Shown one piece after another: positions 1-64,000 of a DNA stretch of 64,000 bases. Every line of letters begins with the position of its first letter. Positions within the stretch are counted from its first letter, which is position 1. A model generated the notes under the pieces. The model had not been told where the DNA came from. It was given only the letters and a program-made list of their open reading frames with translations, and searched no databases. Source of the stretch: a bacterium HR19. GTDB taxonomy: Bacteria > Calescibacteriota > Calescibacteriia > Calescibacteriales > Calescibacteriaceae. The stretch lies in assembly GCA_002898315.1 (NCBI GenBank), contig BEHV01000004.1, positions 78,383 to 142,382 of the forward strand, read 5' to 3'. Made by a program: the position numbers and the translations under genes.

Positions 1-700
1 TCAACCTGCCGAAAATGTGAGCAAAAGGAAGCCACGCGAAAATTACATCATCTTCCATCGGATATATAACCTGTGATACAGAATGAACCATAGAAAGAAT
101 ATTTCCATAAGTCAGCATGACTCCTTTTGGGACTCCTGTGGTTCCAGATGTATAAACTATTGTTGCTACATCGTCAAGCCCGAGAATATCTATATCTATA
201 TTGTGCCTGAAAGGTTCTCCTGATTTTTCAAACTCATCTAATGTGATAACGCTTTCGGTTTTTTCGGTATCATCGTGATCAAAAACAATCACATGTTCTA
301 CTCCGCCGAGTTCAACACCCTTTAAGTTTTTCAATCTTTCAACGAAAATGACTTTGCATTCCGAATCCTTCAAGATAAAAGATATAGTTTCAGGAGATAT
401 ATTTGGGTATATAGGAACGGTCACACAGCCGGCGGTTTGTATAGCGAGGTCGCAAAGAGTCCATTCACTCCTTGTCTGTGAAAGTATAGCGACCTTATCC
501 TGCTTTTTAAGTCCGAGTTTCAATAAGGCAGCAGATATACTCAGAACCTTATGAGCGGATTCTTTAAATGTCCTTTTGAACCATGAGCCATTATGTTTGA
601 ATATCTCAAAAGTTTTTTCTGATTTTGCTCTTGCTCTCTTTAAAAACGCCTCAGGTAAGCTCCTGAAAGGAAGTTGAGGATACTCTCTTTTTACCACCAC
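1..700 (-). CDS. Long-chain acyl-CoA synthetase (AMP-binding), C-terminus beyond window
   Basis: Activates fatty acids to acyl-CoA through an acyl-AMP intermediate. The reading frame is open from the window edge to a TGA upstream of position 700 and gives about 233 residues. It contains the AMP-binding P-loop signature YTSGTTGVPKGV at 119-163, followed by a stretch ending in AWLPFAHIFGR, typical of long-chain acyl-CoA ligases. The start is uncertain: no ATG is available, and I chose the first of two consecutive GTG codons (Val-Val-Val-Lys); no SD is visible. It faces the same way as the acyl-CoA dehydrogenase behind it, consistent with beta-oxidation. The adenylation C-terminal half is outside the window, so substrate range cannot be judged. 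Confidence 0.85.
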   Translation of the reverse strand, partial: MVVKREYPQLPFRSLPEAFLKRARAKSEKTFEIFKHNGSWFKRTFKESAHKVLSISAALLKLGLKKQDKVAILSQTRSEWTLCDLAIQTAGCVTVPIYPNISPETISFILKDSECKVIFVERLKNLKGVELGGVEHVIVFDHDDTEKTESVITLDEFEKSGEPFRHNIDIDILGLDDVATIVYTSGTTGVPKGVMLTYGNILSMVHSVSQVIYPMEDDVIFAWLPFAHIFGRL

Positions 701-780
701 TGAATGAAGTAAATTAATATATTTCAGGAAAGATTTTCAATTTTAGCAAAAATTATACAATAAAACGTCAAAAATTAAGT

Positions 781-1962
781 TTATAAGTACCCGTATTGTT
801 TCATAAGACGCTTGAAGATAACTCTGCGTTGAATTTCATTTGTTCCCTCACCTATTTCCCCGAGTTTCACATCTCTATACAATCTTTCAACTTTTGTTCC
901 TTTTATGTATCCGAGACCTCCGAAGATTTGAAGAGCATCTGAGGCATTTTTCGTAGCGCGTTCGGCGACAAAAAGTTTCGCACACGATGCAAGAAGTCCC
1001 GCATCTTCAAGACCCATATCATGCATCCACGCGGATTTGAGAATAATAGACCTTCCCATATCAACTGTAATCTGCATATCAACTATTTTGAAATTGACTT
1101 CCTCATAAGCAGCGATTGGTTTTCCAAAAGCATAACGTTCTTTTGAATACCTTATACATTCTTCAAGACAAGCTGACACTATTCCGAGAGAGAAGACAGC
1201 GAGTCCGACCCTGCCTATGTCAAAAACTCTCATAACCTGCTTGAATCCATCTCCCTCTACTCCACCCACTATGTTTTCTGCTAAAACCTCAACTCCGTCT
1301 AAATATAAATCAGAAGTAGGCGAACCTCTCACTCCAAGTTTATCGTAAGGATTTCCGACCGAAAGCCCTCTGCTATCTCTTTCCACTATAAAAGCTGTTA
1401 TTCCTTCGTGCTTTTTTGAATTAGAGTTATCTACTGGAACTCTCGCAAGGACGATAAATAAATCGGCAATCGGACCGTTTGTCACATACGCTTTTGTACC
1501 TGACAGAACATATTTTCCGCCTTTTATTCTTTCAGCTTTTGTTTTGAGAGCTCCGAGGTCTGAACCACAACTTGGCTCGGTCGCACATAAAGCACCTATT
1601 TTTCTTCCCTTAGCGAGGTCGGGGAGATACTTTCTTTTTTGCTCTTCTGTACCAAACATTGCTATAAAGTTCGCACAAAGGAGAGTGTGAGCAAGAGCAG
1701 AAAGATGAGTTGATGCGCATGCTTTCGCAAGATATTCAGACATAGTAAAGTAAGCAGTCCACCTCATTCCTCCACCTCCATACTTTTCTGGAAGAGGGGC
1801 TCCAAGATAACCGAACTGAGCAAGAATGTTCAAGTTATCTTTTATAAGCTCAAGCGACGGGTTTCTGTCAAGCTGTTCTGCTCTTGGTTCTATTCTCTCC
1901 CTACACAACTTTTCAAACTCAGAAAATACAGATTTCTCCTCTTCGCTCCAAGTGAAATCCAT
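781..1962 (-). CDS. Acyl-CoA dehydrogenase
   Basis: FAD-dependent dehydrogenase that makes the alpha-beta double bond in acyl-CoA thioesters. Its 393 residues match the usual family length: an N-terminal helical domain, a middle beta domain with ALCATEPSCGSDLG and KAYVTNGPIADLFIV, and a C-terminal domain ending in the GEGTNEIQRR motif, whose Glu is the usual catalytic base in short/medium-chain members. It lies 80 nt downstream of the acyl-CoA synthetase start on the same strand, so it is probably transcribed first. No SD is seen upstream of the ATG; the leader is only A/T. Chain-length or branched-chain specificity cannot be assigned. Confidence 0.93.
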   Translation of the reverse strand: MDFTWSEEEKSVFSEFEKLCRERIEPRAEQLDRNPSLELIKDNLNILAQFGYLGAPLPEKYGGGGMRWTAYFTMSEYLAKACASTHLSALAHTLLCANFIAMFGTEEQKRKYLPDLAKGRKIGALCATEPSCGSDLGALKTKAERIKGGKYVLSGTKAYVTNGPIADLFIVLARVPVDNSNSKKHEGITAFIVERDSRGLSVGNPYDKLGVRGSPTSDLYLDGVEVLAENIVGGVEGDGFKQVMRVFDIGRVGLAVFSLGIVSACLEECIRYSKERYAFGKPIAAYEEVNFKIVDMQITVDMGRSIILKSAWMHDMGLEDAGLLASCAKLFVAERATKNASDALQIFGGLGYIKGTKVERLYRDVKLGEIGEGTNEIQRRVIFKRLMKQYGYL

Positions 1963-2026
1963 AACAAGATAAAAAATTAAAATATATTATTGCTGTTTAT
2001 ATTTTTCAGAATTTTTGAACGTTCGG

Positions 2027-2575
2027 TCAAGAAAGAGATACTGTTTTTCTGCCTTTTTCCATAACATAAAGAGAGAAAATTATTCCTAAAAATACACCGA
2101 AGAAATTCATTCCGACATCTTTCCATTCAAAGTATCTTCTCAAATGCGGGAAAATGTTTTGAACCTGCAAGACCCCCTGAATAAGTTCATCAGAGAAACC
2201 CACAATCGCACCACCAGAAAAAGCTAAAAAATATCTCATTCTTTCTCTTTGAAACGCCTTTGAAAGAATAAATCCCAAAAAACCATATTCAATAAAGTGA
2301 ATTCTTTCAGCAGGAATCTCCATAAGGAGAACTATTGAAAGACCTGTAAATAGGAGGAATAACATCCAGAACTTACCCCTTGTGTTAAGTTCAAAAAATC
2401 TTACGATGAAAAATATGTAAAAAAGTGAGATAATAATCACTCCTGAAACAAATAAAGAGTAGCTCTTTCCGAAAACTTTTCTTATCTCATCTACAACAAA
2501 AGGAGCAAGAGGGATTGTAAGGAAAATCAAAAAAACATAGCAAATTATCATAAACCATAGCTTTCTTTCACTCAT
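2027..2575 (-). CDS. VanZ-like family membrane protein
   Basis: A 182-residue polytopic membrane protein with four to five hydrophobic segments. The family pattern is visible: HFIEYGFLGF around residue 92, GFSDELIQG near 125, then a conserved D and N in DVGMNFFG before the last membrane helix. VanZ-like proteins are widespread; the namesake raises teicoplanin resistance but most members have no known job, so no resistance role should be inferred. It stands between the acyl-CoA dehydrogenase and a glycosyltransferase on the same strand, which would be compatible with an envelope function. Confidence 0.75.
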   Translation of the reverse strand: MSERKLWFMIICYVFLIFLTIPLAPFVVDEIRKVFGKSYSLFVSGVIIISLFYIFFIVRFFELNTRGKFWMLFLLFTGLSIVLLMEIPAERIHFIEYGFLGFILSKAFQRERMRYFLAFSGGAIVGFSDELIQGVLQVQNIFPHLRRYFEWKDVGMNFFGVFLGIIFSLYVMEKGRKTVSLS

Positions 2576-2639
2576 TTTATCAAAAAAGAACTTTTAATCT
2601 ATTCATAAGAATTTTGCAATTTACTTTCAAACTTGTGGT

Positions 2640-3869
2640 TTATCTGTTGTCAGGAAGCAAAGAATCAACAACTGACCTAATATCTTGTGAAAACTTGTGG
2701 AAAGAAAAAATTTTTTCAAATCTTTCTCTCATCTTGATGGAAATCTCACGATATAAATCTTTATCTTGTATAAGTTGCCTCAAAGTTTGCACCGCTCGGG
2801 ATAATAAATCTTTTTCTCTCTCCTCGTATTTTTCCGATAAATTTGAGTTTGATTTAATGATGAGGGTTTCTTCTCCAATTGTTTCAGGAAGGGCACCGTA
2901 CCCCAGCGCAATAACAGGAACACCACAAGCCATAGATTCTATTGCTACAAGAGAACTTGTCTCAACAAGCGAAGGTATAAAAACAATATCCACAGAAGAA
3001 TATACTTCTTCAATCTTCTTAAAACCCATGAAATTTATGTAATCAGCTACTCCGAGGTCGTGAGATAATTTTTCTATTCTTTTCTTATATAATTTATCTT
3101 CATCTCCGAAAAAAAGCAGTCGGACATTTTCTCCTGATTTTCTGAGTTCCGAAATAACCTTCACAGCAAATATTTGGTTTTTATTTTGCGAAACCTTACC
3201 TATAACTCCTAATAAAAACTGATTATCTCCTTTCAATTTCTTCTGCCTGCCAAAAAGAGCTTTGATCCTTTTAGAGTAAATCTTTTTCAAGATATTCTCT
3301 CTCTCCTCATCAATGGAGTTATAAACAACTTTAATTTTTTCTGGATTCTTATTTTCAAAGTGCTTCGCTACAAAGTTTGATACACATACGATCTTTTCTG
3401 ACATATTGTAAGCTAAATCGTAAATTTTCTTTGAAGGGAAAAATAAATTAGGGTCCTCCCATACCTCATGGATATGCCACACATGCTTTTTTTTCAAGAT
3501 AAGAGAAGCAAAAGCACCAACTGGATTAACTATTGAGTTAGACCAAACAATGTCAAAATCTTTCAAGAACCTCAGAGCAATTCCTACCGAAAATGGCAGA
3601 AAAGAAAAAGACAAAGTGAGAAATAAAAATGGGTTTTTCAATATATCAGGAGAAGAAGAGGAGAAGAAAGGTATTCTGGGGGCAACCCACCAGCTCATAG
3701 GAATAAATCTGGTTCTGACACCCAGAGTATCAAGCTTTTCTTTCAGCGCTCCGTTTTTAGGCAAGAACACCTCAACATAAAAATCTTTTTTGAAAACCTT
3801 TGCAAGAAGAAAAGATATATATTCTGCTCCGTGCAAACCAGAAGCGTGAGATAAAATGGCTACCTTCAT
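2640..3869 (-). CDS. Glycosyltransferase family 4 (GT-B)
   Basis: Retaining sugar transferase of the GT4 type, probably acting on cell-surface polysaccharide. Its 409 residues show the two-Rossmann GT-B layout: N-terminal AILSHASGLHGAEYI, and a C-terminal Glycos_transf_1 domain with LLGVIGKVSQNKNQ, and the nucleotide-sugar site SLVETSSLVAIESMACGVPVIA (the E-x7-E element) around residues 300-320. No genes for sugar nucleotide synthesis are next to it, so the donor and acceptor are unknown. The upstream region to the divergent tusA gene (3870-3947) is A/T-rich and would hold both promoters. Confidence 0.87.
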   Translation of the reverse strand: MKVAILSHASGLHGAEYISFLLAKVFKKDFYVEVFLPKNGALKEKLDTLGVRTRFIPMSWWVAPRIPFFSSSSPDILKNPFLFLTLSFSFLPFSVGIALRFLKDFDIVWSNSIVNPVGAFASLILKKKHVWHIHEVWEDPNLFFPSKKIYDLAYNMSEKIVCVSNFVAKHFENKNPEKIKVVYNSIDEERENILKKIYSKRIKALFGRQKKLKGDNQFLLGVIGKVSQNKNQIFAVKVISELRKSGENVRLLFFGDEDKLYKKRIEKLSHDLGVADYINFMGFKKIEEVYSSVDIVFIPSLVETSSLVAIESMACGVPVIALGYGALPETIGEETLIIKSNSNLSEKYEEREKDLLSRAVQTLRQLIQDKDLYREISIKMRERFEKIFSFHKFSQDIRSVVDSLLPDNR

Positions 3870-3947
3870 AAATCCAAAAACAACCTATAAATTAAAATTT
3901 ACAGAAAAATAAATGTGTAGGGTTGAATAAATTAAACTTTGTAAGAT

Positions 3948-4211
3948 ATGGCAGAACAAACCGAGGTAAATCCTTCTCCGAAAGCAGATGTGTTTTTAGA
4001 CCTCAAAGGAACTCCCTGCCCTCTCAACTATGTGAAAGCTAAAATAAAATTAGAGGAAATGGAAAAAGGTCAGATTTTAGAGGTAATACTAGACGATGGC
4101 GAACCCATAAGGAATGTTCCTCTATCTCTAAAACAAGATGGGCAGGAGATACTTATACAGGAAAAAATAGATGAAAAACACTGGAGAGTTCTTGTGAGAA
4201 AAATAAAGTAG
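3948..4211 (+). CDS. TusA-family sulfurtransferase
   Basis: Small sulfur-carrier protein of 87 residues. TusA-type proteins hand persulfide sulfur to tRNA thiolation, molybdenum-cofactor or dissimilatory sulfur pathways. The acceptor-cysteine motif is LKGTPCPLNYVKAKI near residues 19-33; the position usually Pro after CP-x is Asn here, but the Cys is kept. The distal half (DDGEPIRNVPLSLKQDGQEI) is typical of the fold. The 16-residue N-terminal extension is probably disordered. There are no sulfur-oxidation genes beside it, so which pathway it serves is open. No SD precedes the ATG. Confidence 0.85.
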   Translation: MAEQTEVNPSPKADVFLDLKGTPCPLNYVKAKIKLEEMEKGQILEVILDDGEPIRNVPLSLKQDGQEILIQEKIDEKHWRVLVRKIK

Positions 4212-4245
4212 AGCAAGGTGTTCTCGTAAAACTCTGATAGTAGAG

Positions 4246-4281
4246 ATTTCAGAAATCAGCATTCAAGCATTCGGCTGAAAT
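4246..4281. other. Imperfect inverted repeat between tusA and pssA
   Basis: ATTTCAG (4246-4252) and CTGAAAT (4275-4281) can form a 7-bp stem with a 22-nt loop in the 127-nt gap after tusA. There is no following T-run, so it is a poor intrinsic terminator. The rest of this gap shows nothing else I recognise. Confidence 0.25.
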
Positions 4282-4338
4282 TCAAAGTTTGCAAAAAAGA
4301 GCGAAAGAAAAATCTAAAAAATTAAATTGAAAGTAATA

Positions 4339-5133
4339 ATGAAAAAAGAGCTGAAATTTGCTTCAAATTTTTTAACATCTTTGAATTTGTTTTGTGGATT
4401 TACTTCAATTTTGCTCAGCTTTGAAGGGAAATTCAACTTTGCGTTTTATTTCATTTTTCTTGGTCTTATATTTGATATGGCAGATGGCAGGATAGCGAGG
4501 GCTCTTGGAATATCATCAAGGTTTGGACTTGAATTTGATTCGCTCGCTGACCTCACAACATTCGGCATAGCTCCATCTGCAATAGTATATAATATGTTCT
4601 TGAAAGAATTTGAATTTGGAAAAATAATTTCTTTTTTGCCGGTTCTTTCTGTTGCGATACGGCTTGCGAGATTTAATGTGAATTCTGAGACAAAAGCGAA
4701 AGAGTATTTTGAAGGACTTTCATCTCCACTTGGCGCATTCCTCATAATTTCACTTTCATTTATTTTCAAAGATGCTATTGTTCTGAACACAAAGATAACA
4801 AAAATCTTGTTTTTTCTATTGATTTTTTCTATATCGGTATTGCAGGTTAGCACCATAAAGTTCAGGTCTTTCAAAGAAGTAAAGACATCAAAGGTTATTC
4901 CTTATTTTCTCTTTCTTCCACCTGTACTTTTATGGCTACTTTTTTTCAAGCAGAAAATTTTCTTCATTATATCTATCTTTGGAATAACTTGCTATATTAT
5001 TTATAATATCATTTTTGAGAATTTGAGGTATGGAAAAGGTATATATATTCGACACGACTTTGAGAGACGGAGAGCAAGCACCGGGCTTCTCAATGACAAT
5101 AGAAGAGAAGATCAAGATGGCTCAGGCACTTGA
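4339..5133 (+). CDS. pssA: CDP-diacylglycerol--serine O-phosphatidyltransferase
   Basis: Integral-membrane enzyme that transfers CDP-diacylglycerol's phosphatidyl group to serine, the first step to phosphatidylethanolamine. The CDP-alcohol phosphotransferase motif is complete: D-M-A-D-G-R-I-A-R followed by G, D and D in SRFGLEFDSLAD, around residues 45-75. Several hydrophobic helices follow. I start at the ATG at 4339 because a TAAATT box lies 10 nt before it; an in-frame TTG at 4327 would add four residues. The reading frame does not stop before leuA but runs 104 nt into it in another frame, adding a basic, non-membrane tail of about 34 residues. Assignment to serine rather than another alcohol is by resemblance to PssA. 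Confidence 0.88.
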   Translation: MKKELKFASNFLTSLNLFCGFTSILLSFEGKFNFAFYFIFLGLIFDMADGRIARALGISSRFGLEFDSLADLTTFGIAPSAIVYNMFLKEFEFGKIISFLPVLSVAIRLARFNVNSETKAKEYFEGLSSPLGAFLIISLSFIFKDAIVLNTKITKILFFLLIFSISVLQVSTIKFRSFKEVKTSKVIPYFLFLPPVLLWLLFFKQKIFFIISIFGITCYIIYNIIFENLRYGKGIYIRHDFERRRASTGLLNDNRREDQDGSGT

Positions 5134-6586
5134 GAAACTCGGAGTAGACATAATAGAAGCTGGCTTCCCCATAACATCAGAAGGCGACTTTGAGGCAGTA
5201 AGAGAAATATCAAAAAGGATAGAAAGAGCGACAATATGCGCACTTGCAAGATGTGAGGAAGTTGATATAGAAAGAGCAGCGGAAGCACTTGCATACGCAA
5301 GAAGAAAAAGAATCCATGTCTTCATAGCAACAAGCGAAATACACATGAAATATAAACTCAGATTAACCGAAGAGCAAGTCCTTGAAAAAGCGATAAAAGC
5401 GGTAAGATTGGCAAAAAGATATGCAGATGAAGTTGAGTTCTCCGCAGAAGACGCAACAAGGTCTGACCCCGAATTCCTCATAAAAGTGTTCAAAGAGGTG
5501 GTAAAAGAGGGAGCAGATGTCATAAATATACCCGACACGGTTGGCTACACATTACCCTTTGAGTTCTATGAACTTGTAAAAAGAGTAAAAGAAGAGATTT
5601 CAAAAGTAGGGAGACCAATAATTTCTGTCCACTGCCACAATGACCTTGGACTTGCAACAGCAAACACACTCGCAGGAGTGCTAGCAGGAGCGAGGCAGTG
5701 CGAAGTGGCTCTCAACAGCATAGGAGAAAGAGCAGGAAACACTTCTCTTGAAGAAGTTGTCATGGCGATAAAAACAAGAAAAGATTTCTTCAAAATCGTC
5801 TATACAGATATAAACACAAAGGAAATTTATCCCGCATCAAGATTGCTCTCAAAGATAACAGGAGTTCAGGTCCCACCGAATAAAGCTATTGTCGGTCAGA
5901 ACGCGTTTGCTCACGAAGCTGGAATCCATCAAGATGGAGTTCTCAAAAACCCGCTCACCTATGAGATAATGAGACCAGAAGATGTAGGATTCCCAAGCTC
6001 ACAAATAATTATAGGTAAGCACTCGGGAAGACACGCCCTCGCAAAAAAACTGGCAGAACTCGGATATGAACTATCACAAGAAGAACTGAAAGCGGTATAT
6101 CAGAAAGTCAAAGAACTTGCAGACAAGAAAAAAAGAGTATATGACGAAGATATAGAAGCTATTGTTTTTGAAGAAATACTCAAAACCAAAAAAGAAGATA
6201 GATACGAGCTTGTATCGGTAAATTTTGCAGCAGGAACAGATATAATTCCTTCGGCAACTGTGATCATAAAAGATAGCGGAAAAACCCTGAAAGCTTCTGC
6301 AACAGGAGATGGTCCAGTAGATGCGGTATATAAAGCAATTCAAAACTGCCTTGATATACACCCGGAACTTATAGATTATTCTGTGAAGTCAATTTCAGGA
6401 GGAACCGACGCACAGGGAGAAGTTTCTGTTGTTCTGAAAGTAGGAGATATCTCCGCAAGCGGAACCGGGATAAGCACAGATATAGTTGTAGCATCGGCAA
6501 AAGCTTTTCTCTCTGCAATAAACAGAATAGAAAAAGCATCTAGAATAAAAAGACATCTTTCACTTAAAGAATCACGAGCTCTCTAA
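5030..6586 (+). CDS. leuA: 2-isopropylmalate synthase
   Basis: Condenses acetyl-CoA with 2-oxoisovalerate, the first committed step of leucine synthesis. The 518 residues form a full-length enzyme: a TIM barrel with DTTLRDGEQAPG at 8-19, metal-binding HCHND at 201-205 and GERAGNTSLEEV near 238, then a linker and the C-terminal LeuA regulatory domain (about 390-510) that normally gives leucine feedback inhibition. The start is firm: GAGG lies 3 nt before the ATG and the N-terminus aligns with the family start. It begins inside the pssA reading frame, so its translation may be coupled to pssA. The other leu genes are not in the window. Confidence 0.95.
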   Translation: MEKVYIFDTTLRDGEQAPGFSMTIEEKIKMAQALEKLGVDIIEAGFPITSEGDFEAVREISKRIERATICALARCEEVDIERAAEALAYARRKRIHVFIATSEIHMKYKLRLTEEQVLEKAIKAVRLAKRYADEVEFSAEDATRSDPEFLIKVFKEVVKEGADVINIPDTVGYTLPFEFYELVKRVKEEISKVGRPIISVHCHNDLGLATANTLAGVLAGARQCEVALNSIGERAGNTSLEEVVMAIKTRKDFFKIVYTDINTKEIYPASRLLSKITGVQVPPNKAIVGQNAFAHEAGIHQDGVLKNPLTYEIMRPEDVGFPSSQIIIGKHSGRHALAKKLAELGYELSQEELKAVYQKVKELADKKKRVYDEDIEAIVFEEILKTKKEDRYELVSVNFAAGTDIIPSATVIIKDSGKTLKASATGDGPVDAVYKAIQNCLDIHPELIDYSVKSISGGTDAQGEVSVVLKVGDISASGTGISTDIVVASAKAFLSAINRIEKASRIKRHLSLKESRAL

Positions 6587-6607
6587 AAATAAAACCTGTA
6601 TAAGCTT

Positions 6608-7123
6608 ATGAATAGAAAAAGCAAAGTTTTGATAATTGTTTTTTCCTTCCTTTCAGGAGCGATATTTTTCGGACTTTTCCTGCCGGGAGTTTTCAAATCC
6701 AAAAGGTTATTTGAGAGAACAACTCTGCTCGGAAAAACCCCTCCCGAATTTCTTCTGCGGGTAAACGGAGAAAAAATAAAACTTTCTGAAATAATTGAAA
6801 GAGAAAAAGACAAAGTCATCATTATAAACTTTTTTGCTTCATGGTGTACAGAATGCAGAGAAGAGAGAAAAAAACTTCTTGAACTCAGAGAAAAAGCGAA
6901 GGTTATAGGGGTTGTCTTTCAAGATACAGAGAAAAACATAAGAGATTACCTTGAAGAACTTAATCCTTACCACTTTGTATATTTTGATAGCGGAGAAGTC
7001 GCTCTTGATTACGGAATAACCGGAGTTCCAGAAACCTTTGTCGTAAAGGATGGAAAAATCATAAAAAAGTTCATAGGACCGATAGAAAAAGAAGAGATAG
7101 AAAAATTGATAAGCTCACAATAA
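6608..7123 (+). CDS. TlpA/ResA-like thioredoxin-fold protein
   Basis: Predicted membrane-anchored thiol-disulfide oxidoreductase of 171 residues facing the periplasm. It has an N-terminal hydrophobic anchor (about residues 7-28), then a TlpA/AhpC-TSA-type domain with the redox pair in SWCTECREE (Cys80 and Cys83) and the cis-proline region GVPETFVV. Such proteins reduce apocytochrome c or keep periplasmic cysteines reduced; the partner here is unknown because no cytochrome biogenesis genes are adjacent. It follows leuA by 21 nt on the same strand and is probably co-transcribed. Confidence 0.88.
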   Translation: MNRKSKVLIIVFSFLSGAIFFGLFLPGVFKSKRLFERTTLLGKTPPEFLLRVNGEKIKLSEIIEREKDKVIIINFFASWCTECREERKKLLELREKAKVIGVVFQDTEKNIRDYLEELNPYHFVYFDSGEVALDYGITGVPETFVVKDGKIIKKFIGPIEKEEIEKLISSQ

Positions 7124-7144
7124 GCAAGATGAAAAAATTGTTTT

Positions 7145-7150
7145 TAAAAT
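7145..7150 (+). promoter_or_regulatory. TAAAAT box 9 nt before the start of the 7160 gene
   Basis: TAAAAT sits so close to the ATG that a transcript from it would begin at or near the start codon. No SD is present. The surrounding 16 bases, TTTTAAAATTTATCAG at 7142-7157, recur exactly before pyrR (24229-24244). No clear -35 element at the standard spacing. Confidence 0.45.
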
Positions 7151-7159
7151 TTATCAGTA

Positions 7160-8206
7160 ATGGAAGAGGGATCAAAGAATTCAGAATACACAATACTGAC
7201 ACTGGAACAAATCAAAACTCTTCTTGAAGATAAAGATACTTCTCCAATAGCCGAACTTTATGGCAGAGGGAAACTAACAAAGTGCATGAGTTTGGGAGAG
7301 AAAGTATTACAAAAAGATATTCCTGAAAGCAAAAAGGAGCTAATAAGGAAAATAATTTCAAGGTGTAAAGAGCACTTGGAGAAAGATTTTGATAAAAAGA
7401 GTTTAATTCCGAAAATAAATAAACTCGCCGAACCAAAAGATTTAACACAAATATCAATAAGAGCTATATCAATGTATCTTACACTGACAAAATCACTTCT
7501 TGAACACCTTAAACTGCCCTACTCCTCGCATATGGCAGATAGCTGGCTCAGACACTGGGAATACTCAAATGCAATAATATTCTCACAGACCGAAAGCTGG
7601 ATGAGAATTCTTGATGCAGGAGGAACGGGAACAATTTTCTCATATCTCCTCGCTCTTTTGGGATGTCAAACTTACACCGTTGACATAGATGAAAGCAAAA
7701 TTAAATCTGCTATTTTCACCTCAGAAAAACTTGGACTAAAAAATATATTTCACCTGAAACAAGATATAAGACAGCTTGAATTTCCAGATAATTTTTTTGA
7801 TAGAGTTTTTTCAATATCTGTAATTGAACATCTAGAACCTGAAACGTTAGGAAAAGCAGTGAAAGAATTAGCAAGAGTACTGAAACCCGGAGGAATACTA
7901 ACCATCACTTTTGATTATGGAAATTACTACGGAGAAAAATTTACCCCGGGAAGTATTAAATCTCCTTCTGACCTAAAAAGAAGGATAATTGATGAATCAG
8001 GATTAGAGATTCTGTATAATCCATCTATAGAGGTAGAGGTAGAACTTCAGCCACTATTACCGTATGAATCAATGGAATATATCTTTGGAATCATAATACT
8101 GAAAAAACCCGGCGAAGAAAAAAGACCGGAAATTGTGGACCTGAGCTGGTTTGCAACAAAAAGAATTTTCGGAACAATAGATGGAACCGTAACCTTGAAA
8201 CTGTAG
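7160..8206 (+). CDS. SAM-dependent class I methyltransferase, substrate unknown
   Basis: A 348-residue protein with an N-terminal helical region of about 140 residues of no recognised family and a C-terminal Methyltransf_11-type domain. SAM-binding motifs are visible: motif I is unusual, ILDAGGTGTIFSYL (G-G-T-G-T rather than G-x-G-x-G), then TVDID as the acidic end of beta-2, and VFSISVIEHLEP plus RVLKPGGILTITFDYG as motifs III-IV. It may methylate a small molecule or a surface glycan; nothing nearby decides. It is read toward the convergent flgE gene, 64 nt away; that gap shows no terminator-like hairpin. Confidence 0.72.
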   Translation: MEEGSKNSEYTILTLEQIKTLLEDKDTSPIAELYGRGKLTKCMSLGEKVLQKDIPESKKELIRKIISRCKEHLEKDFDKKSLIPKINKLAEPKDLTQISIRAISMYLTLTKSLLEHLKLPYSSHMADSWLRHWEYSNAIIFSQTESWMRILDAGGTGTIFSYLLALLGCQTYTVDIDESKIKSAIFTSEKLGLKNIFHLKQDIRQLEFPDNFFDRVFSISVIEHLEPETLGKAVKELARVLKPGGILTITFDYGNYYGEKFTPGSIKSPSDLKRRIIDESGLEILYNPSIEVEVELQPLLPYESMEYIFGIIILKKPGEEKRPEIVDLSWFATKRIFGTIDGTVTLKL

Positions 8207-8270
8207 GAATATCATTTCTAATAAACCCGAAGGAGAAGCTCAATTCAAAAGAAAGGATATTTTTAACCAA

Positions 8271-9674
8271 TTATCCTCTTACGAGACCTGCGAGTTCAAC
8301 GAGCATAGCGTCTGAAACCGCTATAACACGAGAAGATGCTTGAAAGGCTCTCTGAAAAACAATCATATTTATGAACTCATTTGCAAGGTCAACATTGGAG
8401 TGTTCAAGCGACTTTGCAACAATCTTCCCTCTTCCACCAACAGTAGCTTTGTCTATCGCCGGCTGCCCGGAGCGAGGCGTCTCGGCAAAAAGAGTCCTTC
8501 CAACCCTCAAAAGTCCATCTTTATCTGTGAATTTAGCTATTGCGAGCTGAGCAAGAGGTCTTGAAACCCCATTAGAGTAAAAACCTATAATCGTTCCATC
8601 TTCTTCAACAGTGAATTTGAGAAGAGAACCAACGGTCTTCCCATCCTGTCTTACAAAGTTTGTTGAGAAAGGAGAAGCAAAGTGTGTAGTTCCATCAAGT
8701 CCAACCTCAACTCCTGGTTCTGGTACAGTCAGACCGAAATTAACCTCATCTAAGCTTGTTCCAAAGTTCAGCTCTATTGTCTGAGGTGAAGAAGATTGAC
8801 CATCTTGCCATGTGACCTCAAGGCGAAGCGCTTTTTCAAGAACTCCGTTTATCTTCTCAGCAGAAAGCTTTCCGTCTGTCGTGAATTCAAGAGTTCCTAC
8901 GACGGGATTTCCAAAAATATCTGGTGGTGGGAAGTTAATCGTCCCCCCTTCAACCTTTGCGAGAACCTGCCAGACATTTCTTGAATTAGGATCGGCAGGG
9001 TTTGCCTCCTGAATTTTTCTGAAAAACAAGTTTATCACTCTCGGAGTTCCCAGAGAATCATAAACCGTCACAGAAGTGTTAAACTGGTAGGTTGTCGGGT
9101 CATCTGGGTTAAAAAGAGGAAATGGCGGAGAAGGGATAACCTGCTGTCTTGAATCAAGGTTCAAACCGAAGTCAACTCTGCTGGTAGCTTTCGGAGGAGA
9201 GTCCACCTGAGGTATTTTTATATCTGTCATAGGACCGACTCTTCTTATTTGACCTGTTCTCTCATCTGTGACAACCTGCCATCCCTGAACTCGCAGTCCT
9301 TCTCTTCCATCAACGAGTTTATTGACCAAAAATCCGTCTTTATCTACTTCAAACTGTCCGTTTCTCGTATAAAAAATTCCGAAGCGGGGGACATCTTTCA
9401 CCACAAAGAACCCTTCGCCATCAATTGCCATATCTGTATCAACTCCTGTGAACTCCAAAGTTCCTTGGGTGTGAAGGACTCTGACTTCACCTATTATAGT
9501 TCCTCTTCCGAACTGCTCACCTATAAAGCCGGTCGGCAGTATATCTATGAATTCTGCCCTTGAGCCCTTGAAACCTATTGTATTTACATTTGCGATGTTA
9601 TCTGATACAACTTGGAGCGCCCTCATGTTTGACTGGACGCCCGTTCTACCAACAAACAAAGAAGGCATCGGCAT
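8271..9674 (-). CDS. flgE: Flagellar hook protein
   Basis: Structural protein of the flagellar hook (467 residues). The N-terminal flagellar rod/hook motif VVSDNIANVNTIGFKGSRAEF is at residues 23-43, the middle FlgE domain holds the DSLGTPRVINLFF element, and the C-terminal segment HSNVDLANEFINMIVFQRAFQASSRVI packs with the N-terminus in the hook core. It uses a strong SD, AGGAGGTG, 8 nt before the ATG. Third gene of the fliK-like/flgD/flgE operon; high expression is expected. Length is close to the family norm, so it has no large extra surface domain. Confidence 0.94.
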   Translation of the reverse strand: MPMPSLFVGRTGVQSNMRALQVVSDNIANVNTIGFKGSRAEFIDILPTGFIGEQFGRGTIIGEVRVLHTQGTLEFTGVDTDMAIDGEGFFVVKDVPRFGIFYTRNGQFEVDKDGFLVNKLVDGREGLRVQGWQVVTDERTGQIRRVGPMTDIKIPQVDSPPKATSRVDFGLNLDSRQQVIPSPPFPLFNPDDPTTYQFNTSVTVYDSLGTPRVINLFFRKIQEANPADPNSRNVWQVLAKVEGGTINFPPPDIFGNPVVGTLEFTTDGKLSAEKINGVLEKALRLEVTWQDGQSSSPQTIELNFGTSLDEVNFGLTVPEPGVEVGLDGTTHFASPFSTNFVRQDGKTVGSLLKFTVEEDGTIIGFYSNGVSRPLAQLAIAKFTDKDGLLRVGRTLFAETPRSGQPAIDKATVGGRGKIVAKSLEHSNVDLANEFINMIVFQRAFQASSRVIAVSDAMLVELAGLVRG

Positions 9675-9720
9675 AGCTAATTCACCTCCTTTCCGCTAAT
9701 ATTCAAAAAATCGCCAAAAA

Positions 9721-10395
9721 CTATTCCTCTTTTATTCCAATAACCTTTTCAAATTCAAAGTTTAAATTCCCTATTCCAACAAAAACATTGTTTCCCTCCA
9801 AAGATACAGAATCTATTTTTCCGAATGTAAGATGAGATGGTTTGAACTCATTTCCTGCGGAATCATGGGCAACAATTTCAAACGAGTATTGACCATCTTG
9901 AACAGCATTTCCGCTATCGTTTTTTCCATCCCAGACCACATAGTGCTTTCCAGCATCAACATCTGAAAGGTGAATCCTTTTCACAACTATTCCGCCGGGA
10001 CCTAATATCTTTACCTCAACATCTCTCGCAGGTATATCAAGTGAAAAAGCCGGGTAATTCAAAACCTTCCCTTGGGAGACAAAAAGAGTTTTGCCCTCAA
10101 TATAAGCTTTTTTTCCTATGATGTTTGACGCAGAAAAGAAATTTGCGCGAGCTATGGACTTTGAAAGCTCATCTATTGTATCTTTCAGATTCATTGATTG
10201 CTCAACTTGAGCTAAAATTGAAAGCTGAGTCATAAGGTCTTTGTAATCAACAGATGATTCAAAATCTTGGTATTTCAACTGGGTGAAAAGAAGCTTCAAA
10301 AAATCATCTCTGCTTATTTTTGTTGATGGATTTGCAACCTGTCGCTGACCAGAACCTGAAAGGTCGTTCAAAATTCCTGAAATATCGTTTGCCAT
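9721..10395 (-). CDS. flgD: Flagellar hook assembly (capping) protein
   Basis: Scaffold that caps the growing hook and guides FlgE addition (224 residues). The N-terminal region STKISRDDFLKLLFTQLKYQD (about residues 23-43) is the export/assembly signature, and the C-terminal part contains a tudor/FnIII-like pair with DAGKHYVVWDGKNDSGNAVQDG, the FlgD_ig hallmark. It lies 46 nt ahead of flgE and 29 nt behind the fliK-like gene. A GGAG-type SD (GTGAGGAGAAC) precedes the ATG. Confidence 0.93.
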   Translation of the reverse strand: MANDISGILNDLSGSGQRQVANPSTKISRDDFLKLLFTQLKYQDFESSVDYKDLMTQLSILAQVEQSMNLKDTIDELSKSIARANFFSASNIIGKKAYIEGKTLFVSQGKVLNYPAFSLDIPARDVEVKILGPGGIVVKRIHLSDVDAGKHYVVWDGKNDSGNAVQDGQYSFEIVAHDSAGNEFKPSHLTFGKIDSVSLEGNNVFVGIGNLNFEFEKVIGIKEE

Positions 10396-10424
10396 CTTCT
10401 GTTCTCCTCACTTCTCCTTTATTT

Positions 10425-11960
10425 TTACACTATCGCTAAAAATCTCCCTTTTATATTTGCAAAAACTGTTCCACGAGAAAATTTTTCCTCATCGGCAAAG
10501 TGATTTAAATTCGGACTTGAATTAAATCCTCTGAAATGGAATATATTTTCTCTGTTCAAATTCTCATCAAAACCAGAGTTAACATCAAATCTTTGCAGAA
10601 CAAAATTATTTCCTTCAAGAAACCTTCTCAAGTCATCCTGATGTTTAGATATATCTGACTTCAAAGATGTATCAGGGGTAGTTATTGACAAGCTCAGCTT
10701 ATTTGAGTTATCTACTGCGACATCTATTATGACTTTGCTTCCCAACACATCAGCTTCCATAACAGCTCTTTTCTGATGAGTATTTAGAACGAGCTTGACA
10801 GAGTCAAGTATGACCTGCTTTAACTCTGAGATTTTTGAATCACCACGAGAAGAATTATAATCTATCTCGTATATATTATTTGATTTGCTATCTTGTATAT
10901 TGTTTGAGCTATTGTTTTGCTGTAAAGTGGAGTGGAGTTTTTGCGCTGTGATGATAAAATCTTTCTCTGTCTTTTTTTCTCCACTTGATTCTGTAAGGTT
11001 TATCATCTCCGATTTATCACTGCGTTTATGTGAAATTTCTTGATTTTCATGCGAAGGTTGATTTATATCTTTTTCTGATCTTTTATCTAAATCCGAACTT
11101 GAAAATTCCTTTGTCAAGAGCTTATCTTCTTTTATCTGAAATTCTCCCTGAGCAGAATCTTTAAGAGAATTCTGCTGATTTACATCTTTGATTTCTTTTT
11201 TCTCTCTAAATTTCTCTCCAAAAAAGTCAGATTGAAACTTTAATTCAGCGTTTTCTCTATGAGCTTCTACAAATTTCTCGGGTTTTTCTATCTGCTTGCT
11301 ATGAATTTCGCTTATCTGATTATTTTGGTCTGCTTTATCAGTTTGATGAGTTTGTTTATCTATCTTGTGAAAGCTATCTGGGCTTACCTTGATTTTCTCT
11401 TTTTGGGTTCCCTCATCAATGTTGGTTTCTGCGTTTTTTATCTTCTCCTGCAAAACACTTTCCGCAATAAGATTTTGATTTTTATCTAAAATTATCTGCT
11501 TCCCATCAATTGAAATTGACTTCTGATCTTCGCTGACACTTTGTGATTGATCTGACCGAACACTGTCTGAATTAACATTTCCTTCTTGTAATTTAGTTTG
11601 TTGTTCAAATACAAAATTAAGTATAATGTGCAAGGGATAAACGAATGAATCATCTTGTGGTTTTGATACATCGTCTTCCTTTTGCTCTGGTTTACCAGTT
11701 TTTTTCAAGTATTGCAATAAATCTTCAAGAGAATCAGAAAAATCTTTCTCATCAGATTGCAAAATCTTTTTTATGATCTCGTCAAAATTTTCCGAACTAT
11801 TTTTCAGGGTTTCAATAAGTTCTTTGAGTATATCTTCAAAGTTCGGAGTATTTCCTGACACCTGCTGAAATGAGCTTTGACTTGAAACATCAAGAGAAAA
11901 GAGGATATTGAGGAGCTTCTGTATCAGATCAACCATCTGAAAGATAAAGGCAAAAATCAT
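10425..11960 (-). CDS. fliK: Flagellar hook-length control protein, FliK-like
   Basis: Probable molecular ruler that stops hook growth and switches export specificity. The 511 residues have a long, low-complexity middle rich in Gln, Lys, Ser and Asp (about 95-385), typical of FliK rulers, and a folded C-terminal domain (about 390-480) where ALEADVLG-like and KLSLSITTP strands resemble Flg_hook. Sequence similarity is otherwise weak, so the assignment leans on its place directly before flgD and flgE. The start may instead be the second methionine (MVDLIQK, eight residues in). It begins 24 nt after mtnA and could be read from the same transcript. Confidence 0.78.
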   Translation of the reverse strand: MIFAFIFQMVDLIQKLLNILFSLDVSSQSSFQQVSGNTPNFEDILKELIETLKNSSENFDEIIKKILQSDEKDFSDSLEDLLQYLKKTGKPEQKEDDVSKPQDDSFVYPLHIILNFVFEQQTKLQEGNVNSDSVRSDQSQSVSEDQKSISIDGKQIILDKNQNLIAESVLQEKIKNAETNIDEGTQKEKIKVSPDSFHKIDKQTHQTDKADQNNQISEIHSKQIEKPEKFVEAHRENAELKFQSDFFGEKFREKKEIKDVNQQNSLKDSAQGEFQIKEDKLLTKEFSSSDLDKRSEKDINQPSHENQEISHKRSDKSEMINLTESSGEKKTEKDFIITAQKLHSTLQQNNSSNNIQDSKSNNIYEIDYNSSRGDSKISELKQVILDSVKLVLNTHQKRAVMEADVLGSKVIIDVAVDNSNKLSLSITTPDTSLKSDISKHQDDLRRFLEGNNFVLQRFDVNSGFDENLNRENIFHFRGFNSSPNLNHFADEEKFSRGTVFANIKGRFLAIV

Positions 11961-11984
11961 GCCATAGGAAAAAATTTCCCAGAA

Positions 11985-13127
11985 TCAATCAAAGTTATAG
12001 GGATAAGAGAAAATTCCTTCCTCTGTGATTATGCCGGAGATGAAATCTGGGGGAGTTATATCAAAGACGAAGTTAAACGCCTTTGCATCTTTTGGAGCAA
12101 CCTGAATCCCACTGAAACTCTTGACCTCATCTTCCGCCCTGCTTTCAATAACTATATACTCTGAGTTTTTGTCAATTGTGGTAGAAGGGGCGAGGACATA
12201 AAATGGTACAGAAAATATCTTCGCAGAGATAGCCAACATAAAAGTCCCGATTTTATTAGCGGTAGTTCCGTTTCTCAAAATTCTATCTGCCCCTGTGAGA
12301 ACAGATATGCTTTTTGGAGTTTCATCTAAAATCTTTTTCATCATAAATGGAGCAGAAGAATCAACAATAAGGTGGAAAGGAATTTTTTCTTTCAGGAGCT
12401 CCCAAGCAGTAAGACGTGAGCCCTGAAGGAAAGGTCTCGTTTCAAGAGCAATAACCTCAAAATTTTTCCCCAACTTCTTTGCGAATTTTATAGCCGAAAA
12501 AGCTGTGCCCCAACCTCCCGTAGCAAGAGAACCCGTATTACATATAGTGAATACAAACCCATCTTGTGGAATAACCTCCGAACCCCACATGCCTATAAGA
12601 TAGCACGAGAGGAAATCTGAAAACCATATTTTTTTCGCTCTTGCGTAGATTTTGTCAAGGTCTCCTCCGCTTGCTTTAAACTCCTCTTCCATTTCATCAA
12701 GCGCTTTTTGGAGATTGAATGCTGTTGGACGGGTATTAAAAAGCGTTTCTTTTATCTCTTTAAAAACCTCGTAAGTGAGATTTTCTCTTCTCTGCACTCT
12801 TTTTTTGAGTCCATAGAAAACCCCGAAACTTGCTGATATTCCTATTGCAGGAGCACCTCTTACAATCATGCTTTTTATAGCTGATGCGACATCTCTTTCA
12901 TCGTAGCACCTCACCCACTCTTCCTTATGAGGTAAAAGACGCTGGTCTAAAAACTCAATATATCCATCTTCAAGACGAAACCACACATGTCTTTTTCCTC
13001 CCTCTGTTTCTTCGTAAAAGATTTTCTGCGCTTCTTCAAGAATCTTCTCAAATTCCTTCCTTTTTCTCTCTTGAACCAACTTTATGAAACTTTGCCTGAC
13101 AGAGTTAAGGTAGTTTTCATCTATCAT
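11985..13127 (-). CDS. mtnA: S-methyl-5-thioribose-1-phosphate isomerase
   Basis: Isomerises 5-methylthioribose-1-phosphate to the ribulose form in methionine salvage. The core has IVRGAPAIGISASFG, the active-site Cys segment FTICNTGSLATGGWG and the catalytic Asp segment GADRILRNG. At 380 residues it has an N-terminal extension of about 40 residues compared with the usual 340-350. eIF2B-like proteins share this fold, but the CNTG/GADR pair argues for MtnA. A TATAAA box lies 7 nt before the ATG and there is no SD. No other mtn gene is present; its position upstream of flagellar genes is probably accidental. Confidence 0.93.
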   Translation of the reverse strand: MIDENYLNSVRQSFIKLVQERKRKEFEKILEEAQKIFYEETEGGKRHVWFRLEDGYIEFLDQRLLPHKEEWVRCYDERDVASAIKSMIVRGAPAIGISASFGVFYGLKKRVQRRENLTYEVFKEIKETLFNTRPTAFNLQKALDEMEEEFKASGGDLDKIYARAKKIWFSDFLSCYLIGMWGSEVIPQDGFVFTICNTGSLATGGWGTAFSAIKFAKKLGKNFEVIALETRPFLQGSRLTAWELLKEKIPFHLIVDSSAPFMMKKILDETPKSISVLTGADRILRNGTTANKIGTFMLAISAKIFSVPFYVLAPSTTIDKNSEYIVIESRAEDEVKSFSGIQVAPKDAKAFNFVFDITPPDFISGIITEEGIFSYPYNFD

Positions 13128-13134
13128 ACAAGTT

Positions 13135-13140
13135 TTTATA
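13135..13140 (-). promoter_or_regulatory. TATAAA box 7 nt before mtnA start
   Basis: TATAAA followed by AACTTGT and the ATG at 13127. Same geometry as the other start-proximal boxes in this window, consistent with a leaderless message. Confidence 0.4.
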
Positions 13141-13193
13141 TTTATCTTAACATAGCAACGATTAGTATTGTAAAAAATATTTAACTTGGCAGA

Positions 13194-14363
13194 TTATTCT
13201 GCTCCGAGTATAGTGACGCAGGCAACAGAACCTGGACCACCCAGATTGTGAGCAAGCCCTATACCGTTTCTTAACTTAACCTGTCTTTCTTTCTCTACTC
13301 TACCCTTCAGCTGATTTACAACTTCGTAAATCATTCTGAGACCCGATGCTCCTATTGGATGTCCGAAGGATTTTAGACCTCCCGAAGGATTTACAGGTAT
13401 TCTGCCACCTATTTCGGTTTCGCCTTCCATAATAAGCTTCCAGCCATGACCTTTTTCGGCAAAACCAAGGTCTTCATAGTTTGATATTTCTGTCCATGTG
13501 AAGCAATCGTGGACTTCGGCAAAATCAACATTCTCGGGTTTTATTCCAGCCATAGAATAAGCTTGTTCTGCTGCAAGGCGTGTTGCAGGGAATCCGATGT
13601 ATTCAAAATCTGGTTTGAACTGCGGCCTGGCAGATGTCACAGCAAGTCCAATTCCAAGAATCTTTATATAATCTTTTTTGAGTTCTCTGGCGACTTCCTT
13701 ACGGGCGATTATAGAACACGCTGAGCCATCTGTGACAGGACAGCAATCAAAAAGCCCAAAAGGATAAGCAACCATTGGAGCAGATAGAACATCTTCTTCT
13801 GTTATTGTTTTTTGAAAGTGGGATTTCGGGTTTTTGGCACCGTTTCTGTGGTTTTTCACAGCAACACGAGCAAGCGGTTTCCTATCTATACCGTATTTGT
13901 GCATGTATCTTACCGCCGGGAGAGCAAAAACACCTGGAGCGGTGTTACCTTTTGCGAGGAGCGGATGCCAATCTATTCGGGGCAGTCCTCGGGATTGTCT
14001 ATCTTTCAGTTTTTCAACTCCGAGAGCAAGGACTATATCATATACTCCGGCAGCGACAGAAAAGACAGCATTTCTAAAAGCTTCCATACCGGTGGCGCAG
14101 TAGTTTTCAACACGTGTTATGGGTTTGCCGTATATTTTTATGGCGTCTGCGAGAGATGAACCAGCCATTCCTCCTCCGAAGCCCGGAAAGAATGTTCCAA
14201 GCCACGCAGCTTCTATATCTTCTCTGCTTATTCCGGCATCTTTCAAACACTCCTCAAACGCCTCAACCGCAAGGTCTTCATAAGATTTATCATATCTTTC
14301 ACCAAACTTTGAACAGCCTACTCCTATTATCACCACATCATCTAATCTCCCTCTTTTAGCCAT
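13194..14363 (-). CDS. Thiolase, SCP2/lipid-transfer-type acetyl-CoA acetyltransferase
   Basis: Thiolase-superfamily enzyme expected to cleave or form 3-ketoacyl-CoA. The 389-residue form starting at MAKRGRLDD is chosen because it aligns with family N-termini; a longer frame to 14423 adds 20 unlikely residues. Nucleophile segment VENYCATGMEA (Cys89), HDCFTWTE, and the C-terminal NPSGGLKSFGHPIGASG with NLGGPGS are all present. Compared with FadA-type thiolases it lacks the usual C-terminal CxGGGxG cysteine, as in the SCP-x/archaeal subgroup, so it may condense rather than degrade or act on sterol-like or branched acyl-CoA. No acyl-carrier partner (DUF35) is next to it. Confidence 0.85.
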   Translation of the reverse strand: MAKRGRLDDVVIIGVGCSKFGERYDKSYEDLAVEAFEECLKDAGISREDIEAAWLGTFFPGFGGGMAGSSLADAIKIYGKPITRVENYCATGMEAFRNAVFSVAAGVYDIVLALGVEKLKDRQSRGLPRIDWHPLLAKGNTAPGVFALPAVRYMHKYGIDRKPLARVAVKNHRNGAKNPKSHFQKTITEEDVLSAPMVAYPFGLFDCCPVTDGSACSIIARKEVARELKKDYIKILGIGLAVTSARPQFKPDFEYIGFPATRLAAEQAYSMAGIKPENVDFAEVHDCFTWTEISNYEDLGFAEKGHGWKLIMEGETEIGGRIPVNPSGGLKSFGHPIGASGLRMIYEVVNQLKGRVEKERQVKLRNGIGLAHNLGGPGSVACVTILGAE

Positions 14364-14440
14364 TTCAAATTTAATGTTATGAAATTTGACAAAAAAATGT
14401 TTTTGAGCAAAAACAATTATCACACAAAAAAGTTTGCAAT

Positions 14441-15118
14441 CTATGACTTTTCAAGTTTTTCAAGTTTTTGCTTTATAAGGGAGATATTAGATTGTATATC
14501 TCCTTTGAAGATGAAAGCTCCGAAAACAAGAATATCTGCACCAGCTGAAACGACATTATGGAGATTTTCGCTGTTCAAACCACCATCAACCTCTATGAAA
14601 AATTTCAGACCATTTTCTCTTCGCATAGCGTCTATTTCCCTTATCTTCCTCAGAGATGAAGGAATGAACTTCTGACCGTAAAAGCCGGGGTTGACACTCA
14701 TCACAAGAACAACATCGACAATATCTAAAATTTCTTTTACAGAAAAAGATGGTGTAGCTGGATTCAAAGCGACTCCTGCTTTCTTTCCTAAACTCTTTAT
14801 TTTCTCTATAACTCTTTGGACGTGGTATGTTGATTCAAAGTGAAATGAGATTATATCTGCTCCTGCACGGGCGAAATCTTGGATATACCTTTCTGGCTCC
14901 GAAATCATAAGATGGACATCAAAGGTAGTATCTTTAAATTTTTCCCGAAGAGATTCTATAACTGGAATGCCGAAAGATATGTTTGGGACAAATCTGCCAT
15001 CCATGACATCAAAATGTATCATATCTGCTCCTGCAAGGAGAGCTTTTTGAATCTGCTCTCCGAGACATGAAAAGTCCGCCGCTAGAATACTGGGTGAAAT
15101 AAAGAGCTTTTTATTCAT
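14441..15118 (-). CDS. rpe: Ribulose-phosphate 3-epimerase
   Basis: Interconverts ribulose-5-phosphate and xylulose-5-phosphate. 225 residues from the chosen start: SPSILAADFSCLGEQ at the N-terminus, HFDVMDGRFVPNISFG (metal-binding His/Asp), VHLMISEPERYI, MSVNPGFYGQKFI and FIEVDGGLN. The ATG at 15118 is chosen because GGAG lies 8 nt before it and the family starts here; it overlaps the end of the upstream zinc-ribbon gene by 8 nt (ATGAATAA), showing translational coupling. The longer frame to 15178 would duplicate the acidic tail of that gene in another frame. Confidence 0.95.
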   Translation of the reverse strand: MNKKLFISPSILAADFSCLGEQIQKALLAGADMIHFDVMDGRFVPNISFGIPVIESLREKFKDTTFDVHLMISEPERYIQDFARAGADIISFHFESTYHVQRVIEKIKSLGKKAGVALNPATPSFSVKEILDIVDVVLVMSVNPGFYGQKFIPSSLRKIREIDAMRRENGLKFFIEVDGGLNSENLHNVVSAGADILVFGAFIFKGDIQSNISLIKQKLEKLEKS

Positions 15119-15500
15119 TATCAGCTCCTGCATCCGAAGATTCTTCTCCTTCTTCTTTTTCTCCTTCTTTTTTGCCAATTCCCATCTCCTCGCTCAAACT
15201 CTCAACCACTTCATCTATATCAATATCTCCTCCCTCAATTTCTCCCGAATATTCTTTCAGGGTTTTTTTCATCCATTTTTTTATGCTTTCTGGGTCATTT
15301 ATATCAACCGACCTCATAGCGTCTTCAACGGTACTTTCAACTCTTTCTTCATCTGACCTCAGGCGTGCAAACCGTGAGATTATTCTTTCAAGCTCATCAG
15401 AAGAGCATTTTTTGCATTTTAAAACTTCGTTCTCCCATGGGTATATAAGAAAAGAGTTTTTGCTCCCACAGTTTTTACATATGTATTCATAAATCGGCAT
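15111..15500 (-). CDS. FmdB-family zinc-ribbon protein with acidic tail
   Basis: A 129-residue protein whose first 50 residues are the FmdB zinc ribbon: MPIYEYICKNCG, then CKKCSSDELERIIS. The two Cys-x2-Cys pairs should bind one zinc. The tail from residue 55 is highly charged and ends in a Glu-rich run. FmdB proteins were named as putative regulators, but no mechanism is settled. Coupled to rpe by an 8-nt overlap. A TATATT box 6 nt before the ATG and lack of SD fit the leaderless pattern seen elsewhere. Confidence 0.85.
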   Translation of the reverse strand: MPIYEYICKNCGSKNSFLIYPWENEVLKCKKCSSDELERIISRFARLRSDEERVESTVEDAMRSVDINDPESIKKWMKKTLKEYSGEIEGGDIDIDEVVESLSEEMGIGKKEGEKEEGEESSDAGADNE

Positions 15501-15560
15501 ATCAAAAATATATTATTATATAGACACAAACTTGAAATAGCGATAGTAAAATTTTTTGCA

Positions 15561-15986
15561 TCATCTTACCTCTTGAACCGTAGATAATATAGACGGTTTT
15601 CCCAAAATCTCAATAGATTTTTGAGATGGAGTGAATATTTTGACGGTTGGTATAACAGGCATTTTGATATTTCCTAAAAATGGTATAACAGAAGAGAGCA
15701 TAGTTGAAAAATCATAGGCATTAACTTCAACTTTGTATCCTTCTGGAACTTCTGTCGGATATATGTCAACATTGTATTTTTGCTTTATATATGTTTCTGA
15801 TGGGACAGAGAAGGTGAGGAACACCGCATTTGACATTTCGTCTATTTTTCTGGCGATTTTCAGGTTAGCTATATGTATGCCGAGGAGAGCAACAAGCGTC
15901 GTTCCTAAAATCCACACGGCTACGAGAACCTCAACAAGAGTGAAAGCTCTGCGAAAACCCAAGTTTGCTGTTCTTTTATTTATCAT
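15561..15986 (-). CDS. Type II secretion/type IV pilus-like pseudopilin (GspI/PilV type)
   Basis: A 141-residue prepilin. The prepilin peptidase site is visible: basic leader, then FRRAFTLVEVLVAVWILGTT around residues 11-30, cleavage expected before Phe, with Glu at +5 and a hydrophobic helix to about residue 40. The VEVLVAVWIL core is GspI/PilV-like. The mature part is short and has no Cys pair. No other secretion or pilus gene is in the window, so it is an orphan here. Its ATG overlaps the stop of the restriction endonuclease gene by 4 nt (ATGA), so its translation depends on the restriction genes upstream. Confidence 0.82.
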   Translation of the reverse strand: MINKRTANLGFRRAFTLVEVLVAVWILGTTLVALLGIHIANLKIARKIDEMSNAVFLTFSVPSETYIKQKYNVDIYPTEVPEGYKVEVNAYDFSTMLSSVIPFLGNIKMPVIPTVKIFTPSQKSIEILGKPSILSTVQEVR

Positions 15987-16654
15987 TTTGAAGATATTCT
16001 CCCCTCCGCTAACAAAAATTCTTTTCTGTAAAGATCTTTATTACTCGCATTAAACTCGTGTTTGACTTGGACTTCAAGTTTTTCCAATGTATAGAGCTGC
16101 CACGAGATCGGCACAAATGCTATCCGTCTGCCTCTTTGTTCCTGTATTAATTCAAAACTCAAAAGCATATGAAATGCATCTTTTGTGATTTTTGGGTCTT
16201 CAGATGGGGAAAAATAAAATGTTCTAAATGATTGATTTTTAGTTGCCGTGTTGTACGTCTTACAGTCAAGATAAATAACTCTCCCCTGTTTATCTATAAT
16301 TTCAATATTAGGGTAGCCAGCAATCTTTATCTTTCCACTTTTTGTTAGGGGTCTATCCGCTTTAAGCCCTACTTCTTTTAATGCTGAAATTACAAAGGGT
16401 TCTATATGATTCCCTGCTTCATTGGGTCTTCTTGTAAAAATCCCCTGTTTATATGCTTCACCTCCCGCTATCTGTGCTGCAGTTTTTAGAAGCTTTAACA
16501 ATTTCTGATTATCTTTATTTGATAAATCAAAGTGTAAAACTTCACATCCTGTCAATGTCTTTATCGCAATTGAATATGGAATTCCTTTTAGTGGTTCTAA
16601 AAACTTGCTTATTATTGCCTCAAGTTGCCTGATATATTCTTCACGTTCATTCAT
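15983..16654 (-). CDS. Probable type II restriction endonuclease
   Basis: A 223-residue protein next to a DNA methyltransferase, overlapping its end by 8 nt. A PD-(D/E)xK-like core is plausible: YPNIEI (Glu118), then VIYLDCKTYN giving Asp130-x-Lys132, and a possible helix Glu at 85 (GNHIEPFV). The mid-region TRRPNEAGNHIEP resembles other type II endonucleases. Recognition sequence is unknown. The order methylase then endonuclease on one transcript lets the methylase be made first. The gene stops inside the start of the pseudopilin gene. Confidence 0.72.
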   Translation of the reverse strand: MNEREEYIRQLEAIISKFLEPLKGIPYSIAIKTLTGCEVLHFDLSNKDNQKLLKLLKTAAQIAGGEAYKQGIFTRRPNEAGNHIEPFVISALKEVGLKADRPLTKSGKIKIAGYPNIEIIDKQGRVIYLDCKTYNTATKNQSFRTFYFSPSEDPKITKDAFHMLLSFELIQEQRGRRIAFVPISWQLYTLEKLEVQVKHEFNASNKDLYRKEFLLAEGRISSK

Positions 16655-17909
16655 TCTTTTCGCCCTTTCTAAATATCAATATATTCTCTTTCTGCATCAC
16701 ATTATAAAGCCCGAAAATTATCTTATCTATGTTTTTTACAAGTTTAAACCCGATTTTCTCCGCATAATCTATAATAAATTCTACCGTCTTTATTTCTTTT
16801 CCCTGATAGGTTGCATTTCCAATCACAATTACAGCGTACTTTTCAGGCTTCAAAACCCTGTACATCTCCTCTAAACTTTTTTTCATATCTTCATTGTAAA
16901 GGTCTATTCTTCCCTGACCCTTACCTCTAACACCAATGAATTCTTCCCGTAATTCCTTCAAGTCATATCCTAAGGTCCTCAGTGCGTGAGCATCATTGGA
17001 AACATAATCTAATGCTATTGAGTAAGGCGGTGATGTTATTATGCCATCAATACTGGCATCTTCAAGCGGTAAATTTCTGGAATCTCCTGATCTTATATCA
17101 ACTTTCCCAAGTTTTAAGTTTAGCTCTTTTGCCACATCAACATAATCTTTCACAGATAGAATCATCAAATCCAGATTTTTCACAAATGATTTGATAAAAT
17201 CTTTTCGCCTTCTCACATTATCACTTATTGCAATCAACTTTGCCATCAAGAAAAAGTTTCTGACCTTCTCATTAGAAATATCCTCTATTGTCTTGTCGAG
17301 AACTTTAAGGCCAAATAAACTTAAACCTATCTTCCGCAATAAGATATTTTTCCATTCTAATATTTCTGGTAAGACCTCTGCTGATTCTGTTTTCACTTTA
17401 CTTTGAAGGACACATAAAGGAGAAATATCAATACCAATACAGTTTATCCCCAAAAGCTGAGCTTCCAATGCTGTTGTTCCACTGCCAATAAATGGGTCAA
17501 GAACCGTATCACCTTCTTTTAGTCCTATAATATTAAGCAATGCTCTAATCATTTGGGGATGAAACTTACCTTTATATGGATATATCCAATGCGTCAAGTA
17601 TTGATTTACAGATCTTGTGCGATTTTTTCTTACAATATGAAAATAGTCAGTATATTTACCTTTAATCAGCTTGAAATAAGCAAGTTTTCTTCTTAGCGGT
17701 TCAATATCTTCAATTTCCTCTAAAAGTTTGAATTCTCTTAATCCATTAGTAACTTCAAATTTTACTCCAAGGGACTTTAATTCAAGCTGGGCTAATGCCA
17801 ATTCATAGATAAATTGCACATTATCAAAAAGAACAAGTTGCTTCTTTTCCTCTAAAGATTCATTTTGAAATGCCCATAACTCACCAATCTTTTCTGCCTT
17901 TTCCAACAT
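16647..17909 (-). CDS. Type II DNA methyltransferase (N4-cytosine or N6-adenine)
   Basis: Amino-methyltransferase protecting the host DNA. From the chosen start it has 420 residues; the start at 17909 is set by an SD (GGGAGAAATA) before MLEKAEKIG, whereas the longer frame to 17978 lacks one. SAM-binding motif I is VLDPFIGSGTTALEA (about 137-151) with IGIDIS after it; catalytic motif IV is TSPPYS (about 292-297). SPPY is more usual in m4C enzymes. Motif I precedes motif IV, the reverse of the common beta-class order, so the protein is of a permuted type. Target sequence unknown. Confidence 0.88.
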   Translation of the reverse strand: MLEKAEKIGELWAFQNESLEEKKQLVLFDNVQFIYELALAQLELKSLGVKFEVTNGLREFKLLEEIEDIEPLRRKLAYFKLIKGKYTDYFHIVRKNRTRSVNQYLTHWIYPYKGKFHPQMIRALLNIIGLKEGDTVLDPFIGSGTTALEAQLLGINCIGIDISPLCVLQSKVKTESAEVLPEILEWKNILLRKIGLSLFGLKVLDKTIEDISNEKVRNFFLMAKLIAISDNVRRRKDFIKSFVKNLDLMILSVKDYVDVAKELNLKLGKVDIRSGDSRNLPLEDASIDGIITSPPYSIALDYVSNDAHALRTLGYDLKELREEFIGVRGKGQGRIDLYNEDMKKSLEEMYRVLKPEKYAVIVIGNATYQGKEIKTVEFIIDYAEKIGFKLVKNIDKIIFGLYNVMQKENILIFRKGEKNE

Positions 17910-18053
17910 TATTTCTCCCTTAGTTTTGATTTCTTGTCCCACGATAATCTTGTTGATAAATAAAATAATTAGTTCCAAATTTTACAAAATTAGAAAGTAA
18001 GCAAGATAAGTTTTAAAAAATAAAGTGTATATCAAAAATCTGCTTTCAAAATT

Positions 18054-19193
18054 TCAGTTTTCATTGTTTTTAACTTTCAGCTCTTCTAAATGTTTGAGCA
18101 AAAAGCGAGAAAGAATATCTATCGTAATGCGTCCTTGAAAATTTTGAATTAAAGGAGCTTGATTTAAAAACGGAGCTTTACCAGAAATTGATTTAAAGCT
18201 CTGAAAAATATTTAAGTTCTTCACAGAAATAGCAAAACCTATATTATCTTGCACCTTCCATGTTATTATACCTATCAACTTTCCATCTTTTGCTCTGAAC
18301 ATGCCACCACCAGAATTTCCCGGACCCACCGCGGCATCGGTCTGAATTATCTCATAATTAGGACAACTTCCTCCCTCGGAAGCAGTTCTTACACCACTTA
18401 TAATTCCTCTGCTCACACTTGAACTCAAACCGTATGGATTTCCAACAACAAAGACACTATCTCCAACATTATAAACCTGGCTTATTTCAGCAGAAGTATC
18501 AAGCTGAGAAGAAATCTTGATAACCGCAAGGTCAAGACAGCCAGTAATATCTTCCTCAACTATATCGGCGGTTTTATATAAAATATCGTCTTTCAATCTT
18601 ACCTCTACACTGCTTTTCAAATCAGGTAAAAAATCTTTTATAGTATTTGCTACACAGGGCAAGTCCCAGCAAGTAGAATAACATTGTTGAAGTTGTCCAT
18701 AACACGAGTTACTTCTTACACATTTATCTTGGAATCTTTTATTACAGTCGTTATCGATTGAACAAAAGCCCCAAATTATAGAAACTTGGAGGCAGGAAGA
18801 ACTATTTAAGCAAGCATTTATACTGTTTTGACAAAAGGATTCTCCCCCACCTGTGATAGATTGTTGACTGCTCTGATAATCGCTTATATAACTTAAAGCA
18901 ACCAACCATTTATTAACCACATGAGCGTTGGTTACTATTTTTCCATCGCGAGATAAAATAACCCCTGACCCAAGTACCTGATACTTTTGCGAACTCCAAG
19001 TTCCGTCTTCAAGCCATATTTTAGTTCTAACTTCGGTAACGACCTTTTGTATATCTTGAATAATTTCTTGCTCTGACTTCTGCTTACTTCCCCCTCCGCA
19101 AGAAAAGGCAGAAAAAAGCAAGATAGAAAAAACAAATTTTGCTTTCAGGACATTTATAAACCTATTTAGTTTCTCAGTCCGTTTCTTCTCCAC
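18054..19193 (-). CDS. Trypsin-like (HtrA/DegP-type) serine protease lipoprotein with Cys-rich insertion
   Basis: Predicted periplasmic lipid-anchored protease of 379 residues. Signal peptide with lipobox FSAFSC (lipidated Cys32). The S1C triad is intact: His91 in VTNAHVV, Asp221 in LDLAVIKI, Ser294 in GPGNSGG. Between His and Asp lies an insertion of about 85 residues holding ten cysteines (121, 128, 134, 144, 150, 158, 164, 171, 175, 180), with Cys219 and Cys277 nearby; DegP has nothing like it. No PDZ domain follows the protease. It starts with GTG; a TAAAAT box lies 6 nt before it. The insertion may form a disulfide-locked knob that controls access to the site. Confidence 0.85.
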   Translation of the reverse strand: MEKKRTEKLNRFINVLKAKFVFSILLFSAFSCGGGSKQKSEQEIIQDIQKVVTEVRTKIWLEDGTWSSQKYQVLGSGVILSRDGKIVTNAHVVNKWLVALSYISDYQSSQQSITGGGESFCQNSINACLNSSSCLQVSIIWGFCSIDNDCNKRFQDKCVRSNSCYGQLQQCYSTCWDLPCVANTIKDFLPDLKSSVEVRLKDDILYKTADIVEEDITGCLDLAVIKISSQLDTSAEISQVYNVGDSVFVVGNPYGLSSSVSRGIISGVRTASEGGSCPNYEIIQTDAAVGPGNSGGGMFRAKDGKLIGIITWKVQDNIGFAISVKNLNIFQSFKSISGKAPFLNQAPLIQNFQGRITIDILSRFLLKHLEELKVKNNEN

Positions 19194-19199
19194 CTTAAA

Positions 19200-19205
19200 A
19201 TTTTA
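19200..19205 (-). promoter_or_regulatory. TAAAAT box 6 nt before protease GTG
   Basis: TAAAAT then TTTAAG and the GTG at 19193. No SD. Fits the start-proximal pattern. Confidence 0.4.
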
Positions 19206-19221
19206 ATTTACGCATTAAGAT

Positions 19222-19962
19222 TTATTTTTCTTCACCAAATCCGCCACCACCTATTGTGAGGCGAATAAAAGGTCCCGTCGGAGCAACGCTTGGACCGCCG
19301 GAAACTCCTGCTCCACTCATTCTCCAACTACCCATGAAAGGAGAAAAAATGTATCCCAGCCGAAGCCCAAAGTCCAATCCTCCCTCGCCTCTCTCACCCC
19401 TTCTCAATGCCAAAAAATAATCAAGACCTACTGCAAGATTAATAAGGAAACCTCCAACCGAAAGATTTGCTTGCCCTCTCGGATTGCTCAGAAGGTCATC
19501 AAAAGAAGGTGAAATAGCTTTCTCTACCAATTCAAGAGTCATAGCTCCTCCGCCAAGTCCAAGCAAAGGATAAACATTCAACCCCTCAGTACGGTAGACA
19601 ATATACCCTATATTGAAAAAGCCATATCCACCACCAACCGAAGCCCTATAACCGATGTTTTCTGTTTCCTTGCTAAAAAATCCATGCCCTTCTCCGCCTA
19701 TGATAAATCTTTTGACCGCAAAGTGTCCCCCTCCACCGAGAGAGATAAAGTTGTTTGAGATTTTGGGATAACCCTTGCTTTCTAATCTTGTGTTCAGAGA
19801 AGAAAGATTGAGAATTTTTCCACCGAGTATAAAGTATGCTACTCCGCCTATCTTATCAGCTTGCCCGGTTTCTTGCGCATATAGTAAGTTAGGAAAGGAG
19901 AAAACCACCATAGCAATCACCGAAAAAATTATGCTTTTGCTTTTATTCAATATCTTAATCAT
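19222..19962 (-). CDS. Predicted outer-membrane beta-barrel or secreted beta protein
   Basis: A 246-residue exported protein with a Sec signal (hydrophobic core FSVIAMVVFSFPNLLYA, cleavage likely after LYA-QE). The mature part is Gly-rich with alternating hydrophobic/polar strands and ends in a short beta strand, consistent with a small barrel, though the C-terminus FGEEK lacks a terminal Phe. No family recognised. A strong SD (AGGAGGTGAG) precedes the ATG, suggesting good expression. The 133-nt gap up to rsfS contains A/T-rich sequence and this SD, nothing else seen. It lies 28 nt ahead of the protease. Confidence 0.65.
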   Translation of the reverse strand: MIKILNKSKSIIFSVIAMVVFSFPNLLYAQETGQADKIGGVAYFILGGKILNLSSLNTRLESKGYPKISNNFISLGGGGHFAVKRFIIGGEGHGFFSKETENIGYRASVGGGYGFFNIGYIVYRTEGLNVYPLLGLGGGAMTLELVEKAISPSFDDLLSNPRGQANLSVGGFLINLAVGLDYFLALRRGERGEGGLDFGLRLGYIFSPFMGSWRMSGAGVSGGPSVAPTGPFIRLTIGGGGFGEEK

Positions 19963-20095
19963 ATTTTCTCACCTCCTTTCCCCAAGTCAATTTTGTAGTG
20001 ATTTTCAAAATCTTTTTCTATTTTTCTTAAAACTTTTCTACTTCTGCTTTACCGTTTTTATCAACAGTTTGCCTTATCTCCTGTAATTAAAAAAA

Positions 20096-20482
20096 TCATA
20101 AGTTTTCGGAGATTTTTATCTGAGGAGCGTCTGACCAGAGACCTTCAATATCGTAAAACCTTCTCGCTTCTTCCTCAAACACATGAACTATAACATCATC
20201 TAAATCAAGAACATTCCACTGAGAAAGCGGATTAAAATCAGAGAACAAAATTGATATGTTCAGGTTTTTCATCTCTTCTTCAAGAGATTCTATGACAGCT
20301 TTTCTGTGATTAGAGCTTTCACAAGTGCAGATGATGAAAAAATCGGTTATGTGATTGAAGTTTCTGAGGTCTATTATGACTATATCTTTTGCTTTTTTAT
20401 CCATTAGTTTCTTTATGATTTTTTGAATTTTGACCTGATCCGAAAGGAATTTTGCATTCCCTAAAAATACGATTTTTTCCAT
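20096..20482 (-). CDS. rsfS: Ribosomal silencing factor RsfS
   Basis: Binds ribosomal protein L14 and blocks 50S-30S joining in starvation. 128 residues, normal length. Hallmarks: KAKDIVIIDLRNFNHITDFFIICT in the middle and the end WNVLDLDDVIVHVFEEEARRFYDIEGLW. An in-frame GTG one codon upstream (20485) is an alternative start. Usually rsfS is beside nadD or obgE; here it is followed on the same strand by the outer-membrane gene and preceded by a divergent secreted Ig-repeat gene. Confidence 0.92.
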   Translation of the reverse strand: MEKIVFLGNAKFLSDQVKIQKIIKKLMDKKAKDIVIIDLRNFNHITDFFIICTCESSNHRKAVIESLEEEMKNLNISILFSDFNPLSQWNVLDLDDVIVHVFEEEARRFYDIEGLWSDAPQIKISENL

Positions 20483-20556
20483 CACTACAAAATAGAGTTA
20501 AAAAAAGCGATTAATATATCTTTATTTCCCTAATTATTTTATTAGTTCCAAAAGTT

Positions 20557-22356
20557 ATGAAGGCGATTTTCAAAAACAAATTTGCTGAAATACTGCTAAT
20601 CAAAGCGTTTTTGATTTTTATTTTTCTGTGTGCTAAACCATACTCGTTCGCTCAAACTGAAACATCAGAACCCCCAACAATAATCTCATTTATACCAAAA
20701 GAGACATCAAGGGAAACCATAGAAATAAGAGGTATATCGTGTCCCCGCTGCGAAGTTATAGCTGAGGTGAATGAAACCAAATTTTCAACAAAAAGCGATG
20801 AAAAAGGAAACTTCTCAATAAAAGTGAAACTTGAAAGAGGAAAAGAAAATTTGTTGAGAATATACTCGGTTTCAAAAAATAAAACATCAAAATTTTCTGA
20901 ATACAGAATAGTTCATAAGGAACTGCTGGCTCCAAAGAGCATAAAGGAAGCACCATCAGTAGATTTAGGGAGCATACCACCATTCACAAGAGAACCGGGA
21001 ATAACTGTATTTGGGAGAGCTTTACCGAAAATAAAAGTAGTTGCAAAAGGCGGTTCATCTCCGGCACAAGCATTCTCAGACGAAAACGGCTACTTTGAAA
21101 TTCTCGTTTTTCTCAAATTTGACCAGATGAACCAGATAGAAATATTCATGGAAGAAGAAGGAGGATTCCTATCACCAGCGGTAAAATTCAATATATATCA
21201 GATAACGAAAGCTCCACCTGCTCCAAAAATAGACACTTTCCCGGAATACACAAATAAAGACAAGATAAAAATAAAAGGAGAAACCGTTCCGGGAATAAAA
21301 GTTGTAGCCGAACTTCCAACGGGAGCGAAAATTGAAACACTTGCGAACAAAGAAGGAATATTTGACCTTGAAACTTCACTAACCCCTAACTCAGAAAATC
21401 AGATAAGTTTCTTTTCAGTTGACCCAGCTGGAAACACCTCTGCTCCCACAAGAATAAAAATACTTCAGGATTCAATACCTCCTGACCCCCCTAAGATAGA
21501 ATTTTTTCCCTCGCGCGTCTTTCAAGAGAAAATAACAGTTATAGGTAAAGGAGAACCAGAGACAAAACTAATAGCAAAAATATTAGACAAGGAAATAGAG
21601 TTAGGAGAAGTAGGAAAAGTTGGGGACTTTGTCGTTCAGGTCCCGGTTATGAAATACCAAAGGCAGGTCAGGAGAAATTACATACAGATTTTTTCGGAAG
21701 ATAAGGCGGGAAATAGGTCAGAACCCACCATGATAATAGTAGATGCTCTTCCGGAAATAAAAAGATTATCAGTTGAACCAACGATAGGATTTCACACATT
21801 CACGGGGATATTTGAAAATTCGTTTTTCGCGAGAATAGGAAAGTCGCCATACAAATTTTTCGGTCCCTCTTTTGAAATACAGTTTCTTTACCTTATGCAG
21901 CCGGGAAGCGGATTATCTGTTGGAGGTACATTCGGTAGCTCGTTTTCACGAAATGTAAGGTTTGAACCACCTTTCTTGCAAGACCCAAATGTAAAAGTTT
22001 CAAACCCGGAAGAGGTATCAAAACTTTCTTTCGCAACAACATTTATTTTATTTTCTCCGAAATTTATTTTTCTGGCGGAGAGCTTTGATATATCTTTCGG
22101 GATAGATATTGGTCCGGTATTCCTTGTAAAAAGCGCCCCGGAAGAAACAGAACAAGGAGTAGAGAGAATCAACAGATTATTTAATGGAATACTTATCAGA
22201 TTGAATTCAAAGATAAGATATTTTTTAACACCTGCGGTCAGTGTATTCATAAATCCAGCGCTGGGATACGCTCCGGTACAGAAAATAAACGAAGAAGGAG
22301 ATAAAATAGATTCTGGTGGAGTGTATATAAATTTAGGTATAAGTTTTGGACTATAA
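20557..22356 (+). CDS. Secreted Ig-like repeat protein with C-terminal beta-barrel-like domain
   Basis: A 599-residue exported protein not matched to a named family. A signal peptide (to about residue 32, ending FAQ) is followed by four Ig-like beta-sandwich repeats at about 40-120, 140-215, 220-303 and 308-396; repeats 3 and 4 carry the DPAGNTSAP / DKAGNRSEP signature of Big/FnIII-like domains. The first repeat has a CPRC pair (Cys62, Cys65). Residues 405-599 look like an outer-membrane barrel: alternating strands, Gly-Arg-rich turns and a last strand VYINLGISFGL. The layout suggests an envelope-anchored adhesin or scaffold. Isolated monocistron, divergent from rsfS and convergent with rplP, 30 nt away. 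Confidence 0.7.
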   Translation: MKAIFKNKFAEILLIKAFLIFIFLCAKPYSFAQTETSEPPTIISFIPKETSRETIEIRGISCPRCEVIAEVNETKFSTKSDEKGNFSIKVKLERGKENLLRIYSVSKNKTSKFSEYRIVHKELLAPKSIKEAPSVDLGSIPPFTREPGITVFGRALPKIKVVAKGGSSPAQAFSDENGYFEILVFLKFDQMNQIEIFMEEEGGFLSPAVKFNIYQITKAPPAPKIDTFPEYTNKDKIKIKGETVPGIKVVAELPTGAKIETLANKEGIFDLETSLTPNSENQISFFSVDPAGNTSAPTRIKILQDSIPPDPPKIEFFPSRVFQEKITVIGKGEPETKLIAKILDKEIELGEVGKVGDFVVQVPVMKYQRQVRRNYIQIFSEDKAGNRSEPTMIIVDALPEIKRLSVEPTIGFHTFTGIFENSFFARIGKSPYKFFGPSFEIQFLYLMQPGSGLSVGGTFGSSFSRNVRFEPPFLQDPNVKVSNPEEVSKLSFATTFILFSPKFIFLAESFDISFGIDIGPVFLVKSAPEETEQGVERINRLFNGILIRLNSKIRYFLTPAVSVFINPALGYAPVQKINEEGDKIDSGGVYINLGISFGL

Positions 22357-22386
22357 GCAAGACCAAAGGGCAAAAAGAGAATTCAA

Positions 22387-22845
22387 TCAAGAATTTGAAG
22401 ATGAAAGGGATTTTTGTTTTAGAGCAAGCCAAGGATTTCTTGCAACTATTGCGGTTTTATATTGAAGTTTATCTGCTGCAAGTTTCAGTGCTCTTTGCGC
22501 ATCTAAATCAGATACACCGTCTAACTCAAATATAACGGTTCCCGCCTTTACCCTTGCCTCATATCCGACAACATCTCCCTTGCCACCACCCATTCTCGTC
22601 TCGGCTGGCTTTTTTGTGACGGGACGTGATGGGAATATTCTTATCCAGAGTTTAGCGCTTGAAGGGAGTGAGCGAAGTATGGCGAGACGGCACGCCTCTA
22701 TTTGCCTCGCTGAAATTCTCGCAGGTTCTAAAACCTTCAAACCCCACTTCCCAAAAACCACATTATAACCCCTTGACGCTTTCCCACGAGTTCTTCCCTT
22801 CCTCCATTTTCTATATTTCATCTTCTTCGGTTGCAGAAGAGACAT
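22387..22845 (-). CDS. rplP: 50S ribosomal protein L16, outside the S10 operon
   Basis: Large-subunit protein near the A-site tRNA elbow and 5S rRNA. The 152 residues carry all L16 landmarks: MLQPKK-like N-terminus, ISARQIEACRLAILR, LWIRIFPSRPVTKKPAETRMGGGKG and VIFELDGVS. A C-terminal extension of about 14 residues (WLALKQKSLSSSNS) is unusual. Strong SD, AGGAGGTGAG, 8 nt before the ATG, fits a ribosomal gene. Normally it is between rpsC and rpmC; here it is alone between a secreted-protein gene and dxr, so this is either a relocated sole copy or a second copy. Confidence 0.95.
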   Translation of the reverse strand: MSLLQPKKMKYRKWRKGRTRGKASRGYNVVFGKWGLKVLEPARISARQIEACRLAILRSLPSSAKLWIRIFPSRPVTKKPAETRMGGGKGDVVGYEARVKAGTVIFELDGVSDLDAQRALKLAADKLQYKTAIVARNPWLALKQKSLSSSNS

Positions 22846-23010
22846 AATTTCTCACCTCCTACTTACTCAATCTCTTGATAAACTCAAATTAAAATAACAA
22901 AAATAGGTAAAAGCGAATTACAAGAATTAAAATCTTAAAGATAAATAAAAGATAAATCAAAATAGTTTTGCCGAGATTTTTTTGATTTCTGCGAAAACTT
23001 AAATTTTGGA

Positions 23011-24204
23011 ATGAAAAACAAAGAGAAAAAAAGAATAGCACTTATAGGTTCAACCGGCTCAATCGGAACCCAATGCTTACAAGTAGTTGATTCTCTACCT
23101 GAAAAGTTTGAAATTATAGGGATTACCGCTATGACAAATTTCAAGCTTCTTGCAAAGCAAATAATAAAGTATAAACCCAAGTATGTATGCATAGCTCCTG
23201 AAAAAAGAGCAGAGCTTGAAAGAGAACTGAAAGAGAGTTCATTCAAAGCAAACTTTGAGTATGCTGAAATAGCAGATATAGTCCGCAGAGAAGAAATAGA
23301 CCTTGTAGTTGTAGGGGTTCCGGGATTTGCCTCTTGCGAGCCGGTTTTCAACGCAGTACAGGCGGGAAAAGAAATAGCGGTAGCATCAAAAGAAGCTATA
23401 CTTTGCCTTGGAAAACTGCTGTTTGAGGAAGCAGAAAAGAAGAAAGCAAAGATACTCCCAGTAGATAGCGAACACTCCTCGCTGTGGAAACTTATTGATT
23501 CCTACCCAAGAGAAAATATCAAGAAAGTTTATATAACCGCATCGGGAGGACCTTTTTGGAAACACGATAAATCTAAAATAGAGAATGCCCCATACGAAGA
23601 AGTCATCAAACATCCTGTTTGGAACATGGGAGTAAAAATAACAGTAGATAGCGCACTTCTTATCAACAAAGCGTTTGAGATAATTGAAGCGTCATATCTT
23701 TTTTCAATTCCCGCTGAGAAAATCGGAGTCAAAATACATCCCGAAGCGATAGTCCATTCGGCGATAGAGCTGAAAGATGGAACTTTCATCATGAGCGCCC
23801 ACTTCCCAGATATGCGAATTCCCATAATGTATGCTATGCTATACCCATATGTTGAAGATATTCCTTTTGAAATTCCTTCTATATGGGAAAAACCTCTGAA
23901 CTTTTTTGAACCAGATTTTGAGAGGTTCCCGTCTTTACTTTTAGGATGGAGATGCGCAAAACTTAAAGAGCCATTCCCTTGCATACTTGTATCAGCAGAT
24001 GAAGTAGCGGTAGAATACTTTATTTCAAGAAAAATAAGGTTCTGGGATATATACACAATAGTTGAAAAAACAGTATCGTATTTTGAAAAAAACAGAGATG
24101 AGCTCCCAAGCCCTATGATGAGTATTGAAGATGTCAAGAAAATTTACGAAATCTCAAAGAAAAAAGCAAAAGAAATAGCGGACTCAATAACGAAAAAGAC
24201 ATAA
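23011..24204 (+). CDS. dxr: 1-deoxy-D-xylulose-5-phosphate reductoisomerase
   Basis: NADPH-dependent second enzyme of the MEP isoprenoid pathway. 397 residues of normal length: nucleotide-binding IALIGSTGSIGTQCL at the start, VASKEAILCLG, the metal-binding ILPVDSEHSS (Asp, Glu) with TASGGPFW, and NMGVKITVDSALLINK near the middle. A TAAATT box lies 5 nt before the ATG, and no SD is apparent. The 165-nt divergent region shared with rplP holds both control regions. pyrR follows 40 nt downstream with its own box. Confidence 0.96.
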   Translation: MKNKEKKRIALIGSTGSIGTQCLQVVDSLPEKFEIIGITAMTNFKLLAKQIIKYKPKYVCIAPEKRAELERELKESSFKANFEYAEIADIVRREEIDLVVVGVPGFASCEPVFNAVQAGKEIAVASKEAILCLGKLLFEEAEKKKAKILPVDSEHSSLWKLIDSYPRENIKKVYITASGGPFWKHDKSKIENAPYEEVIKHPVWNMGVKITVDSALLINKAFEIIEASYLFSIPAEKIGVKIHPEAIVHSAIELKDGTFIMSAHFPDMRIPIMYAMLYPYVEDIPFEIPSIWEKPLNFFEPDFERFPSLLLGWRCAKLKEPFPCILVSADEVAVEYFISRKIRFWDIYTIVEKTVSYFEKNRDELPSPMMSIEDVKKIYEISKKKAKEIADSITKKT

Positions 24205-24228
24205 AATAAATAGCACAAAACCAAAATA

Positions 24229-24244
24229 TTTTAAAATTTATCAG
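24229..24244 (+). promoter_or_regulatory. TAAAAT box immediately before pyrR
   Basis: The 16 bases TTTTAAAATTTATCAG directly abut the pyrR ATG and are identical to 7142-7157 before the methyltransferase gene. TAAAAT (24232-24237) ends 7 nt before the ATG. Confidence 0.45.
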
Positions 24245-24793
24245 ATGAAAGTTATCTTCGGAGAAGATGTGATAGAAAAGTTCATTTCAGATTCTGCCGA
24301 AATAATAGGTCAAGAAGAAGGAGAAAAATGTATCATAGGCATAAAAACAGGTGGATTCGTTCTCGCAAAAAGAATTCACAATCTACTTCAAAAAGAAAAT
24401 AAAGATATAAAACTTGGCTCGGTTGATATAACCTTCTGGCGAGATGACCTCTCACGAAATCCTTACCCTATCGTCAAAGGTTCTGAAATAAACTTCTCAA
24501 CAGATGACATTATCGTCTTCCTGATAGATGATGTTATATATACAGGAAGAACAATACGAGCAGCTCTATGCGAAATTTTTGAATTCGGAAGACCAAAAAT
24601 GGTAAAGCTTTTTACTCTGGTAAACAGAGTTGGAAGAGAAATTCCAATCCACCCAGATTTTTTCTCCATACACATAAAAATTGATGAATCAGAAAGTATA
24701 GAGGTACTCCTCAGAGAAATGGGATTTGAAAGAGATATAGGAGTTGTGATAAAGAAAGGCGAAAAGATAGTCAAAAACAGCCCAAGCTCGTAA
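24245..24793 (+). CDS. pyrR: PyrR-like phosphoribosyltransferase
   Basis: Type I phosphoribosyltransferase fold; PyrR proteins sense uridine nucleotides and bind pyr mRNA, and many also have uracil phosphoribosyltransferase activity. 182 residues. The PyrR pattern VDITFWRDDLSRNPYP is near 61-76 and the PRPP loop VFLIDDVIYTGRTIRAAL near 92-109, followed by VNRVGREIPIHPDF. It stands next to dxr, not in a pyr operon, and no anti-terminator binding loop is seen, so a regulatory role here is uncertain; salvage activity is an alternative. Confidence 0.85.
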   Translation: MKVIFGEDVIEKFISDSAEIIGQEEGEKCIIGIKTGGFVLAKRIHNLLQKENKDIKLGSVDITFWRDDLSRNPYPIVKGSEINFSTDDIIVFLIDDVIYTGRTIRAALCEIFEFGRPKMVKLFTLVNRVGREIPIHPDFFSIHIKIDESESIEVLLREMGFERDIGVVIKKGEKIVKNSPSS

Positions 24794-24808
24794 AAAAATT
24801 CAGCTCAA

Positions 24809-27481
24809 TCAATCTCTCGTGAGAACAATAACTTTTTCAAAATTATCAAAATCGGTCAATCTCTTGAACTTGATATAGTCTTTACCAAAATATGTAGGCA
24901 GAAGATCGTTAAAATGCTTTGATATATCTGGCTTTTGAAGGTCTTTGCCAAAACCAAACACTCCACCGGGGAAGGCAAACTCAATAGAAAACAAGCCGGT
25001 CTCATCATCTGGGACTGCAACAGACCTCATAGATGGTCCCCCCTGAATTATGAAATCTTTCTCCGGATTATCTGTCACAAGATACACCCACGCTACCGAA
25101 GGTGCGACAGGACCAAAATCAACCGGGAACGGACCAATATCAAACAGAGATAAATTGGCAAAAGAAGTGAAGTGAAAAAGTTTCAGCTTGCTCAATCTTC
25201 CCCAGAGCCAGCTTTCTGGATTTTGCCCAAACTTCTCTGAAAGATATGAAACCGCTTTCCTGAAACTCAAAAAAGCAATATACTCAAAATTTTCTCTGAC
25301 GCTATCGGTCCTTAAATCATCAAAAAAATCTATCTTATGAGTCCCCTGAGAGAAAAAGTACAGCTGTTTGAGAAAGTAGTCCTCAAAAGAAGGAGAGATT
25401 TTCAGTTTATACTTTTCAAACTCATCTGAAAATGTATTTTTTATTATGTTTGTAACAGAAACCCAAAATATTGTGCACGCGGAAGAATTTTTTCTCACAT
25501 TTTGATCATCAACCTCATTAAACCGCAAGCTTTCAAGGTCAGAAAGAGTGAAACCAGATTTACATGTCATATCCCAGCTTCTCAAAAGGGAGAGGGCTTT
25601 TTTCTCTAAATCGGTCATATCAGTTTGAAAAGAAGAGAGGGCATTAAGAAAAGAAGGCAGAAATCCACGAGTCCAATATGAAACTGTATCGTGCTGAATC
25701 TCCTTCACATCTGAAACACTTATTTTGCCCTTTTTCAACTTTTCCTGAATCATATAAGTAATTTCTGCGATTCTGTATCCGGGGTCGTATGACCAAAAGA
25801 GATATATAGGGTCATCAAATGGGTCTCCATCTGCTGTATAACCAGGGAGGTCATTATTTGCAGTAGCTATAAAACCTTTTGGGGGATTTATGGTGTGGGG
25901 GAATTTGCTTTTTTCTATCCATCTTTCCCAGTCGCAACAGCCGTCTGTTGGAAGTGCCACAATAGGAGGAAATTGATATAGATTCCATTTTCTATCTGGA
26001 AGCAGAGCGTAAGTTGAATATCCTATGTTACCTTTGAGGTCAGCAACGACGAAGTTTATTGGAGCGACTTCAAACTCAGTTGCTCGCTTCAAAAATTCTT
26101 GAACATCCTCTGCGAGAAGGATGTCTAAAAACACAAGCACTTCGCGAGATTGCTCTCCGCCGTTCCACCTGAAAGAAAGAAACTCACCTTCTGATAAAAC
26201 GACCTGAGCGGGAATCTTTCCTCTCAAGACCTCTTCTCTTTTACCCAAAATTACTCCGTGCTTTTTGCAATAGAAAAGTTCAAAACTTCTGCTTGAAGAA
26301 ATTTTTATCTCGCTTGATTCAACACATAAATCATCAGACTGGCTTGAATGATTATGTATAAACTTAAATCCTGTTTTACAATTTGCATCAGCTTTTAAAA
26401 ATTCTTTGTAGATATCAAGGGAATCGTAACCACCGTTTGTCACAGCCCAAGCAACTTTACCGTTTGTTCCGGAGAGAATTCCGGGTATACCTGCAAGCGC
26501 AAAACCTTCAATTATATCTTTGCCAAACTCTCCTTTCCACGGGAACCACAGAGGAGGGTTAAAAAGAGGAAGATGAGGATCATTTGCAACTATCGGTTTC
26601 CCGTCGGCTGTGAGCGTAGCTGAAATAACCCAGTTATTGCTACCAAATTTTCCAGAAGCAGAGAGAAAATCAATTATATCAAAAATGACAGGGTTGGGTA
26701 ATGAAGGGGGAGCTGGTAATGTGAATATATTAACTCCTGCTCTTGCAGTGAGCATCTCAAGAAAATAAGAACCAAAAACCTCATCACCGACAACTTCTTT
26801 TATATATTCTCGTAAAGAGTCAAGAGCTAAATCTCCTTCGCCTGTAAGATACCACTCAAAAAACCTCGCTATAGCCAGAACCTGCTGAGGAGTGAAAAAA
26901 AACTTTTGCGGGTCGTTCTTCGGATTTCTTGCAGAAAGAATAGATGAGTACTCGGGAGGAAGTTCCTCAAGCCCTTCAGATAACCTCTTTATGTAAAAAT
27001 TTATACCTTCGGTAAAAGCCAGGAGTAAAAGAGCAGAAGATAACTTCTGAGATTGCAAAAGCTCCCACTGAATATCGGTGACAAGTTTTCCCGTAGATGG
27101 ATTCAGGAGCGTTCTCAAAGTGAGAGCATCAACCTCTCTTGCTTGCTCTATATCTATTATAGAAGAAACCATACCGTTTGATATAACTCTGAGGAGGTCC
27201 AGTTGAGAATATCTCGCTTTCGCCATTATATAACCGAGGGCGAAAATTCCAGATAGGAAATCGTCTGACTTTATGTGAGGAATTCCGTTTTTATCTATAA
27301 GTATTATCGCTGAAAGTTGAGAGTTCTTAACTTCTTCACGAGGTATATTTGACGGAATCTTATCTAAAAAGTTCTCCTTTTTTTGTGCTTGACAAGATAA
27401 GAATAAAAGAAAAGGAACCAGAAAGGTAAAAACAGCTGTTTTATATGAAGGAAAGAGTGCCCGTACGCGTTTTTCAAGCAT
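24809..27481 (-). CDS. Penicillin-acylase-family (Ntn hydrolase) lipoprotein
   Basis: An 890-residue precursor expected to cut itself into alpha and beta chains. Signal peptide with lipobox LFLSC (Cys30). The new N-terminal nucleophile of the beta chain should be Ser281 in KFGSNNWVIS, preceded by Gly as in the family; later conserved parts are ANDPHLPLFNPP, GIPGILSGTNGKVAW and a C-terminal region with GPVAPSVAWVY and GGPSMRSV. Family members hydrolyse beta-lactam side chains or acyl-homoserine lactones; the natural substrate cannot be told, and lipid anchoring points to the periplasm. Convergent with pyrR, only 15 nt apart. A TAAATT box lies 6 nt before the ATG. Confidence 0.88.
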   Translation of the reverse strand: MLEKRVRALFPSYKTAVFTFLVPFLLFLSCQAQKKENFLDKIPSNIPREEVKNSQLSAIILIDKNGIPHIKSDDFLSGIFALGYIMAKARYSQLDLLRVISNGMVSSIIDIEQAREVDALTLRTLLNPSTGKLVTDIQWELLQSQKLSSALLLLAFTEGINFYIKRLSEGLEELPPEYSSILSARNPKNDPQKFFFTPQQVLAIARFFEWYLTGEGDLALDSLREYIKEVVGDEVFGSYFLEMLTARAGVNIFTLPAPPSLPNPVIFDIIDFLSASGKFGSNNWVISATLTADGKPIVANDPHLPLFNPPLWFPWKGEFGKDIIEGFALAGIPGILSGTNGKVAWAVTNGGYDSLDIYKEFLKADANCKTGFKFIHNHSSQSDDLCVESSEIKISSSRSFELFYCKKHGVILGKREEVLRGKIPAQVVLSEGEFLSFRWNGGEQSREVLVFLDILLAEDVQEFLKRATEFEVAPINFVVADLKGNIGYSTYALLPDRKWNLYQFPPIVALPTDGCCDWERWIEKSKFPHTINPPKGFIATANNDLPGYTADGDPFDDPIYLFWSYDPGYRIAEITYMIQEKLKKGKISVSDVKEIQHDTVSYWTRGFLPSFLNALSSFQTDMTDLEKKALSLLRSWDMTCKSGFTLSDLESLRFNEVDDQNVRKNSSACTIFWVSVTNIIKNTFSDEFEKYKLKISPSFEDYFLKQLYFFSQGTHKIDFFDDLRTDSVRENFEYIAFLSFRKAVSYLSEKFGQNPESWLWGRLSKLKLFHFTSFANLSLFDIGPFPVDFGPVAPSVAWVYLVTDNPEKDFIIQGGPSMRSVAVPDDETGLFSIEFAFPGGVFGFGKDLQKPDISKHFNDLLPTYFGKDYIKFKRLTDFDNFEKVIVLTRD

Positions 27482-27547
27482 AAATTCAATTTAGAAGATA
27501 ATTTTCTGAATTTTGATTTTCGGTTTATTTTTGAGGAATTGAATTTT

Positions 27548-28675
27548 TCAGAAAACAATTTTTGAGAGGACTTTTTGGAGGAGTTCTTGCTCTGATTTGA
27601 GGACCTTTGTCACAAGCATAGCTTTTGATTCCCCAAAAGCTCCGGGTATTCCAACATACTTTGGAACTCCCTGAACAAAGGCAACAGCTGACTCTTCATT
27701 TGGAGAAGAGTTAAGCTTTATTATGTCTCCCTTTTTGAAGCTGAGGAGTTCTCGCAAAGTTATCTTTGCTCTTCCAATCTCACACCTTATCTCAACGGGA
27801 CACTCTTTAAGTTTATTTATTAATCTTTCTAACCATCTTCTATCTATTTCAAGGCTTGATGGCTGATAACCCGCTTGAAGTTGAGATCTTATTGGCTCTA
27901 AAATAGCATAGGGAATACCTATGTAGAGCTTTCCGGAGACCATTCCTAAATCTATCTCATATCTTGTTGAAACTATGAGGTCAGATTCAGGAATTATAGT
28001 GACAAATTGCGGATGACTTTCTAACCTGATGATTTCAGGGTCAATATGCATTATAGGGTTCCATGCTTCTTGATATGGTTTGAGCATAGTAGAAATTACC
28101 CTTTTGAGCAATCTCTGCTCTATTCTTGTAAATTCTCTTCCTTCCGCCTTTGTACCTTTTCCGGTTCCTCCGAGAAGTATATCTATTATTGAAAGGACAA
28201 GAGGTCCTTCAAGTGCCCAGAGAGAAAAACCTCGCAGTGGTTTCATAGATACAACAACAAAAGAAGCGGGTAAAGGGATATTGTCAAGGAAAGAAGAGAA
28301 CTCTCCCACCGTGACATCTATCATACCTACATCTATTATTTTTTGCAGTGCTGCTGAAAGGATTGAGCGCGCCTCTGTCGCAAACCTTCTGTGAATAACT
28401 TCAAGAGATGGAAGACGCATTTTTGATACGAATCTCCCAACCTTTCTGAAATCATACCTTGGATACTTTTCTTTTTCTTCTGGTTTAACCTCTTCTGGTA
28501 CAGCTAAGGGAATTTCTCCACGCCTCAAACTGCGCAAAAGAGCATCAACTTCGTCCTGAGTCAAAATTTGCGAAGGAGTTATCTCCTCTTTCTTTTCTTC
28601 CTTTTCTTTCTTCTCCTTTTCTTCCTCTTCTACTTCTCTTCTTCTTATAGGCTTTCTTTCTCTTTCCCTCATCAT
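27548..28675 (-). CDS. fliM: Flagellar motor switch protein
   Basis: Switch component that binds CheY-P and sets rotation direction. 375 residues from the chosen ATG. N-terminus: a charged, Glu/Lys-rich stretch of about 35 residues, then ILTQDEVDALLRSLRRGEIP, the CheY-binding-type segment placed unusually far in. The middle CheC-like domain has LPLPASFVVVS-type and GGTGKGTK elements; the C-terminal SpoA domain (about 290-365) ends in VPKYVGIPG. FliM usually has LSQ-x-EIDAL at residue 3-10, so the extension is notable. Start at 28675 rather than a TTG at 28693 because a TAAAAT box is 7 nt upstream. No fliN or fliG adjacent. Confidence 0.9.
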   Translation of the reverse strand: MMRERERKPIRRREVEEEEKEKKEKEEKKEEITPSQILTQDEVDALLRSLRRGEIPLAVPEEVKPEEKEKYPRYDFRKVGRFVSKMRLPSLEVIHRRFATEARSILSAALQKIIDVGMIDVTVGEFSSFLDNIPLPASFVVVSMKPLRGFSLWALEGPLVLSIIDILLGGTGKGTKAEGREFTRIEQRLLKRVISTMLKPYQEAWNPIMHIDPEIIRLESHPQFVTIIPESDLIVSTRYEIDLGMVSGKLYIGIPYAILEPIRSQLQAGYQPSSLEIDRRWLERLINKLKECPVEIRCEIGRAKITLRELLSFKKGDIIKLNSSPNEESAVAFVQGVPKYVGIPGAFGESKAMLVTKVLKSEQELLQKVLSKIVF

Positions 28676-28682
28676 AGAATAA

Positions 28683-28688
28683 ATTTTA
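28683..28688 (-). promoter_or_regulatory. TAAAAT box before fliM
   Basis: TAAAAT followed by TTATTCT (7 nt) and the ATG at 28675; helps choose that start. No SD. Confidence 0.4.
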
Positions 28689-28747
28689 ATCAATATTATT
28701 TTTGAGTTTTTGTTTATTTTGAGGTTTTGGTTTTATTTTTTTTGTGA

Positions 28748-28819
28748 GGGCGTGTAGCTCAGTGGCAGAGCGCTACCCTCACGAGGTAGAGGTCGGAGGT
28801 TCAATTCCTCCCACGCCCA
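28748..28819 (+). tRNA. tRNA-Val (anticodon CAC)
   Basis: Folds as a full cloverleaf: acceptor GGGCGTG/CACGCCC, D stem GCTC/GAGC, anticodon stem CTACC/GGTAG with loop CTCACGA (anticodon CAC, reads GUG), T arm GGAGG/CCTCC with TTCAATT loop and discriminator A. The 3' CCA is not encoded. G at position 37 next to the anticodon is unusual for valine tRNAs, which mostly have A. Confidence 0.92.
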
Positions 28820-28836
28820 CATCAATCTCTATATAC

Positions 28837-29250
28837 TCAAATTCCTGTTTTAGACCTATACTCTGAAATCAGATTCTCAACTGTTGAGATTATCTCCGAA
28901 AGGGGAGTTCCCGGCAAAAACACAGCTTTTACACCATGCTGTTTCAGAAATTCTACATCTTCATCTGGAATTATACCACCAACAATGATAGGTTTATTAT
29001 CTATCTTTCTTTTCTTCAACTCCTCAACGAGCTTTGGTATAAGAATATTGTGAGTGCCAGAAAGAATAGAAATTCCGATAAGGTCTACATCTTCTTCAAG
29101 TGCTATTTCTGCTATCTCCTGCGCGGTTTTATGAAGCCCTGTATAAATAACTTCAAACCCTGCCTCTTTCAAAGCGCGTGCGACAACTTTTGCTCCCCTG
29201 TCGTGACCGTCAAGCCCTATCTTACCTACCAATACTCTACCCTTCACCAT
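28837..29250 (-). CDS. Cobalamin-binding subunit of methylmalonyl-CoA mutase type
   Basis: A 137-residue stand-alone B12-binding domain. The cobalamin motif D-x-H-x2-G is Asp14-Gly-His16-Asp-Arg-Gly19, with SILSGTHNILIP and GGIIPDEDVEFL as the later lobes, all as in the C-terminal domain of methylmalonyl-CoA mutase. In organisms with split mutases this subunit pairs with a separate catalytic chain, which is not in the window. It could equally serve an ethylmalonyl- or isobutyryl-CoA mutase. It is convergent with tRNA-Val. Confidence 0.9.
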   Translation of the reverse strand: MVKGRVLVGKIGLDGHDRGAKVVARALKEAGFEVIYTGLHKTAQEIAEIALEEDVDLIGISILSGTHNILIPKLVEELKKRKIDNKPIIVGGIIPDEDVEFLKQHGVKAVFLPGTPLSEIISTVENLISEYRSKTGI

Positions 29251-29359
29251 ACCGAAAAATATTTTTTAATATTATAGAGCACAATTTGACAAATTTTCCA
29301 AACTCTTTTGAGCAGAAAAACCGCTGAAAACCACCCTTCTGATGTATAAAATTAAAACT

Positions 29360-30643
29360 ATGTCAAACACTGTTCAGAGAGTTATGATCTCCCCCTTATC
29401 AATATTGGCACTTATTCTCATAAGAGTTATCTTTGAGACAACAAGAGTTTATACTGAATCAAAAGGAGGATTTCTTTTCTCAAGATTCTGGCTATACTCA
29501 AACATAATATGGTTTGACATTTTTTTTGCAAACCTTGTCTCAAAGAAAATCTATCCTTTCTCTGTATCTATACCGCTCGCACTTTTTTCAACTTTGGGAC
29601 TCTTTCTTGACAAATTTTTTCTGATGATGGATTATACATACGGAATCCCCATAAACAACCTCGCAAAAACCATAACATCTTTTTTTGTCTTTTCAAGAGG
29701 AATTCCTAAAATAAGCTTCATTCTATTTTTTCTTTCAAAAATCATTCTTACTCTGATTTATGGAAGGTATAACATTATAAAATCTATCATCTATGTTTTA
29801 TGCTCTTATCTCATGTGGATAATTTTCAGCACAGAAACAATTTACGGAAAATCAAACATTTTTTTCATGATTTTACAGGAAGATGTTGCTTATGGAATTT
29901 CTGGAATGATATATGCCTTTGCTTTCTTTCTTCTCTTCCAGAGAAATCTACTCAAAAAGATTTTGAAATATGGATTACAAGACCTCTCAATTTTATATGC
30001 GGTAATATTAGCTATATTCGGCACTTTTTCAGTAGGTAAATTAGATTATCCCTACTTTTTCCTCACATTTCTTTCAGTTATGGCGTTCTTTATTATTCAA
30101 TACATATTTTTGCTCCTGAATGAAGAACACTTACCAGATAGCCTTGAGAAATTGAGTTTTCTCATTTTCCTTGAAATAACAATTTTTTCTAATTTAAGAG
30201 GGATTTTTGTCGTTCCGACAATATTTATAGTTTTTCTCTCGGCTCTCTACCATCTTCCACCACTTGAAATCAAAAGGAGAATTTTTGCTCCGCTTTTTTC
30301 CTCCGCATTCGCTGGCTTCCTCATAATAGTATCTCATACCTCAACAAAAAAGACATTCTCAATACCTTCCGAGGTTATCTTCGTATCACTGATCTCATCT
30401 GGCTTTGCCTTTCTTGATTCTCTCACATCAAAGCTTCGCGGAATTTTTCAAAAGATTTCAGCTTTCATAACCTGCATCTTTCCATCAATATTCATGAGAT
30501 CACCTGAAAACTTCCTTGTATCACTCTTTTTGGGAATGCTCTCAATAAAGTTCAGCGAGAAAAAAATCATAAGATTCCTTGTAGCAGCTTACTTTGTATC
30601 TCAATACTCATATGCAAAATATAGATTACAGATTTTCTTATAA
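29360..30643 (+). CDS. Polytopic membrane protein of unknown function
   Basis: About 427 residues with a dozen or more hydrophobic helices and short charged loops, such as the basic loop after FFANLVSKK and a Lys-rich turn near residue 320. No motif I recognise; it might belong to a polysaccharide polymerase or transporter type, but nothing proves it. I use the ATG at 29360: a TATAAAAT box ends 7 nt before it, while the ATG at 29342 would lie upstream of that box. It ends 40 nt before the enoyl-CoA hydratase, same strand. Confidence 0.6.
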   Translation: MSNTVQRVMISPLSILALILIRVIFETTRVYTESKGGFLFSRFWLYSNIIWFDIFFANLVSKKIYPFSVSIPLALFSTLGLFLDKFFLMMDYTYGIPINNLAKTITSFFVFSRGIPKISFILFFLSKIILTLIYGRYNIIKSIIYVLCSYLMWIIFSTETIYGKSNIFFMILQEDVAYGISGMIYAFAFFLLFQRNLLKKILKYGLQDLSILYAVILAIFGTFSVGKLDYPYFFLTFLSVMAFFIIQYIFLLLNEEHLPDSLEKLSFLIFLEITIFSNLRGIFVVPTIFIVFLSALYHLPPLEIKRRIFAPLFSSAFAGFLIIVSHTSTKKTFSIPSEVIFVSLISSGFAFLDSLTSKLRGIFQKISAFITCIFPSIFMRSPENFLVSLFLGMLSIKFSEKKIIRFLVAAYFVSQYSYAKYRLQIFL

Positions 30644-30683
30644 GATTTTTCCTGAACACATAAAAAATTCTATGATGGGAACT

Positions 30684-31460
30684 ATGATGGAAAGAATAAA
30701 AGTAGAGGAAAGAGACGGGGTTTTGATTCTCACTCTGCACAATCCCGAGAAAAGAAACGCAATTGACGAAAAAATGATAGATGAGATAAAAAAGGTCCTT
30801 TCAAAAGAGAGAGAAAACGAAAATCTAAAAGTTATGCTAATTCAGGGAGAAGGAAAAATATTCTGCTCCGGAGGAGACCTGAAATGGATGGAAAGGAAAG
30901 GTAAAAGTAATTACGAGGAGAACTTGAAAGATGCTCTTGAACTTGCGGAAATGTACAAAATGATATGGGATTTCCCTACACCGGTGGTCGTGAAAGTTCA
31001 AGGGGGAGCTTATGGGGGAGGAATGGGATTTATTGCGGTTTCAGATATATCCGTAGCAGAAAAAAATTCAAAATTCAGAACCCCGGAGATAAAAGTGGGA
31101 TTGATTCCAGCAGTTATATCTGTTTTCCTTATCAGAAAAATAGGATTGTCTCACACAAAATTTTTAGCTCTCACAGCAAGAGAGATAACAGCAGAAGAAG
31201 CAAAAAACATGGGACTTATAAACATTATAACAGAAGAAGATGAACTTGATAGCAAAACATGGGAGATAATAGAGGAAATAAAAAGTTCAGCTCCCAAAAA
31301 CACAAGAAAAACAAAAGAACTGATAAACCTGATATGTCAGACAGAAAATTTAAATATCTCTTTGAGATTGGCAGGAGAGTTCATATCACAGGCAAGAGCG
31401 AGCAGTGAAGGTATTGAAGGAATTATGTCATTCCTGGAAAAAAGAAAACCAAACTGGTAA
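30684..31460 (+). CDS. Enoyl-CoA hydratase/isomerase family protein
   Basis: Crotonase-fold enzyme, probably hydrating trans-2-enoyl-CoA. About 258 residues from MMERIKVEE; oxyanion-hole segments are FCSGGDLKWM and QGGAYGGGMGFIAVSD. The catalytic Glu pair of true hydratases is not clear: the segment after AVSD is ISVAEKNSKFRTPEIKVGL, where a Glu (of PEIKVG) matches the second Glu of the family. Several ATGs are possible (30672, 30675, 30684, 30687); a GGGA lies 5 nt before 30684. Could instead be a methylglutaconyl-CoA hydratase. Confidence 0.85.
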   Translation: MMERIKVEERDGVLILTLHNPEKRNAIDEKMIDEIKKVLSKERENENLKVMLIQGEGKIFCSGGDLKWMERKGKSNYEENLKDALELAEMYKMIWDFPTPVVVKVQGGAYGGGMGFIAVSDISVAEKNSKFRTPEIKVGLIPAVISVFLIRKIGLSHTKFLALTAREITAEEAKNMGLINIITEEDELDSKTWEIIEEIKSSAPKNTRKTKELINLICQTENLNISLRLAGEFISQARASSEGIEGIMSFLEKRKPNW

Positions 31461-31510
31461 TGGGCAAAAGATAAAAAAGTGAATTGAGAACACAGCAAAT
31501 AGAAAGGTAT

Positions 31511-31516
31511 TAAATT
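31511..31516 (+). promoter_or_regulatory. TAAATT box before the PBP1A GTG
   Basis: TAAATT ends 7 nt before the GTG at 31524, with TAATTGT between. No SD close enough to act. Confidence 0.35.
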
Positions 31517-31523
31517 TAATTGT

Positions 31524-33923
31524 GTGAAATTAGAAGCAAAAGCAAAACTGAAAAGTCAGGCGAGAAGAAAAAAAATTCAAATCAAAACAAAAAAAATCTT
31601 GTTTTTCAGCTTTATTTTCCTGCTCGGTTTTCTCGTCATAACAACACTTGTTTTTTCCTATATTTATTTCTATCCCGATTCCATAATAAATTTTCTCCAA
31701 AAGATAGATGAAGATAAAAAGATAACGAGAGCGGAAATACTACAGAAATTTTACTCTATTCCTGAGCCAACCTTTTTCATCTCAAAAAACGGGAAAACAG
31801 TGGGAATGCTGTTTGAAAGATACAAAGAAGAATTAAAGTATGATGAAATACCACAAATAACAATAAAAGCTTTTATAGCAGCAGAAGATGAAGATTTCTT
31901 CACACATAGAGGAATAAATCCCAGAGCGATAGTAAGGGCTATAATTACAAACATAAAGGAGATGAGAGTTGTTCAGGGAGGGAGCACAATAACGCAACAG
32001 CTTGCAAAAAATTTGTTCCTAACTCACGAGAGAACTCTGACACGGAAATTAAAAGAATTAACATATGCTCTCCAAATTGAAAAAGAACTGACAAAAGAAG
32101 AAATAATTTCTCTTTACCTTTCGTCAATATTTTTTGGAAATGGGGCTTGGGGTTTGAAAGCAGCAGCCAGAAACTACTTCAAAAAAGATATAAAAGACCT
32201 AACTCTTGCAGAATCAGCACTTCTTGCGGCACTTCCACGCTCTCCGATCTACTACTCACCTATAAAGTACCCCGAAAAAGCAAGAGCAAGACAAATATGG
32301 GTTCTAAAAAGAATGAAAGAACTTGGCTTCATAAGTGAAAAAGAATTTGAAGATGCAAAAAACGATAAAATCACAGTATACTCATGGGATAGTGGATTTT
32401 CAACATACTTTTGGTATCTTGAACAAATCAGAAGAGAACTCTTGAAAATGCTCGGAGATGAGAACGAGATAAAAAGAGGGTACAGAATTTTCACAAATCT
32501 TGATGAGGATTGCTACAAATTCGCACAAAAAGCACTCCGGTACGGATTAGAAAGAGCGGAAATACTCAACGGGAAACGCCCTCTCAAAGACCCGTCAAAA
32601 ATAGTTAATACAAATCAAATAGAAAGTATAACACTTCCAGACGGCGAAATAAAATATAAAGAAGAAGAAAAAATATTCACCGCTAAGATATTAGATTCAA
32701 ATCTCAAAGTGAAGGTAAAAGACGGGGAAAAAGAGTTTGAAGGATTTATAAATCCTGAGTTCTCACAGGTTTTGAAACCGGGAGAGGAAATAGTTGTGAG
32801 AAAATGTCCCGATGATAAATTCTTCTGTCCAATTCCCGAAGAGGTTGAGCTTGAAGGAGCAGTAGTAGTTATCTCTCCATCAGACGGAAAAGTTCTGTGT
32901 ATGATAGGAGGATATAACTTCCAAAAATCGCATTTTATAAGGTCTGTTCAGGCAAAAAGACAGATTGGTTCAGCAATAAAACCTATCGTATACGCAGCAG
33001 CAATAGAGACAGGGCTTTTCTCACCAGCAACAGTTGTAGAAGATACTCCAATAGTATTTGAATGGGTAAAATCAGATAGTTCTGGCGAAGAAGAATTAGA
33101 AACATGGAGACCAAAAAACATAGAAGGATTTTCAGGATATGTAACTTTGCAGGAAGCTCTTGCGAAATCTATAAACGCAGCAACAGTAAGAGTAGCAAAT
33201 AAAATAGGACTTCAAAAAATCGTTGATATGTTCAACAGGGTTGGAATAGAATTAAATGGGAACTACGATATGACAATAGCTCTTGGTTCAATATCTTTAA
33301 GTCCCCTTGAACTCGCAAGAGCATATACACCCTTTGCTAATTTAGGAAAACTCGTGGAACCATACTTTATCAGCAGAATAGAAAAAGGAAAAAACATCAT
33401 ATTTGAATACGAAACATCTGAAACAGAGGTTATACCAGAGGATTTAGCTTTTGTTGTAGCATGGATGATGAGAAACGCGGTGTTGCACGGCACGGGTTGG
33501 AGAGCAAAATCTCTAAAAATTCCGGTAGCCGGTAAAACAGGAACAACAAACGATGGAAAAGATGCATGGTTTGTCGGATTTACTCCTGAAATTCTTGCAG
33601 TGGTGTGGGTAGGGAAAGATGATTTTACTCCGATAGGTAGAAAAGTAAATTCAGGTCCAACAGTAGCGGTTCCGATATTTGTTGAATTTATGAGGAAATA
33701 TCAGGAGAAACTAAAAGGAAATGGATTTAGCATTCCCGAAGGAGTTGAATTTGCAAAAATAAACCCAATAACGGGAGAGGTTTCGGATGAGAATTACTAT
33801 ATTATGGCTATTCCGAAAAGAGATGAGCAGAAGGAGCTTATTGAAGAGGAGAAGAAAGATGAGCAAAGCGGAGATAGAGAGGGAGAAAAGAGAGATTTCA
33901 AAGGAGATATATTTGATTTCTGA
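31524..33923 (+). CDS. mrcA: Class A penicillin-binding protein 1A
   Basis: Bifunctional peptidoglycan synthase (799 residues). A basic cytoplasmic tail and one membrane helix (about 27-50) precede the GT51 glycosyltransferase: EDEDFFTHRGINPRAIVRA with the catalytic Glu, and GGSTITQQLAKNLFLTHERT. An OB/linker region sits between. Transpeptidase motifs are GSAIKP (Ser-x2-Lys), KSINAAT (Ser-x-Asn) and KTGTT. The tail (about 765-799) is acidic. It begins with GTG. The next gene on the strand is tRNA-Leu, 36 nt away. Confidence 0.95.
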   Translation: MKLEAKAKLKSQARRKKIQIKTKKILFFSFIFLLGFLVITTLVFSYIYFYPDSIINFLQKIDEDKKITRAEILQKFYSIPEPTFFISKNGKTVGMLFERYKEELKYDEIPQITIKAFIAAEDEDFFTHRGINPRAIVRAIITNIKEMRVVQGGSTITQQLAKNLFLTHERTLTRKLKELTYALQIEKELTKEEIISLYLSSIFFGNGAWGLKAAARNYFKKDIKDLTLAESALLAALPRSPIYYSPIKYPEKARARQIWVLKRMKELGFISEKEFEDAKNDKITVYSWDSGFSTYFWYLEQIRRELLKMLGDENEIKRGYRIFTNLDEDCYKFAQKALRYGLERAEILNGKRPLKDPSKIVNTNQIESITLPDGEIKYKEEEKIFTAKILDSNLKVKVKDGEKEFEGFINPEFSQVLKPGEEIVVRKCPDDKFFCPIPEEVELEGAVVVISPSDGKVLCMIGGYNFQKSHFIRSVQAKRQIGSAIKPIVYAAAIETGLFSPATVVEDTPIVFEWVKSDSSGEEELETWRPKNIEGFSGYVTLQEALAKSINAATVRVANKIGLQKIVDMFNRVGIELNGNYDMTIALGSISLSPLELARAYTPFANLGKLVEPYFISRIEKGKNIIFEYETSETEVIPEDLAFVVAWMMRNAVLHGTGWRAKSLKIPVAGKTGTTNDGKDAWFVGFTPEILAVVWVGKDDFTPIGRKVNSGPTVAVPIFVEFMRKYQEKLKGNGFSIPEGVEFAKINPITGEVSDENYYIMAIPKRDEQKELIEEEKKDEQSGDREGEKRDFKGDIFDF

Positions 33924-33959
33924 AAGTTTTGTTTTGTTTTTATTAATTTTTCATTATTA

Positions 33960-34045
33960 GCCGGGATGGCGGAATTGGAAGACGCGCAGGACTCAGGATC
34001 CTGTGGGGGTAAAACCCCGTGCGGGTTCGAGTCCCGCTCCCGGCA
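33960..34045 (+). tRNA. tRNA-Leu (anticodon CAG)
   Basis: Class II tRNA with a long variable arm (GTGGGGGTAAAACCCCGT region). Acceptor GCCGGGA/TCCCGGC, anticodon stem CAGGA/TCCTG with loop CTCAGGA, anticodon CAG reading CUG, T arm GCGGG/CCCGC with TTCGAGT. Discriminator A at 34045; the CCA tail is not encoded (CCC follows). Confidence 0.93.
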
Positions 34046-34105
34046 CCCAAATTTTACCAATATGAAAATCAAAAAAAGAATTTCCAAACGAGTAATGTAA
34101 AAGAT

Positions 34106-34810
34106 ATGAGAAACAGAAGATCAAAGAATTTTTTTCTCTTTCCCTTTTTCGTTTTTTTTATATATGCCTGCTCACAGAAAAAAGTCCCGGAAAATCCAGA
34201 AGAACTGTACAGCGAAGCGATGAAGAAGTTAGAAGGAAGTATTTTTACAGCAGATTACGATACAGCGGAGCAGTATTTTGAAAAAATCATAGAGCTTTTT
34301 CCCGGCACGAGATATGTTCCCGATGCAAATTTCGGGATCGCATACGCAAAGATGAAAAAAGGAGATTGCGCCGAAGCCGCTGTGCTGTTTGAGAGTTTCT
34401 ACCAAAAATATACATCACACCAAAAAGCTCCCCTTGCTCTTTACTACTCTATAAAATGCTACATGAAATTTGTTGACACGCCCGACAGAGACATAACCTA
34501 TGCTGAAAAGGTAAGAGAGTTGGCATCTCTTTTCATTCAAAACTACAAAGATAACGAAAAAAAAGATGAGGTTTCAAAAATTCATAACAGAGTTTTAGAA
34601 ATCATAGCGCAACATCATCTCTCAATAGCTGAGTTCTACATAAGAAGGAAAGTTTATCCGCCAGCAACAAGAAGAATAAAAATCATTTTAGAAGATAGAG
34701 AGCTTTCCGAAACCGAACCCGGAAAAAAGGCGAAAGAAATATACGAAAAACTTATCAAAGAGAATAAAGAATTTTCTGATACCAACGAATTCCTCCAATC
34801 AGCTCGTTAA
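34106..34810 (+). CDS. bamD: BamD-like outer-membrane assembly lipoprotein
   Basis: Essential partner of BamA in inserting barrels into the outer membrane, here 234 residues from the ATG at 34106. Lipobox FFIYAC at the end of the signal (Cys19). TPR repeats follow: YSEAMKKLE, YDTAEQYFEKIIELFPGTRY, DANFGIAYAKMKKGDCAEAAVLFESFY. The family signature PDRDITYAEKVRELASLF and the last repeat HLSIAEFYIRRKVYPPATRRIKIILED confirm the type. The open frame extends back to 34019 over the tRNA, which is not believable. It lies 60 nt after tRNA-Leu and may share its transcript. Confidence 0.88.
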   Translation: MRNRRSKNFFLFPFFVFFIYACSQKKVPENPEELYSEAMKKLEGSIFTADYDTAEQYFEKIIELFPGTRYVPDANFGIAYAKMKKGDCAEAAVLFESFYQKYTSHQKAPLALYYSIKCYMKFVDTPDRDITYAEKVRELASLFIQNYKDNEKKDEVSKIHNRVLEIIAQHHLSIAEFYIRRKVYPPATRRIKIILEDRELSETEPGKKAKEIYEKLIKENKEFSDTNEFLQSAR

Positions 34811-34893
34811 AGAGTTACCCTCTTCACATAAACCAATTGCAACTTCCTAAATCTTCCTATTTTTATGCTCTGGAAATATTTAATCTGGCTTTG

Positions 34894-36060
34894 CTATCGG
34901 CTTTTCTGTGTTTGGGCTTCTTTTTTGTATTTCTGCAATCTCTTTCTTTTTAAGATTTCAAGATATGCTTTCGGTGGGACATAGGGTTTCGGAGTACCGG
35001 TTAAAAACTCTCCTTCCATAAACCCCCATGAGTAAATTATTGGAACTTTCTCATATCTCCCGAAAGAATCTCTGGCTCTTATTTTTATTGTGTTTAATCC
35101 AACTTTCAGATTTGTTAATTTCAGAGGAGAGGAGCATTTTTTCCATCCTGAATAATTTATATCGCATTCAAATTCCGCATCTTCTTCATCTGATGTGAAT
35201 TCAAATTCCGCATAGTTGACATTCGTAGCGCTCGGAGGCGCAGATAAAAGCAAAGTCACAGGTGGTTTCGCATCAACTCTGAAATAAAATTCTTTTGGAG
35301 GTTTTTCTTTGTTTCCCGCAAGGTCTATGGAAAACGCAGATATTTTATGCCACCCGTCTTCTATATTTGTTAGAACAATTCTACCCGAAGAGCAATCCAT
35401 CCAAAACCCATCATCTACACTACACAGCGTTGATTTATACGGTTCATTAACGATAAAGTCAATTTCACATTCTGGTTCTGTGAGAACATAGGAAAAATCA
35501 ACGGACTTTATTTCTGTGATAGGAGGAGTTGTATCCACAACGAAATCATATTCAAGAATCTTTTCCCTGCATTTTCCCGCAGCGTAATATACAGAAAAAG
35601 TTTTCTTGCCATCTTCCCCAACCAAAACCATACTTGATAAGGAAGCATTACAGGGGAATTCTTTATCATTGATATAACACAAAAAGTTATAGGTGGATAG
35701 AAAGAAAATTGCCTCTTTCTTGTTCCATAACTTCGGAGGACTCTCAAGTAGTTCTACGGCGGACTTCATTTCAGGGCACCCTTCTTTACTTTCTATCTGA
35801 GTTTTGACATAAGTTTCTCCGGGTCCCCATTCTTCTCCTTCTGATTCTTTACTTTCTTTTATTGCAGTATGAGACAAAGAATGGGGGCTTTCAATTTCAA
35901 CTTTCTCTGCTTTTTCTTTCAGAATTTTAATTTCTGTTATTTTTCCGTAGAATGGGCATTTATAAATCACGAGTCCAAGAATTAATCCAATCAAAAGCGA
36001 AATTATATTAGATAAAATTTTCCGAGAGGTCTTCTCCTTATCTTTGTATTCATTTCCCAT
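34894..36060 (-). CDS. Membrane-anchored protein with three Ig-like FEC modules
   Basis: A 388-residue, probably type II-anchored surface protein: basic N-terminus, one helix at about 15-33, and a Ser/Glu-rich linker to 105. Then three repeats of the Ig-like pattern in which F-x-C-S-x-D-x2-W-x2-C is followed by a G-x-H/N-x-I/F strand: about 108-178, 179-265 (TLCSVDDGFWMDCSS) and 266-345 (FECDINYSGWKKCSS). Each module has a Cys pair that probably forms a disulfide. The C-terminus is Lys/Arg-rich. Similar modules occur in bacterial adhesins and in animal proteins. SD AGGGGGT lies 5 nt before the ATG. Function unknown. Confidence 0.7.
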   Translation of the reverse strand: MGNEYKDKEKTSRKILSNIISLLIGLILGLVIYKCPFYGKITEIKILKEKAEKVEIESPHSLSHTAIKESKESEGEEWGPGETYVKTQIESKEGCPEMKSAVELLESPPKLWNKKEAIFFLSTYNFLCYINDKEFPCNASLSSMVLVGEDGKKTFSVYYAAGKCREKILEYDFVVDTTPPITEIKSVDFSYVLTEPECEIDFIVNEPYKSTLCSVDDGFWMDCSSGRIVLTNIEDGWHKISAFSIDLAGNKEKPPKEFYFRVDAKPPVTLLLSAPPSATNVNYAEFEFTSDEEDAEFECDINYSGWKKCSSPLKLTNLKVGLNTIKIRARDSFGRYEKVPIIYSWGFMEGEFLTGTPKPYVPPKAYLEILKRKRLQKYKKEAQTQKSR

Positions 36061-36086
36061 TTTTTACCCCCTATTTCCGGCAACAT
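36003..36086 (-). other. Short upstream frame with a strong SD, overlapping the Ig-module gene start
   Basis: AGGAGG followed by TGAT and an ATG at 36086 opens a 27-codon frame (MLPEIGGKKW...) that ends inside the next gene, in another frame. The SD is among the best in the window. It could be a leader peptide that couples translation, or chance. Confidence 0.3.
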
Positions 36087-36290
36087 ATCACCTCCTCTGA
36101 AATTGAACTTCTCAAACATAATTTAGTAATTTCTTAAACGGAAGAGAAAGAGAGCGAAGTAAATTCCTCACTACCATAAATTGAGGGAATTGCAGAAGCG
36201 GAGAGATTTCTTACTCCTTCCAGATAAGCATAGGTTCAGGAAAGCTTATCAGCCGAGACCGGAAACAAGAAGTGTTTTGAAAAGAAAAAT
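36087..36290 (-). other. 204-nt intergenic region with inverted repeats, no gene seen
   Basis: Between argF and the Ig-module gene, both on the minus strand. GATAAGC (36223-36229) pairs with GCTTATC (36244-36250), and TTCCTCA near 36165 can pair with TGAGGGAA near 36183 with one bulged G. There is no T-run for a terminator and no open frame of note. It may hold the promoter or a structured leader for the Ig-module gene. Confidence 0.35.
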
Positions 36291-37157
36291 TTATTCTAAA
36301 TCTATACTTTCAAGAATAGAGATAGCTGAATACAACTTCATATGAGCTTGTGTAAAAATGACATCTTTGAATTTCTCAAAAACATCATAAGAAATCTCCT
36401 TCCCCTTTTTTGCTGGTAAGCAGTGCATAACAAGCTTAGCATACTTCGCTTTTTCAGAATCAACCGCATATTTTTTCATCTTCTCTTCTTTTTCAGGTGA
36501 AAACTCATCTCCCATAGAAAACCATACATCTGTGTATATAATATCTGCATCTTTCACAGCTTCTGATGGGTCATACTCAACCTTATATATTGATTTAAGC
36601 TCTGGTTCAAACCCCTCGGGACAAGAAAAAACGAGCTCAAAATTTCCCAAGACCTCTAACGCTTCAATCCACGACCTCGCAACATTATTTTTTGCATCTC
36701 CCATAAAGACAATCTTTTTTCCTTCATATCTCCCAAGCAGTAGCTGTATTGTCGCAAGGTCTGAAATTATCTGCGTCGGATGACTCAAATTGCTCAGAGC
36801 ATTTATGACAGGTTTTTTCGTACTTTCTGAAAATATCTCAAGCGATTTGTGGTCGTACACCCTGCATATAAAAAAATCAACATAACCATCTAAAACCCTT
36901 GCGAAATCAGCTCTATCTTCTCCCCTCAAAATCTGAGTATCTTTATCTGTCGAATATATGGCTGTTCCTCCGAGTTTTATCACAGCTACCTCAAAAGAAA
37001 TTCTGGTCCGTGTTGAAGGTTTTTCAAAGTAAATCAGACCAATCTTTTCTTTAAGTTTTTTAGTTGGCGTATCACCTTTGAAAAGTTCAACAGCCCTTTT
37101 TATGAGATATTCAAGCTCTCTTTTAGAAAGGTCAAAAAGTGTGATGATTTTCCTCAT
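36291..37157 (-). CDS. argF: Ornithine carbamoyltransferase
   Basis: Makes citrulline from ornithine and carbamoyl phosphate in arginine synthesis. 288 residues, slightly short for the family (usually 300-330). Carbamoyl-phosphate site STRTR (48-52) and HPTQ (126-129); ornithine-loop SMG (214-216); HCLPA with the catalytic Cys (245-249). SMG and HCLPA favour ornithine over aspartate or acetylornithine. It is alone: no other arg gene is near. An A/T-rich gap of 118 nt separates it from the divergent epimerase gene. Confidence 0.93.
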   Translation of the reverse strand: MRKIITLFDLSKRELEYLIKRAVELFKGDTPTKKLKEKIGLIYFEKPSTRTRISFEVAVIKLGGTAIYSTDKDTQILRGEDRADFARVLDGYVDFFICRVYDHKSLEIFSESTKKPVINALSNLSHPTQIISDLATIQLLLGRYEGKKIVFMGDAKNNVARSWIEALEVLGNFELVFSCPEGFEPELKSIYKVEYDPSEAVKDADIIYTDVWFSMGDEFSPEKEEKMKKYAVDSEKAKYAKLVMHCLPAKKGKEISYDVFEKFKDVIFTQAHMKLYSAISILESIDLE

Positions 37158-37275
37158 AACTTCTCAATAAAACTTCATAATAATAAAAAGGCAAAAAAAT
37201 TCAAAAGCAGTAGAAAAATTAAAATTACGAAACAATAAAAAAAGCAAAATCTCTAAAATTAGAATTATTTTTGGT

Positions 37276-38313
37276 ATGATTTTCCTATCAGGCGCAAATG
37301 GATTTATAGGGTCTTACACACTTGAAGAGCTCCTTAAAAAGAAATACAGAGTCAGAATATCTCTGAGAAAAGGTTCAAATACCGATAACATAAAAAAGTT
37401 TCTTGATAAAGTTGAGGTATTATACGGAGACCTATCTGATAGATACTTTGCCGAAGAATGCGTAAAAAACTGCGAATATGTAATTCATATAGCCGGAAAA
37501 GTTGATACCTCTGTATCAAGTTCAAAAAGAGAAGAAATAATCTTATCTAATTATCTCACAACAAACAATGTTTTCTCCTCCGCTCTGAAAGCGAAAGTCA
37601 AAAAAGTAGTATTTTTGGGGTCTATATTTGGACTTGGCAAAAGCAAAGATATGACACCTGCTGATGAAAATGTTGAGTTTAATCTCTATCACCTCGCAAA
37701 GAAAATACCATATATAAGAGCAAAAAGAATGAGCGAAATAATGGCAGATGATTTTCTTGAAAGGGAGCTTCCGATAGTCAGGGTTTATCCGAACTTCTGC
37801 ATAGGGAAAGGTGATATTTATCTTTCATCATCAAAGGCAATCTTGCCATTTCTGAACGGGGTGAATATTTACTTTGATGGAGGAATAAATTTGCAATGGG
37901 TAGGAGATGCTGCCAAAGCACTTGTTCTCGCTCTGGAAAAAGGAAAAGAAGGTGAAAAGTTTCTGGTTGGTGGAGAAAACCTGACCTCACAAGAGATATT
38001 CCATAAAGTTATGAAAATAACAGGAAAAGAAGCAAAGGGAAGGAAAATTTCTCCATCTGTGTTCAAAATATTTTTCTACCTCCCTCAGCCCATACTAGAT
38101 ATAGCAGAGGGAATAATCAAAAAAAACATAAAGCTTGATATCGGCTCACTTATGATACTCACCGAAAAATATTGGTTTTACTCAGATGAGAAAGCAAGAA
38201 GAGAACTCGGATATACTTCAAGACCAATAGATGAGACCATATCAGAAGCGGTAAATTGGCTGAAAGAGTTCATAAAAGCAAAAAAAGAGTCCAAATCTCA
38301 AAAAAGAAGATGA
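37276..38313 (+). CDS. NAD-dependent epimerase/dehydratase family protein
   Basis: Extended-SDR enzyme of 345 residues; SGANGFIGSYTLEE at the N-terminus is the NAD(P)-binding G-x2-G-x2-G loop, with YGDLSD and VIHIAGKVD typical of the family. The catalytic Tyr-x3-Lys is not the usual YxxxK; IPYIRAKRMSE (Tyr, four, Lys) is the nearest candidate, so activity is uncertain. The distant kin are dihydroflavonol-reductase-like or 3-beta-HSD-like proteins. Ends in an ATGA overlap with the DUF2851 gene. Confidence 0.78.
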   Translation: MIFLSGANGFIGSYTLEELLKKKYRVRISLRKGSNTDNIKKFLDKVEVLYGDLSDRYFAEECVKNCEYVIHIAGKVDTSVSSSKREEIILSNYLTTNNVFSSALKAKVKKVVFLGSIFGLGKSKDMTPADENVEFNLYHLAKKIPYIRAKRMSEIMADDFLERELPIVRVYPNFCIGKGDIYLSSSKAILPFLNGVNIYFDGGINLQWVGDAAKALVLALEKGKEGEKFLVGGENLTSQEIFHKVMKITGKEAKGRKISPSVFKIFFYLPQPILDIAEGIIKKNIKLDIGSLMILTEKYWFYSDEKARRELGYTSRPIDETISEAVNWLKEFIKAKKESKSQKRR

Positions 38314-39368
38314 AAAACTTTGAACCATTTTCATCTGAGGAGGAGATTCAGATTCTCTGGAAAGAAATTCAGGGATTAAAATTTGTTGATGAAGAGGGGA
38401 GAAGAATTTTCGTAGCCCACCCCGGAATAAAAAGTAAGACAGGTCCAGATTTCAAAGACGCTGTCGTATTTGTAGATGACATAAAGATTGAAGGAGATGT
38501 AGAATGCCATCTCAAATCATCTGACTGGTTTGCTCATAAACACGATGAAAATCCCGAATTCTCATCTGTGAAAATACATGTTGTTTGGAAAAAGGATTGC
38601 GAAGTCAATGGCTTCACAATATCGCTTGAAAACATATCGCTTTTGAACTACGAGAAAAAATACCTTTGCGAAAAAATTTATGATGAGAAGAAAAAGAGAA
38701 AAGAGATATTCTCACTTGGGAAAATACGAATTTTGAGAAAATCTGAAAGAATAAAGGAAAGGATTTTGGAGATAAAAGATGAAAGACAGGCGGTATATGA
38801 ATTTTCAGCAGAAGCATTAGGATATGAGATGGCAAGAAATTTCATGCTACACATAGCAAGGAAATACCCACTAAGCTATGTTGAGAGAATGGACGAGAAA
38901 CCTTTTGCAGATATTGTTGCGGAAGAGATTAAAAATTTCGGTTTGAGATTTCGCGGGAGACCGAAAAACTATCCTCTACAAAGAGCTCGCGCCCTTTATC
39001 ATCTTTTTACCAGAAAAGATTTTATAAGCTCTGTAAGGAAACTTTTTGAGTCAAGAGCAAAATATCAGGAGTGGGAAAAAAATTTAGCAGTTGAAGGATT
39101 AGGTAAAAGCAGATTGAGAACAACAATTGCGAATGTGATTTTGCCATATCTTTTGATAGCGTATCCATCACAAGACGAGATTTTTGAGTATTTTTCAGGT
39201 TTTCCCCAAGAGGAGGAGAACAGATTTATAAGGGAAGGAAAAAAGGTGCTTCGGATAAGAAAGTGCAATCTGATAGAGGGTCAGGGATTAATAGAGATTT
39301 ACAGGATGAGGTGTTCAAGGTTTTTGTGTTATGTTTGCGGTTTAGGTGGTGCCGAGGGCGGGACTTGA
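38310..39368 (+). CDS. DUF2851 family protein
   Basis: 352 residues from the ATG in the ATGA overlap. The N-terminal part matches the DUF2851 pattern: EEEIQILWKEIQ, GPDFKDAVVFVDD, GDVECHLKSSDWFAHKHDENPE and HVVWKKD, a fold thought to be nuclease-like, but the role is unknown. The middle has ALGYEMARNFMLHIARKYPL and the end GLIEIYRMRCSRFLCYVC. The last 22 nt overlap the 3' end of tRNA-Leu(GAG) on the other strand, so the stop lies inside the tRNA gene. A second, truncated paralogue lies at 60972-61694. Confidence 0.8.
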   Translation: MKNFEPFSSEEEIQILWKEIQGLKFVDEEGRRIFVAHPGIKSKTGPDFKDAVVFVDDIKIEGDVECHLKSSDWFAHKHDENPEFSSVKIHVVWKKDCEVNGFTISLENISLLNYEKKYLCEKIYDEKKKRKEIFSLGKIRILRKSERIKERILEIKDERQAVYEFSAEALGYEMARNFMLHIARKYPLSYVERMDEKPFADIVAEEIKNFGLRFRGRPKNYPLQRARALYHLFTRKDFISSVRKLFESRAKYQEWEKNLAVEGLGKSRLRTTIANVILPYLLIAYPSQDEIFEYFSGFPQEEENRFIREGKKVLRIRKCNLIEGQGLIEIYRMRCSRFLCYVCGLGGAEGGT

Positions 39369-39433
39369 ACCCGCACGGGCTTGCGCCCATCGCCCCCTCA
39401 AGACGACGCGTCTACCTATTCCGCCACCTCGGC
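39347..39433 (-). tRNA. tRNA-Leu (anticodon GAG)
   Basis: Class II cloverleaf with a long variable arm (GGGCGCAAGCCC). Acceptor GCCGAGG/CCTCGGC, anticodon stem TCGTC/GGCGA with loop TTGAGGG (anticodon GAG, reads CUC and CUU), T arm GCGGG/CCCGC with TTCAAGT. Discriminator A at 39350 and an encoded CCA at 39347-39349, which the other tRNAs here lack. Two different leucine tRNAs in one window. Confidence 0.94.
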
Positions 39434-39528
39434 AAAACAAATCAATTATTATAATCCAAAAAAGAAACTTATCTCTTTTGATAAAATTATTTGGTAACCA
39501 GACAAAATTACCACATCAACAGAAAAAA

Positions 39529-41886
39529 TCAGTGCAAAACAGCTGTCCCCTCATCTTGTTCCGCTAATCTGCCCTTCCATATCTTCTCCTTCGGAGCATC
39601 AAGAGAAAGCTCCACAACCTCGTCCATATGCTCAACAAGCTTTATGTTCAGGTCTTTGAGTATCTCCTTCGGAACATCTTCTAAATCCTTCTCGTTCTCC
39701 TTCGGTATTATAACGTTCTTTATGTTATATCTGTGAGCTGCGAGGAGCTTTTCTTTTATACCACCTATTGGAAGAACTCTACCACGAAGCGTTATCTCTC
39801 CCGTCATAGAAACATCAGCTCTCACAGGAATTTTCGTAAGGGCAGATATTATGGCAGTAGCGATGGTTATCCCGGCAGAGGGACCATCTTTTGGAACCGC
39901 TCCCTCTGGCACATGAACGTGTATATCTGTCTTTGAGTAGAAGTCAGGGTCAATTCCCAGCTCTCTTGCTCTTGACCTCACATAAGATATAGCTGCTTTT
40001 ACAGATTCTTGCATTACATCACCGAGCTTCCCTGTTATAGTGAGCCGTCCTGAACCTGGCAATATTGAGACCTCTATCATAAGAACATCACCACCAAACT
40101 CGGTCCACGCAAGACCTCTTGCAACTCCAACGAGCGGTTTTGAATCAACGTCAGATGGCTTGAACTTCGGAGGTCCCAAGAACTTCAGAACATCTTTCAC
40201 ATTTATAGTGAACTTCGGATTTGATTTTATATCTATGTTCTGCTCAACTATCTTTTTAGATACTTTTCTTATAACATTTCCTATCTCTCTTTCAAGGTTT
40301 CTCACCCCTGCTTCTCTTGTATATTCTCTTATTATCTTGTAAAGAGCTTCTTTTGTGAAATTAACCGTATCTTCATTAAGCCCAGAGTTCTTCGCTTGCT
40401 TCGGTATCAAAAACCTTCTGGCTATCTCGTATTTTTCATGCTCGGTGTATCCCGGAATTCTTATAACCTCCATTCTATCAAGTAAAGGAGCAGGAATAGA
40501 GTATGTCACATTCGCCGTGCAGATGAAAAATACTTCCGAAAGGTCATACTCAATATCTATGTAGTGATCAAGGAAAGAGTGGTTTTGTTCTGGGTCTAAA
40601 ACTTCAAGCAGAGCTGCTGCTGGGTCTCCTCTGAAATCAGCACAGAGTTTATCAACCTCATCAAGCAGGAAGACCGGGTTCTTCGTTCCCGCTTTCCTCA
40701 TCATCTGAATTATCCTTCCCGGAAGAGCTCCTATATAAGTTCTTCTATGTCCTCTTATTTCCGCCTCATCTCTTACCCCTCCAAGAGAAAGACGTACGAA
40801 CTTTCTGCCTGTTGCTCTCGCTATTGATTTGCCAAGAGATGTCTTACCAACACCGGGAGGACCAACAAAACACAAAATGGGAGCTTTTGAAGGTCCAGCT
40901 AATTTTCTCACAGCAAGGTATTCAATAATTCTCTCTTTAACTTTCTCAAGCCCCCAGTGATCTTCATCAAGAATTTTTTTTGCCTCTTTGAGATCAAGTT
41001 TATCTTCGCTTCTTTCGGTCCACGGAAGTGAAAGTAGCCAATCAACATAATTTCTCACAACAGTTGCCTCAGCCGCAAGGGGAGTCATAAGTTTGAGCTT
41101 TTTTATTTCCTTCAAAACCACCTCTCTGACTCTTTCGGGGAGGTCTTTTTCTTCTGCTCTTCTTTCAAGTTCCTCTATTTCTTCCCTCCACTCATCTTGA
41201 ATGAAATCACCTTGCCCTATAATTCCGCTTGATTCTCCTCTTCCTCTCGCCCTTACTCTTGCCTTCTTTTCGGACTCAAACTGAGACAATTCTTCTTCAA
41301 TAATTGATTTGAGAATTTTCAATCTTTTGAGGACATCAACTTCATCAAGAAGTGCCTGCTTTTTCTCAATAGGTATAGAAAGTTGAGCAGAAATCACATC
41401 GCAAACTTCCCCGGGATTTTTGATATTGTAAAGTATATCAATATACTCTGATGATATTCTCATATACTTTGCGAGGTTTCTGAAAAGGTCTATAACTTCT
41501 CTTGACATCGCTTTTGCCTCTGGATGAGATTGGTTTATCTCTTCAAGTATCTCAACTTCTGCTGAAAGGAAATCTCCATTATCTATCAACCTTATCATTC
41601 TTGCTCTGTATAATCCCTCAATTATTATTTTTCTGTTTTCGTTAGGGACTCTCTGGTGTCCTTTTATCTTACATATAGTTCCAATCTCATATATATCTTC
41701 TTGTCTTGGTTCGTTTATTCTTGGGTTTTTCTGAGTTGGAAGGAATAGGAGTTTTTCATCTGTTGCTAACGCTTCATCTAATGCTCTCACTGACTTTGGT
41801 CTTCCAACTATAAGAGGCATAACTATATGAGGGAAAGCAATTATGTCTCTTAAAGGTATTGTTGGGAAAACTCTTTTTTCTCCCAT
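39529..41886 (-). CDS. lon: ATP-dependent protease Lon
   Basis: Homohexameric AAA+ serine protease for damaged and regulatory proteins. 785 residues: N-terminal LON domain from [18 protein letters not shown] to about 200, AAA+ with Walker [14 protein letters not shown] (about residue 350) and Walker [11 protein letters not shown], and the protease domain with Ser670 in KDGPSAGI and Lys711 in GGIKEKLLA. The ATG at 41886 is chosen since AGGAGG ends 9 nt upstream; the in-frame TTG at 41892 is only 3 nt from it. The C-terminus is about 15 residues past the usual end. Confidence 0.97.
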
Positions 41887-41985
41887 AATCAAAAACCTCC
41901 TTTATCTAATTAATTTTATTCATCTGATGTTATTTCGGAGCATTAAGCAGTAAATTTACTTATAAGACAGAACTACACCGAAAAA

Positions 41986-42939
41986 TCAGTCAATTGAGAG
42001 AAAATCAAGAGGGTTAAGAGGTTTTGTCCCTCTTCTTACTTCAAAGTGGAGATGTGGAGTTGTTGCATTTCCCGTCTGACCGACCTTACCTATAACCTGA
42101 CCTCTTTTCACAAATTCATTCTCTTTAACCGTGTTATATTTATTATGAGCATAAACCGTAAAATAATCTCCTTCGTGTTTTATTATGACAACATTTCCGT
42201 ATCCTTTAAGAAAACCCGAAAATATCACAACCCCATCTTCTGCTGCAAGTATATCTGTTCCCTCAGGAGCAGATATGTCTACTCCTTTGTGTTCCCTTCC
42301 GTTTCTATCTCCGAAGTTTGAAATAACTTTACCTTTTACAGGGGGTATAAAAGACAACCTTCCAGAACGAGTCCTATCAGCTGATGCAAGATTTAATTTC
42401 ACAGAACCCTTACTTTCTATCTTTGGCGGTATCTTTTTATCTGACGAGTTTGCTTTTTCTTTCCGAGAAGCGTCTTTTTCATCAGAAATTAAGTTATCAT
42501 CTTGTTTTGTCTTATGAAGAGCAGAGAGAGTTAAGCTTCTTTCATAGCTTTCGTCTTTTATATCAGATTCATCTCCTGCATTTTTTTTATCTTTATTTTC
42601 CGGGTATTGAGTTGTTTTCTTGCTTGTTTCGGTTTTATCTGCGGTTTCCTGCTTCTTCCACTTCACACTTTCACTTTTTGCCTCTTTCCTATCAAGAGGT
42701 ATATATATAACATCACCTTCTTTTAATCCTTCCGGGTCAAATCCCCAGGGAAATTTTTTATTCGCTTCTGATATGTCTTTTTCTGATACTCCGTATTTCC
42801 TTGCTATATCAGACAGGGTCTCTCCTCTTTTAACATGGTGATATATTCCATATCCACAGCCGATAAAATAGAGGAAAAAAGGAAGCACAATCAACCAAAG
42901 CCGTATTTCCCTTTTAGTTTCACAAATTTGCATGGACAT
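41986..42939 (-). CDS. nlpD: NlpD-like lipoprotein: LysM and M23 (LytM) domains
   Basis: Periplasmic lipoprotein that likely activates or acts as a cell-wall amidase/endopeptidase. Lipobox FFLYFIGC (Cys28 or nearby). LysM domain at about 33-80 (HHVKRGETLSDIARKYGVS...GDVIYIP). A Lys/Ser/Asp-rich linker leads to the M23 domain (about 200-315): EHKGVDIS, and TPHLHFEVRRG near the end. HxxxD and HxH zinc-binding residues look intact, unlike degenerate NlpD/EnvC, so it may be an active peptidase. Overlaps the end of pcm by 49 nt. The pcm-nlpD order is the same as in enterobacteria. Confidence 0.9.
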   Translation of the reverse strand: MSMQICETKREIRLWLIVLPFFLYFIGCGYGIYHHVKRGETLSDIARKYGVSEKDISEANKKFPWGFDPEGLKEGDVIYIPLDRKEAKSESVKWKKQETADKTETSKKTTQYPENKDKKNAGDESDIKDESYERSLTLSALHKTKQDDNLISDEKDASRKEKANSSDKKIPPKIESKGSVKLNLASADRTRSGRLSFIPPVKGKVISNFGDRNGREHKGVDISAPEGTDILAAEDGVVIFSGFLKGYGNVVIIKHEGDYFTVYAHNKYNTVKENEFVKRGQVIGKVGQTGNATTPHLHFEVRRGTKPLNPLDFLSID

Positions 42940-43610
42940 ATCTCCTGTTTTTCGTATCCCTTTCCGTTTTCTACTTTTATAATTTTACTAAGAATTTGTT
43001 CTTCCTCATCGCCAATAGGTATAAGCATTATTCCGTTGTCTTTGAGCTGATGAATAAGAGGTTCAGGAACAGAAGGAGAGGCAGCGGAGACACAAATCCT
43101 ATCGTATGGTGCCAGAAATTCAACACCACAAGAGCCATCTCCTACAACAAAACTCACATTATTCAACCCCAAAAGTGAGATTTTTTCCTTTGCGGAGTCA
43201 GAAAGTGAGCTTATAAATTCTATTGTTACCACCTCTTTGCTCAGCAGAGATAATATAGCGGTATGATAACCTGAACCTGTTCCGACCTCAAGAACTCTTT
43301 CCTCACCTTTGAGTTCAAGATTTTCAGTCATAAGAGCTATTATGTATGGTTGAGATATAGTTTGACCGAAACCTATCGGCAAAGGTTTATCTTCATAAGC
43401 CAAGTGTTGTATGTTTCTCGGAACGAATATATGTCTTGGGACAAAAAGCATAGCCAAAATAACCCTTTGGTCTTTTATTCCCCTGCTCACAAAAAGCTCT
43501 ATCATCTTTTCTCTCTCATATTTATACTCTTCAAAGTGGTTCAAAATTTCTTTCGTGATGGTAATTTTGAGTTCCTGAGCTTTTTTGAGAAGGTCTTCTA
43601 ATCTTTGCAT
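42891..43610 (-). CDS. pcm: Protein-L-isoaspartate O-methyltransferase
   Basis: Repairs isoaspartyl damage in aged proteins with SAM as donor. 239 residues: GFGQTISQPYIIALMTE and VLEVGTGSGYHTAILS are the family's substrate and SAM motifs, EFISSL follows, and GDGSCGVEFLAPYDRICVSAA continues the core. The N-terminal 30 residues are charged. It precedes nlpD and overlaps it; in E. coli the surE-pcm-nlpD-rpoS order is known, but rpoS and surE are not seen here. Confidence 0.93.
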   Translation of the reverse strand: MQRLEDLLKKAQELKITITKEILNHFEEYKYEREKMIELFVSRGIKDQRVILAMLFVPRHIFVPRNIQHLAYEDKPLPIGFGQTISQPYIIALMTENLELKGEERVLEVGTGSGYHTAILSLLSKEVVTIEFISSLSDSAKEKISLLGLNNVSFVVGDGSCGVEFLAPYDRICVSAASPSVPEPLIHQLKDNGIMLIPIGDEEEQILSKIIKVENGKGYEKQEICPCKFVKLKGKYGFG

Positions 43611-43625
43611 AAAAATTTTCAGAAT

Positions 43626-45008
43626 TCAGGCGATAATTTTACCTTTGTTTTCTTTTTTAGCTAAAAGGAGTTTTCTATCTGCAAACTCAAATATCTCTCT
43701 TGCATCCTTACACTCTTCGGGAAACTCTGATATACCACCGCTTATAGATATCTTCACCTGATTTTCCCATCCAAGCTGACCTATGAGTTCTGATATTTTT
43801 TCCATTTCTCTCACCGCTTTTCCTCTTGACGCACCCGAAATCAATATAGCAAACTCATCTCCTCCAAACCTTGAAATCACATCTAACCTGCGGAACTCTT
43901 CTTTGAGAATTCTTGCAACTTCAACAAGAACCTTATCACCAAAAGAGTAGCCGTATTTCAAATTTATATCTCTGAAATCGTCAATATCAAAAAGAACAAA
44001 AGAAAAGTTTTGTCCCATACTTATTACTTTTTGGACTTCTTCCATCATTCTTGTTCTGTTGAGGAGACCTGTGAGGTTATCTTTACCATACATGCTCTTT
44101 ATTTGTTTGAGGAGGTTTGAGTTTTTTATAGCTATTGCCAGCTGGTCTGCAACTCTTTTCAGGAGTTCTATTTCTTCGTCGCTGAAAGATGCAACTCCTG
44201 ATTTATTGAAGTTCAAAACACCCATAATTTCGCCACCAAATTTTATGGGGATTGATAAGAACGATCCGTATTCTACGAATTCTCCCTTCCAGTGAAGATA
44301 CCTTCTATCTCTTGCGGTATCTGGGACATATATGTATTCACCAGTTGAGAAAACAAGACCAGATATTCCTTCTGTTGGAGCGAACTTCATATTGCGCAGG
44401 TTTTTTGGAAAACCGTAAAGTGCTTTAACCTCAAGCAAATCCCCATTTTCATTTTTCAGAAGGACAGCCAACTTTTCAACTTTCAGTTTTTCACCTATCA
44501 TCTTGACTACAAAATCAAGAATATCCTCCGCCTCAATGATGGAATTTATCTTTGAAGTTATATCGTATATTATTTGAAGGTGGGAAACTTTCTCCTCCAT
44601 CTTCTTTATTCTGTCGCTTGCAGTTTTAAGTTCTTTTCTCAATCTATCAACCCCTTCAACATTCGCATACTTTATCATGTTCTCAAGCTCTATTTTCTGG
44701 ACCTCATACTCCTGAATTCTCTTCAAAAGAAACTCCATAGCATTTATGAACAAGTGATACTGTTGCGGTAATCTTTTTTTTAGAGAACCTATATCTACAT
44801 ATTCTGGAAAATCCTTTACATCTTTGATTATATCATTTGCGGTTTTGAACTCTCTTTCTTTGACTTTAGATTTCAAAAATACTCCTAAAAGGAGCAAGAG
44901 CAAGGAAATGACAATTTTATAGTTAACCTCAATATCGCTTACCCCTACAAGAAAAGATAAGATAACTGAAAGTATAAGTGGAATGTCTGCTCTCTCCAGA
45001 ATTTTCAT
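43626..45008 (-). CDS. Membrane diguanylate cyclase (GAF-GGDEF)
   Basis: Makes cyclic di-GMP. 460 residues: two N-terminal hydrophobic helices (about 8-45), a coiled coil near 70-145, a GAF domain (about 150-300) with SGLVFSTGEYIYVPD, and GGDEF at about 305-460 (KDNLTGLLNRTRMME, then RFGGDEFAIL). The I-site R-x2-D (RRLD) lies five residues before GGDEF, so product inhibition is expected. No EAL domain. It ends 16 nt before pcm, same strand. Confidence 0.92.
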   Translation of the reverse strand: MKILERADIPLILSVILSFLVGVSDIEVNYKIVISLLLLLLGVFLKSKVKEREFKTANDIIKDVKDFPEYVDIGSLKKRLPQQYHLFINAMEFLLKRIQEYEVQKIELENMIKYANVEGVDRLRKELKTASDRIKKMEEKVSHLQIIYDITSKINSIIEAEDILDFVVKMIGEKLKVEKLAVLLKNENGDLLEVKALYGFPKNLRNMKFAPTEGISGLVFSTGEYIYVPDTARDRRYLHWKGEFVEYGSFLSIPIKFGGEIMGVLNFNKSGVASFSDEEIELLKRVADQLAIAIKNSNLLKQIKSMYGKDNLTGLLNRTRMMEEVQKVISMGQNFSFVLFDIDDFRDINLKYGYSFGDKVLVEVARILKEEFRRLDVISRFGGDEFAILISGASRGKAVREMEKISELIGQLGWENQVKISISGGISEFPEECKDAREIFEFADRKLLLAKKENKGKIIA

Positions 45009-45139
45009 TTTTCCCTCTCCTTTCCCTTACCAAATGTAAAATTAAGGCAGAAAAGAAAAATTCAAAAATTTTGCCAGCAAGATTACAAGTAATAATCGGA
45101 AAGCTATTTCAGATAACTCGCAGTTTGTTTTTTGAGGAT

Positions 45140-45145
45140 TAAAAT
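45140..45145 (+). promoter_or_regulatory. TAAAAT box before the NurA-like gene
   Basis: TAAAAT, TTAATAAG (8 nt), then ATG at 45154. No SD. Confidence 0.4.
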
Positions 45146-45153
45146 TTAATAAG

Positions 45154-46128
45154 ATGCTTGATATAAGATTAAGCTTCTCACAAAGAGAGAGAGAACCGTG
45201 GTTCTTTGAATACAAAGACCAAGGCGACGGCGACTCAGATTTATACAAAGAGATAGTAGAAATTGAAGAAAGTAGAGACAAAAAAATATCATTACAAAAT
45301 TGCTCTCAAAATGAGATAGGTTTCGTTTTTGTAGATGGAGTCCTTGACAAGATAGGAGAAGGCAAAATAAAAATTTCAGAAAGAGAGAGCGAGTTCCTTC
45401 TTTTTTCAATGTGTGTCGGATGCGGATTTGAAAACGGTCAGCTGATAGAAAAAAATATAGAAAATATCTTCTGGATAGTTGAGGACCAACATATAAACGA
45501 GATAAAAGAGATAGAAAGAAAAACAGAATGCAAAATAATCGCAACACGAGAAGCAAGATACGCATATTCAGAAATACTTCAAACAATGAGAGAAAAAGAG
45601 ATAAAAATGGCTCTGAAAGTTTCCGAAAGAATGCAAAATATTTCAAAAAAAATCATGTTCTTTATACTTGATGGTCCAATATACCATACCAAATTAGATG
45701 AACTTAAAAACAGGGGAATTTTCTGCGGAATTGTGAAAAACCCAGAAAAACTATACGGAACAGCCAAAGAAGAAATATCAGAGCTCAAAATCGGAGAGAG
45801 AACAAAACTCAAAAAAGTTATCTTCTCAAAAAGAGAAGAACTATCAAAAAAAGAAAAGTTCTTTTTCTTTATGAAAGTGGGAAAACACAAACAGCAACTT
45901 ATAAGAGTGGACTTTCTCCCAGAAGATGAAGAAAAATTAGAACCTTTTTCTATCGCAGAAATTTTAAAAGAGAAAATATCTATGTGGGCTTCAGATATAG
46001 GAGACAGAGCCCCAGAAAACCTAACTCCAATAAGAATACTTGAAAACAGATTGAGAGCCATAAAAGGAGACAAAAAGATAATCCAGAGAAAAATAAAAAA
46101 TAAAATAGAACTCCCACTCTTACCTTGA
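45154..46128 (+). CDS. NurA-like domain protein, possible nuclease
   Basis: 324 residues. The pattern resembles the NurA 5'-3' nuclease: a first acidic strand GFVFVDGVLDK (Asp61), a second acidic strand FILDGPIYHT (Asp173) and a nearby IVKNPEKLYG (Val-Lys, 194-195), then a charged C-terminal half ending in a Lys-rich tail. NurA works with the HerA helicase in DNA end processing, but herA is not in the window. The match is by motif only. It lies alone between divergent and convergent neighbours, 17 nt from tlyA. The charged content is high throughout. Confidence 0.5.
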   Translation: MLDIRLSFSQREREPWFFEYKDQGDGDSDLYKEIVEIEESRDKKISLQNCSQNEIGFVFVDGVLDKIGEGKIKISERESEFLLFSMCVGCGFENGQLIEKNIENIFWIVEDQHINEIKEIERKTECKIIATREARYAYSEILQTMREKEIKMALKVSERMQNISKKIMFFILDGPIYHTKLDELKNRGIFCGIVKNPEKLYGTAKEEISELKIGERTKLKKVIFSKREELSKKEKFFFFMKVGKHKQQLIRVDFLPEDEEKLEPFSIAEILKEKISMWASDIGDRAPENLTPIRILENRLRAIKGDKKIIQRKIKNKIELPLLP

Positions 46129-46145
46129 AAAGAAGCAGAAAAAAT

Positions 46146-46961
46146 TTAAAAACTGGGTTTTTTCTCCTCTTGAATTAATCTTTCTAAGTCCAATATAGAT
46201 TTCTGAACTTTCTCATCTATTTCCCTTTCATCAAGTTTTCTCTTGCATAGTTCCTTTTTTTTGAAGAGAATGAAAAATTCCATATTCCCAGATGAACCAA
46301 GAGGGAAAGAGAAAGTTATATCCTGAACCCAGAAAATATCTTCAACCTGAGATATAACTTTTTTTATAGCGAGAGAGATGAGTTTTTTGTCTTTCAAAAT
46401 TCCATCTTTGAGGAATTTGCGTGGGACTTCAAAATTCGGTTTGCACAGGAGCAAAACATCAGGAATAAACTTTATGTTTCTCAGAATCGGGATAGAAGAA
46501 GTGAAAGAGACATCACACGAAGCGAAATCTATTTTCTCATCAAAATCCTCTTCGCGTATATACTTTGCATCCACGCCCTCCATGATTACAACTCTCAGGT
46601 CCCTTCTCAGTTTATCTGCGAGAAGTCCTTTTCCTATATCTATCGCATATACCTTTTTTGCTCCCGCTGAAAGGAGGAACTGAGTAAATCCACCCGTAGA
46701 GCTTCCTATATCTGCACAGACCTTCCCTTCAACGCTCAAATTCAACCTCTCAAAAGCTCCCTTTATTTTGAGAAAACCACGAGAAACATAATCTATGTTC
46801 TCCTCAAGCTCTATCACAGAGTTCTCTTCAACCATTTGAGATGGTTTTAAAACATACGAGCCATTTACCTTGACTTTTCCGGAGATTATAAGTTCTTTTG
46901 CTTTCTCCCGCGACTCAACAATTCCCTTTTTCACAAGAAGAACATCAATCCTTTCTTTCAT
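46146..46961 (-). CDS. tlyA: TlyA-family rRNA methyltransferase
   Basis: Predicted 2'-O-methyltransferase of rRNA cytidines. 271 residues: S4 RNA-binding domain at 1-62 (RIDVLLVKKGIVESREKAKELIISGKV) then an FtsJ-like SAM domain with VCADIGSSTGGFTQFLL and YAIDIGKGLL, later LLLCKPNFEVPR. The S4 plus FtsJ layout separates TlyA from plain FtsJ. In other bacteria TlyA loss gives capreomycin resistance. It starts with a TAGAAT box 7 nt before the ATG and no SD. Confidence 0.93.
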   Translation of the reverse strand: MKERIDVLLVKKGIVESREKAKELIISGKVKVNGSYVLKPSQMVEENSVIELEENIDYVSRGFLKIKGAFERLNLSVEGKVCADIGSSTGGFTQFLLSAGAKKVYAIDIGKGLLADKLRRDLRVVIMEGVDAKYIREEDFDEKIDFASCDVSFTSSIPILRNIKFIPDVLLLCKPNFEVPRKFLKDGILKDKKLISLAIKKVISQVEDIFWVQDITFSFPLGSSGNMEFFILFKKKELCKRKLDEREIDEKVQKSILDLERLIQEEKKPSF

Positions 46962-46968
46962 ATCAGGT

Positions 46969-46974
46969 ATTCTA
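46969..46974 (-). promoter_or_regulatory. TAGAAT box before tlyA
   Basis: TAGAAT, ACCTGAT (7 nt), then ATG at 46961. No SD. Confidence 0.35.
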
Positions 46975-46982
46975 TGAAAAAA

Positions 46983-48530
46983 TTATTTTTGCTCATAAGT
47001 TGAGTGTGTAATAGATGAGATTTTCGGAGGAATCCACCCCCCAAAAGCCCTTTCAATCTCATTAGCCACTCTTATTGTAAGATGGTCATTACCCCAAGAG
47101 CCAACAATTTGAACTCCCAGAGGAAGCCCATTCCTTCCAATTCCTAACGGAGCGCATGTTGAAGGGAAACCCAGAACATTGAATATTCCTGTGAATTGTC
47201 CCGGGTCAAGGAGACGAAAGATAGGGAGATAATGGGGTGGAGCAGTTGAAGAAAAAGGAGGATAAAGCATAACACCATCATCTCCCATCTCCTCGGTCAA
47301 AATTCTTTTTAGTTCTTCATAAAGCTTGAAAATCTTCTCTGCTCTTTTACCCTTGAAAAATGGGAACTGCTCTAAGACACAAAGGATTATAAGAGGAAGA
47401 GTGTGGCGAGACCTTCCAAAAATCCACCTGAAAAGCTCAAGGAACGGAGAAAAATTCCCATCCTTCTCCATAAGTTCTGAAAGAGTGATTTCAGACGCAT
47501 TTTCCATCATGGTAAAGTAAATCTCAAAAGCGCTTTTCAGAAAAGGGATTTTCTTCTGCTCAACTTTCAGACCTATCGTTTTGAAAAACTCTGCTACCCT
47601 CTTTTGAGCGAACAAAATTTCTCTGCTTACCGGCAAAAATCCCTCGTAAAGAGGTGAGATAATTCTTACACTGCTTAGCTTAACATTATCTGGCTCCTTC
47701 AGTTCAATCTCTTTGCAGTTTTTGTCTTTTCCATCGGGACCGGAGATGATTTTGAGAAGAGGGAAGAGGTCTTCTGCTCTTTTCGCAAGAGGTCCGATAG
47801 TCAAAAATTTCAGAGCATCCCCTTTGGGAGCGGGCCAGTGTCCCGTTGTTGGGACAATCTGAGCAGATGGTTTATGTCCGAATATCCCGCAGAAGAAAGC
47901 AGGAATCCTTATTGAACCACCTATATCTGAACCAAGACCAAAAGGAGAAGCACCAGAAGATATTATAGCTCCTTCGCCTCCGGAACTTCCCCCCGGAGTC
48001 CTCCGAAGGTCATACGGGTTATTTGTTCTACCATAGATTGTGTTGTAGCATTCTATCCACATAGCAAGTTCAGGAGAGTTAGTGATTCCGAGAATTATGC
48101 ATCCCGCAGATTTCAATCTTTCCACAGCGGTTGCGTCTTCATCAGCTATATATCTTCTGTAATAAACTCCGCCTGTGTTCGGCATTCCTTTAAGAAACAG
48201 GGTCTCTTTCACAGTGCATGGGACTCCCCAGTAAATAGGTAGGTTTTCCGGCTTTGCCTGCTTTCTCGCTTCGTCTGCTTTTTTTGCTTCTTCAAGAGCG
48301 AGTTCAAATCTTTCTGCTACAACAGCGTTGAGAAAGCGATTTACTTTTTTTATCTGTTTTATGTGAATTTCAACAACTCTCTGGGACGAGATTTTTCCGT
48401 TCTTTATCATTCTGGCTATTTGAAGTCCTGAAAGAAGGAGTATATCTTTTTCGTCTTGAATCTCACCTTCAAGAATTTTTTGTTCTATCTGGACTCTCTG
48501 CTGGGACTTTTTTCTTTTCTTTTTCTCCAT
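46983..48530 (-). CDS. Amidase-signature family hydrolase
   Basis: Ser-Ser-Lys amidase of 515 residues. The catalytic Lys lies in VPCTVKETLFLKG and the signature GGSSGGEGAIISSGASPFGLGSDIGGS gives the cis-Ser and nucleophile Ser. It resembles fatty-acid amide hydrolase-like amidases more than GatA because GatB/C genes are absent and the C-terminal region is long. An N-terminal charged stretch (1-40) precedes the domain. The substrate is unknown. It ends 21 nt upstream of tlyA. Confidence 0.9.
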   Translation of the reverse strand: MEKKKRKKSQQRVQIEQKILEGEIQDEKDILLLSGLQIARMIKNGKISSQRVVEIHIKQIKKVNRFLNAVVAERFELALEEAKKADEARKQAKPENLPIYWGVPCTVKETLFLKGMPNTGGVYYRRYIADEDATAVERLKSAGCIILGITNSPELAMWIECYNTIYGRTNNPYDLRRTPGGSSGGEGAIISSGASPFGLGSDIGGSIRIPAFFCGIFGHKPSAQIVPTTGHWPAPKGDALKFLTIGPLAKRAEDLFPLLKIISGPDGKDKNCKEIELKEPDNVKLSSVRIISPLYEGFLPVSREILFAQKRVAEFFKTIGLKVEQKKIPFLKSAFEIYFTMMENASEITLSELMEKDGNFSPFLELFRWIFGRSRHTLPLIILCVLEQFPFFKGKRAEKIFKLYEELKRILTEEMGDDGVMLYPPFSSTAPPHYLPIFRLLDPGQFTGIFNVLGFPSTCAPLGIGRNGLPLGVQIVGSWGNDHLTIRVANEIERAFGGWIPPKISSITHSTYEQK

Positions 48531-48601
48531 AACAAAAACTTAAAATTTTTTCAGCTTTTTATGTTTAATGCATTACAATAAATTACCACACAGAGCATTT
48601 A

Positions 48602-49039
48602 TTATTCAAATGGATATATTTTTGATTCTTGGAAATTCACACGAAAAGATTTTTTCTCTCCTCCGAAGCCGAAGATAGTGAGATCAATTTCTGTATATCT
48701 TGATGGTTTTGAGATTTTCAACTCAACATCAAGAAAGAGTGAGTTTACGGGAATGTCTGAGCAATCTTTTGAACTCGGAGCACATAAGCTAATATATTTA
48801 ACATTCACGAGCTTCAAAACGAGGTTCCCTTGAACATCAAAATTCATCTCTTTTATTTTTATCTTGGGATTACTTAAAGAGCTTACTCCTCTTGATGCAC
48901 ATGAGGAGACAAAAAAACACAAAAAGAACCAGAGAAAAACAGAAGAAAAAAATAATTTTGATATAACAAAAATGTTTCCATACTTTGATAGAATGTTTTT
49001 GATAGGGTGTTTTCTTTTTCTGCAAAAGCTTTTTTCCAT
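48602..49039 (-). CDS. Predicted lipoprotein, unknown function
   Basis: 145 residues from the ATG at 49039. Basic region, one hydrophobic stretch, lipobox FFVSSC, then a beta-rich domain of about 100 residues (IKIKEMNFDVQGNLVLKLVNVKYISL) that resembles a LEA14/WHy-like fold, which is only a guess. Cys residues at CAPSSKDCS may pair. The longer frame to 49201 runs into tyrS on the other strand, so I reject it. The 35-nt gap to tyrS holds both start regions. Confidence 0.6.
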   Translation of the reverse strand: MEKSFCRKRKHPIKNILSKYGNIFVISKLFFSSVFLWFFLCFFVSSCASRGVSSLSNPKIKIKEMNFDVQGNLVLKLVNVKYISLCAPSSKDCSDIPVNSLFLDVELKISKPSRYTEIDLTIFGFGGEKKSFRVNFQESKIYPFE

Positions 49040-49062
49040 CGTTGAAAACAAAAGCTTAATCT

Positions 49063-49068
49063 TAAATT
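49063..49068 (+). promoter_or_regulatory. TAAATT box before tyrS
   Basis: TAAATT, TTTGAG (6 nt), then ATG at 49075. No SD. The box is only 24 nt from the divergent lipoprotein start. Confidence 0.35.
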
Positions 49069-49074
49069 TTTGAG

Positions 49075-50244
49075 ATGGATGAAAGAAAGAAAAACAGGTT
49101 GAAGAGAAACCTGACAAACATAATTGAAGAAGAGGAATTTTTTGAGCTTTTAGATAGCGGGAGGGAGTTGAGGATAAAGTTAGGGATTGACCCAACCGCA
49201 TCGCTGATTCATCTTGGGCATCTCGTTTTGTTTTTCAAACTAAGAGAGTTTCAGGAAGAGGGGCATACTGTCTGCCTCATAATAGGTGATTTCACAGCTC
49301 AAATAGGAGACCCATCGGGCAGAATATCAGCAAGACCCAAAATGAAAAAGGAAGAGGTGAGGGAAAACGCTAAAAACATTCTTGAAAAATGCATGCAGTT
49401 CCTGGTGAAAGAAAAGACAAAAGTGTATTATAACTCTGAATGGTTTGAAAGCATGAGCACATCAGAACTTTTTGAACTCTTCTCAAAATCAACAGTTGCA
49501 AAGATAATCTCACGAGATGATTTCAAAAAAAGAATGGAACAGAATGAACCGCTTTTTGTCCATGAATTTTTATATCCTTTCCTGCAAGCTTACGATTCGG
49601 TAGTCGTCAGAGCAGACATAGAGTTAGGTGGAAACGACCAACTTTTCAACCTGCTCCTTGGAAGAGAGATAATGAGAGAGTACGGACTTAAACCGCAGGT
49701 ATGTATCACAACACCAATTTTAGAGGGACTTGACGGAAAACTGAAAATGTCAAAAACCTATGGGAACTACATATCTCCTGACGAAAAAGCAGAAGATATA
49801 TTTGGCAAACTTATGGGAGTAGATGACAACCTTATCTTCAAGTATGCAAAACTTCTCGGAAGATACGAAAGCGATGACGAAATTGAGGATTTGAAAAAAC
49901 TGCATCCGTTTGAAGCAAAAATTCAAATTGCTTTCAGAATAACAAAAATCTTAAAAGGAGAAGAAGAAGCAAAAAGGGCTATGGATTGGTTCAACAAAGT
50001 GATAAGAGAAAGAGAAATACCAGAAGATATACCAGAAATAGAGGCAAATGAAGGAGATATACTGCAAAAAGTCCTAAAAGAGAAGGGATTTATAAAGAGT
50101 GTATCTGAAGCTATAAGAATCACCGAATCGGGGGGCATATACATAAATGGAGAACAAATAAAAGAAAAATTCTTTCAGTTGAAAAAAGGAGAATACAGAG
50201 TAAGAATTGGAAAAACAAAATTCGTAAGAGTAAAAGTGAAGTGA
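49075..50244 (+). CDS. tyrS: Tyrosyl-tRNA synthetase (TyrZ-type)
   Basis: Charges tRNA-Tyr. 389 residues: class I motifs HLGH (46-49, the HIGH counterpart) and KMSKT (224-228, KMSKS in most), tyrosine-binding GGNDQLFNLLLGR (about 185-197), and a C-terminal S4 domain (about 325-389). The KMSKT form and overall length match the TyrZ branch rather than E. coli TyrS. It is monocistronic and divergent from the lipoprotein. Confidence 0.95.
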   Translation: MDERKKNRLKRNLTNIIEEEEFFELLDSGRELRIKLGIDPTASLIHLGHLVLFFKLREFQEEGHTVCLIIGDFTAQIGDPSGRISARPKMKKEEVRENAKNILEKCMQFLVKEKTKVYYNSEWFESMSTSELFELFSKSTVAKIISRDDFKKRMEQNEPLFVHEFLYPFLQAYDSVVVRADIELGGNDQLFNLLLGREIMREYGLKPQVCITTPILEGLDGKLKMSKTYGNYISPDEKAEDIFGKLMGVDDNLIFKYAKLLGRYESDDEIEDLKKLHPFEAKIQIAFRITKILKGEEEAKRAMDWFNKVIREREIPEDIPEIEANEGDILQKVLKEKGFIKSVSEAIRITESGGIYINGEQIKEKFFQLKKGEYRVRIGKTKFVRVKVK

Positions 50245-50271
50245 ATTTCTTACACAAATGCGTTAATTTTT

Positions 50272-51837
50272 CTATTTTTTCTCCTCAATTTCCTTTTTCT
50301 CTTGTATTTCTGCGCCTTGATGACTTTGAGTTTCATCATGAGAAGTTTCCTGTGAAATCTGAGATATTTCCTCTTTCACCGCTTCTCTGAATTTTTCTTT
50401 CAGAGTTTGTTTTCCCTCTCTCACTTGTTCAGGTTGAGATAAAAGCGATTCAAGTTCTGATTTCAGGACATCTTCTATTATTTTTTGCCTCCACTTTATA
50501 GATGATTCAAAATATCCCTCTCTCATCTCAATTTTCACATCTCCTCTTTCAACGGTTTTATCTGGTATTATCTCTACATCTTGCGGAATCTGAGCGAATT
50601 TTTTGACGAGCTGAAAATCATCTTCATTCACTCTTACTTTTATTATTTTGAAATCCTTTACTTTTTCAAGAGCATCTTTCAGAACTCTTATTACAAGTTC
50701 TTCATCTTTTATTGCATCTACCATAAGAATTGTTTTGAGAGCAACGAGTGTGAGGTGAAGGACTATTTTCGGGAAGTCATCGGAAAATCTCTCTTTCGCA
50801 TAGTGGAGTTCATCTGAAATTTTTCTCATCATCTCAATAGCGTACCTTCCTTCCGAGATAGATTTTTTATATCCATCTTCATATCCTTTTTCTTTTCCTT
50901 CTTCATAACCTTTTTCAAATCCATGTTTATAACCTTTTTCTTCGGCTTCTTTTTCTATTTCTCTTGAAAGGTCAATACTTCTTGAGACCGCTTCATTTAT
51001 TATTTTTTCTGCTTCTTTATAGGCATTTTCTATTATTTCTTTCGCTTTTCTTTCGGCTTCATCTAATCTTCTTTTCGCTTCAACTTCTGCACGAGAAATT
51101 ATATCTGTTCTTATCTTATCTATAATCTCGTGAATAAAGGGTTTTCTTCCACCTGAAACATCCTCTCTTTGAGGTTCGGGCGATACTTGAAATTTCTCCT
51201 TTTCCTTTGCTTCCATAGAAGAGATTTTACTCTTTTCCTCAGTATCTTTCAATTGAACATCCGACTGACTACCTGAAATCTCTCCATGTGGTACCGAAAT
51301 TCTCAACCTTCTTTTTATATTCTCCTCACCTTCTACTGTTTTAGAGCTACCAGAAAGGAACTCAACTATTTTTCTTTTCTTCCTCTCTTCTGATTCTGAA
51401 AAAATATCTTCAGATTCCTCTTTTTTGTCCAAAACTATCTCTTCCTCAACATATATTTTTTTGTGTTCTGGTTCTTCAAAATATTCCGAATCAAAAATTT
51501 CAAATCCACTCAGTTTCAACTCCTTTTTGTCTTCTTTTGGTTCTTCTATTTCCTCTACTTCTGGGATTTCCGCTTCTGGCTCAATTTCGTAGATAGGTAT
51601 TTCTTCTTCAAATTTTTTTTTGAGCTCCAGCTCCTCTTCGGAAAGCTCTGATATTTTCTCTCTCTCAACCTGCGGGATTTCTAATTGAATTTCTTCTGGC
51701 TCTCCTCCGAATTCGGCTTTCTCTTGGTATTCTTCTTCCTTCCCATATTTTTCCTCTTCTTCAATAAATTTACCAATATCTATTTTTTTTCCTGTTATGA
51801 TCTCATAAAGCGGAATAAATTTTTTCTCTCCTATCAT
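50272..51837 (-). CDS. fliH: FliH-like flagellar export ATPase regulator with long acidic N-terminus
   Basis: 521 residues, twice the FliH norm. The first half (1-240) is Glu/Lys-rich and low complexity, without a fold I recognise. The second half is FliH-like: a coiled coil (about 240-300) with KHGFEKGYEEGKEKGYEDGY, the G-x3-G helix-repeat found in FliH, then the V-ATPase-E-like C-terminal domain (about 345-470) with IRVLKDALEKV and GYFESSIKWR. FliH binds the FliI ATPase. No fliI, fliG or fliJ adjoins it; it is convergent with tyrS, 27 nt apart. Confidence 0.8.
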   Translation of the reverse strand: MIGEKKFIPLYEIITGKKIDIGKFIEEEEKYGKEEEYQEKAEFGGEPEEIQLEIPQVEREKISELSEEELELKKKFEEEIPIYEIEPEAEIPEVEEIEEPKEDKKELKLSGFEIFDSEYFEEPEHKKIYVEEEIVLDKKEESEDIFSESEERKKRKIVEFLSGSSKTVEGEENIKRRLRISVPHGEISGSQSDVQLKDTEEKSKISSMEAKEKEKFQVSPEPQREDVSGGRKPFIHEIIDKIRTDIISRAEVEAKRRLDEAERKAKEIIENAYKEAEKIINEAVSRSIDLSREIEKEAEEKGYKHGFEKGYEEGKEKGYEDGYKKSISEGRYAIEMMRKISDELHYAKERFSDDFPKIVLHLTLVALKTILMVDAIKDEELVIRVLKDALEKVKDFKIIKVRVNEDDFQLVKKFAQIPQDVEIIPDKTVERGDVKIEMREGYFESSIKWRQKIIEDVLKSELESLLSQPEQVREGKQTLKEKFREAVKEEISQISQETSHDETQSHQGAEIQEKKEIEEKK

Positions 51838-51981
51838 AAAATATATAGATTAATCTTGCAAGCTTAATGTTTCACTTATAGCTAAAATCGTAATTTTGAG
51901 CTTATTTATTTACATTTATCTGACAAGTCCATACAAAATAATTTCAAGAGCAAAGAAACATTAAGAGTTTTTAATTTTTTT

Positions 51982-52803
51982 ATGATGAGGAAGGCGATCT
52001 TCCAGAGCGCTTTTTTGACGGGAATTCCTGTGCTCGGATTCGCACTCTTTTCAAAGACAGCCGACCTGAAGGAATTTGCAATTTTCATCAGTGCATCCTT
52101 TTTATGCGCAATCTCTGTGTCTTTCCTTAACCTATTTTTTGAGAGCAGGAGGAAGATTTTTCTGGCATGCAGTTTAATATCCATCGCAACGAGCCTGATT
52201 TTATCGGGACTTAAAGCTGGCTTATCGTTCAACTCCTTCTTTATTTTCATCACATATTGTATATGGGTATTCTATTATCTCGCAAGGAGAGGCATAGAGT
52301 TTGCAGATATACCTTTGCATTTTTTTGGCGGATTTTTGATATTCTGGCTGGGAGCACTCTGGAACAACAACGAAATTCAAAAAATAATCAATCTCCTATC
52401 TGAAAAAAAGCTGATTTTATCATCGCTTTTTATATCCTTCGCTTTTCAAGGCGGATACATAATAGACCTAATTCAAGACATAGAAGAAGACAGAAAGTCA
52501 GGACAGAAAAACATAGTTGAGAAAATAGGAAAAAGGAGAGCAATTTTTATCTCACAAATCCTTTTTACTCTATCTTACCTCTGTGCGATGAATCTCGCAA
52601 AAAATGTTGAAATAAAGATGCTGATGAGTGTGTTCATGATAGCGCAAAACTTTATTGTTCTCGTGAAAAGAGAAAGCATAGAAAAAGAAGATGGATTAAA
52701 AAAATACAGAGCTTTTTACAGAGCAGTATTTTCTGTAGCATCAGCGCTAATTTTAGCTTCACATCAAACTGATTTTTTTCTGAAATTTTTGAGGCAGGTC
52801 TGA
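51982..52803 (+). CDS. UbiA-like prenyltransferase, possibly impaired
   Basis: 273 residues with about eight membrane helices. The second Asp-rich motif is present (IIDLIQDIEEDRKSGQ, residues around 150-168), followed by KNIVEKIGKRRA. The first Asp-rich motif (N-D-x2-D) that binds the prenyl diphosphate Mg is not visible; the aligned region is VSFLNLFFESRRKIFL. It may be a divergent or inactive member. No quinone or haem genes are near. Its 3' end overlaps the archaemetzincin gene on the other strand by 40 nt. Confidence 0.65.
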   Translation: MMRKAIFQSAFLTGIPVLGFALFSKTADLKEFAIFISASFLCAISVSFLNLFFESRRKIFLACSLISIATSLILSGLKAGLSFNSFFIFITYCIWVFYYLARRGIEFADIPLHFFGGFLIFWLGALWNNNEIQKIINLLSEKKLILSSLFISFAFQGGYIIDLIQDIEEDRKSGQKNIVEKIGKRRAIFISQILFTLSYLCAMNLAKNVEIKMLMSVFMIAQNFIVLVKRESIEKEDGLKKYRAFYRAVFSVASALILASHQTDFFLKFLRQV

Positions 52804-53300
52804 CAGAAATCTTTTGTTTTCCTATCAACATCAAAAACAGAATTTGAAAAGCTCATAACACATAGGGGGTTATTGCAATGCAAAAGCCCAAAAACGTGAC
52901 CTATCTCATGGGTAATTTCTTTTTCAATCCTTGAAAAGTATAAAACTTCATCTTGCGGGAATCCGTAAAATACAGGGTCAAGGCGCAAAAGAGAAACAAG
53001 AGCTAAAAGAGATGTAGGAGAAGCTAAACCGAAAACAAAGTTCAAATCCCCAAAGTAAATATCTTCTTTCGTTATCCCAAGAGCTACTTCACTTTTTTTG
53101 AGTTGTGATAGATAAGATAAAATTAGACCAGCGTTGAACTGCTTTCTTGAAGGAGAGAATGCATTAGATGGTATTTTCAGATAACCTCTTTCAAAAATAG
53201 AAAATCCAAGGTTTTCTAATAGGTTCAAAACGAAATCTTTCTCTCTTACGAAGTTTTTCTCGGTAGAAAAGAGGAAGAAAAGATCAACTGCTCTTGACAT
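52764..53300 (-). CDS. amzA: Archaemetzincin family zinc metalloprotease
   Basis: 178 residues. The metzincin zinc motif H-E-x2-H-x5-H is HEIGHVFGLLH at 131-141, followed by Cys142-x4-Cys147-x-Met149 and then Cys166-x2-Cys169, the extra zinc site typical of archaemetzincins. Such proteins occur in archaea and vertebrates and in few bacteria. No signal peptide, so it is cytoplasmic. The natural substrate is unknown. Overlaps the convergent UbiA-like gene by 40 nt. Confidence 0.9.
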   Translation of the reverse strand: MSRAVDLFFLFSTEKNFVREKDFVLNLLENLGFSIFERGYLKIPSNAFSPSRKQFNAGLILSYLSQLKKSEVALGITKEDIYFGDLNFVFGLASPTSLLALVSLLRLDPVFYGFPQDEVLYFSRIEKEITHEIGHVFGLLHCNNPLCVMSFSNSVFDVDRKTKDFCQTCLKNFRKKSV

Positions 53301-53346
53301 ATTAAGATTAATTTTAATGAGGTTGATCTTTTTGCTCTTTCTGGTG

Positions 53347-54190
53347 TTAAATTTCAGAGAATTCAGCTCTTTTCTTCACGAGCCGTCCGTTTTGATAATC
53401 TTCAATAGCTTGAATTATTTCTTCTTTTGTGTTCATAACAAACGGTCCCCATCTCGCAACTGGCTCACGCAAAGGTTCAGCACTTGCCAAAAGAAGATGC
53501 GAATCAGAATGAGCAAATATCCAGAGATAATTTCCCGAAAAAACCACAATATGTCCATCAGATACCTTGACCTTATCTGGAATAAACTCTATCAGACCTT
53601 CTGAAACAACTACGAATGAGTTATTTTCTGCTGGGAGCGATAACTTCAGCTCGGCACCTTCCTTAATCTCAATATGTTTATATATAACCTTGTAGTATCC
53701 ATGCTCTTCCATCGGCTCACCAACAAGATTTATTATTTTCAATCCTTTAAGTCCATCTTCAAGTTCAACAGAGGACTTGAAATTGAAGTAAAAAGGGTCT
53801 GACATTTTGAACTTTTTAGGAGAGTTAAGCCATAGCTGATAACCCCACAAAAAACCTTCCTTCATAGCAGGCATCTCAGAATGTACAACCCCGCTTCCAG
53901 CGTTCATCCATTGGAGAGAATTAGAAGAAAGCATGAGAACCTGTGCTATCTTTATGTTCAAAGGTTCCGGAAATCATATATGTGAGGGTTTGAAAACCTC
54001 TGTGAGGATGAGGTGGGAAGCCAGCGGACCAATCCCTCTCATCTCTGCTTTTGAACTCGTCTAAAAGCAAAAATGGGTCAAGGTAGTTCAGTATATGGGT
54101 TCCGATGTACCTTTTTAGCTTTACTCCTGCTCCATCTACAACTTCAATTCCGGGAAGGATGAGTTTTATCTTCACAAATTCAAGCATCAT
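53347..54190 (-). pseudogene. Pirin-family protein, frameshifted
   Basis: Two adjoining frames make one pirin. The first (54190-53921) has [27 protein letters not shown], the metal-binding start of the cupin; it ends a few codons later at TAA. The second frame (from about 53961 to 53347) carries QWMNAGSGVVHSEMP, the rest of the cupin, and ends in EPVARWGPFVMNTKEEI. Normally about a dozen residues join the HKDS and QWM parts; here fewer, in shifted frames near 53945-53955, so a small deletion or shift has occurred. Pirins are Fe-dependent quercetinase-like or regulatory cupins. Whether this is true decay or an assembly error is open. Confidence 0.8.
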
Positions 54191-54338
54191 AAATAAAAAC
54201 TAATTCTTTTTGAGCAACCTATCTGTTAGATATATCACACAAAAATAAAAATTTTTAATTTAATAAGTTTAAGAATTCCTTTCAACCCTCATTTGATTTG
54301 AGTTAAAGAAGACAAGTCTTTTGGACCGAAAAACGCAC

Positions 54339-54977
54339 CTATCTTTTATTTTTCTCAATTTTGATTAGCTTTAGTTTTTTTGGTTCCTCTGCGGTCATCA
54401 CTTCTCCTGAAACCTTGAATAGAATTAACCCTTTTCTTTTTGCGTATTTTTCTACTCCCTCACCAAAGCTTATTCCTGCTATCGCTCCGCAAAGGGTATA
54501 ACCCGGAAAATCCTCTCCCATAAAATACTCAAAGTTCTTCATGTCTTCTAAAAGGTCATCTACATCTCGGGATTTCGCATACGTTTTTGCAGATACAAGA
54601 AGAATAAATTTTTTGTCACGGGATACAACCAGAGTATCGTATTCAGCGTTCTTACCATTCTTTGAGACCTTGGTACGGGGGTGAACTCTAACATCTGAAA
54701 ACCCCTTTTTTCTCATGAACTCTTCGGCAGACGGGGAGACCATTCCTTCAACGAACCTTCCCCAGCTATCTGTGATTTTATTTACTTTCTCATCACTTTT
54801 TCTCAGCTGCTCGTCTGTTTTTCTCAATTGTTCATCTGTTTTTTTCTGCGATTCCCGCAGTTCTCTTATCTGCTCGGTTGTTTCCTTCTGAAATTCTCGC
54901 AGTTGCCTTATTTCAACAGCAATTTTTTCCACCAACCTCTCAACTCTTGATAACCTGTCATTTTTTCTTGAAGGCAT
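54339..54977 (-). CDS. Coiled-coil DUF3782-like protein with PD-(D/E)xK-type fold
   Basis: 212 residues. Residues 15-75 form a coiled coil with repeats of KTDEQLRK type (TDEQLRKTDEQLRKSDEK). The C-terminal domain has the order helix, AEYDTLVVSRDKKFILLVSAKTY, as in archaeal Holliday-junction-like nuclease domains, but the usual Glu-x-Lys is Ser-Ala-Lys, so catalysis is doubtful. Similar proteins are frequent in thermophiles and cyanobacteria with no known role. A TAAAAT box is 6 nt before the ATG. Confidence 0.7.
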   Translation of the reverse strand: MPSRKNDRLSRVERLVEKIAVEIRQLREFQKETTEQIRELRESQKKTDEQLRKTDEQLRKSDEKVNKITDSWGRFVEGMVSPSAEEFMRKKGFSDVRVHPRTKVSKNGKNAEYDTLVVSRDKKFILLVSAKTYAKSRDVDDLLEDMKNFEYFMGEDFPGYTLCGAIAGISFGEGVEKYAKRKGLILFKVSGEVMTAEEPKKLKLIKIEKNKR

Positions 54978-54983
54978 AGAGTA

Positions 54984-54993
54984 ATTTTAATCT
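54984..54993. promoter_or_regulatory. Overlapping divergent TAnnnT boxes
   Basis: On the minus strand TAAAAT (54989-54984) stands 6 nt before the ATG at 54977; on the plus strand TAATCT (54988-54993) stands 6 nt before an ATG at 55000. The two boxes overlap, a compact bidirectional arrangement. Confidence 0.35.
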
Positions 54994-54999
54994 TTTGCA

Positions 55000-55163
55000 A
55001 TGATAGAATACAAAAACTTGGCTTTATTGTATTAGCTTGGGCGATAGCAATTGCAGTTTCACAGATAGTTTTTGGATTTTTGAAATTTTATGTTCAAAGC
55101 GTACTACTGAGAAAAAATTATAGTGTTAGTGGAGGCGTGAGACAGTTCCTCTCAAAGAGTTGA
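55000..55163 (+). pseudogene. Possible small one-helix membrane protein gene with a frameshift
   Basis: The ATG at 55000 opens a frame of only 11 codons (MIEYKNLALLY). A frame that has no start of its own reads IQKLGFIVLAWAIAIAVSQ and IVFGFLKFYVQSVLLRK to a TGA at 55161-55163, a plausible membrane helix. One extra A after position 55007 would join them as MIEIQKLGF. The last 38 nt lie opposite the end of pntB. It may be a real small gene with a sequencing indel, a broken gene, or chance. Confidence 0.3.
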
Positions 55164-56520
55164 GAACCTCCTGCAACCCCTGCTTAGCATCAGAAAAAAG
55201 CATAAGAGTGTTCTCCTTTATAAATAGCGGGTTTGGAACTCCGGCAAATCCCGGAGCTAAACTTCTTTTTATCACGACAACGGTTTTAGCTCTATCTACA
55301 TCTAAAATAGGCATACCGGCAATTGGGCTATTTTTATCTTCACGAGCAAGAGGATTAACGACATCATTTGCACCAACGACAATTGCAACATCTGCCTCAG
55401 GAAAAAGGTTATTAGATGGCTCAAGCTCAAGAAGATCATCGTAAGGGATTCCGGCTTCGGCAAGCAGAACATTCATATGCCCTGGCATTCTTCCGGCAAC
55501 AGGATGGATAGCAAACTTAACATCTACACCTTTTGATTTGAGATATTTTGCGAGCTCTCCCAAAACATGCTGAGCTTGTGATACCGCAAGACCGTATCCC
55601 GGAACTATCATAACAAGTCGGGCGTTTTCAAGCAGATATGCGACTTCTTCGGGAGTCGTGGACTTTATCTTTCCTGCGTAAAATTCATCTTGCTTTTGTT
55701 TCAGCTCTTCTGATATTGCACCAAAGGCACCAAAAAGAACATTGCCAAATGACCTGTTCATAGCTCTGCTCATCAAAATCGCAAGAATAAATCCTGAACC
55801 ACCATCAAGAGCACCCGCTATGATAAGGATGTTATTTTCAAGGACAAAACCAGTAGCTGACGCAGCAAGTCCAGCATAAGAGTTGAGAAGACAAATGACA
55901 ACAGGCATATCTGCACCACCAATAGGGAGAACTATAAGAATCCCAACGAGAAAACAGAGAAGAACCATAGCATAGAAAAGATGAGAAGCAGATGGGTTGA
56001 AGATAAGGTATATCCATATAAACAAAGTTGTGAAAAACAGGAGGATGTTTGATTGGTTCTGGAAGCGATATGTTATAGGTCTTGAGGGTATGAGTTCTGC
56101 AAGCTTTCCGAAAGCCATAAGACTTCCGGTGAAAGTTATTGAGCCGAAGAGGACTTCAAAACCTATTGCGGCAATCTTGACATTTCCCATCTCAGCTCCG
56201 TGCCTGTAATACTCAGATATACCGACAAGCGAAGCGGCAAGACCTCCGAAAGAGTGAGAGAGAGCGATTCGCTCGGGCATACGAGTCATGGGCATAAAAA
56301 TAGCAATAAGCAATCCAATCGTACCACCGATTATAAATCCGATAATTATCCATTCATAGCTTACGATTTCTTTTCTGAGGAGAGTTCCAACAACTGCAAG
56401 GACCATTCCTGCTGCTGCGATGAAATTTCCCTGTCTCGCAGTGCGCGGGTCTGTCATCCCTTTTATTCCGAGAATGAAAAAAACAGCAGATAGAAAGTAA
56501 ATAAAGTTCAGCCAGTTCAT
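55126..56520 (-). CDS. pntB: NAD(P) transhydrogenase subunit beta
   Basis: Membrane and NADP(H)-binding subunit of the proton-translocating transhydrogenase. 464 residues: about nine N-terminal helices (to residue 260), then a Rossmann domain with VMIVPGYGLAVSQAQH and GRMPGHMNVLLAEAGIPYDDL, ADVAIVVGANDVVNP and KRSLAPGFAGVPNPLF. The ATG at 56520 is chosen over one at 56538 because the SD (GGAGGTGG) falls between them. Coupled in an operon with pntAB, 22 nt upstream. Confidence 0.96.
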   Translation of the reverse strand: MNWLNFIYFLSAVFFILGIKGMTDPRTARQGNFIAAAGMVLAVVGTLLRKEIVSYEWIIIGFIIGGTIGLLIAIFMPMTRMPERIALSHSFGGLAASLVGISEYYRHGAEMGNVKIAAIGFEVLFGSITFTGSLMAFGKLAELIPSRPITYRFQNQSNILLFFTTLFIWIYLIFNPSASHLFYAMVLLCFLVGILIVLPIGGADMPVVICLLNSYAGLAASATGFVLENNILIIAGALDGGSGFILAILMSRAMNRSFGNVLFGAFGAISEELKQKQDEFYAGKIKSTTPEEVAYLLENARLVMIVPGYGLAVSQAQHVLGELAKYLKSKGVDVKFAIHPVAGRMPGHMNVLLAEAGIPYDDLLELEPSNNLFPEADVAIVVGANDVVNPLAREDKNSPIAGMPILDVDRAKTVVVIKRSLAPGFAGVPNPLFIKENTLMLFSDAKQGLQEVLNSLRGTVSRLH

Positions 56521-56542
56521 AAATGGCTCCACCTCCATCTTT

Positions 56543-56845
56543 TTATCTAATACCTCTTCCTCTGAACATCCTCAGCATACGCTCTGTTATGGCATACCCT
56601 CCAAAGAGGTTTATAGATGCGGCAATAACTGCTATAAAACCTAATGCGGTTGTGAATTTATCGTGTTTCATTCCCGCAACTAAGATCGCTCCAACGACAG
56701 AAATAGATGATATAGCATTAGTAAGGGACATAAGAGGAGTATGGAGAAGTGGAGGAACTCTTGTTATAAGATGATAGCCCAAAAATGCCGAAAGAGTAAA
56801 AATATACAAGCCCACCATAATATTGCCAATAGGAAGATTTTCCAT
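56543..56845 (-). CDS. pntAB: NAD(P) transhydrogenase alpha subunit, membrane part
   Basis: Small membrane chain (100 residues, three to four helices) of a split alpha subunit. LTNAISSISVVGAILVAG and the end GGYAITERMLRMF match PntA's C-terminal domain. In organisms with three-gene transhydrogenases the NAD(H)-binding chain (PntAA) lies just upstream; here the next gene upstream is slipin, so the NAD-binding part must be elsewhere. A good SD (AAAGGAGGGAAAA) precedes the ATG. Confidence 0.92.
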   Translation of the reverse strand: MENLPIGNIMVGLYIFTLSAFLGYHLITRVPPLLHTPLMSLTNAISSISVVGAILVAGMKHDKFTTALGFIAVIAASINLFGGYAITERMLRMFRGRGIR

Positions 56846-56950
56846 GAGTTTTCCCTCCTTTGAAGAAAATAAGGTTAAGATTTAGTTTAAATATCAGCGA
56901 TTCCGAAAAGATAAATTCAAAAATTTCAAATCGTGAGATTTATCAAAAAA

Positions 56951-57751
56951 TCAAGTTTTAGAAGATTGAGAAGATTGAGCAGTAGAAGATGAAGTATCTT
57001 TTTTTGGCAATTCAAGGAATCTGAGGAGCTCTATTGGGAGAGGTAGGATAAGGGTAGCGGTTTTTTCTGTGGCGAGTTCAGATACGGTCTGCAAGAACCT
57101 GAGCTGAACGGTTATAGGATTTTGTGCGAGCATATCAGCAGCTTCTTTTAATTTTTGAGCAGCTTGAAATTCTGCTTCGGCGAGGGTTATTTTAGCTCTT
57201 CTTTCTCTTTCAGCTTCTGCTTGCCTTGCCATAGCTCTCTGCATCTCCTGCGGAAGGTCTATATGTTTCACTTCAACCGCTGAAATTTTTATTCCCCATG
57301 GCTCGGTCATTCGGTCAAGTATAGATTGAACTTTCATGTTGATTTTTTCTCTGTGTGCTAAAATCTCGTCAAGTTCTGCTTCTCCACATACGGACCTCAG
57401 AGTGGTTTGTGCAAGCTGGCTTGTAGCGTATATGTAATTTTCAATAGAAACTATGGCTTTGGCTGGGTCCACAACTCTGAAATACACAACAGCATTTATC
57501 TTGACCGAGACATTGTCTTTGGTTATGACATCTTGCGCAGGAATATCCATAGTTATTATACGAAGTGATACCTTGACAAGTCTATCTATTATTGGTATTA
57601 TGAATACAAGTCCGGGTCCTTTGACACCCACAAGCCGTCCCAACCTGAAAACAACTCCTCTTTCGTATTCTTGCAGTATCTTTATTGCAGAAGACAGAAT
57701 GAATATTGCTATTATTACTATTGGCAGCCAGAAAGATAGGTTTTGAAACAT
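56951..57751 (-). CDS. Slipin/stomatin-like SPFH protein
   Basis: 266 residues: one N-terminal membrane helix (about 6-26), then the SPFH/Band 7 domain with [22 protein letters not shown] and [20 protein letters not shown], followed by a helical region (about 170-235) rich in Ala, Glu and Arg, and a Ser-rich tail. It forms membrane microdomain oligomers. Classical slipins pair with a membrane protease NfeD, not present. It starts 9 nt after tRNA-Lys, so the mRNA may begin at the tRNA's processed 3' end; there is no SD. Confidence 0.9.
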
Positions 57752-57760
57752 TTTTGAGAG

Positions 57761-57833
57761 TAGGCCGTGCGGGATTCGAACCCGCGACCCCTGGCTTAAA
57801 AGGCCAGTGCTCTTCCGCCTGAGCTAACGGCCT
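57761..57833 (-). tRNA. tRNA-Lys (anticodon TTT)
   Basis: Cloverleaf: acceptor AGGCCGT/ACGGCCT, D stem GCTC/GAGC, anticodon stem CTGGC/GCCAG with loop CTTTTAA (anticodon TTT, reads AAA/AAG), T arm GCGGG/CCCGC with TTCGAAT. Discriminator A at 57761; CCA not encoded. Immediately upstream of the slipin gene on the same strand. Confidence 0.95.
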
Positions 57834-57913
57834 AACTATTCCAAACAAATTTTTATCCCATCAGAAAGCAAATCTGAAATTTTCAGGAAAAAAGTCAAAA
57901 AATTCATTCAGAA

Positions 57914-58867
57914 TCAGGATTGAGCTTCTTTCAGGACATCCTGCATAACTTCCATCATATTCTCCTTTGGAGGTGCTTCTGCAAGCATTGACCTTACGAC
58001 CGAATCAAGCTCTTCTGGGTTCCAGTACTCTTTTTTGTCTTTTTTGCGTTTTGAAACAGACCTCCAACCACCCATAAGCCAAATCATGTTTCCAACTATT
58101 CTGAAAACCTGACCGGTAATTCCAGCCGACTTATCTGATGCAAGATAGACAACAAGTGGAGCAATTGATTTTGGATTGAGGACATCAAAAGGAGCATTAG
58201 CAACCGATTCAAATATAGCAGCAAGCTGAGGGGTCGCATCTGTTGTAAGGCGTGTTCTCGCAACGGGAGCTATCGCGTTAACGGTGACTCCGTACTTTGC
58301 CATCTCTTCTGCAACTATTATAGTAAAAGCAGCTATTCCAGCTTTTGCCGCTCCGTAGTTTGACTGCCCTATATTACCCAAAAGACCCGCATCTGATGTT
58401 GTGTTTATTATTCTGCCTGAAACAGGTTTTCCGGCTTTTGCTTGATTCCTCCACCAAACACACGCATGATGTGTGCAGTTAAAAGTCCCTTTGAGGTGGA
58501 CAGAAATAACTTTATCCCAGTCCTCCTCGGTCATGTTGAAAATCATTTTATCTCTGAGAATTCCCGCGTTATTGACGAGTATATCAATTTTACCGAATTT
58601 ATCTATTGCGGTTTGAATTATTCTCCTTGCACCTTCAAAGTCATCAACGAAGTCATAGTTTGCAACTGCTTCTCCTCCGAGTTTTTTAATCTCTTCAACA
58701 ACCTCATCTGCTACTTTCGTCTCTTTTCCCTCTCCCGAGTAGCTGACTCCCGGGTCGTTGACAACAACTTTTGCACCGTGGAGAGCAAAAGCGATAGCTT
58801 CTTCTCTGCCTATTCCTCTACCAGCTCCTGTGATCACTGCAACTTTCCCTTCAAGAAGTTTTGCCAT
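57914..58867 (-). CDS. SDR-family (R)-3-hydroxyacyl-CoA dehydrogenase-like protein
   Basis: 317 residues. Classical SDR motifs: VAVITGAGRGIGREEA (Rossmann), ILVNNAGILRD, Ser in NTTSDAGLLGNIGQS, Tyr and Lys in YGAAK. The NDPGVSYSGEGKETKVADEVVEEI insertion and the order resemble the dehydrogenase of peroxisomal multifunctional enzyme 2, which oxidises (3R)-hydroxyacyl-CoA. A 40-residue C-terminal tail (from about 275) is typical of that type in bacteria. SD AAAGGAGGTAA precedes the ATG. The gene is single. Confidence 0.85.
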   Translation of the reverse strand: MAKLLEGKVAVITGAGRGIGREEAIAFALHGAKVVVNDPGVSYSGEGKETKVADEVVEEIKKLGGEAVANYDFVDDFEGARRIIQTAIDKFGKIDILVNNAGILRDKMIFNMTEEDWDKVISVHLKGTFNCTHHACVWWRNQAKAGKPVSGRIINTTSDAGLLGNIGQSNYGAAKAGIAAFTIIVAEEMAKYGVTVNAIAPVARTRLTTDATPQLAAIFESVANAPFDVLNPKSIAPLVVYLASDKSAGITGQVFRIVGNMIWLMGGWRSVSKRKKDKKEYWNPEELDSVVRSMLAEAPPKENMMEVMQDVLKEAQS

Positions 58868-59017
58868 TTCTCTTACCTCCTTTGTTATTTATGAGATTTC
58901 TTCACTATATATTTTTCCTGTTATAGCTCAAAAAAATTTTTTTCCACTTTTTTCTGATTTTTTATTTTATTTTTTCATCTCCGATTTTCTGCTTTGCGAA
59001 GAATGTTGTTAAATATA

Positions 59018-60066
59018 ATGCTTTACCAAGACCGCAAACTTTCAATCAAATTTTTCCCTCCATCAATACTACAAGATGCAAAGAAATTTGATATAGCGGT
59101 AGCATATATTAATTCAGGGGGACTGAACGAAATATATGAGGAAATTGGCAAAGCTCTTGAAAGCGGAGCCAAAATAAGACTACTAACCCAAATACGAGAT
59201 GCTTTCAACGACCCGAAAACCCTGAGAAAACTGCTTGATTTACAGCATAAAAGCAACGGAAAATTTGAGATAAGAATATCTACACTTCGTCATTTTCACC
59301 CGAAGATGTATCTTTTTGAAGGTGAGAAAGAGAAAATCGCATTTATCGGTTCATCTAATTTTACAGGGGAGGGATTAACAGAACATGCAGAGATGAACCT
59401 CAAATTAAGAGGAGAAGAAAGAATATTTACGAAACTCAAAAACTTATTGAAGAGTATTGGAGAGATTCGGTAGAACTTGACAAATCACTTCTTACTAAAT
59501 ACACAAAACTATATCAACTCAAAAACCGCAAGATGAAAAATGATAAACAGCTTAACGCTCTCGCAAGAGAAATATCAAAGATGATAAGGAAAAGAACTTC
59601 GGATAGAAGACAAGGGACAAGAGTTCAAGGACGAAAAACCGCTTCTTCTACTCGTAAAGCATATATAACATATGTTAATTTCTTCCTTTCCAAAAGAACT
59701 ACAAAACTCATTGAATCAAAATATAGATGGAAGGATTTTTTGGCCCAGGTGAAAAGAAGTGGTTTGATAAATACAAAAAAAGGAGATATTTTATTTTTGG
59801 CGGATTATTAGAGCTGATAAACCAAATTATCTTGAAGTCCACGAAGTTGGAGATAAAAGAGAGATAAATACACCTGAGGGACGATATTTTGTTGAACTCA
59901 GACCTTACCCGGGAGCGAAAAATCTAAAAAAATAACTAAAAACCTCATTCAAAAGTTAAAAGAGTATGGCATTATTCCCAAGACGAAAAAGAGCTTGATA
60001 ATTGATAAAGAACTAAAAGAAAAAGAAGTAGCCCTGCTTCTCAAAATATTGAAAGGGCAATCGTAG
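59018..60066 (+). pseudogene. PLD-superfamily protein gene broken by several frameshifts
   Basis: Frame 2 from 59018 reads a PLD-like N-terminal domain, LSIKFFPPSILQDAKKFDI to HFHPKMYLFEGEKEKIAFIGSSNFTGEGL, with an HxK...S/N-type motif. At about 59410-59430 the sense shifts into frame 1 (ETQKLIEEYWRDSVELDKSLL, AREISKMIRK). Near 59590 it shifts back to frame 2 (KELRIEDKGQEFKDEKPLLLLVKHI), then stops. Further pieces in other frames follow: GFFGPGEKKWFDKYKK near 59740, FYFWRIIRADKPNYLEVH near 59795, and NLIQKLKEYGIIPK to a stop at 60066. Most breaks sit in A-runs. One protein of about 350 residues would be restored. Function perhaps nuclease- or helicase-associated. Confidence 0.75.
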
Positions 60067-60108
60067 CTTAACTAATAAGTATCTTTCACTCCGTCTCAGC
60101 CAAAGATA

Positions 60109-60903
60109 TTACTTGGGATTTTCAGAAGATTTACCTGAACCTCTCACAAAGTACAGTAAACCTATTCCCATTCCTCCCTGATTCCAGTTTTCAACTATTT
60201 CCTCGTAGTAATTGTACTGTTCTTTGATTTCCTTCCAAAATTTTGGAACTCCTCCGACTCGTCCTTATGGACCGGGGACTATGTCGTGAAAGACGATTAT
60301 TCCACCTTCTGCGACCAATTCGCTGTACATCTCAAAATCCCTTTTCACCCCTTCATACGAATGATCTCCATCTATAAAGAGCAAATCAATTTTTCTCCCG
60401 TTTAAGATAGATTTGACTTTTTCAAGAGTTTCTTTTCTATGTGAATCCATTATGAGAGGGTAGATTTTTTGTTTTGGCAAAGCGAAATATTTGTATAAAA
60501 ATTTTCTCCATTCAGAGTATCCACCGCCGAACTTGCCACCGGGTAAATCTATGGTTACTATTGTTGCATCTTCGGAAGCAGTGCGAGATATAAGGAATAA
60601 AGTACCGCCTCTGGCAGTCCCTATTTCTAAAACCGCTCCGGGTTTAATTTTTGATATAATCTGTAAGAAATTTAAAATCTCCCTTCTGCTTTGGAAAGGA
60701 GCGATTATTCCGCAAATTCCATCAAAAGCAAAATCAACAAGCTCATTTAAGTTATTTGCTCTGAAAAGTTTGATTTTGAGTAATGCGTACGGTAGTAAAA
60801 GTCCTGTTCTTTCCCCCACATAGACAAAAAATTTTTTGAAAAACACTTTTATGCCGCCATTTTTTAAGATTTCAATTCCCCTACTCAATATATTATTTTG
60901 CAT
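60109..60903 (-). pseudogene. CmcI-like class I methyltransferase with an internal TAA
   Basis: The frame from 60903 gives 212 residues: NLNELVDF and GICGIIAPFQSRREI, SAM motif VLEIGTARGGTLFLIS, DLLFIDGDHSYEGVKRDFEM and VAEGGIIVFHDIVPGP, then TAA (60265-60267). The same frame continues past it with GRVGGVPKFWKEIKEQYN, WNQGGMGIGLLYF, to a TAA at 60109. In this family the segment after HDIVPGP commonly carries an acidic residue followed by VGGVP, so TAA is probably a mutated GAA. Loss of the last 50 residues would likely weaken the enzyme. It may otherwise act on surface glycans. Confidence 0.75.
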
Positions 60904-60971
60904 ACTCTACCCTCTCCGATTTATATTGTAGGAAAAACTCACTTGAACAAGAATTTGTCGGGATTATCTTT

Positions 60972-61694
60972 TTACTCATCGTTTATGTTTTGCTTTTGAA
61001 ATAAAATTGCCCCCATATATGCTTTTACATTTTCAATTTTAACGCTTGGGTTATTGAGTTTGAACAACTTTATAACTTTGTTTTCAGATAGCGGAGGATA
61101 ATTTTCAAACATAAATCTCAAAAAACTTTGTATCTCGCTATTTTGCGAATAAACCATCATAAATGGCATTATGATATTGAGAAACATTTCCTCTTTTCTT
61201 TGCAGTCCAATTCCCTCAAAATTCATTATATCTTTGAGAGATTTTCGGGGGTTTTTGTTTTTAGTCTCTGATTTTATTCTTTCCAAGAAGAAATTTACGA
61301 TACCGCTTTCAGTGGTTTTCTCCAAAAGCCCCGATATTGCTTTTATTCTTTTTTCCGGGAAATTTGCTGGTCTTATGCCTTTATAAACCCATACAGATTT
61401 ATCCATTCTCAGAGAAAAATCAAAATCTTTTGGCAGATCTTCTTTATCATCTGTAAATCCAGCTCTATATAAAAGTGCTTTTTCTATAATGTGCTTTTCT
61501 TTTAATTTTCTTATTTCTGAGTATGGGGTGATCAAAGCAAGTTCAAGAAAATTCACTTTGTTTTTGGGGTAGCCGAGCGAGAGCATAATTTCTCTGTAAA
61601 GTGCTTCATCGGGAAGGGCAATTTTGAGAAGATTTTGCATCCTTTGCTTTTTGAGTTCAAGCCATTTTTCGCCGAAAATATTTAAATTAATCAT
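60972..61694 (-). CDS. DUF2851-like fragment (C-terminal part)
   Basis: 240 residues. Matches the middle and end of DUF2851 proteins: FGEKWLELKKQRM, LPDEALYREIMLSLGYPKNK, LYRAGFTDD, VWVYKGIRPANFPEKRIKAI. The N-terminal 200-residue domain with the SDWxxHxH motif, present in the paralogue at 38310-39368, is missing. The frame begins 25 nt after the DUF4411 gene, so an insertion may have removed the front. It retains a start (ATG, with AGGA nearby) and may be expressed. Confidence 0.6.
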   Translation of the reverse strand: MINLNIFGEKWLELKKQRMQNLLKIALPDEALYREIMLSLGYPKNKVNFLELALITPYSEIRKLKEKHIIEKALLYRAGFTDDKEDLPKDFDFSLRMDKSVWVYKGIRPANFPEKRIKAISGLLEKTTESGIVNFFLERIKSETKNKNPRKSLKDIMNFEGIGLQRKEEMFLNIIMPFMMVYSQNSEIQSFLRFMFENYPPLSENKVIKLFKLNNPSVKIENVKAYMGAILFQKQNINDE

Positions 61695-61718
61695 TTCCTA
61701 TTATTAATGCTGCCGTTT

Positions 61719-62255
61719 TCATTTTAATCGCAAACCTATTTTTCTAAAAAAATCCATTAGGTTAAGAGTGGTGATTCCAAAATGATTTGCTATGTATGGA
61801 ATACGATCAGGAGCATTTTTCTCGTCTGATATGATTAGAGCTTCTTCACAAATAGCAAGTGCAATGACCCATGGGTCAGCCCATTCTCGCCCCTTTCTAT
61901 TTATCTCTGCCTCCCAATGCCTTTTAGAGTATTGAGTTTTTATATCCTCTATCTTTGAAATTTGACAATCATCAATATCCTTAAATATTTTTTTATGTTT
62001 TTCACACCATTTTTTTGCTTCGTCATCTCTTTCCCTTACTTCTTTTAATACTGTGTTATGAGAAAGAGAAATCAATCGGCCAGTTTTTATAAGCTTTTCT
62101 AATTTTTCCCATAATCCAGGAAAAATATCTTCTGGATATGGAGAATAACGTAAGCCACTATGCCGGAAAAGATTTATTATGGATGAAGCATCTATACAAT
62201 ATATTTCTTCTTTTTCTTTTTTAAAAAGTTCAAGTTGCTGTTTTTTGCTCGCCAT
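61719..62255 (-). CDS. DUF4411 PIN-like toxin candidate
   Basis: 178 residues of PIN-like fold: YCIDASSIINLF with Asp22, Glu in TVLKEVRER, ADPWVIALAI and IISDEKNAP, giving four acidic residues for a metal-dependent RNase. It overlaps the preceding Xre/ImmA gene by 26 nt. DUF4411 and HTH-plus-DUF955 genes are commonly found together as a toxin-antitoxin-like pair. Whether it cleaves RNA here is inferred. Confidence 0.82.
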   Translation of the reverse strand: MASKKQQLELFKKEKEEIYCIDASSIINLFRHSGLRYSPYPEDIFPGLWEKLEKLIKTGRLISLSHNTVLKEVRERDDEAKKWCEKHKKIFKDIDDCQISKIEDIKTQYSKRHWEAEINRKGREWADPWVIALAICEEALIISDEKNAPDRIPYIANHFGITTLNLMDFFRKIGLRLK

Positions 62256-63351
62256 ATAACAGCTTCTCTGCGTATTTAGATTTTAAATCAAGAATGTTTA
62301 AAGCCTCGTAGTATGAAATTTTTTCTTGGAATAATGCTTCTTTCACCCTTTTTATAACCAAATTACCAGTTCTATTTCTGAATACTCCTTCCCAATTCTT
62401 ATAACCTTTTACTGCTTCTTCCTTTTTCTTTTCTTCAAGGATTTTTTTCAATTCATAATATTTGGTTTCGTTTATCTCTTTCAAGTATAATAATCTCAAA
62501 AGAATAACTTGCTTACTCACCCCATAGATTTTTGAAATCTCTTCTATGATTGAAAGAATATTGTTTTCATTAATCTTAGATTTTTTAAGTTCAATTTTTA
62601 AATCTTCAATTGGAACTAGAAATTCCGCTGAGAATTTATTACAATATGACTCTTCTTTAAACTCTCTTTCAACCTCGTATTCCAGAGAACATACCCCAGA
62701 ATTTTTCCGTAAAATGTGGCACATTTCATGAAAAAGGGAAAATAATTTTACTGACGGATGATCACTTTCATTTAAAACAATACCAGATAAATCAGGATAA
62801 TAAATACTAAAAGCTCTAACATCATCAGAATTTTCTTTCTTTTTTGCAGGTTTTAGTGGATATTCAATAATTATAAGATTTAATTTGGCCTCAATCTTGT
62901 TTTTGTAAATTTCTAACAAAACATGGGGTTTTTGATTTTTTATTAAATCAACCTCAATAAAGTTTCTGAATTCCTTGACTAATTTTTCTGGTGGAAGGGT
63001 TAATGGAAACTCTGGGATATTGGATTTTACCGTTTTTAGTTCCCTTAATTTATCTATCAAATAAGTCAACTTTCTTTGTGCTAAAAAAACCTCAGAATTA
63101 ATTCTCTTTTCTCTATTAAGCCTGTAATCAGGAATAGCTTGTAATACTGGTATCTCATCTGAAAAGAAAGCTACTATTGGGCGTTTTAGAGTTTGAGCAA
63201 GTTTTTTTAATTGCCCAAGCGTGATCTTGCCTTCATCAATCCTTTGAAGAGATATTTTTAATTTTTCTGATATTTCTTTTTCATCAAAACCTGATAATCT
63301 TATCAATGCTTTTAGAACCTCAGGTTTAATTTTTATTTCCTTTTTAATCAT
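62230..63351 (-). CDS. Xre HTH plus ImmA/IrrE metallopeptidase (antitoxin candidate)
   Basis: 373 residues. Residues 10-65 are an Xre-type helix-turn-helix (LSGFDEKEISEKLKISLQRIDEG); 195-230 carry the gluzincin-type motif HEMCH at 208-212 of DUF955/ImmA. ImmA cleaves repressors in ICEBs1 and IrrE acts in stress response. Here the HTH-peptidase fusion probably autoregulates the operon with the DUF4411 gene. SD AGGAGGT is 7-8 nt before the ATG. Confidence 0.88.
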   Translation of the reverse strand: MIKKEIKIKPEVLKALIRLSGFDEKEISEKLKISLQRIDEGKITLGQLKKLAQTLKRPIVAFFSDEIPVLQAIPDYRLNREKRINSEVFLAQRKLTYLIDKLRELKTVKSNIPEFPLTLPPEKLVKEFRNFIEVDLIKNQKPHVLLEIYKNKIEAKLNLIIIEYPLKPAKKKENSDDVRAFSIYYPDLSGIVLNESDHPSVKLFSLFHEMCHILRKNSGVCSLEYEVEREFKEESYCNKFSAEFLVPIEDLKIELKKSKINENNILSIIEEISKIYGVSKQVILLRLLYLKEINETKYYELKKILEEKKKEEAVKGYKNWEGVFRNRTGNLVIKRVKEALFQEKISYYEALNILDLKSKYAEKLLYGEQKTAT

Positions 63352-63406
63352 ACTAAAAACCTCCTAAATTATTAGTTTCATCTGTTTAAAAATTATAATT
63401 CATCTC

Positions 63407-64000
63407 TCACACACTCCTTGCTTTTTCTAATCTTGTTTTTACGAGTTCGGCGACTGCCCAGTAAACTTCTTTTCGTTCTTCTTCGGTTAAGCCAAGGGCG
63501 TCAAAGACAATATCATCAAGGGCTTTTCTGTCGGGCAGTGGATTTGGCTCTTGATCTCCAATGGGCTTTGATGGGTCAAAACCAAGTTCGGTGAAGATGG
63601 AGTTAATTTCTCTTTTTGAAATTTTATTGAAAATCTCAGTTATACTTGTTCTTTCCTTGTGGTTTAGTTTGGAAATGTCAAATATCATAAAGTTTTTAAA
63701 ATATATAGGGTTTTGTTTTATAGCACCTTCACCCAAATTAGATATACCAAACAATTCCCAGTAAATCATATTAAACGATGCATTAAGAACTATAGTAAAG
63801 ATTTCATTTGCAAAATTTTGAATTGGATATATTCCTACAATATTAGCATCATTGAAAAACTTTTCATTATGAGATACAATCAATCTATCATAATTAACCA
63901 TTGGATATCCACACAAAGATTTTTCTTGTAGCCCCAAATCCCACCACCTTTCCCTTTGCTTGCAAGTTGGTCTATTCTGATACCCCTGTTTTTCTCCCCA
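63407..64000 (-). CDS. Eco57I-type restriction-modification methylase, C-terminal part
   Basis: The frame is open from the window edge; 197 residues remain. The entry stretch NRPTCKQRERWWDLG and WELFGISNLGEGAIKQNP match the target-recognition end of Eco57I-type or BREX PglX-like enzymes, ending GLTEEERKEVYWAVAELVKTRLEKA. The catalytic NPPY domain must lie beyond 64000. Type II versus phage-defence function cannot be told. It is 55 nt upstream of the Xre-ImmA gene on the same strand. Confidence 0.82.
   Translation of the reverse strand, partial: WGEKQGYQNRPTCKQRERWWDLGLQEKSLCGYPMVNYDRLIVSHNEKFFNDANIVGIYPIQNFANEIFTIVLNASFNMIYWELFGISNLGEGAIKQNPIYFKNFMIFDISKLNHKERTSITEIFNKISKREINSIFTELGFDPSKPIGDQEPNPLPDRKALDDIVFDALGLTEEERKEVYWAVAELVKTRLEKARSV

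Follow-up and report, generated by a model that had tools for sequence, protein, structure and literature searches.

Recurrent TANNNT boxes before start codons in Candidatus Calescibacterium as probable -10 elements of leaderless-type transcripts

Introduction

In a 64,000-nucleotide stretch of bacterial DNA (hereafter the window), a TANNNT box recurs a few nucleotides upstream of start codons, and the question is whether it belongs to a promoter, to a ribosome-binding signal, or to chance in an A/T-rich genome. The preliminary description of this DNA took it for a -10 element so close to the start codon that little or no leader remains, a reading that is supported by the enrichment and by the comparison of promoter and ribosome-site behaviour presented below. 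Such arrangements are known from other bacteria. TA-led genes have been found in 207 of 953 bacterial genomes; they account for about 20% of actinobacterial genes, and in Deinococcus-Thermus for about 40% (Zheng et al. 2011; PMC3160421). In Deinococcus, a TANNNT motif some 6-7 bp before the start codon replaces the Shine-Dalgarno (SD) site, in D. radiodurans in about a third of the genes, and reporter and qPCR tests have shown that it acts as a promoter (PMC12340547). Predictions with GeneMarkS-2, as quoted in PMC9581028, attribute leaderless transcription to 21.6% of the bacterial species.

Genomes, gene calls and definitions

The source genome belongs to Candidatus Calescibacterium, an uncultured hot-spring bacterium of the candidate phylum Calescibacteriota (Candidatus Calescibacteriota in NCBI). 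Its nearest Lon matches are from a metagenome-assembled genome (98%) and from Candidatus Calescibacterium nevadense (84%). Its assembly (G000) comprises 1.88 Mb, with 82% completeness and approximately 37% GC. The sample consisted of about 464-469 kb of this genome and 190-430 kb from each of four relatives, one of which (G002) is in the same genus. Another relative, G003, overlaps the window by orthology; it was left out of the pooled tests on intergenic gaps, phased tracts, frame periodicity and T at -1, and was included in the TAAAWT position counts and the tRNA-gene counts. Genes were called with a 3-periodic Markov coding score that makes no use of upstream signals, and all starts are those of our own calls rather than annotated ones. 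Genes with promoter room are those that are divergent from their neighbor or are separated from a same-strand neighbor by 60 nt or more. T1 denotes the first T of TANNNT, and distances are counted back from the start codon. A motif search by EM, run without anchoring and against a zero-order background, returned A-runs only and was replaced by position-specific tests.

Boxes in the window

The preliminary description had named 14 places, and at 13 of them a TANNNT box is present with T1 at -11 to -16 of a plausible start. The one that fails is mtnA (13135), which has no TANNNT at -16 to -11, the nearest lying at -22, and only a TATAAA near -14. At 4323, 28683 and 29347 the starts originally proposed are a few codons too early, and the box fits the downstream ATGs at 4339, 28675 and 29360 instead. 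The gene names given there agree with Pfam as far as Pfam tells. The places are the following:

4323-4328, plus strand: TAAATT, -16 of ATG 4339 (not of TTG 4327); CDP-alcohol phosphatidyltransferase, pssA-like
7145-7150, plus strand: TAAAAT, -15 of ATG 7160; methyltransferase
13127-13150, minus strand: mtnA upstream region, TAAGAT at -22; does not support the claim
15507-15512, minus strand: TATATT, -12 of ATG 15500; zinc-ribbon protein; newly found
19200-19205, minus strand: TAAAAT, -12 of GTG 19193; trypsin-like protease
23000-23005, plus strand: TAAATT, -11 of ATG 23011; dxr
24232-24237, plus strand: TAAAAT, -13 of ATG 24245; phosphoribosyltransferase, pyrR-like
27488-27493, minus strand: TAAATT, -12 of ATG 27481; penicillin amidase family
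28683-28688, minus strand: TAAAAT, -13 of ATG 28675 (not TTG 28693); fliM
29347-29352, plus strand: TAAAAT, -13 of ATG 29360 (not ATG 29342); no Pfam match
31511-31516, plus strand: TAAATT, -13 of GTG 31524; bifunctional penicillin-binding protein
45140-45145, plus strand: TAAAAT, -14 of ATG 45154; no Pfam match
46969-46974, minus strand: TAGAAT, -13 of ATG 46961; tlyA-like
48537-48542, minus strand: TAAGTT, -12 of ATG 48530; newly found
49063-49068, plus strand: TAAATT, -12 of ATG 49075; tyrS
51847-51852, minus strand: TAATCT, -15 of ATG 51837; newly found
54984-54989, minus strand: TAAAAT, -12 of ATG 54977; no Pfam match

Examples of boxes that had been overlooked are those at 3933, 15507, 20489, 37260, 48537 and 51847. 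Among the divergent genes of the window, 10 of 16 carry a box at -16 to -11, against 2-5 of 16 in other bins of equal size. The window is otherwise gene-dense, apart from about 0.8 kb (59474-60264) without an ORF of at least 100 amino acids.

Enrichment over chance

The position-specific box before start codons is confirmed as a real observation. In the window's genome, 88 of the 245 genes with promoter room have TANNNT at -15 to -11, against 37.5±6.0 in dinucleotide shuffles (z 8.4), and for the stricter TAAAWT the same genes give 47 against 7.6 (z 14.7). Internal in-frame ATGs are preceded by TANNNT and TAAAWT in only 7.0% and 0.6% of cases, respectively. The four relatives reach z 5.0-7.0 for TANNNT and 5.2-8.4 for TAAAWT. 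Relative G001 was at one stage thought to lack a strong box, an idea that was dropped when more sequence and narrower bins revealed a weaker one. In 400 kb of Bdellovibrio qaytius (38% GC) passed through the same pipeline, no excess was found among divergent (z 1.5), gapped same-strand (z -1.8) or operon genes (z 1.0). The enrichment over shuffled A/T-rich sequence that the preliminary description called for is therefore seen in five genomes and is missing from a control genome of similar GC.

Expressed as a share of genes, the box excess in the five genomes amounts to 23-37% of the promoter-proximal ones, or 16-31% when all genes are counted. Leaderless-type genes would make up roughly a quarter of those with promoter room. 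Because chance should account for about 40% of the TANNNT matches in this interval, a box does not prove the case for any individual gene.

Promoter element or ribosome site

Several properties of the box, as judged from its distribution, favor a promoter -10 element over a ribosome site. In the pooled genomes the enrichment grows with the upstream gap, from z 0.2 for overlapping genes through 2.1 at 1-25 nt and 6.0 at 26-59 nt, to 8.7 for larger same-strand gaps and 11.7 for divergent genes. Genes that overlap their upstream neighbor show no enrichment at all, with TANNNT in 7 of 60 (6.5 expected) and TAAAWT in none of the 60. The same box is found at -20 to -16 of the mature 5' end of tRNA genes, where 29 matches were counted among 55 genes, against about 10 per bin.

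The exact placement of the box points in the same direction. T1 of TAAAWT occurs 19 times at -15, 27 at -14, 33 at -13, 32 at -12 and only 3 at -11, and this sharp downstream edge, with the box at -12 or further and hardly ever nearer, is what would be expected if the start codon has to be part of the transcript. A T at -1 is commoner with a box (170/257, 66%) than without (179/353, 51%; p 1e-4), as expected if initiation takes place at a pyrimidine-purine step. No reading-frame periodicity was found in the positions of TAAAWT.

Upstream of the box, no TTGACA peak was found at a 17-nt spacer, and the canonical -35/-10 organization of sigma70 promoters is thus not seen. Alignment on the box reveals instead A maxima at -38, -27 and -18.5 and T maxima at -33 and -24. 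The power of these A/T tracts at 9-12 nt was matched by none of 500 jittered alignments, and the phased tracts, which reach as far as 45 nt before the box, probably aid RNA polymerase binding. As a separate observation, TTGACA-like hexamers (at least 4 of 6 matches) are in excess at 31-32 nt before T1 in four genomes (45 against about 20 expected), which corresponds to a spacer of some 25-26 nt rather than 17; this excess may belong to an UP-like T-tract/A-tract.

Like TA-led genes, the genes with the box have a -10-like signal some 10 bp upstream, above background, and lack an SD site; that the box is a promoter element is indicated indirectly, by the tRNA promoters, the gap gradient and the phased upstream tracts. 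A ribosome site of the A/T-rich Bacteroidota type should appear irrespective of promoter room, which the unenriched overlapping genes contradict.

Coexistence with Shine-Dalgarno genes

Box genes and SD genes are largely distinct sets, as only 2 of 49 SD genes of the window's genome carry a box, against 86 of 196 non-SD genes (p 1e-8). This mutual exclusion supports the earlier proposal that two translation modes exist side by side. The strong SD sites attributed to flgE, rplP and lon proved correct on inspection by eye, and the anti-SD of the 16S rRNA is intact (GGATCACCTCCTTTCT). Many operon-internal genes, as well as rplP and flgE, use ordinary SD initiation, and strong SD sites precede 16-24% of the genes in the five genomes. 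About half of the genes, in all five genomes, have neither a strong SD nor a box; wrongly called starts, boxes of low strength or some other way of initiating translation could explain them.

Proposed mechanism and alternatives

The best explanation, to which we assign a probability of about 0.88, is that the boxes are sigma70-type -10 elements placed so as to give leaderless-type mRNAs. The TANNNT box, mostly TAAAWT, would be the -10 element of a sigma70-type promoter located near the start codon and, with a normal discriminator, the transcript would begin at the start codon or at most about 4 nt before it. Such mRNAs would have no room for an SD site, and the ribosome would presumably enter on the 5'-terminal AUG (or GUG). 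The term leaderless, as originally applied, holds in that the leader would be very short, and is better replaced by a leader of 0 to about 4 nt, not strictly none, because T1 ranges from -12 to -15. Where T1 lies at -14 or -15, a leader of 1-4 nt is as likely as none.

A variant of this explanation retains the -10 boxes and assumes leaders of mostly 1-5 nt, with entry of the 30S subunit or with assistance from S1, rather than true leaderless initiation. The spread of T1 over -12 to -15 and the presence of an S1-like protein in all five genomes speak for this variant, but the commonest spacings, which leave 6-7 nt from the box to the start codon, match the experimentally studied Deinococcus motif (PMC12340547), and we regard it as unlikely. 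Considerably less probable is that the box is an A/T-rich, non-SD signal for ribosome binding or an unstructured 5' leader, as in Bacteroidota, with transcripts starting further upstream. Although the box sits at the SD position and excludes SD sites in an A/T-rich genome, as such a signal would, it is absent before overlapping genes, which need ribosome binding equally, it also stands before tRNA genes, which yield no protein, and it is accompanied by phased A/T tracts up to 45 nt upstream. Chance matches, helped by in-frame TAA stops and by the choice of starts, must contribute at 37% GC, where TANNNT is common and expected in about 15% of genes per 5-nt bin. As an explanation for the whole set, chance is refuted and has a negligible probability, given the z values of 8.4 and 14.7 against dinucleotide shuffles, their repetition in five genomes, the lack of frame periodicity and the negative control genome, but it is true of some individual genes.

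Comparison with known systems

Having -10 elements close to the start codon, Calescibacterium resembles Deinococcus-Thermus, in which TANNNT just before the start codon also takes the place of the SD, and differs from it in its TAAAWT box, its 37% GC genome, a spacing of up to 9 nt and the phased upstream A/T tracts. In Mycobacterium tuberculosis and other Actinobacteria, a TANNNT -10 element adjoins the start codon and SD genes coexist (PMC3898074), although these genomes have a high GC content and mapped transcript starts. The sigma70 promoters of Campylobacter jejuni and Helicobacter have a gnTAnaAT -10 element without a -35 and a periodic upstream signal at about -17, -27 and -38, with some leaderless mRNAs preceded by TAnAaT (PMC3847290). 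The phased A/T tracts of Calescibacterium resemble the periodic signal seen in Campylobacter. Leaderless mRNAs are few there, in contrast to an excess of about a quarter of promoter-proximal genes in Calescibacterium. The mixture of SD and leaderless starts within one genome is also described, in PMC9581028, for the species that GeneMarkS-2 predicts as leaderless.

A literature search found no report joining leaderless genes with Calescamantes or Calescibacterium and, as this organization is known elsewhere, it represents a known kind in a new lineage. An uncultured hot-spring candidate phylum would thereby join the bacteria with a well-supported mixed leaderless/SD system, a point of relevance to the question of an ancestral origin of leaderless initiation. 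On the practical side, gene finders that assume SD sites may misplace starts in these genomes, and the box corrects three within the window.

Conservation in relatives

In orthologues from a close relative, T1, A2 and T6 of the box are kept at 42 of 42 positions, against 87% of flanking bases. Among distant orthologues, the conservation of the box is modest (25/48 vs 23/74, p 0.02). The dxr orthologues of three relatives are also preceded by boxes, as is the G001 orthologue (51% identity) of the penicillin-binding protein starting at 31524, whose flanks have diverged.

Sigma factor

The primary-type sigma factor of the window's genome is encoded at G000:C11:57306-57998 (L127), and those of the relatives at L126 and L128-L130. 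The best RpoD-type protein in each of the five genomes scores 208-229 bits, under the family cut-off of 354. A Trp pair in region 2.3 helps to melt the -10 box. All five Calescibacteriota genomes have FSTYAVPW in this region, with Val-Pro-Trp in place of the near-universal Thr-Trp-Trp. Of 30 RpoD loci in other genomes, 29 have TWW and the remaining one did not match the motif. It is speculation, and rather doubtful, that the modified sigma factor, with Pro for the first Trp of region 2.3, together with -35-less TAAAWT promoters with phased tracts, favored leaderless expression throughout the phylum. A motif had hinted at DnaG upstream of the sigma gene, an idea that was abandoned, as Pfam gave no confirmation. 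In the window's genome, region 4.2 of this sigma factor keeps the TRERVRQ motif, and the second RpoD-like match is presumably RpoH-like.
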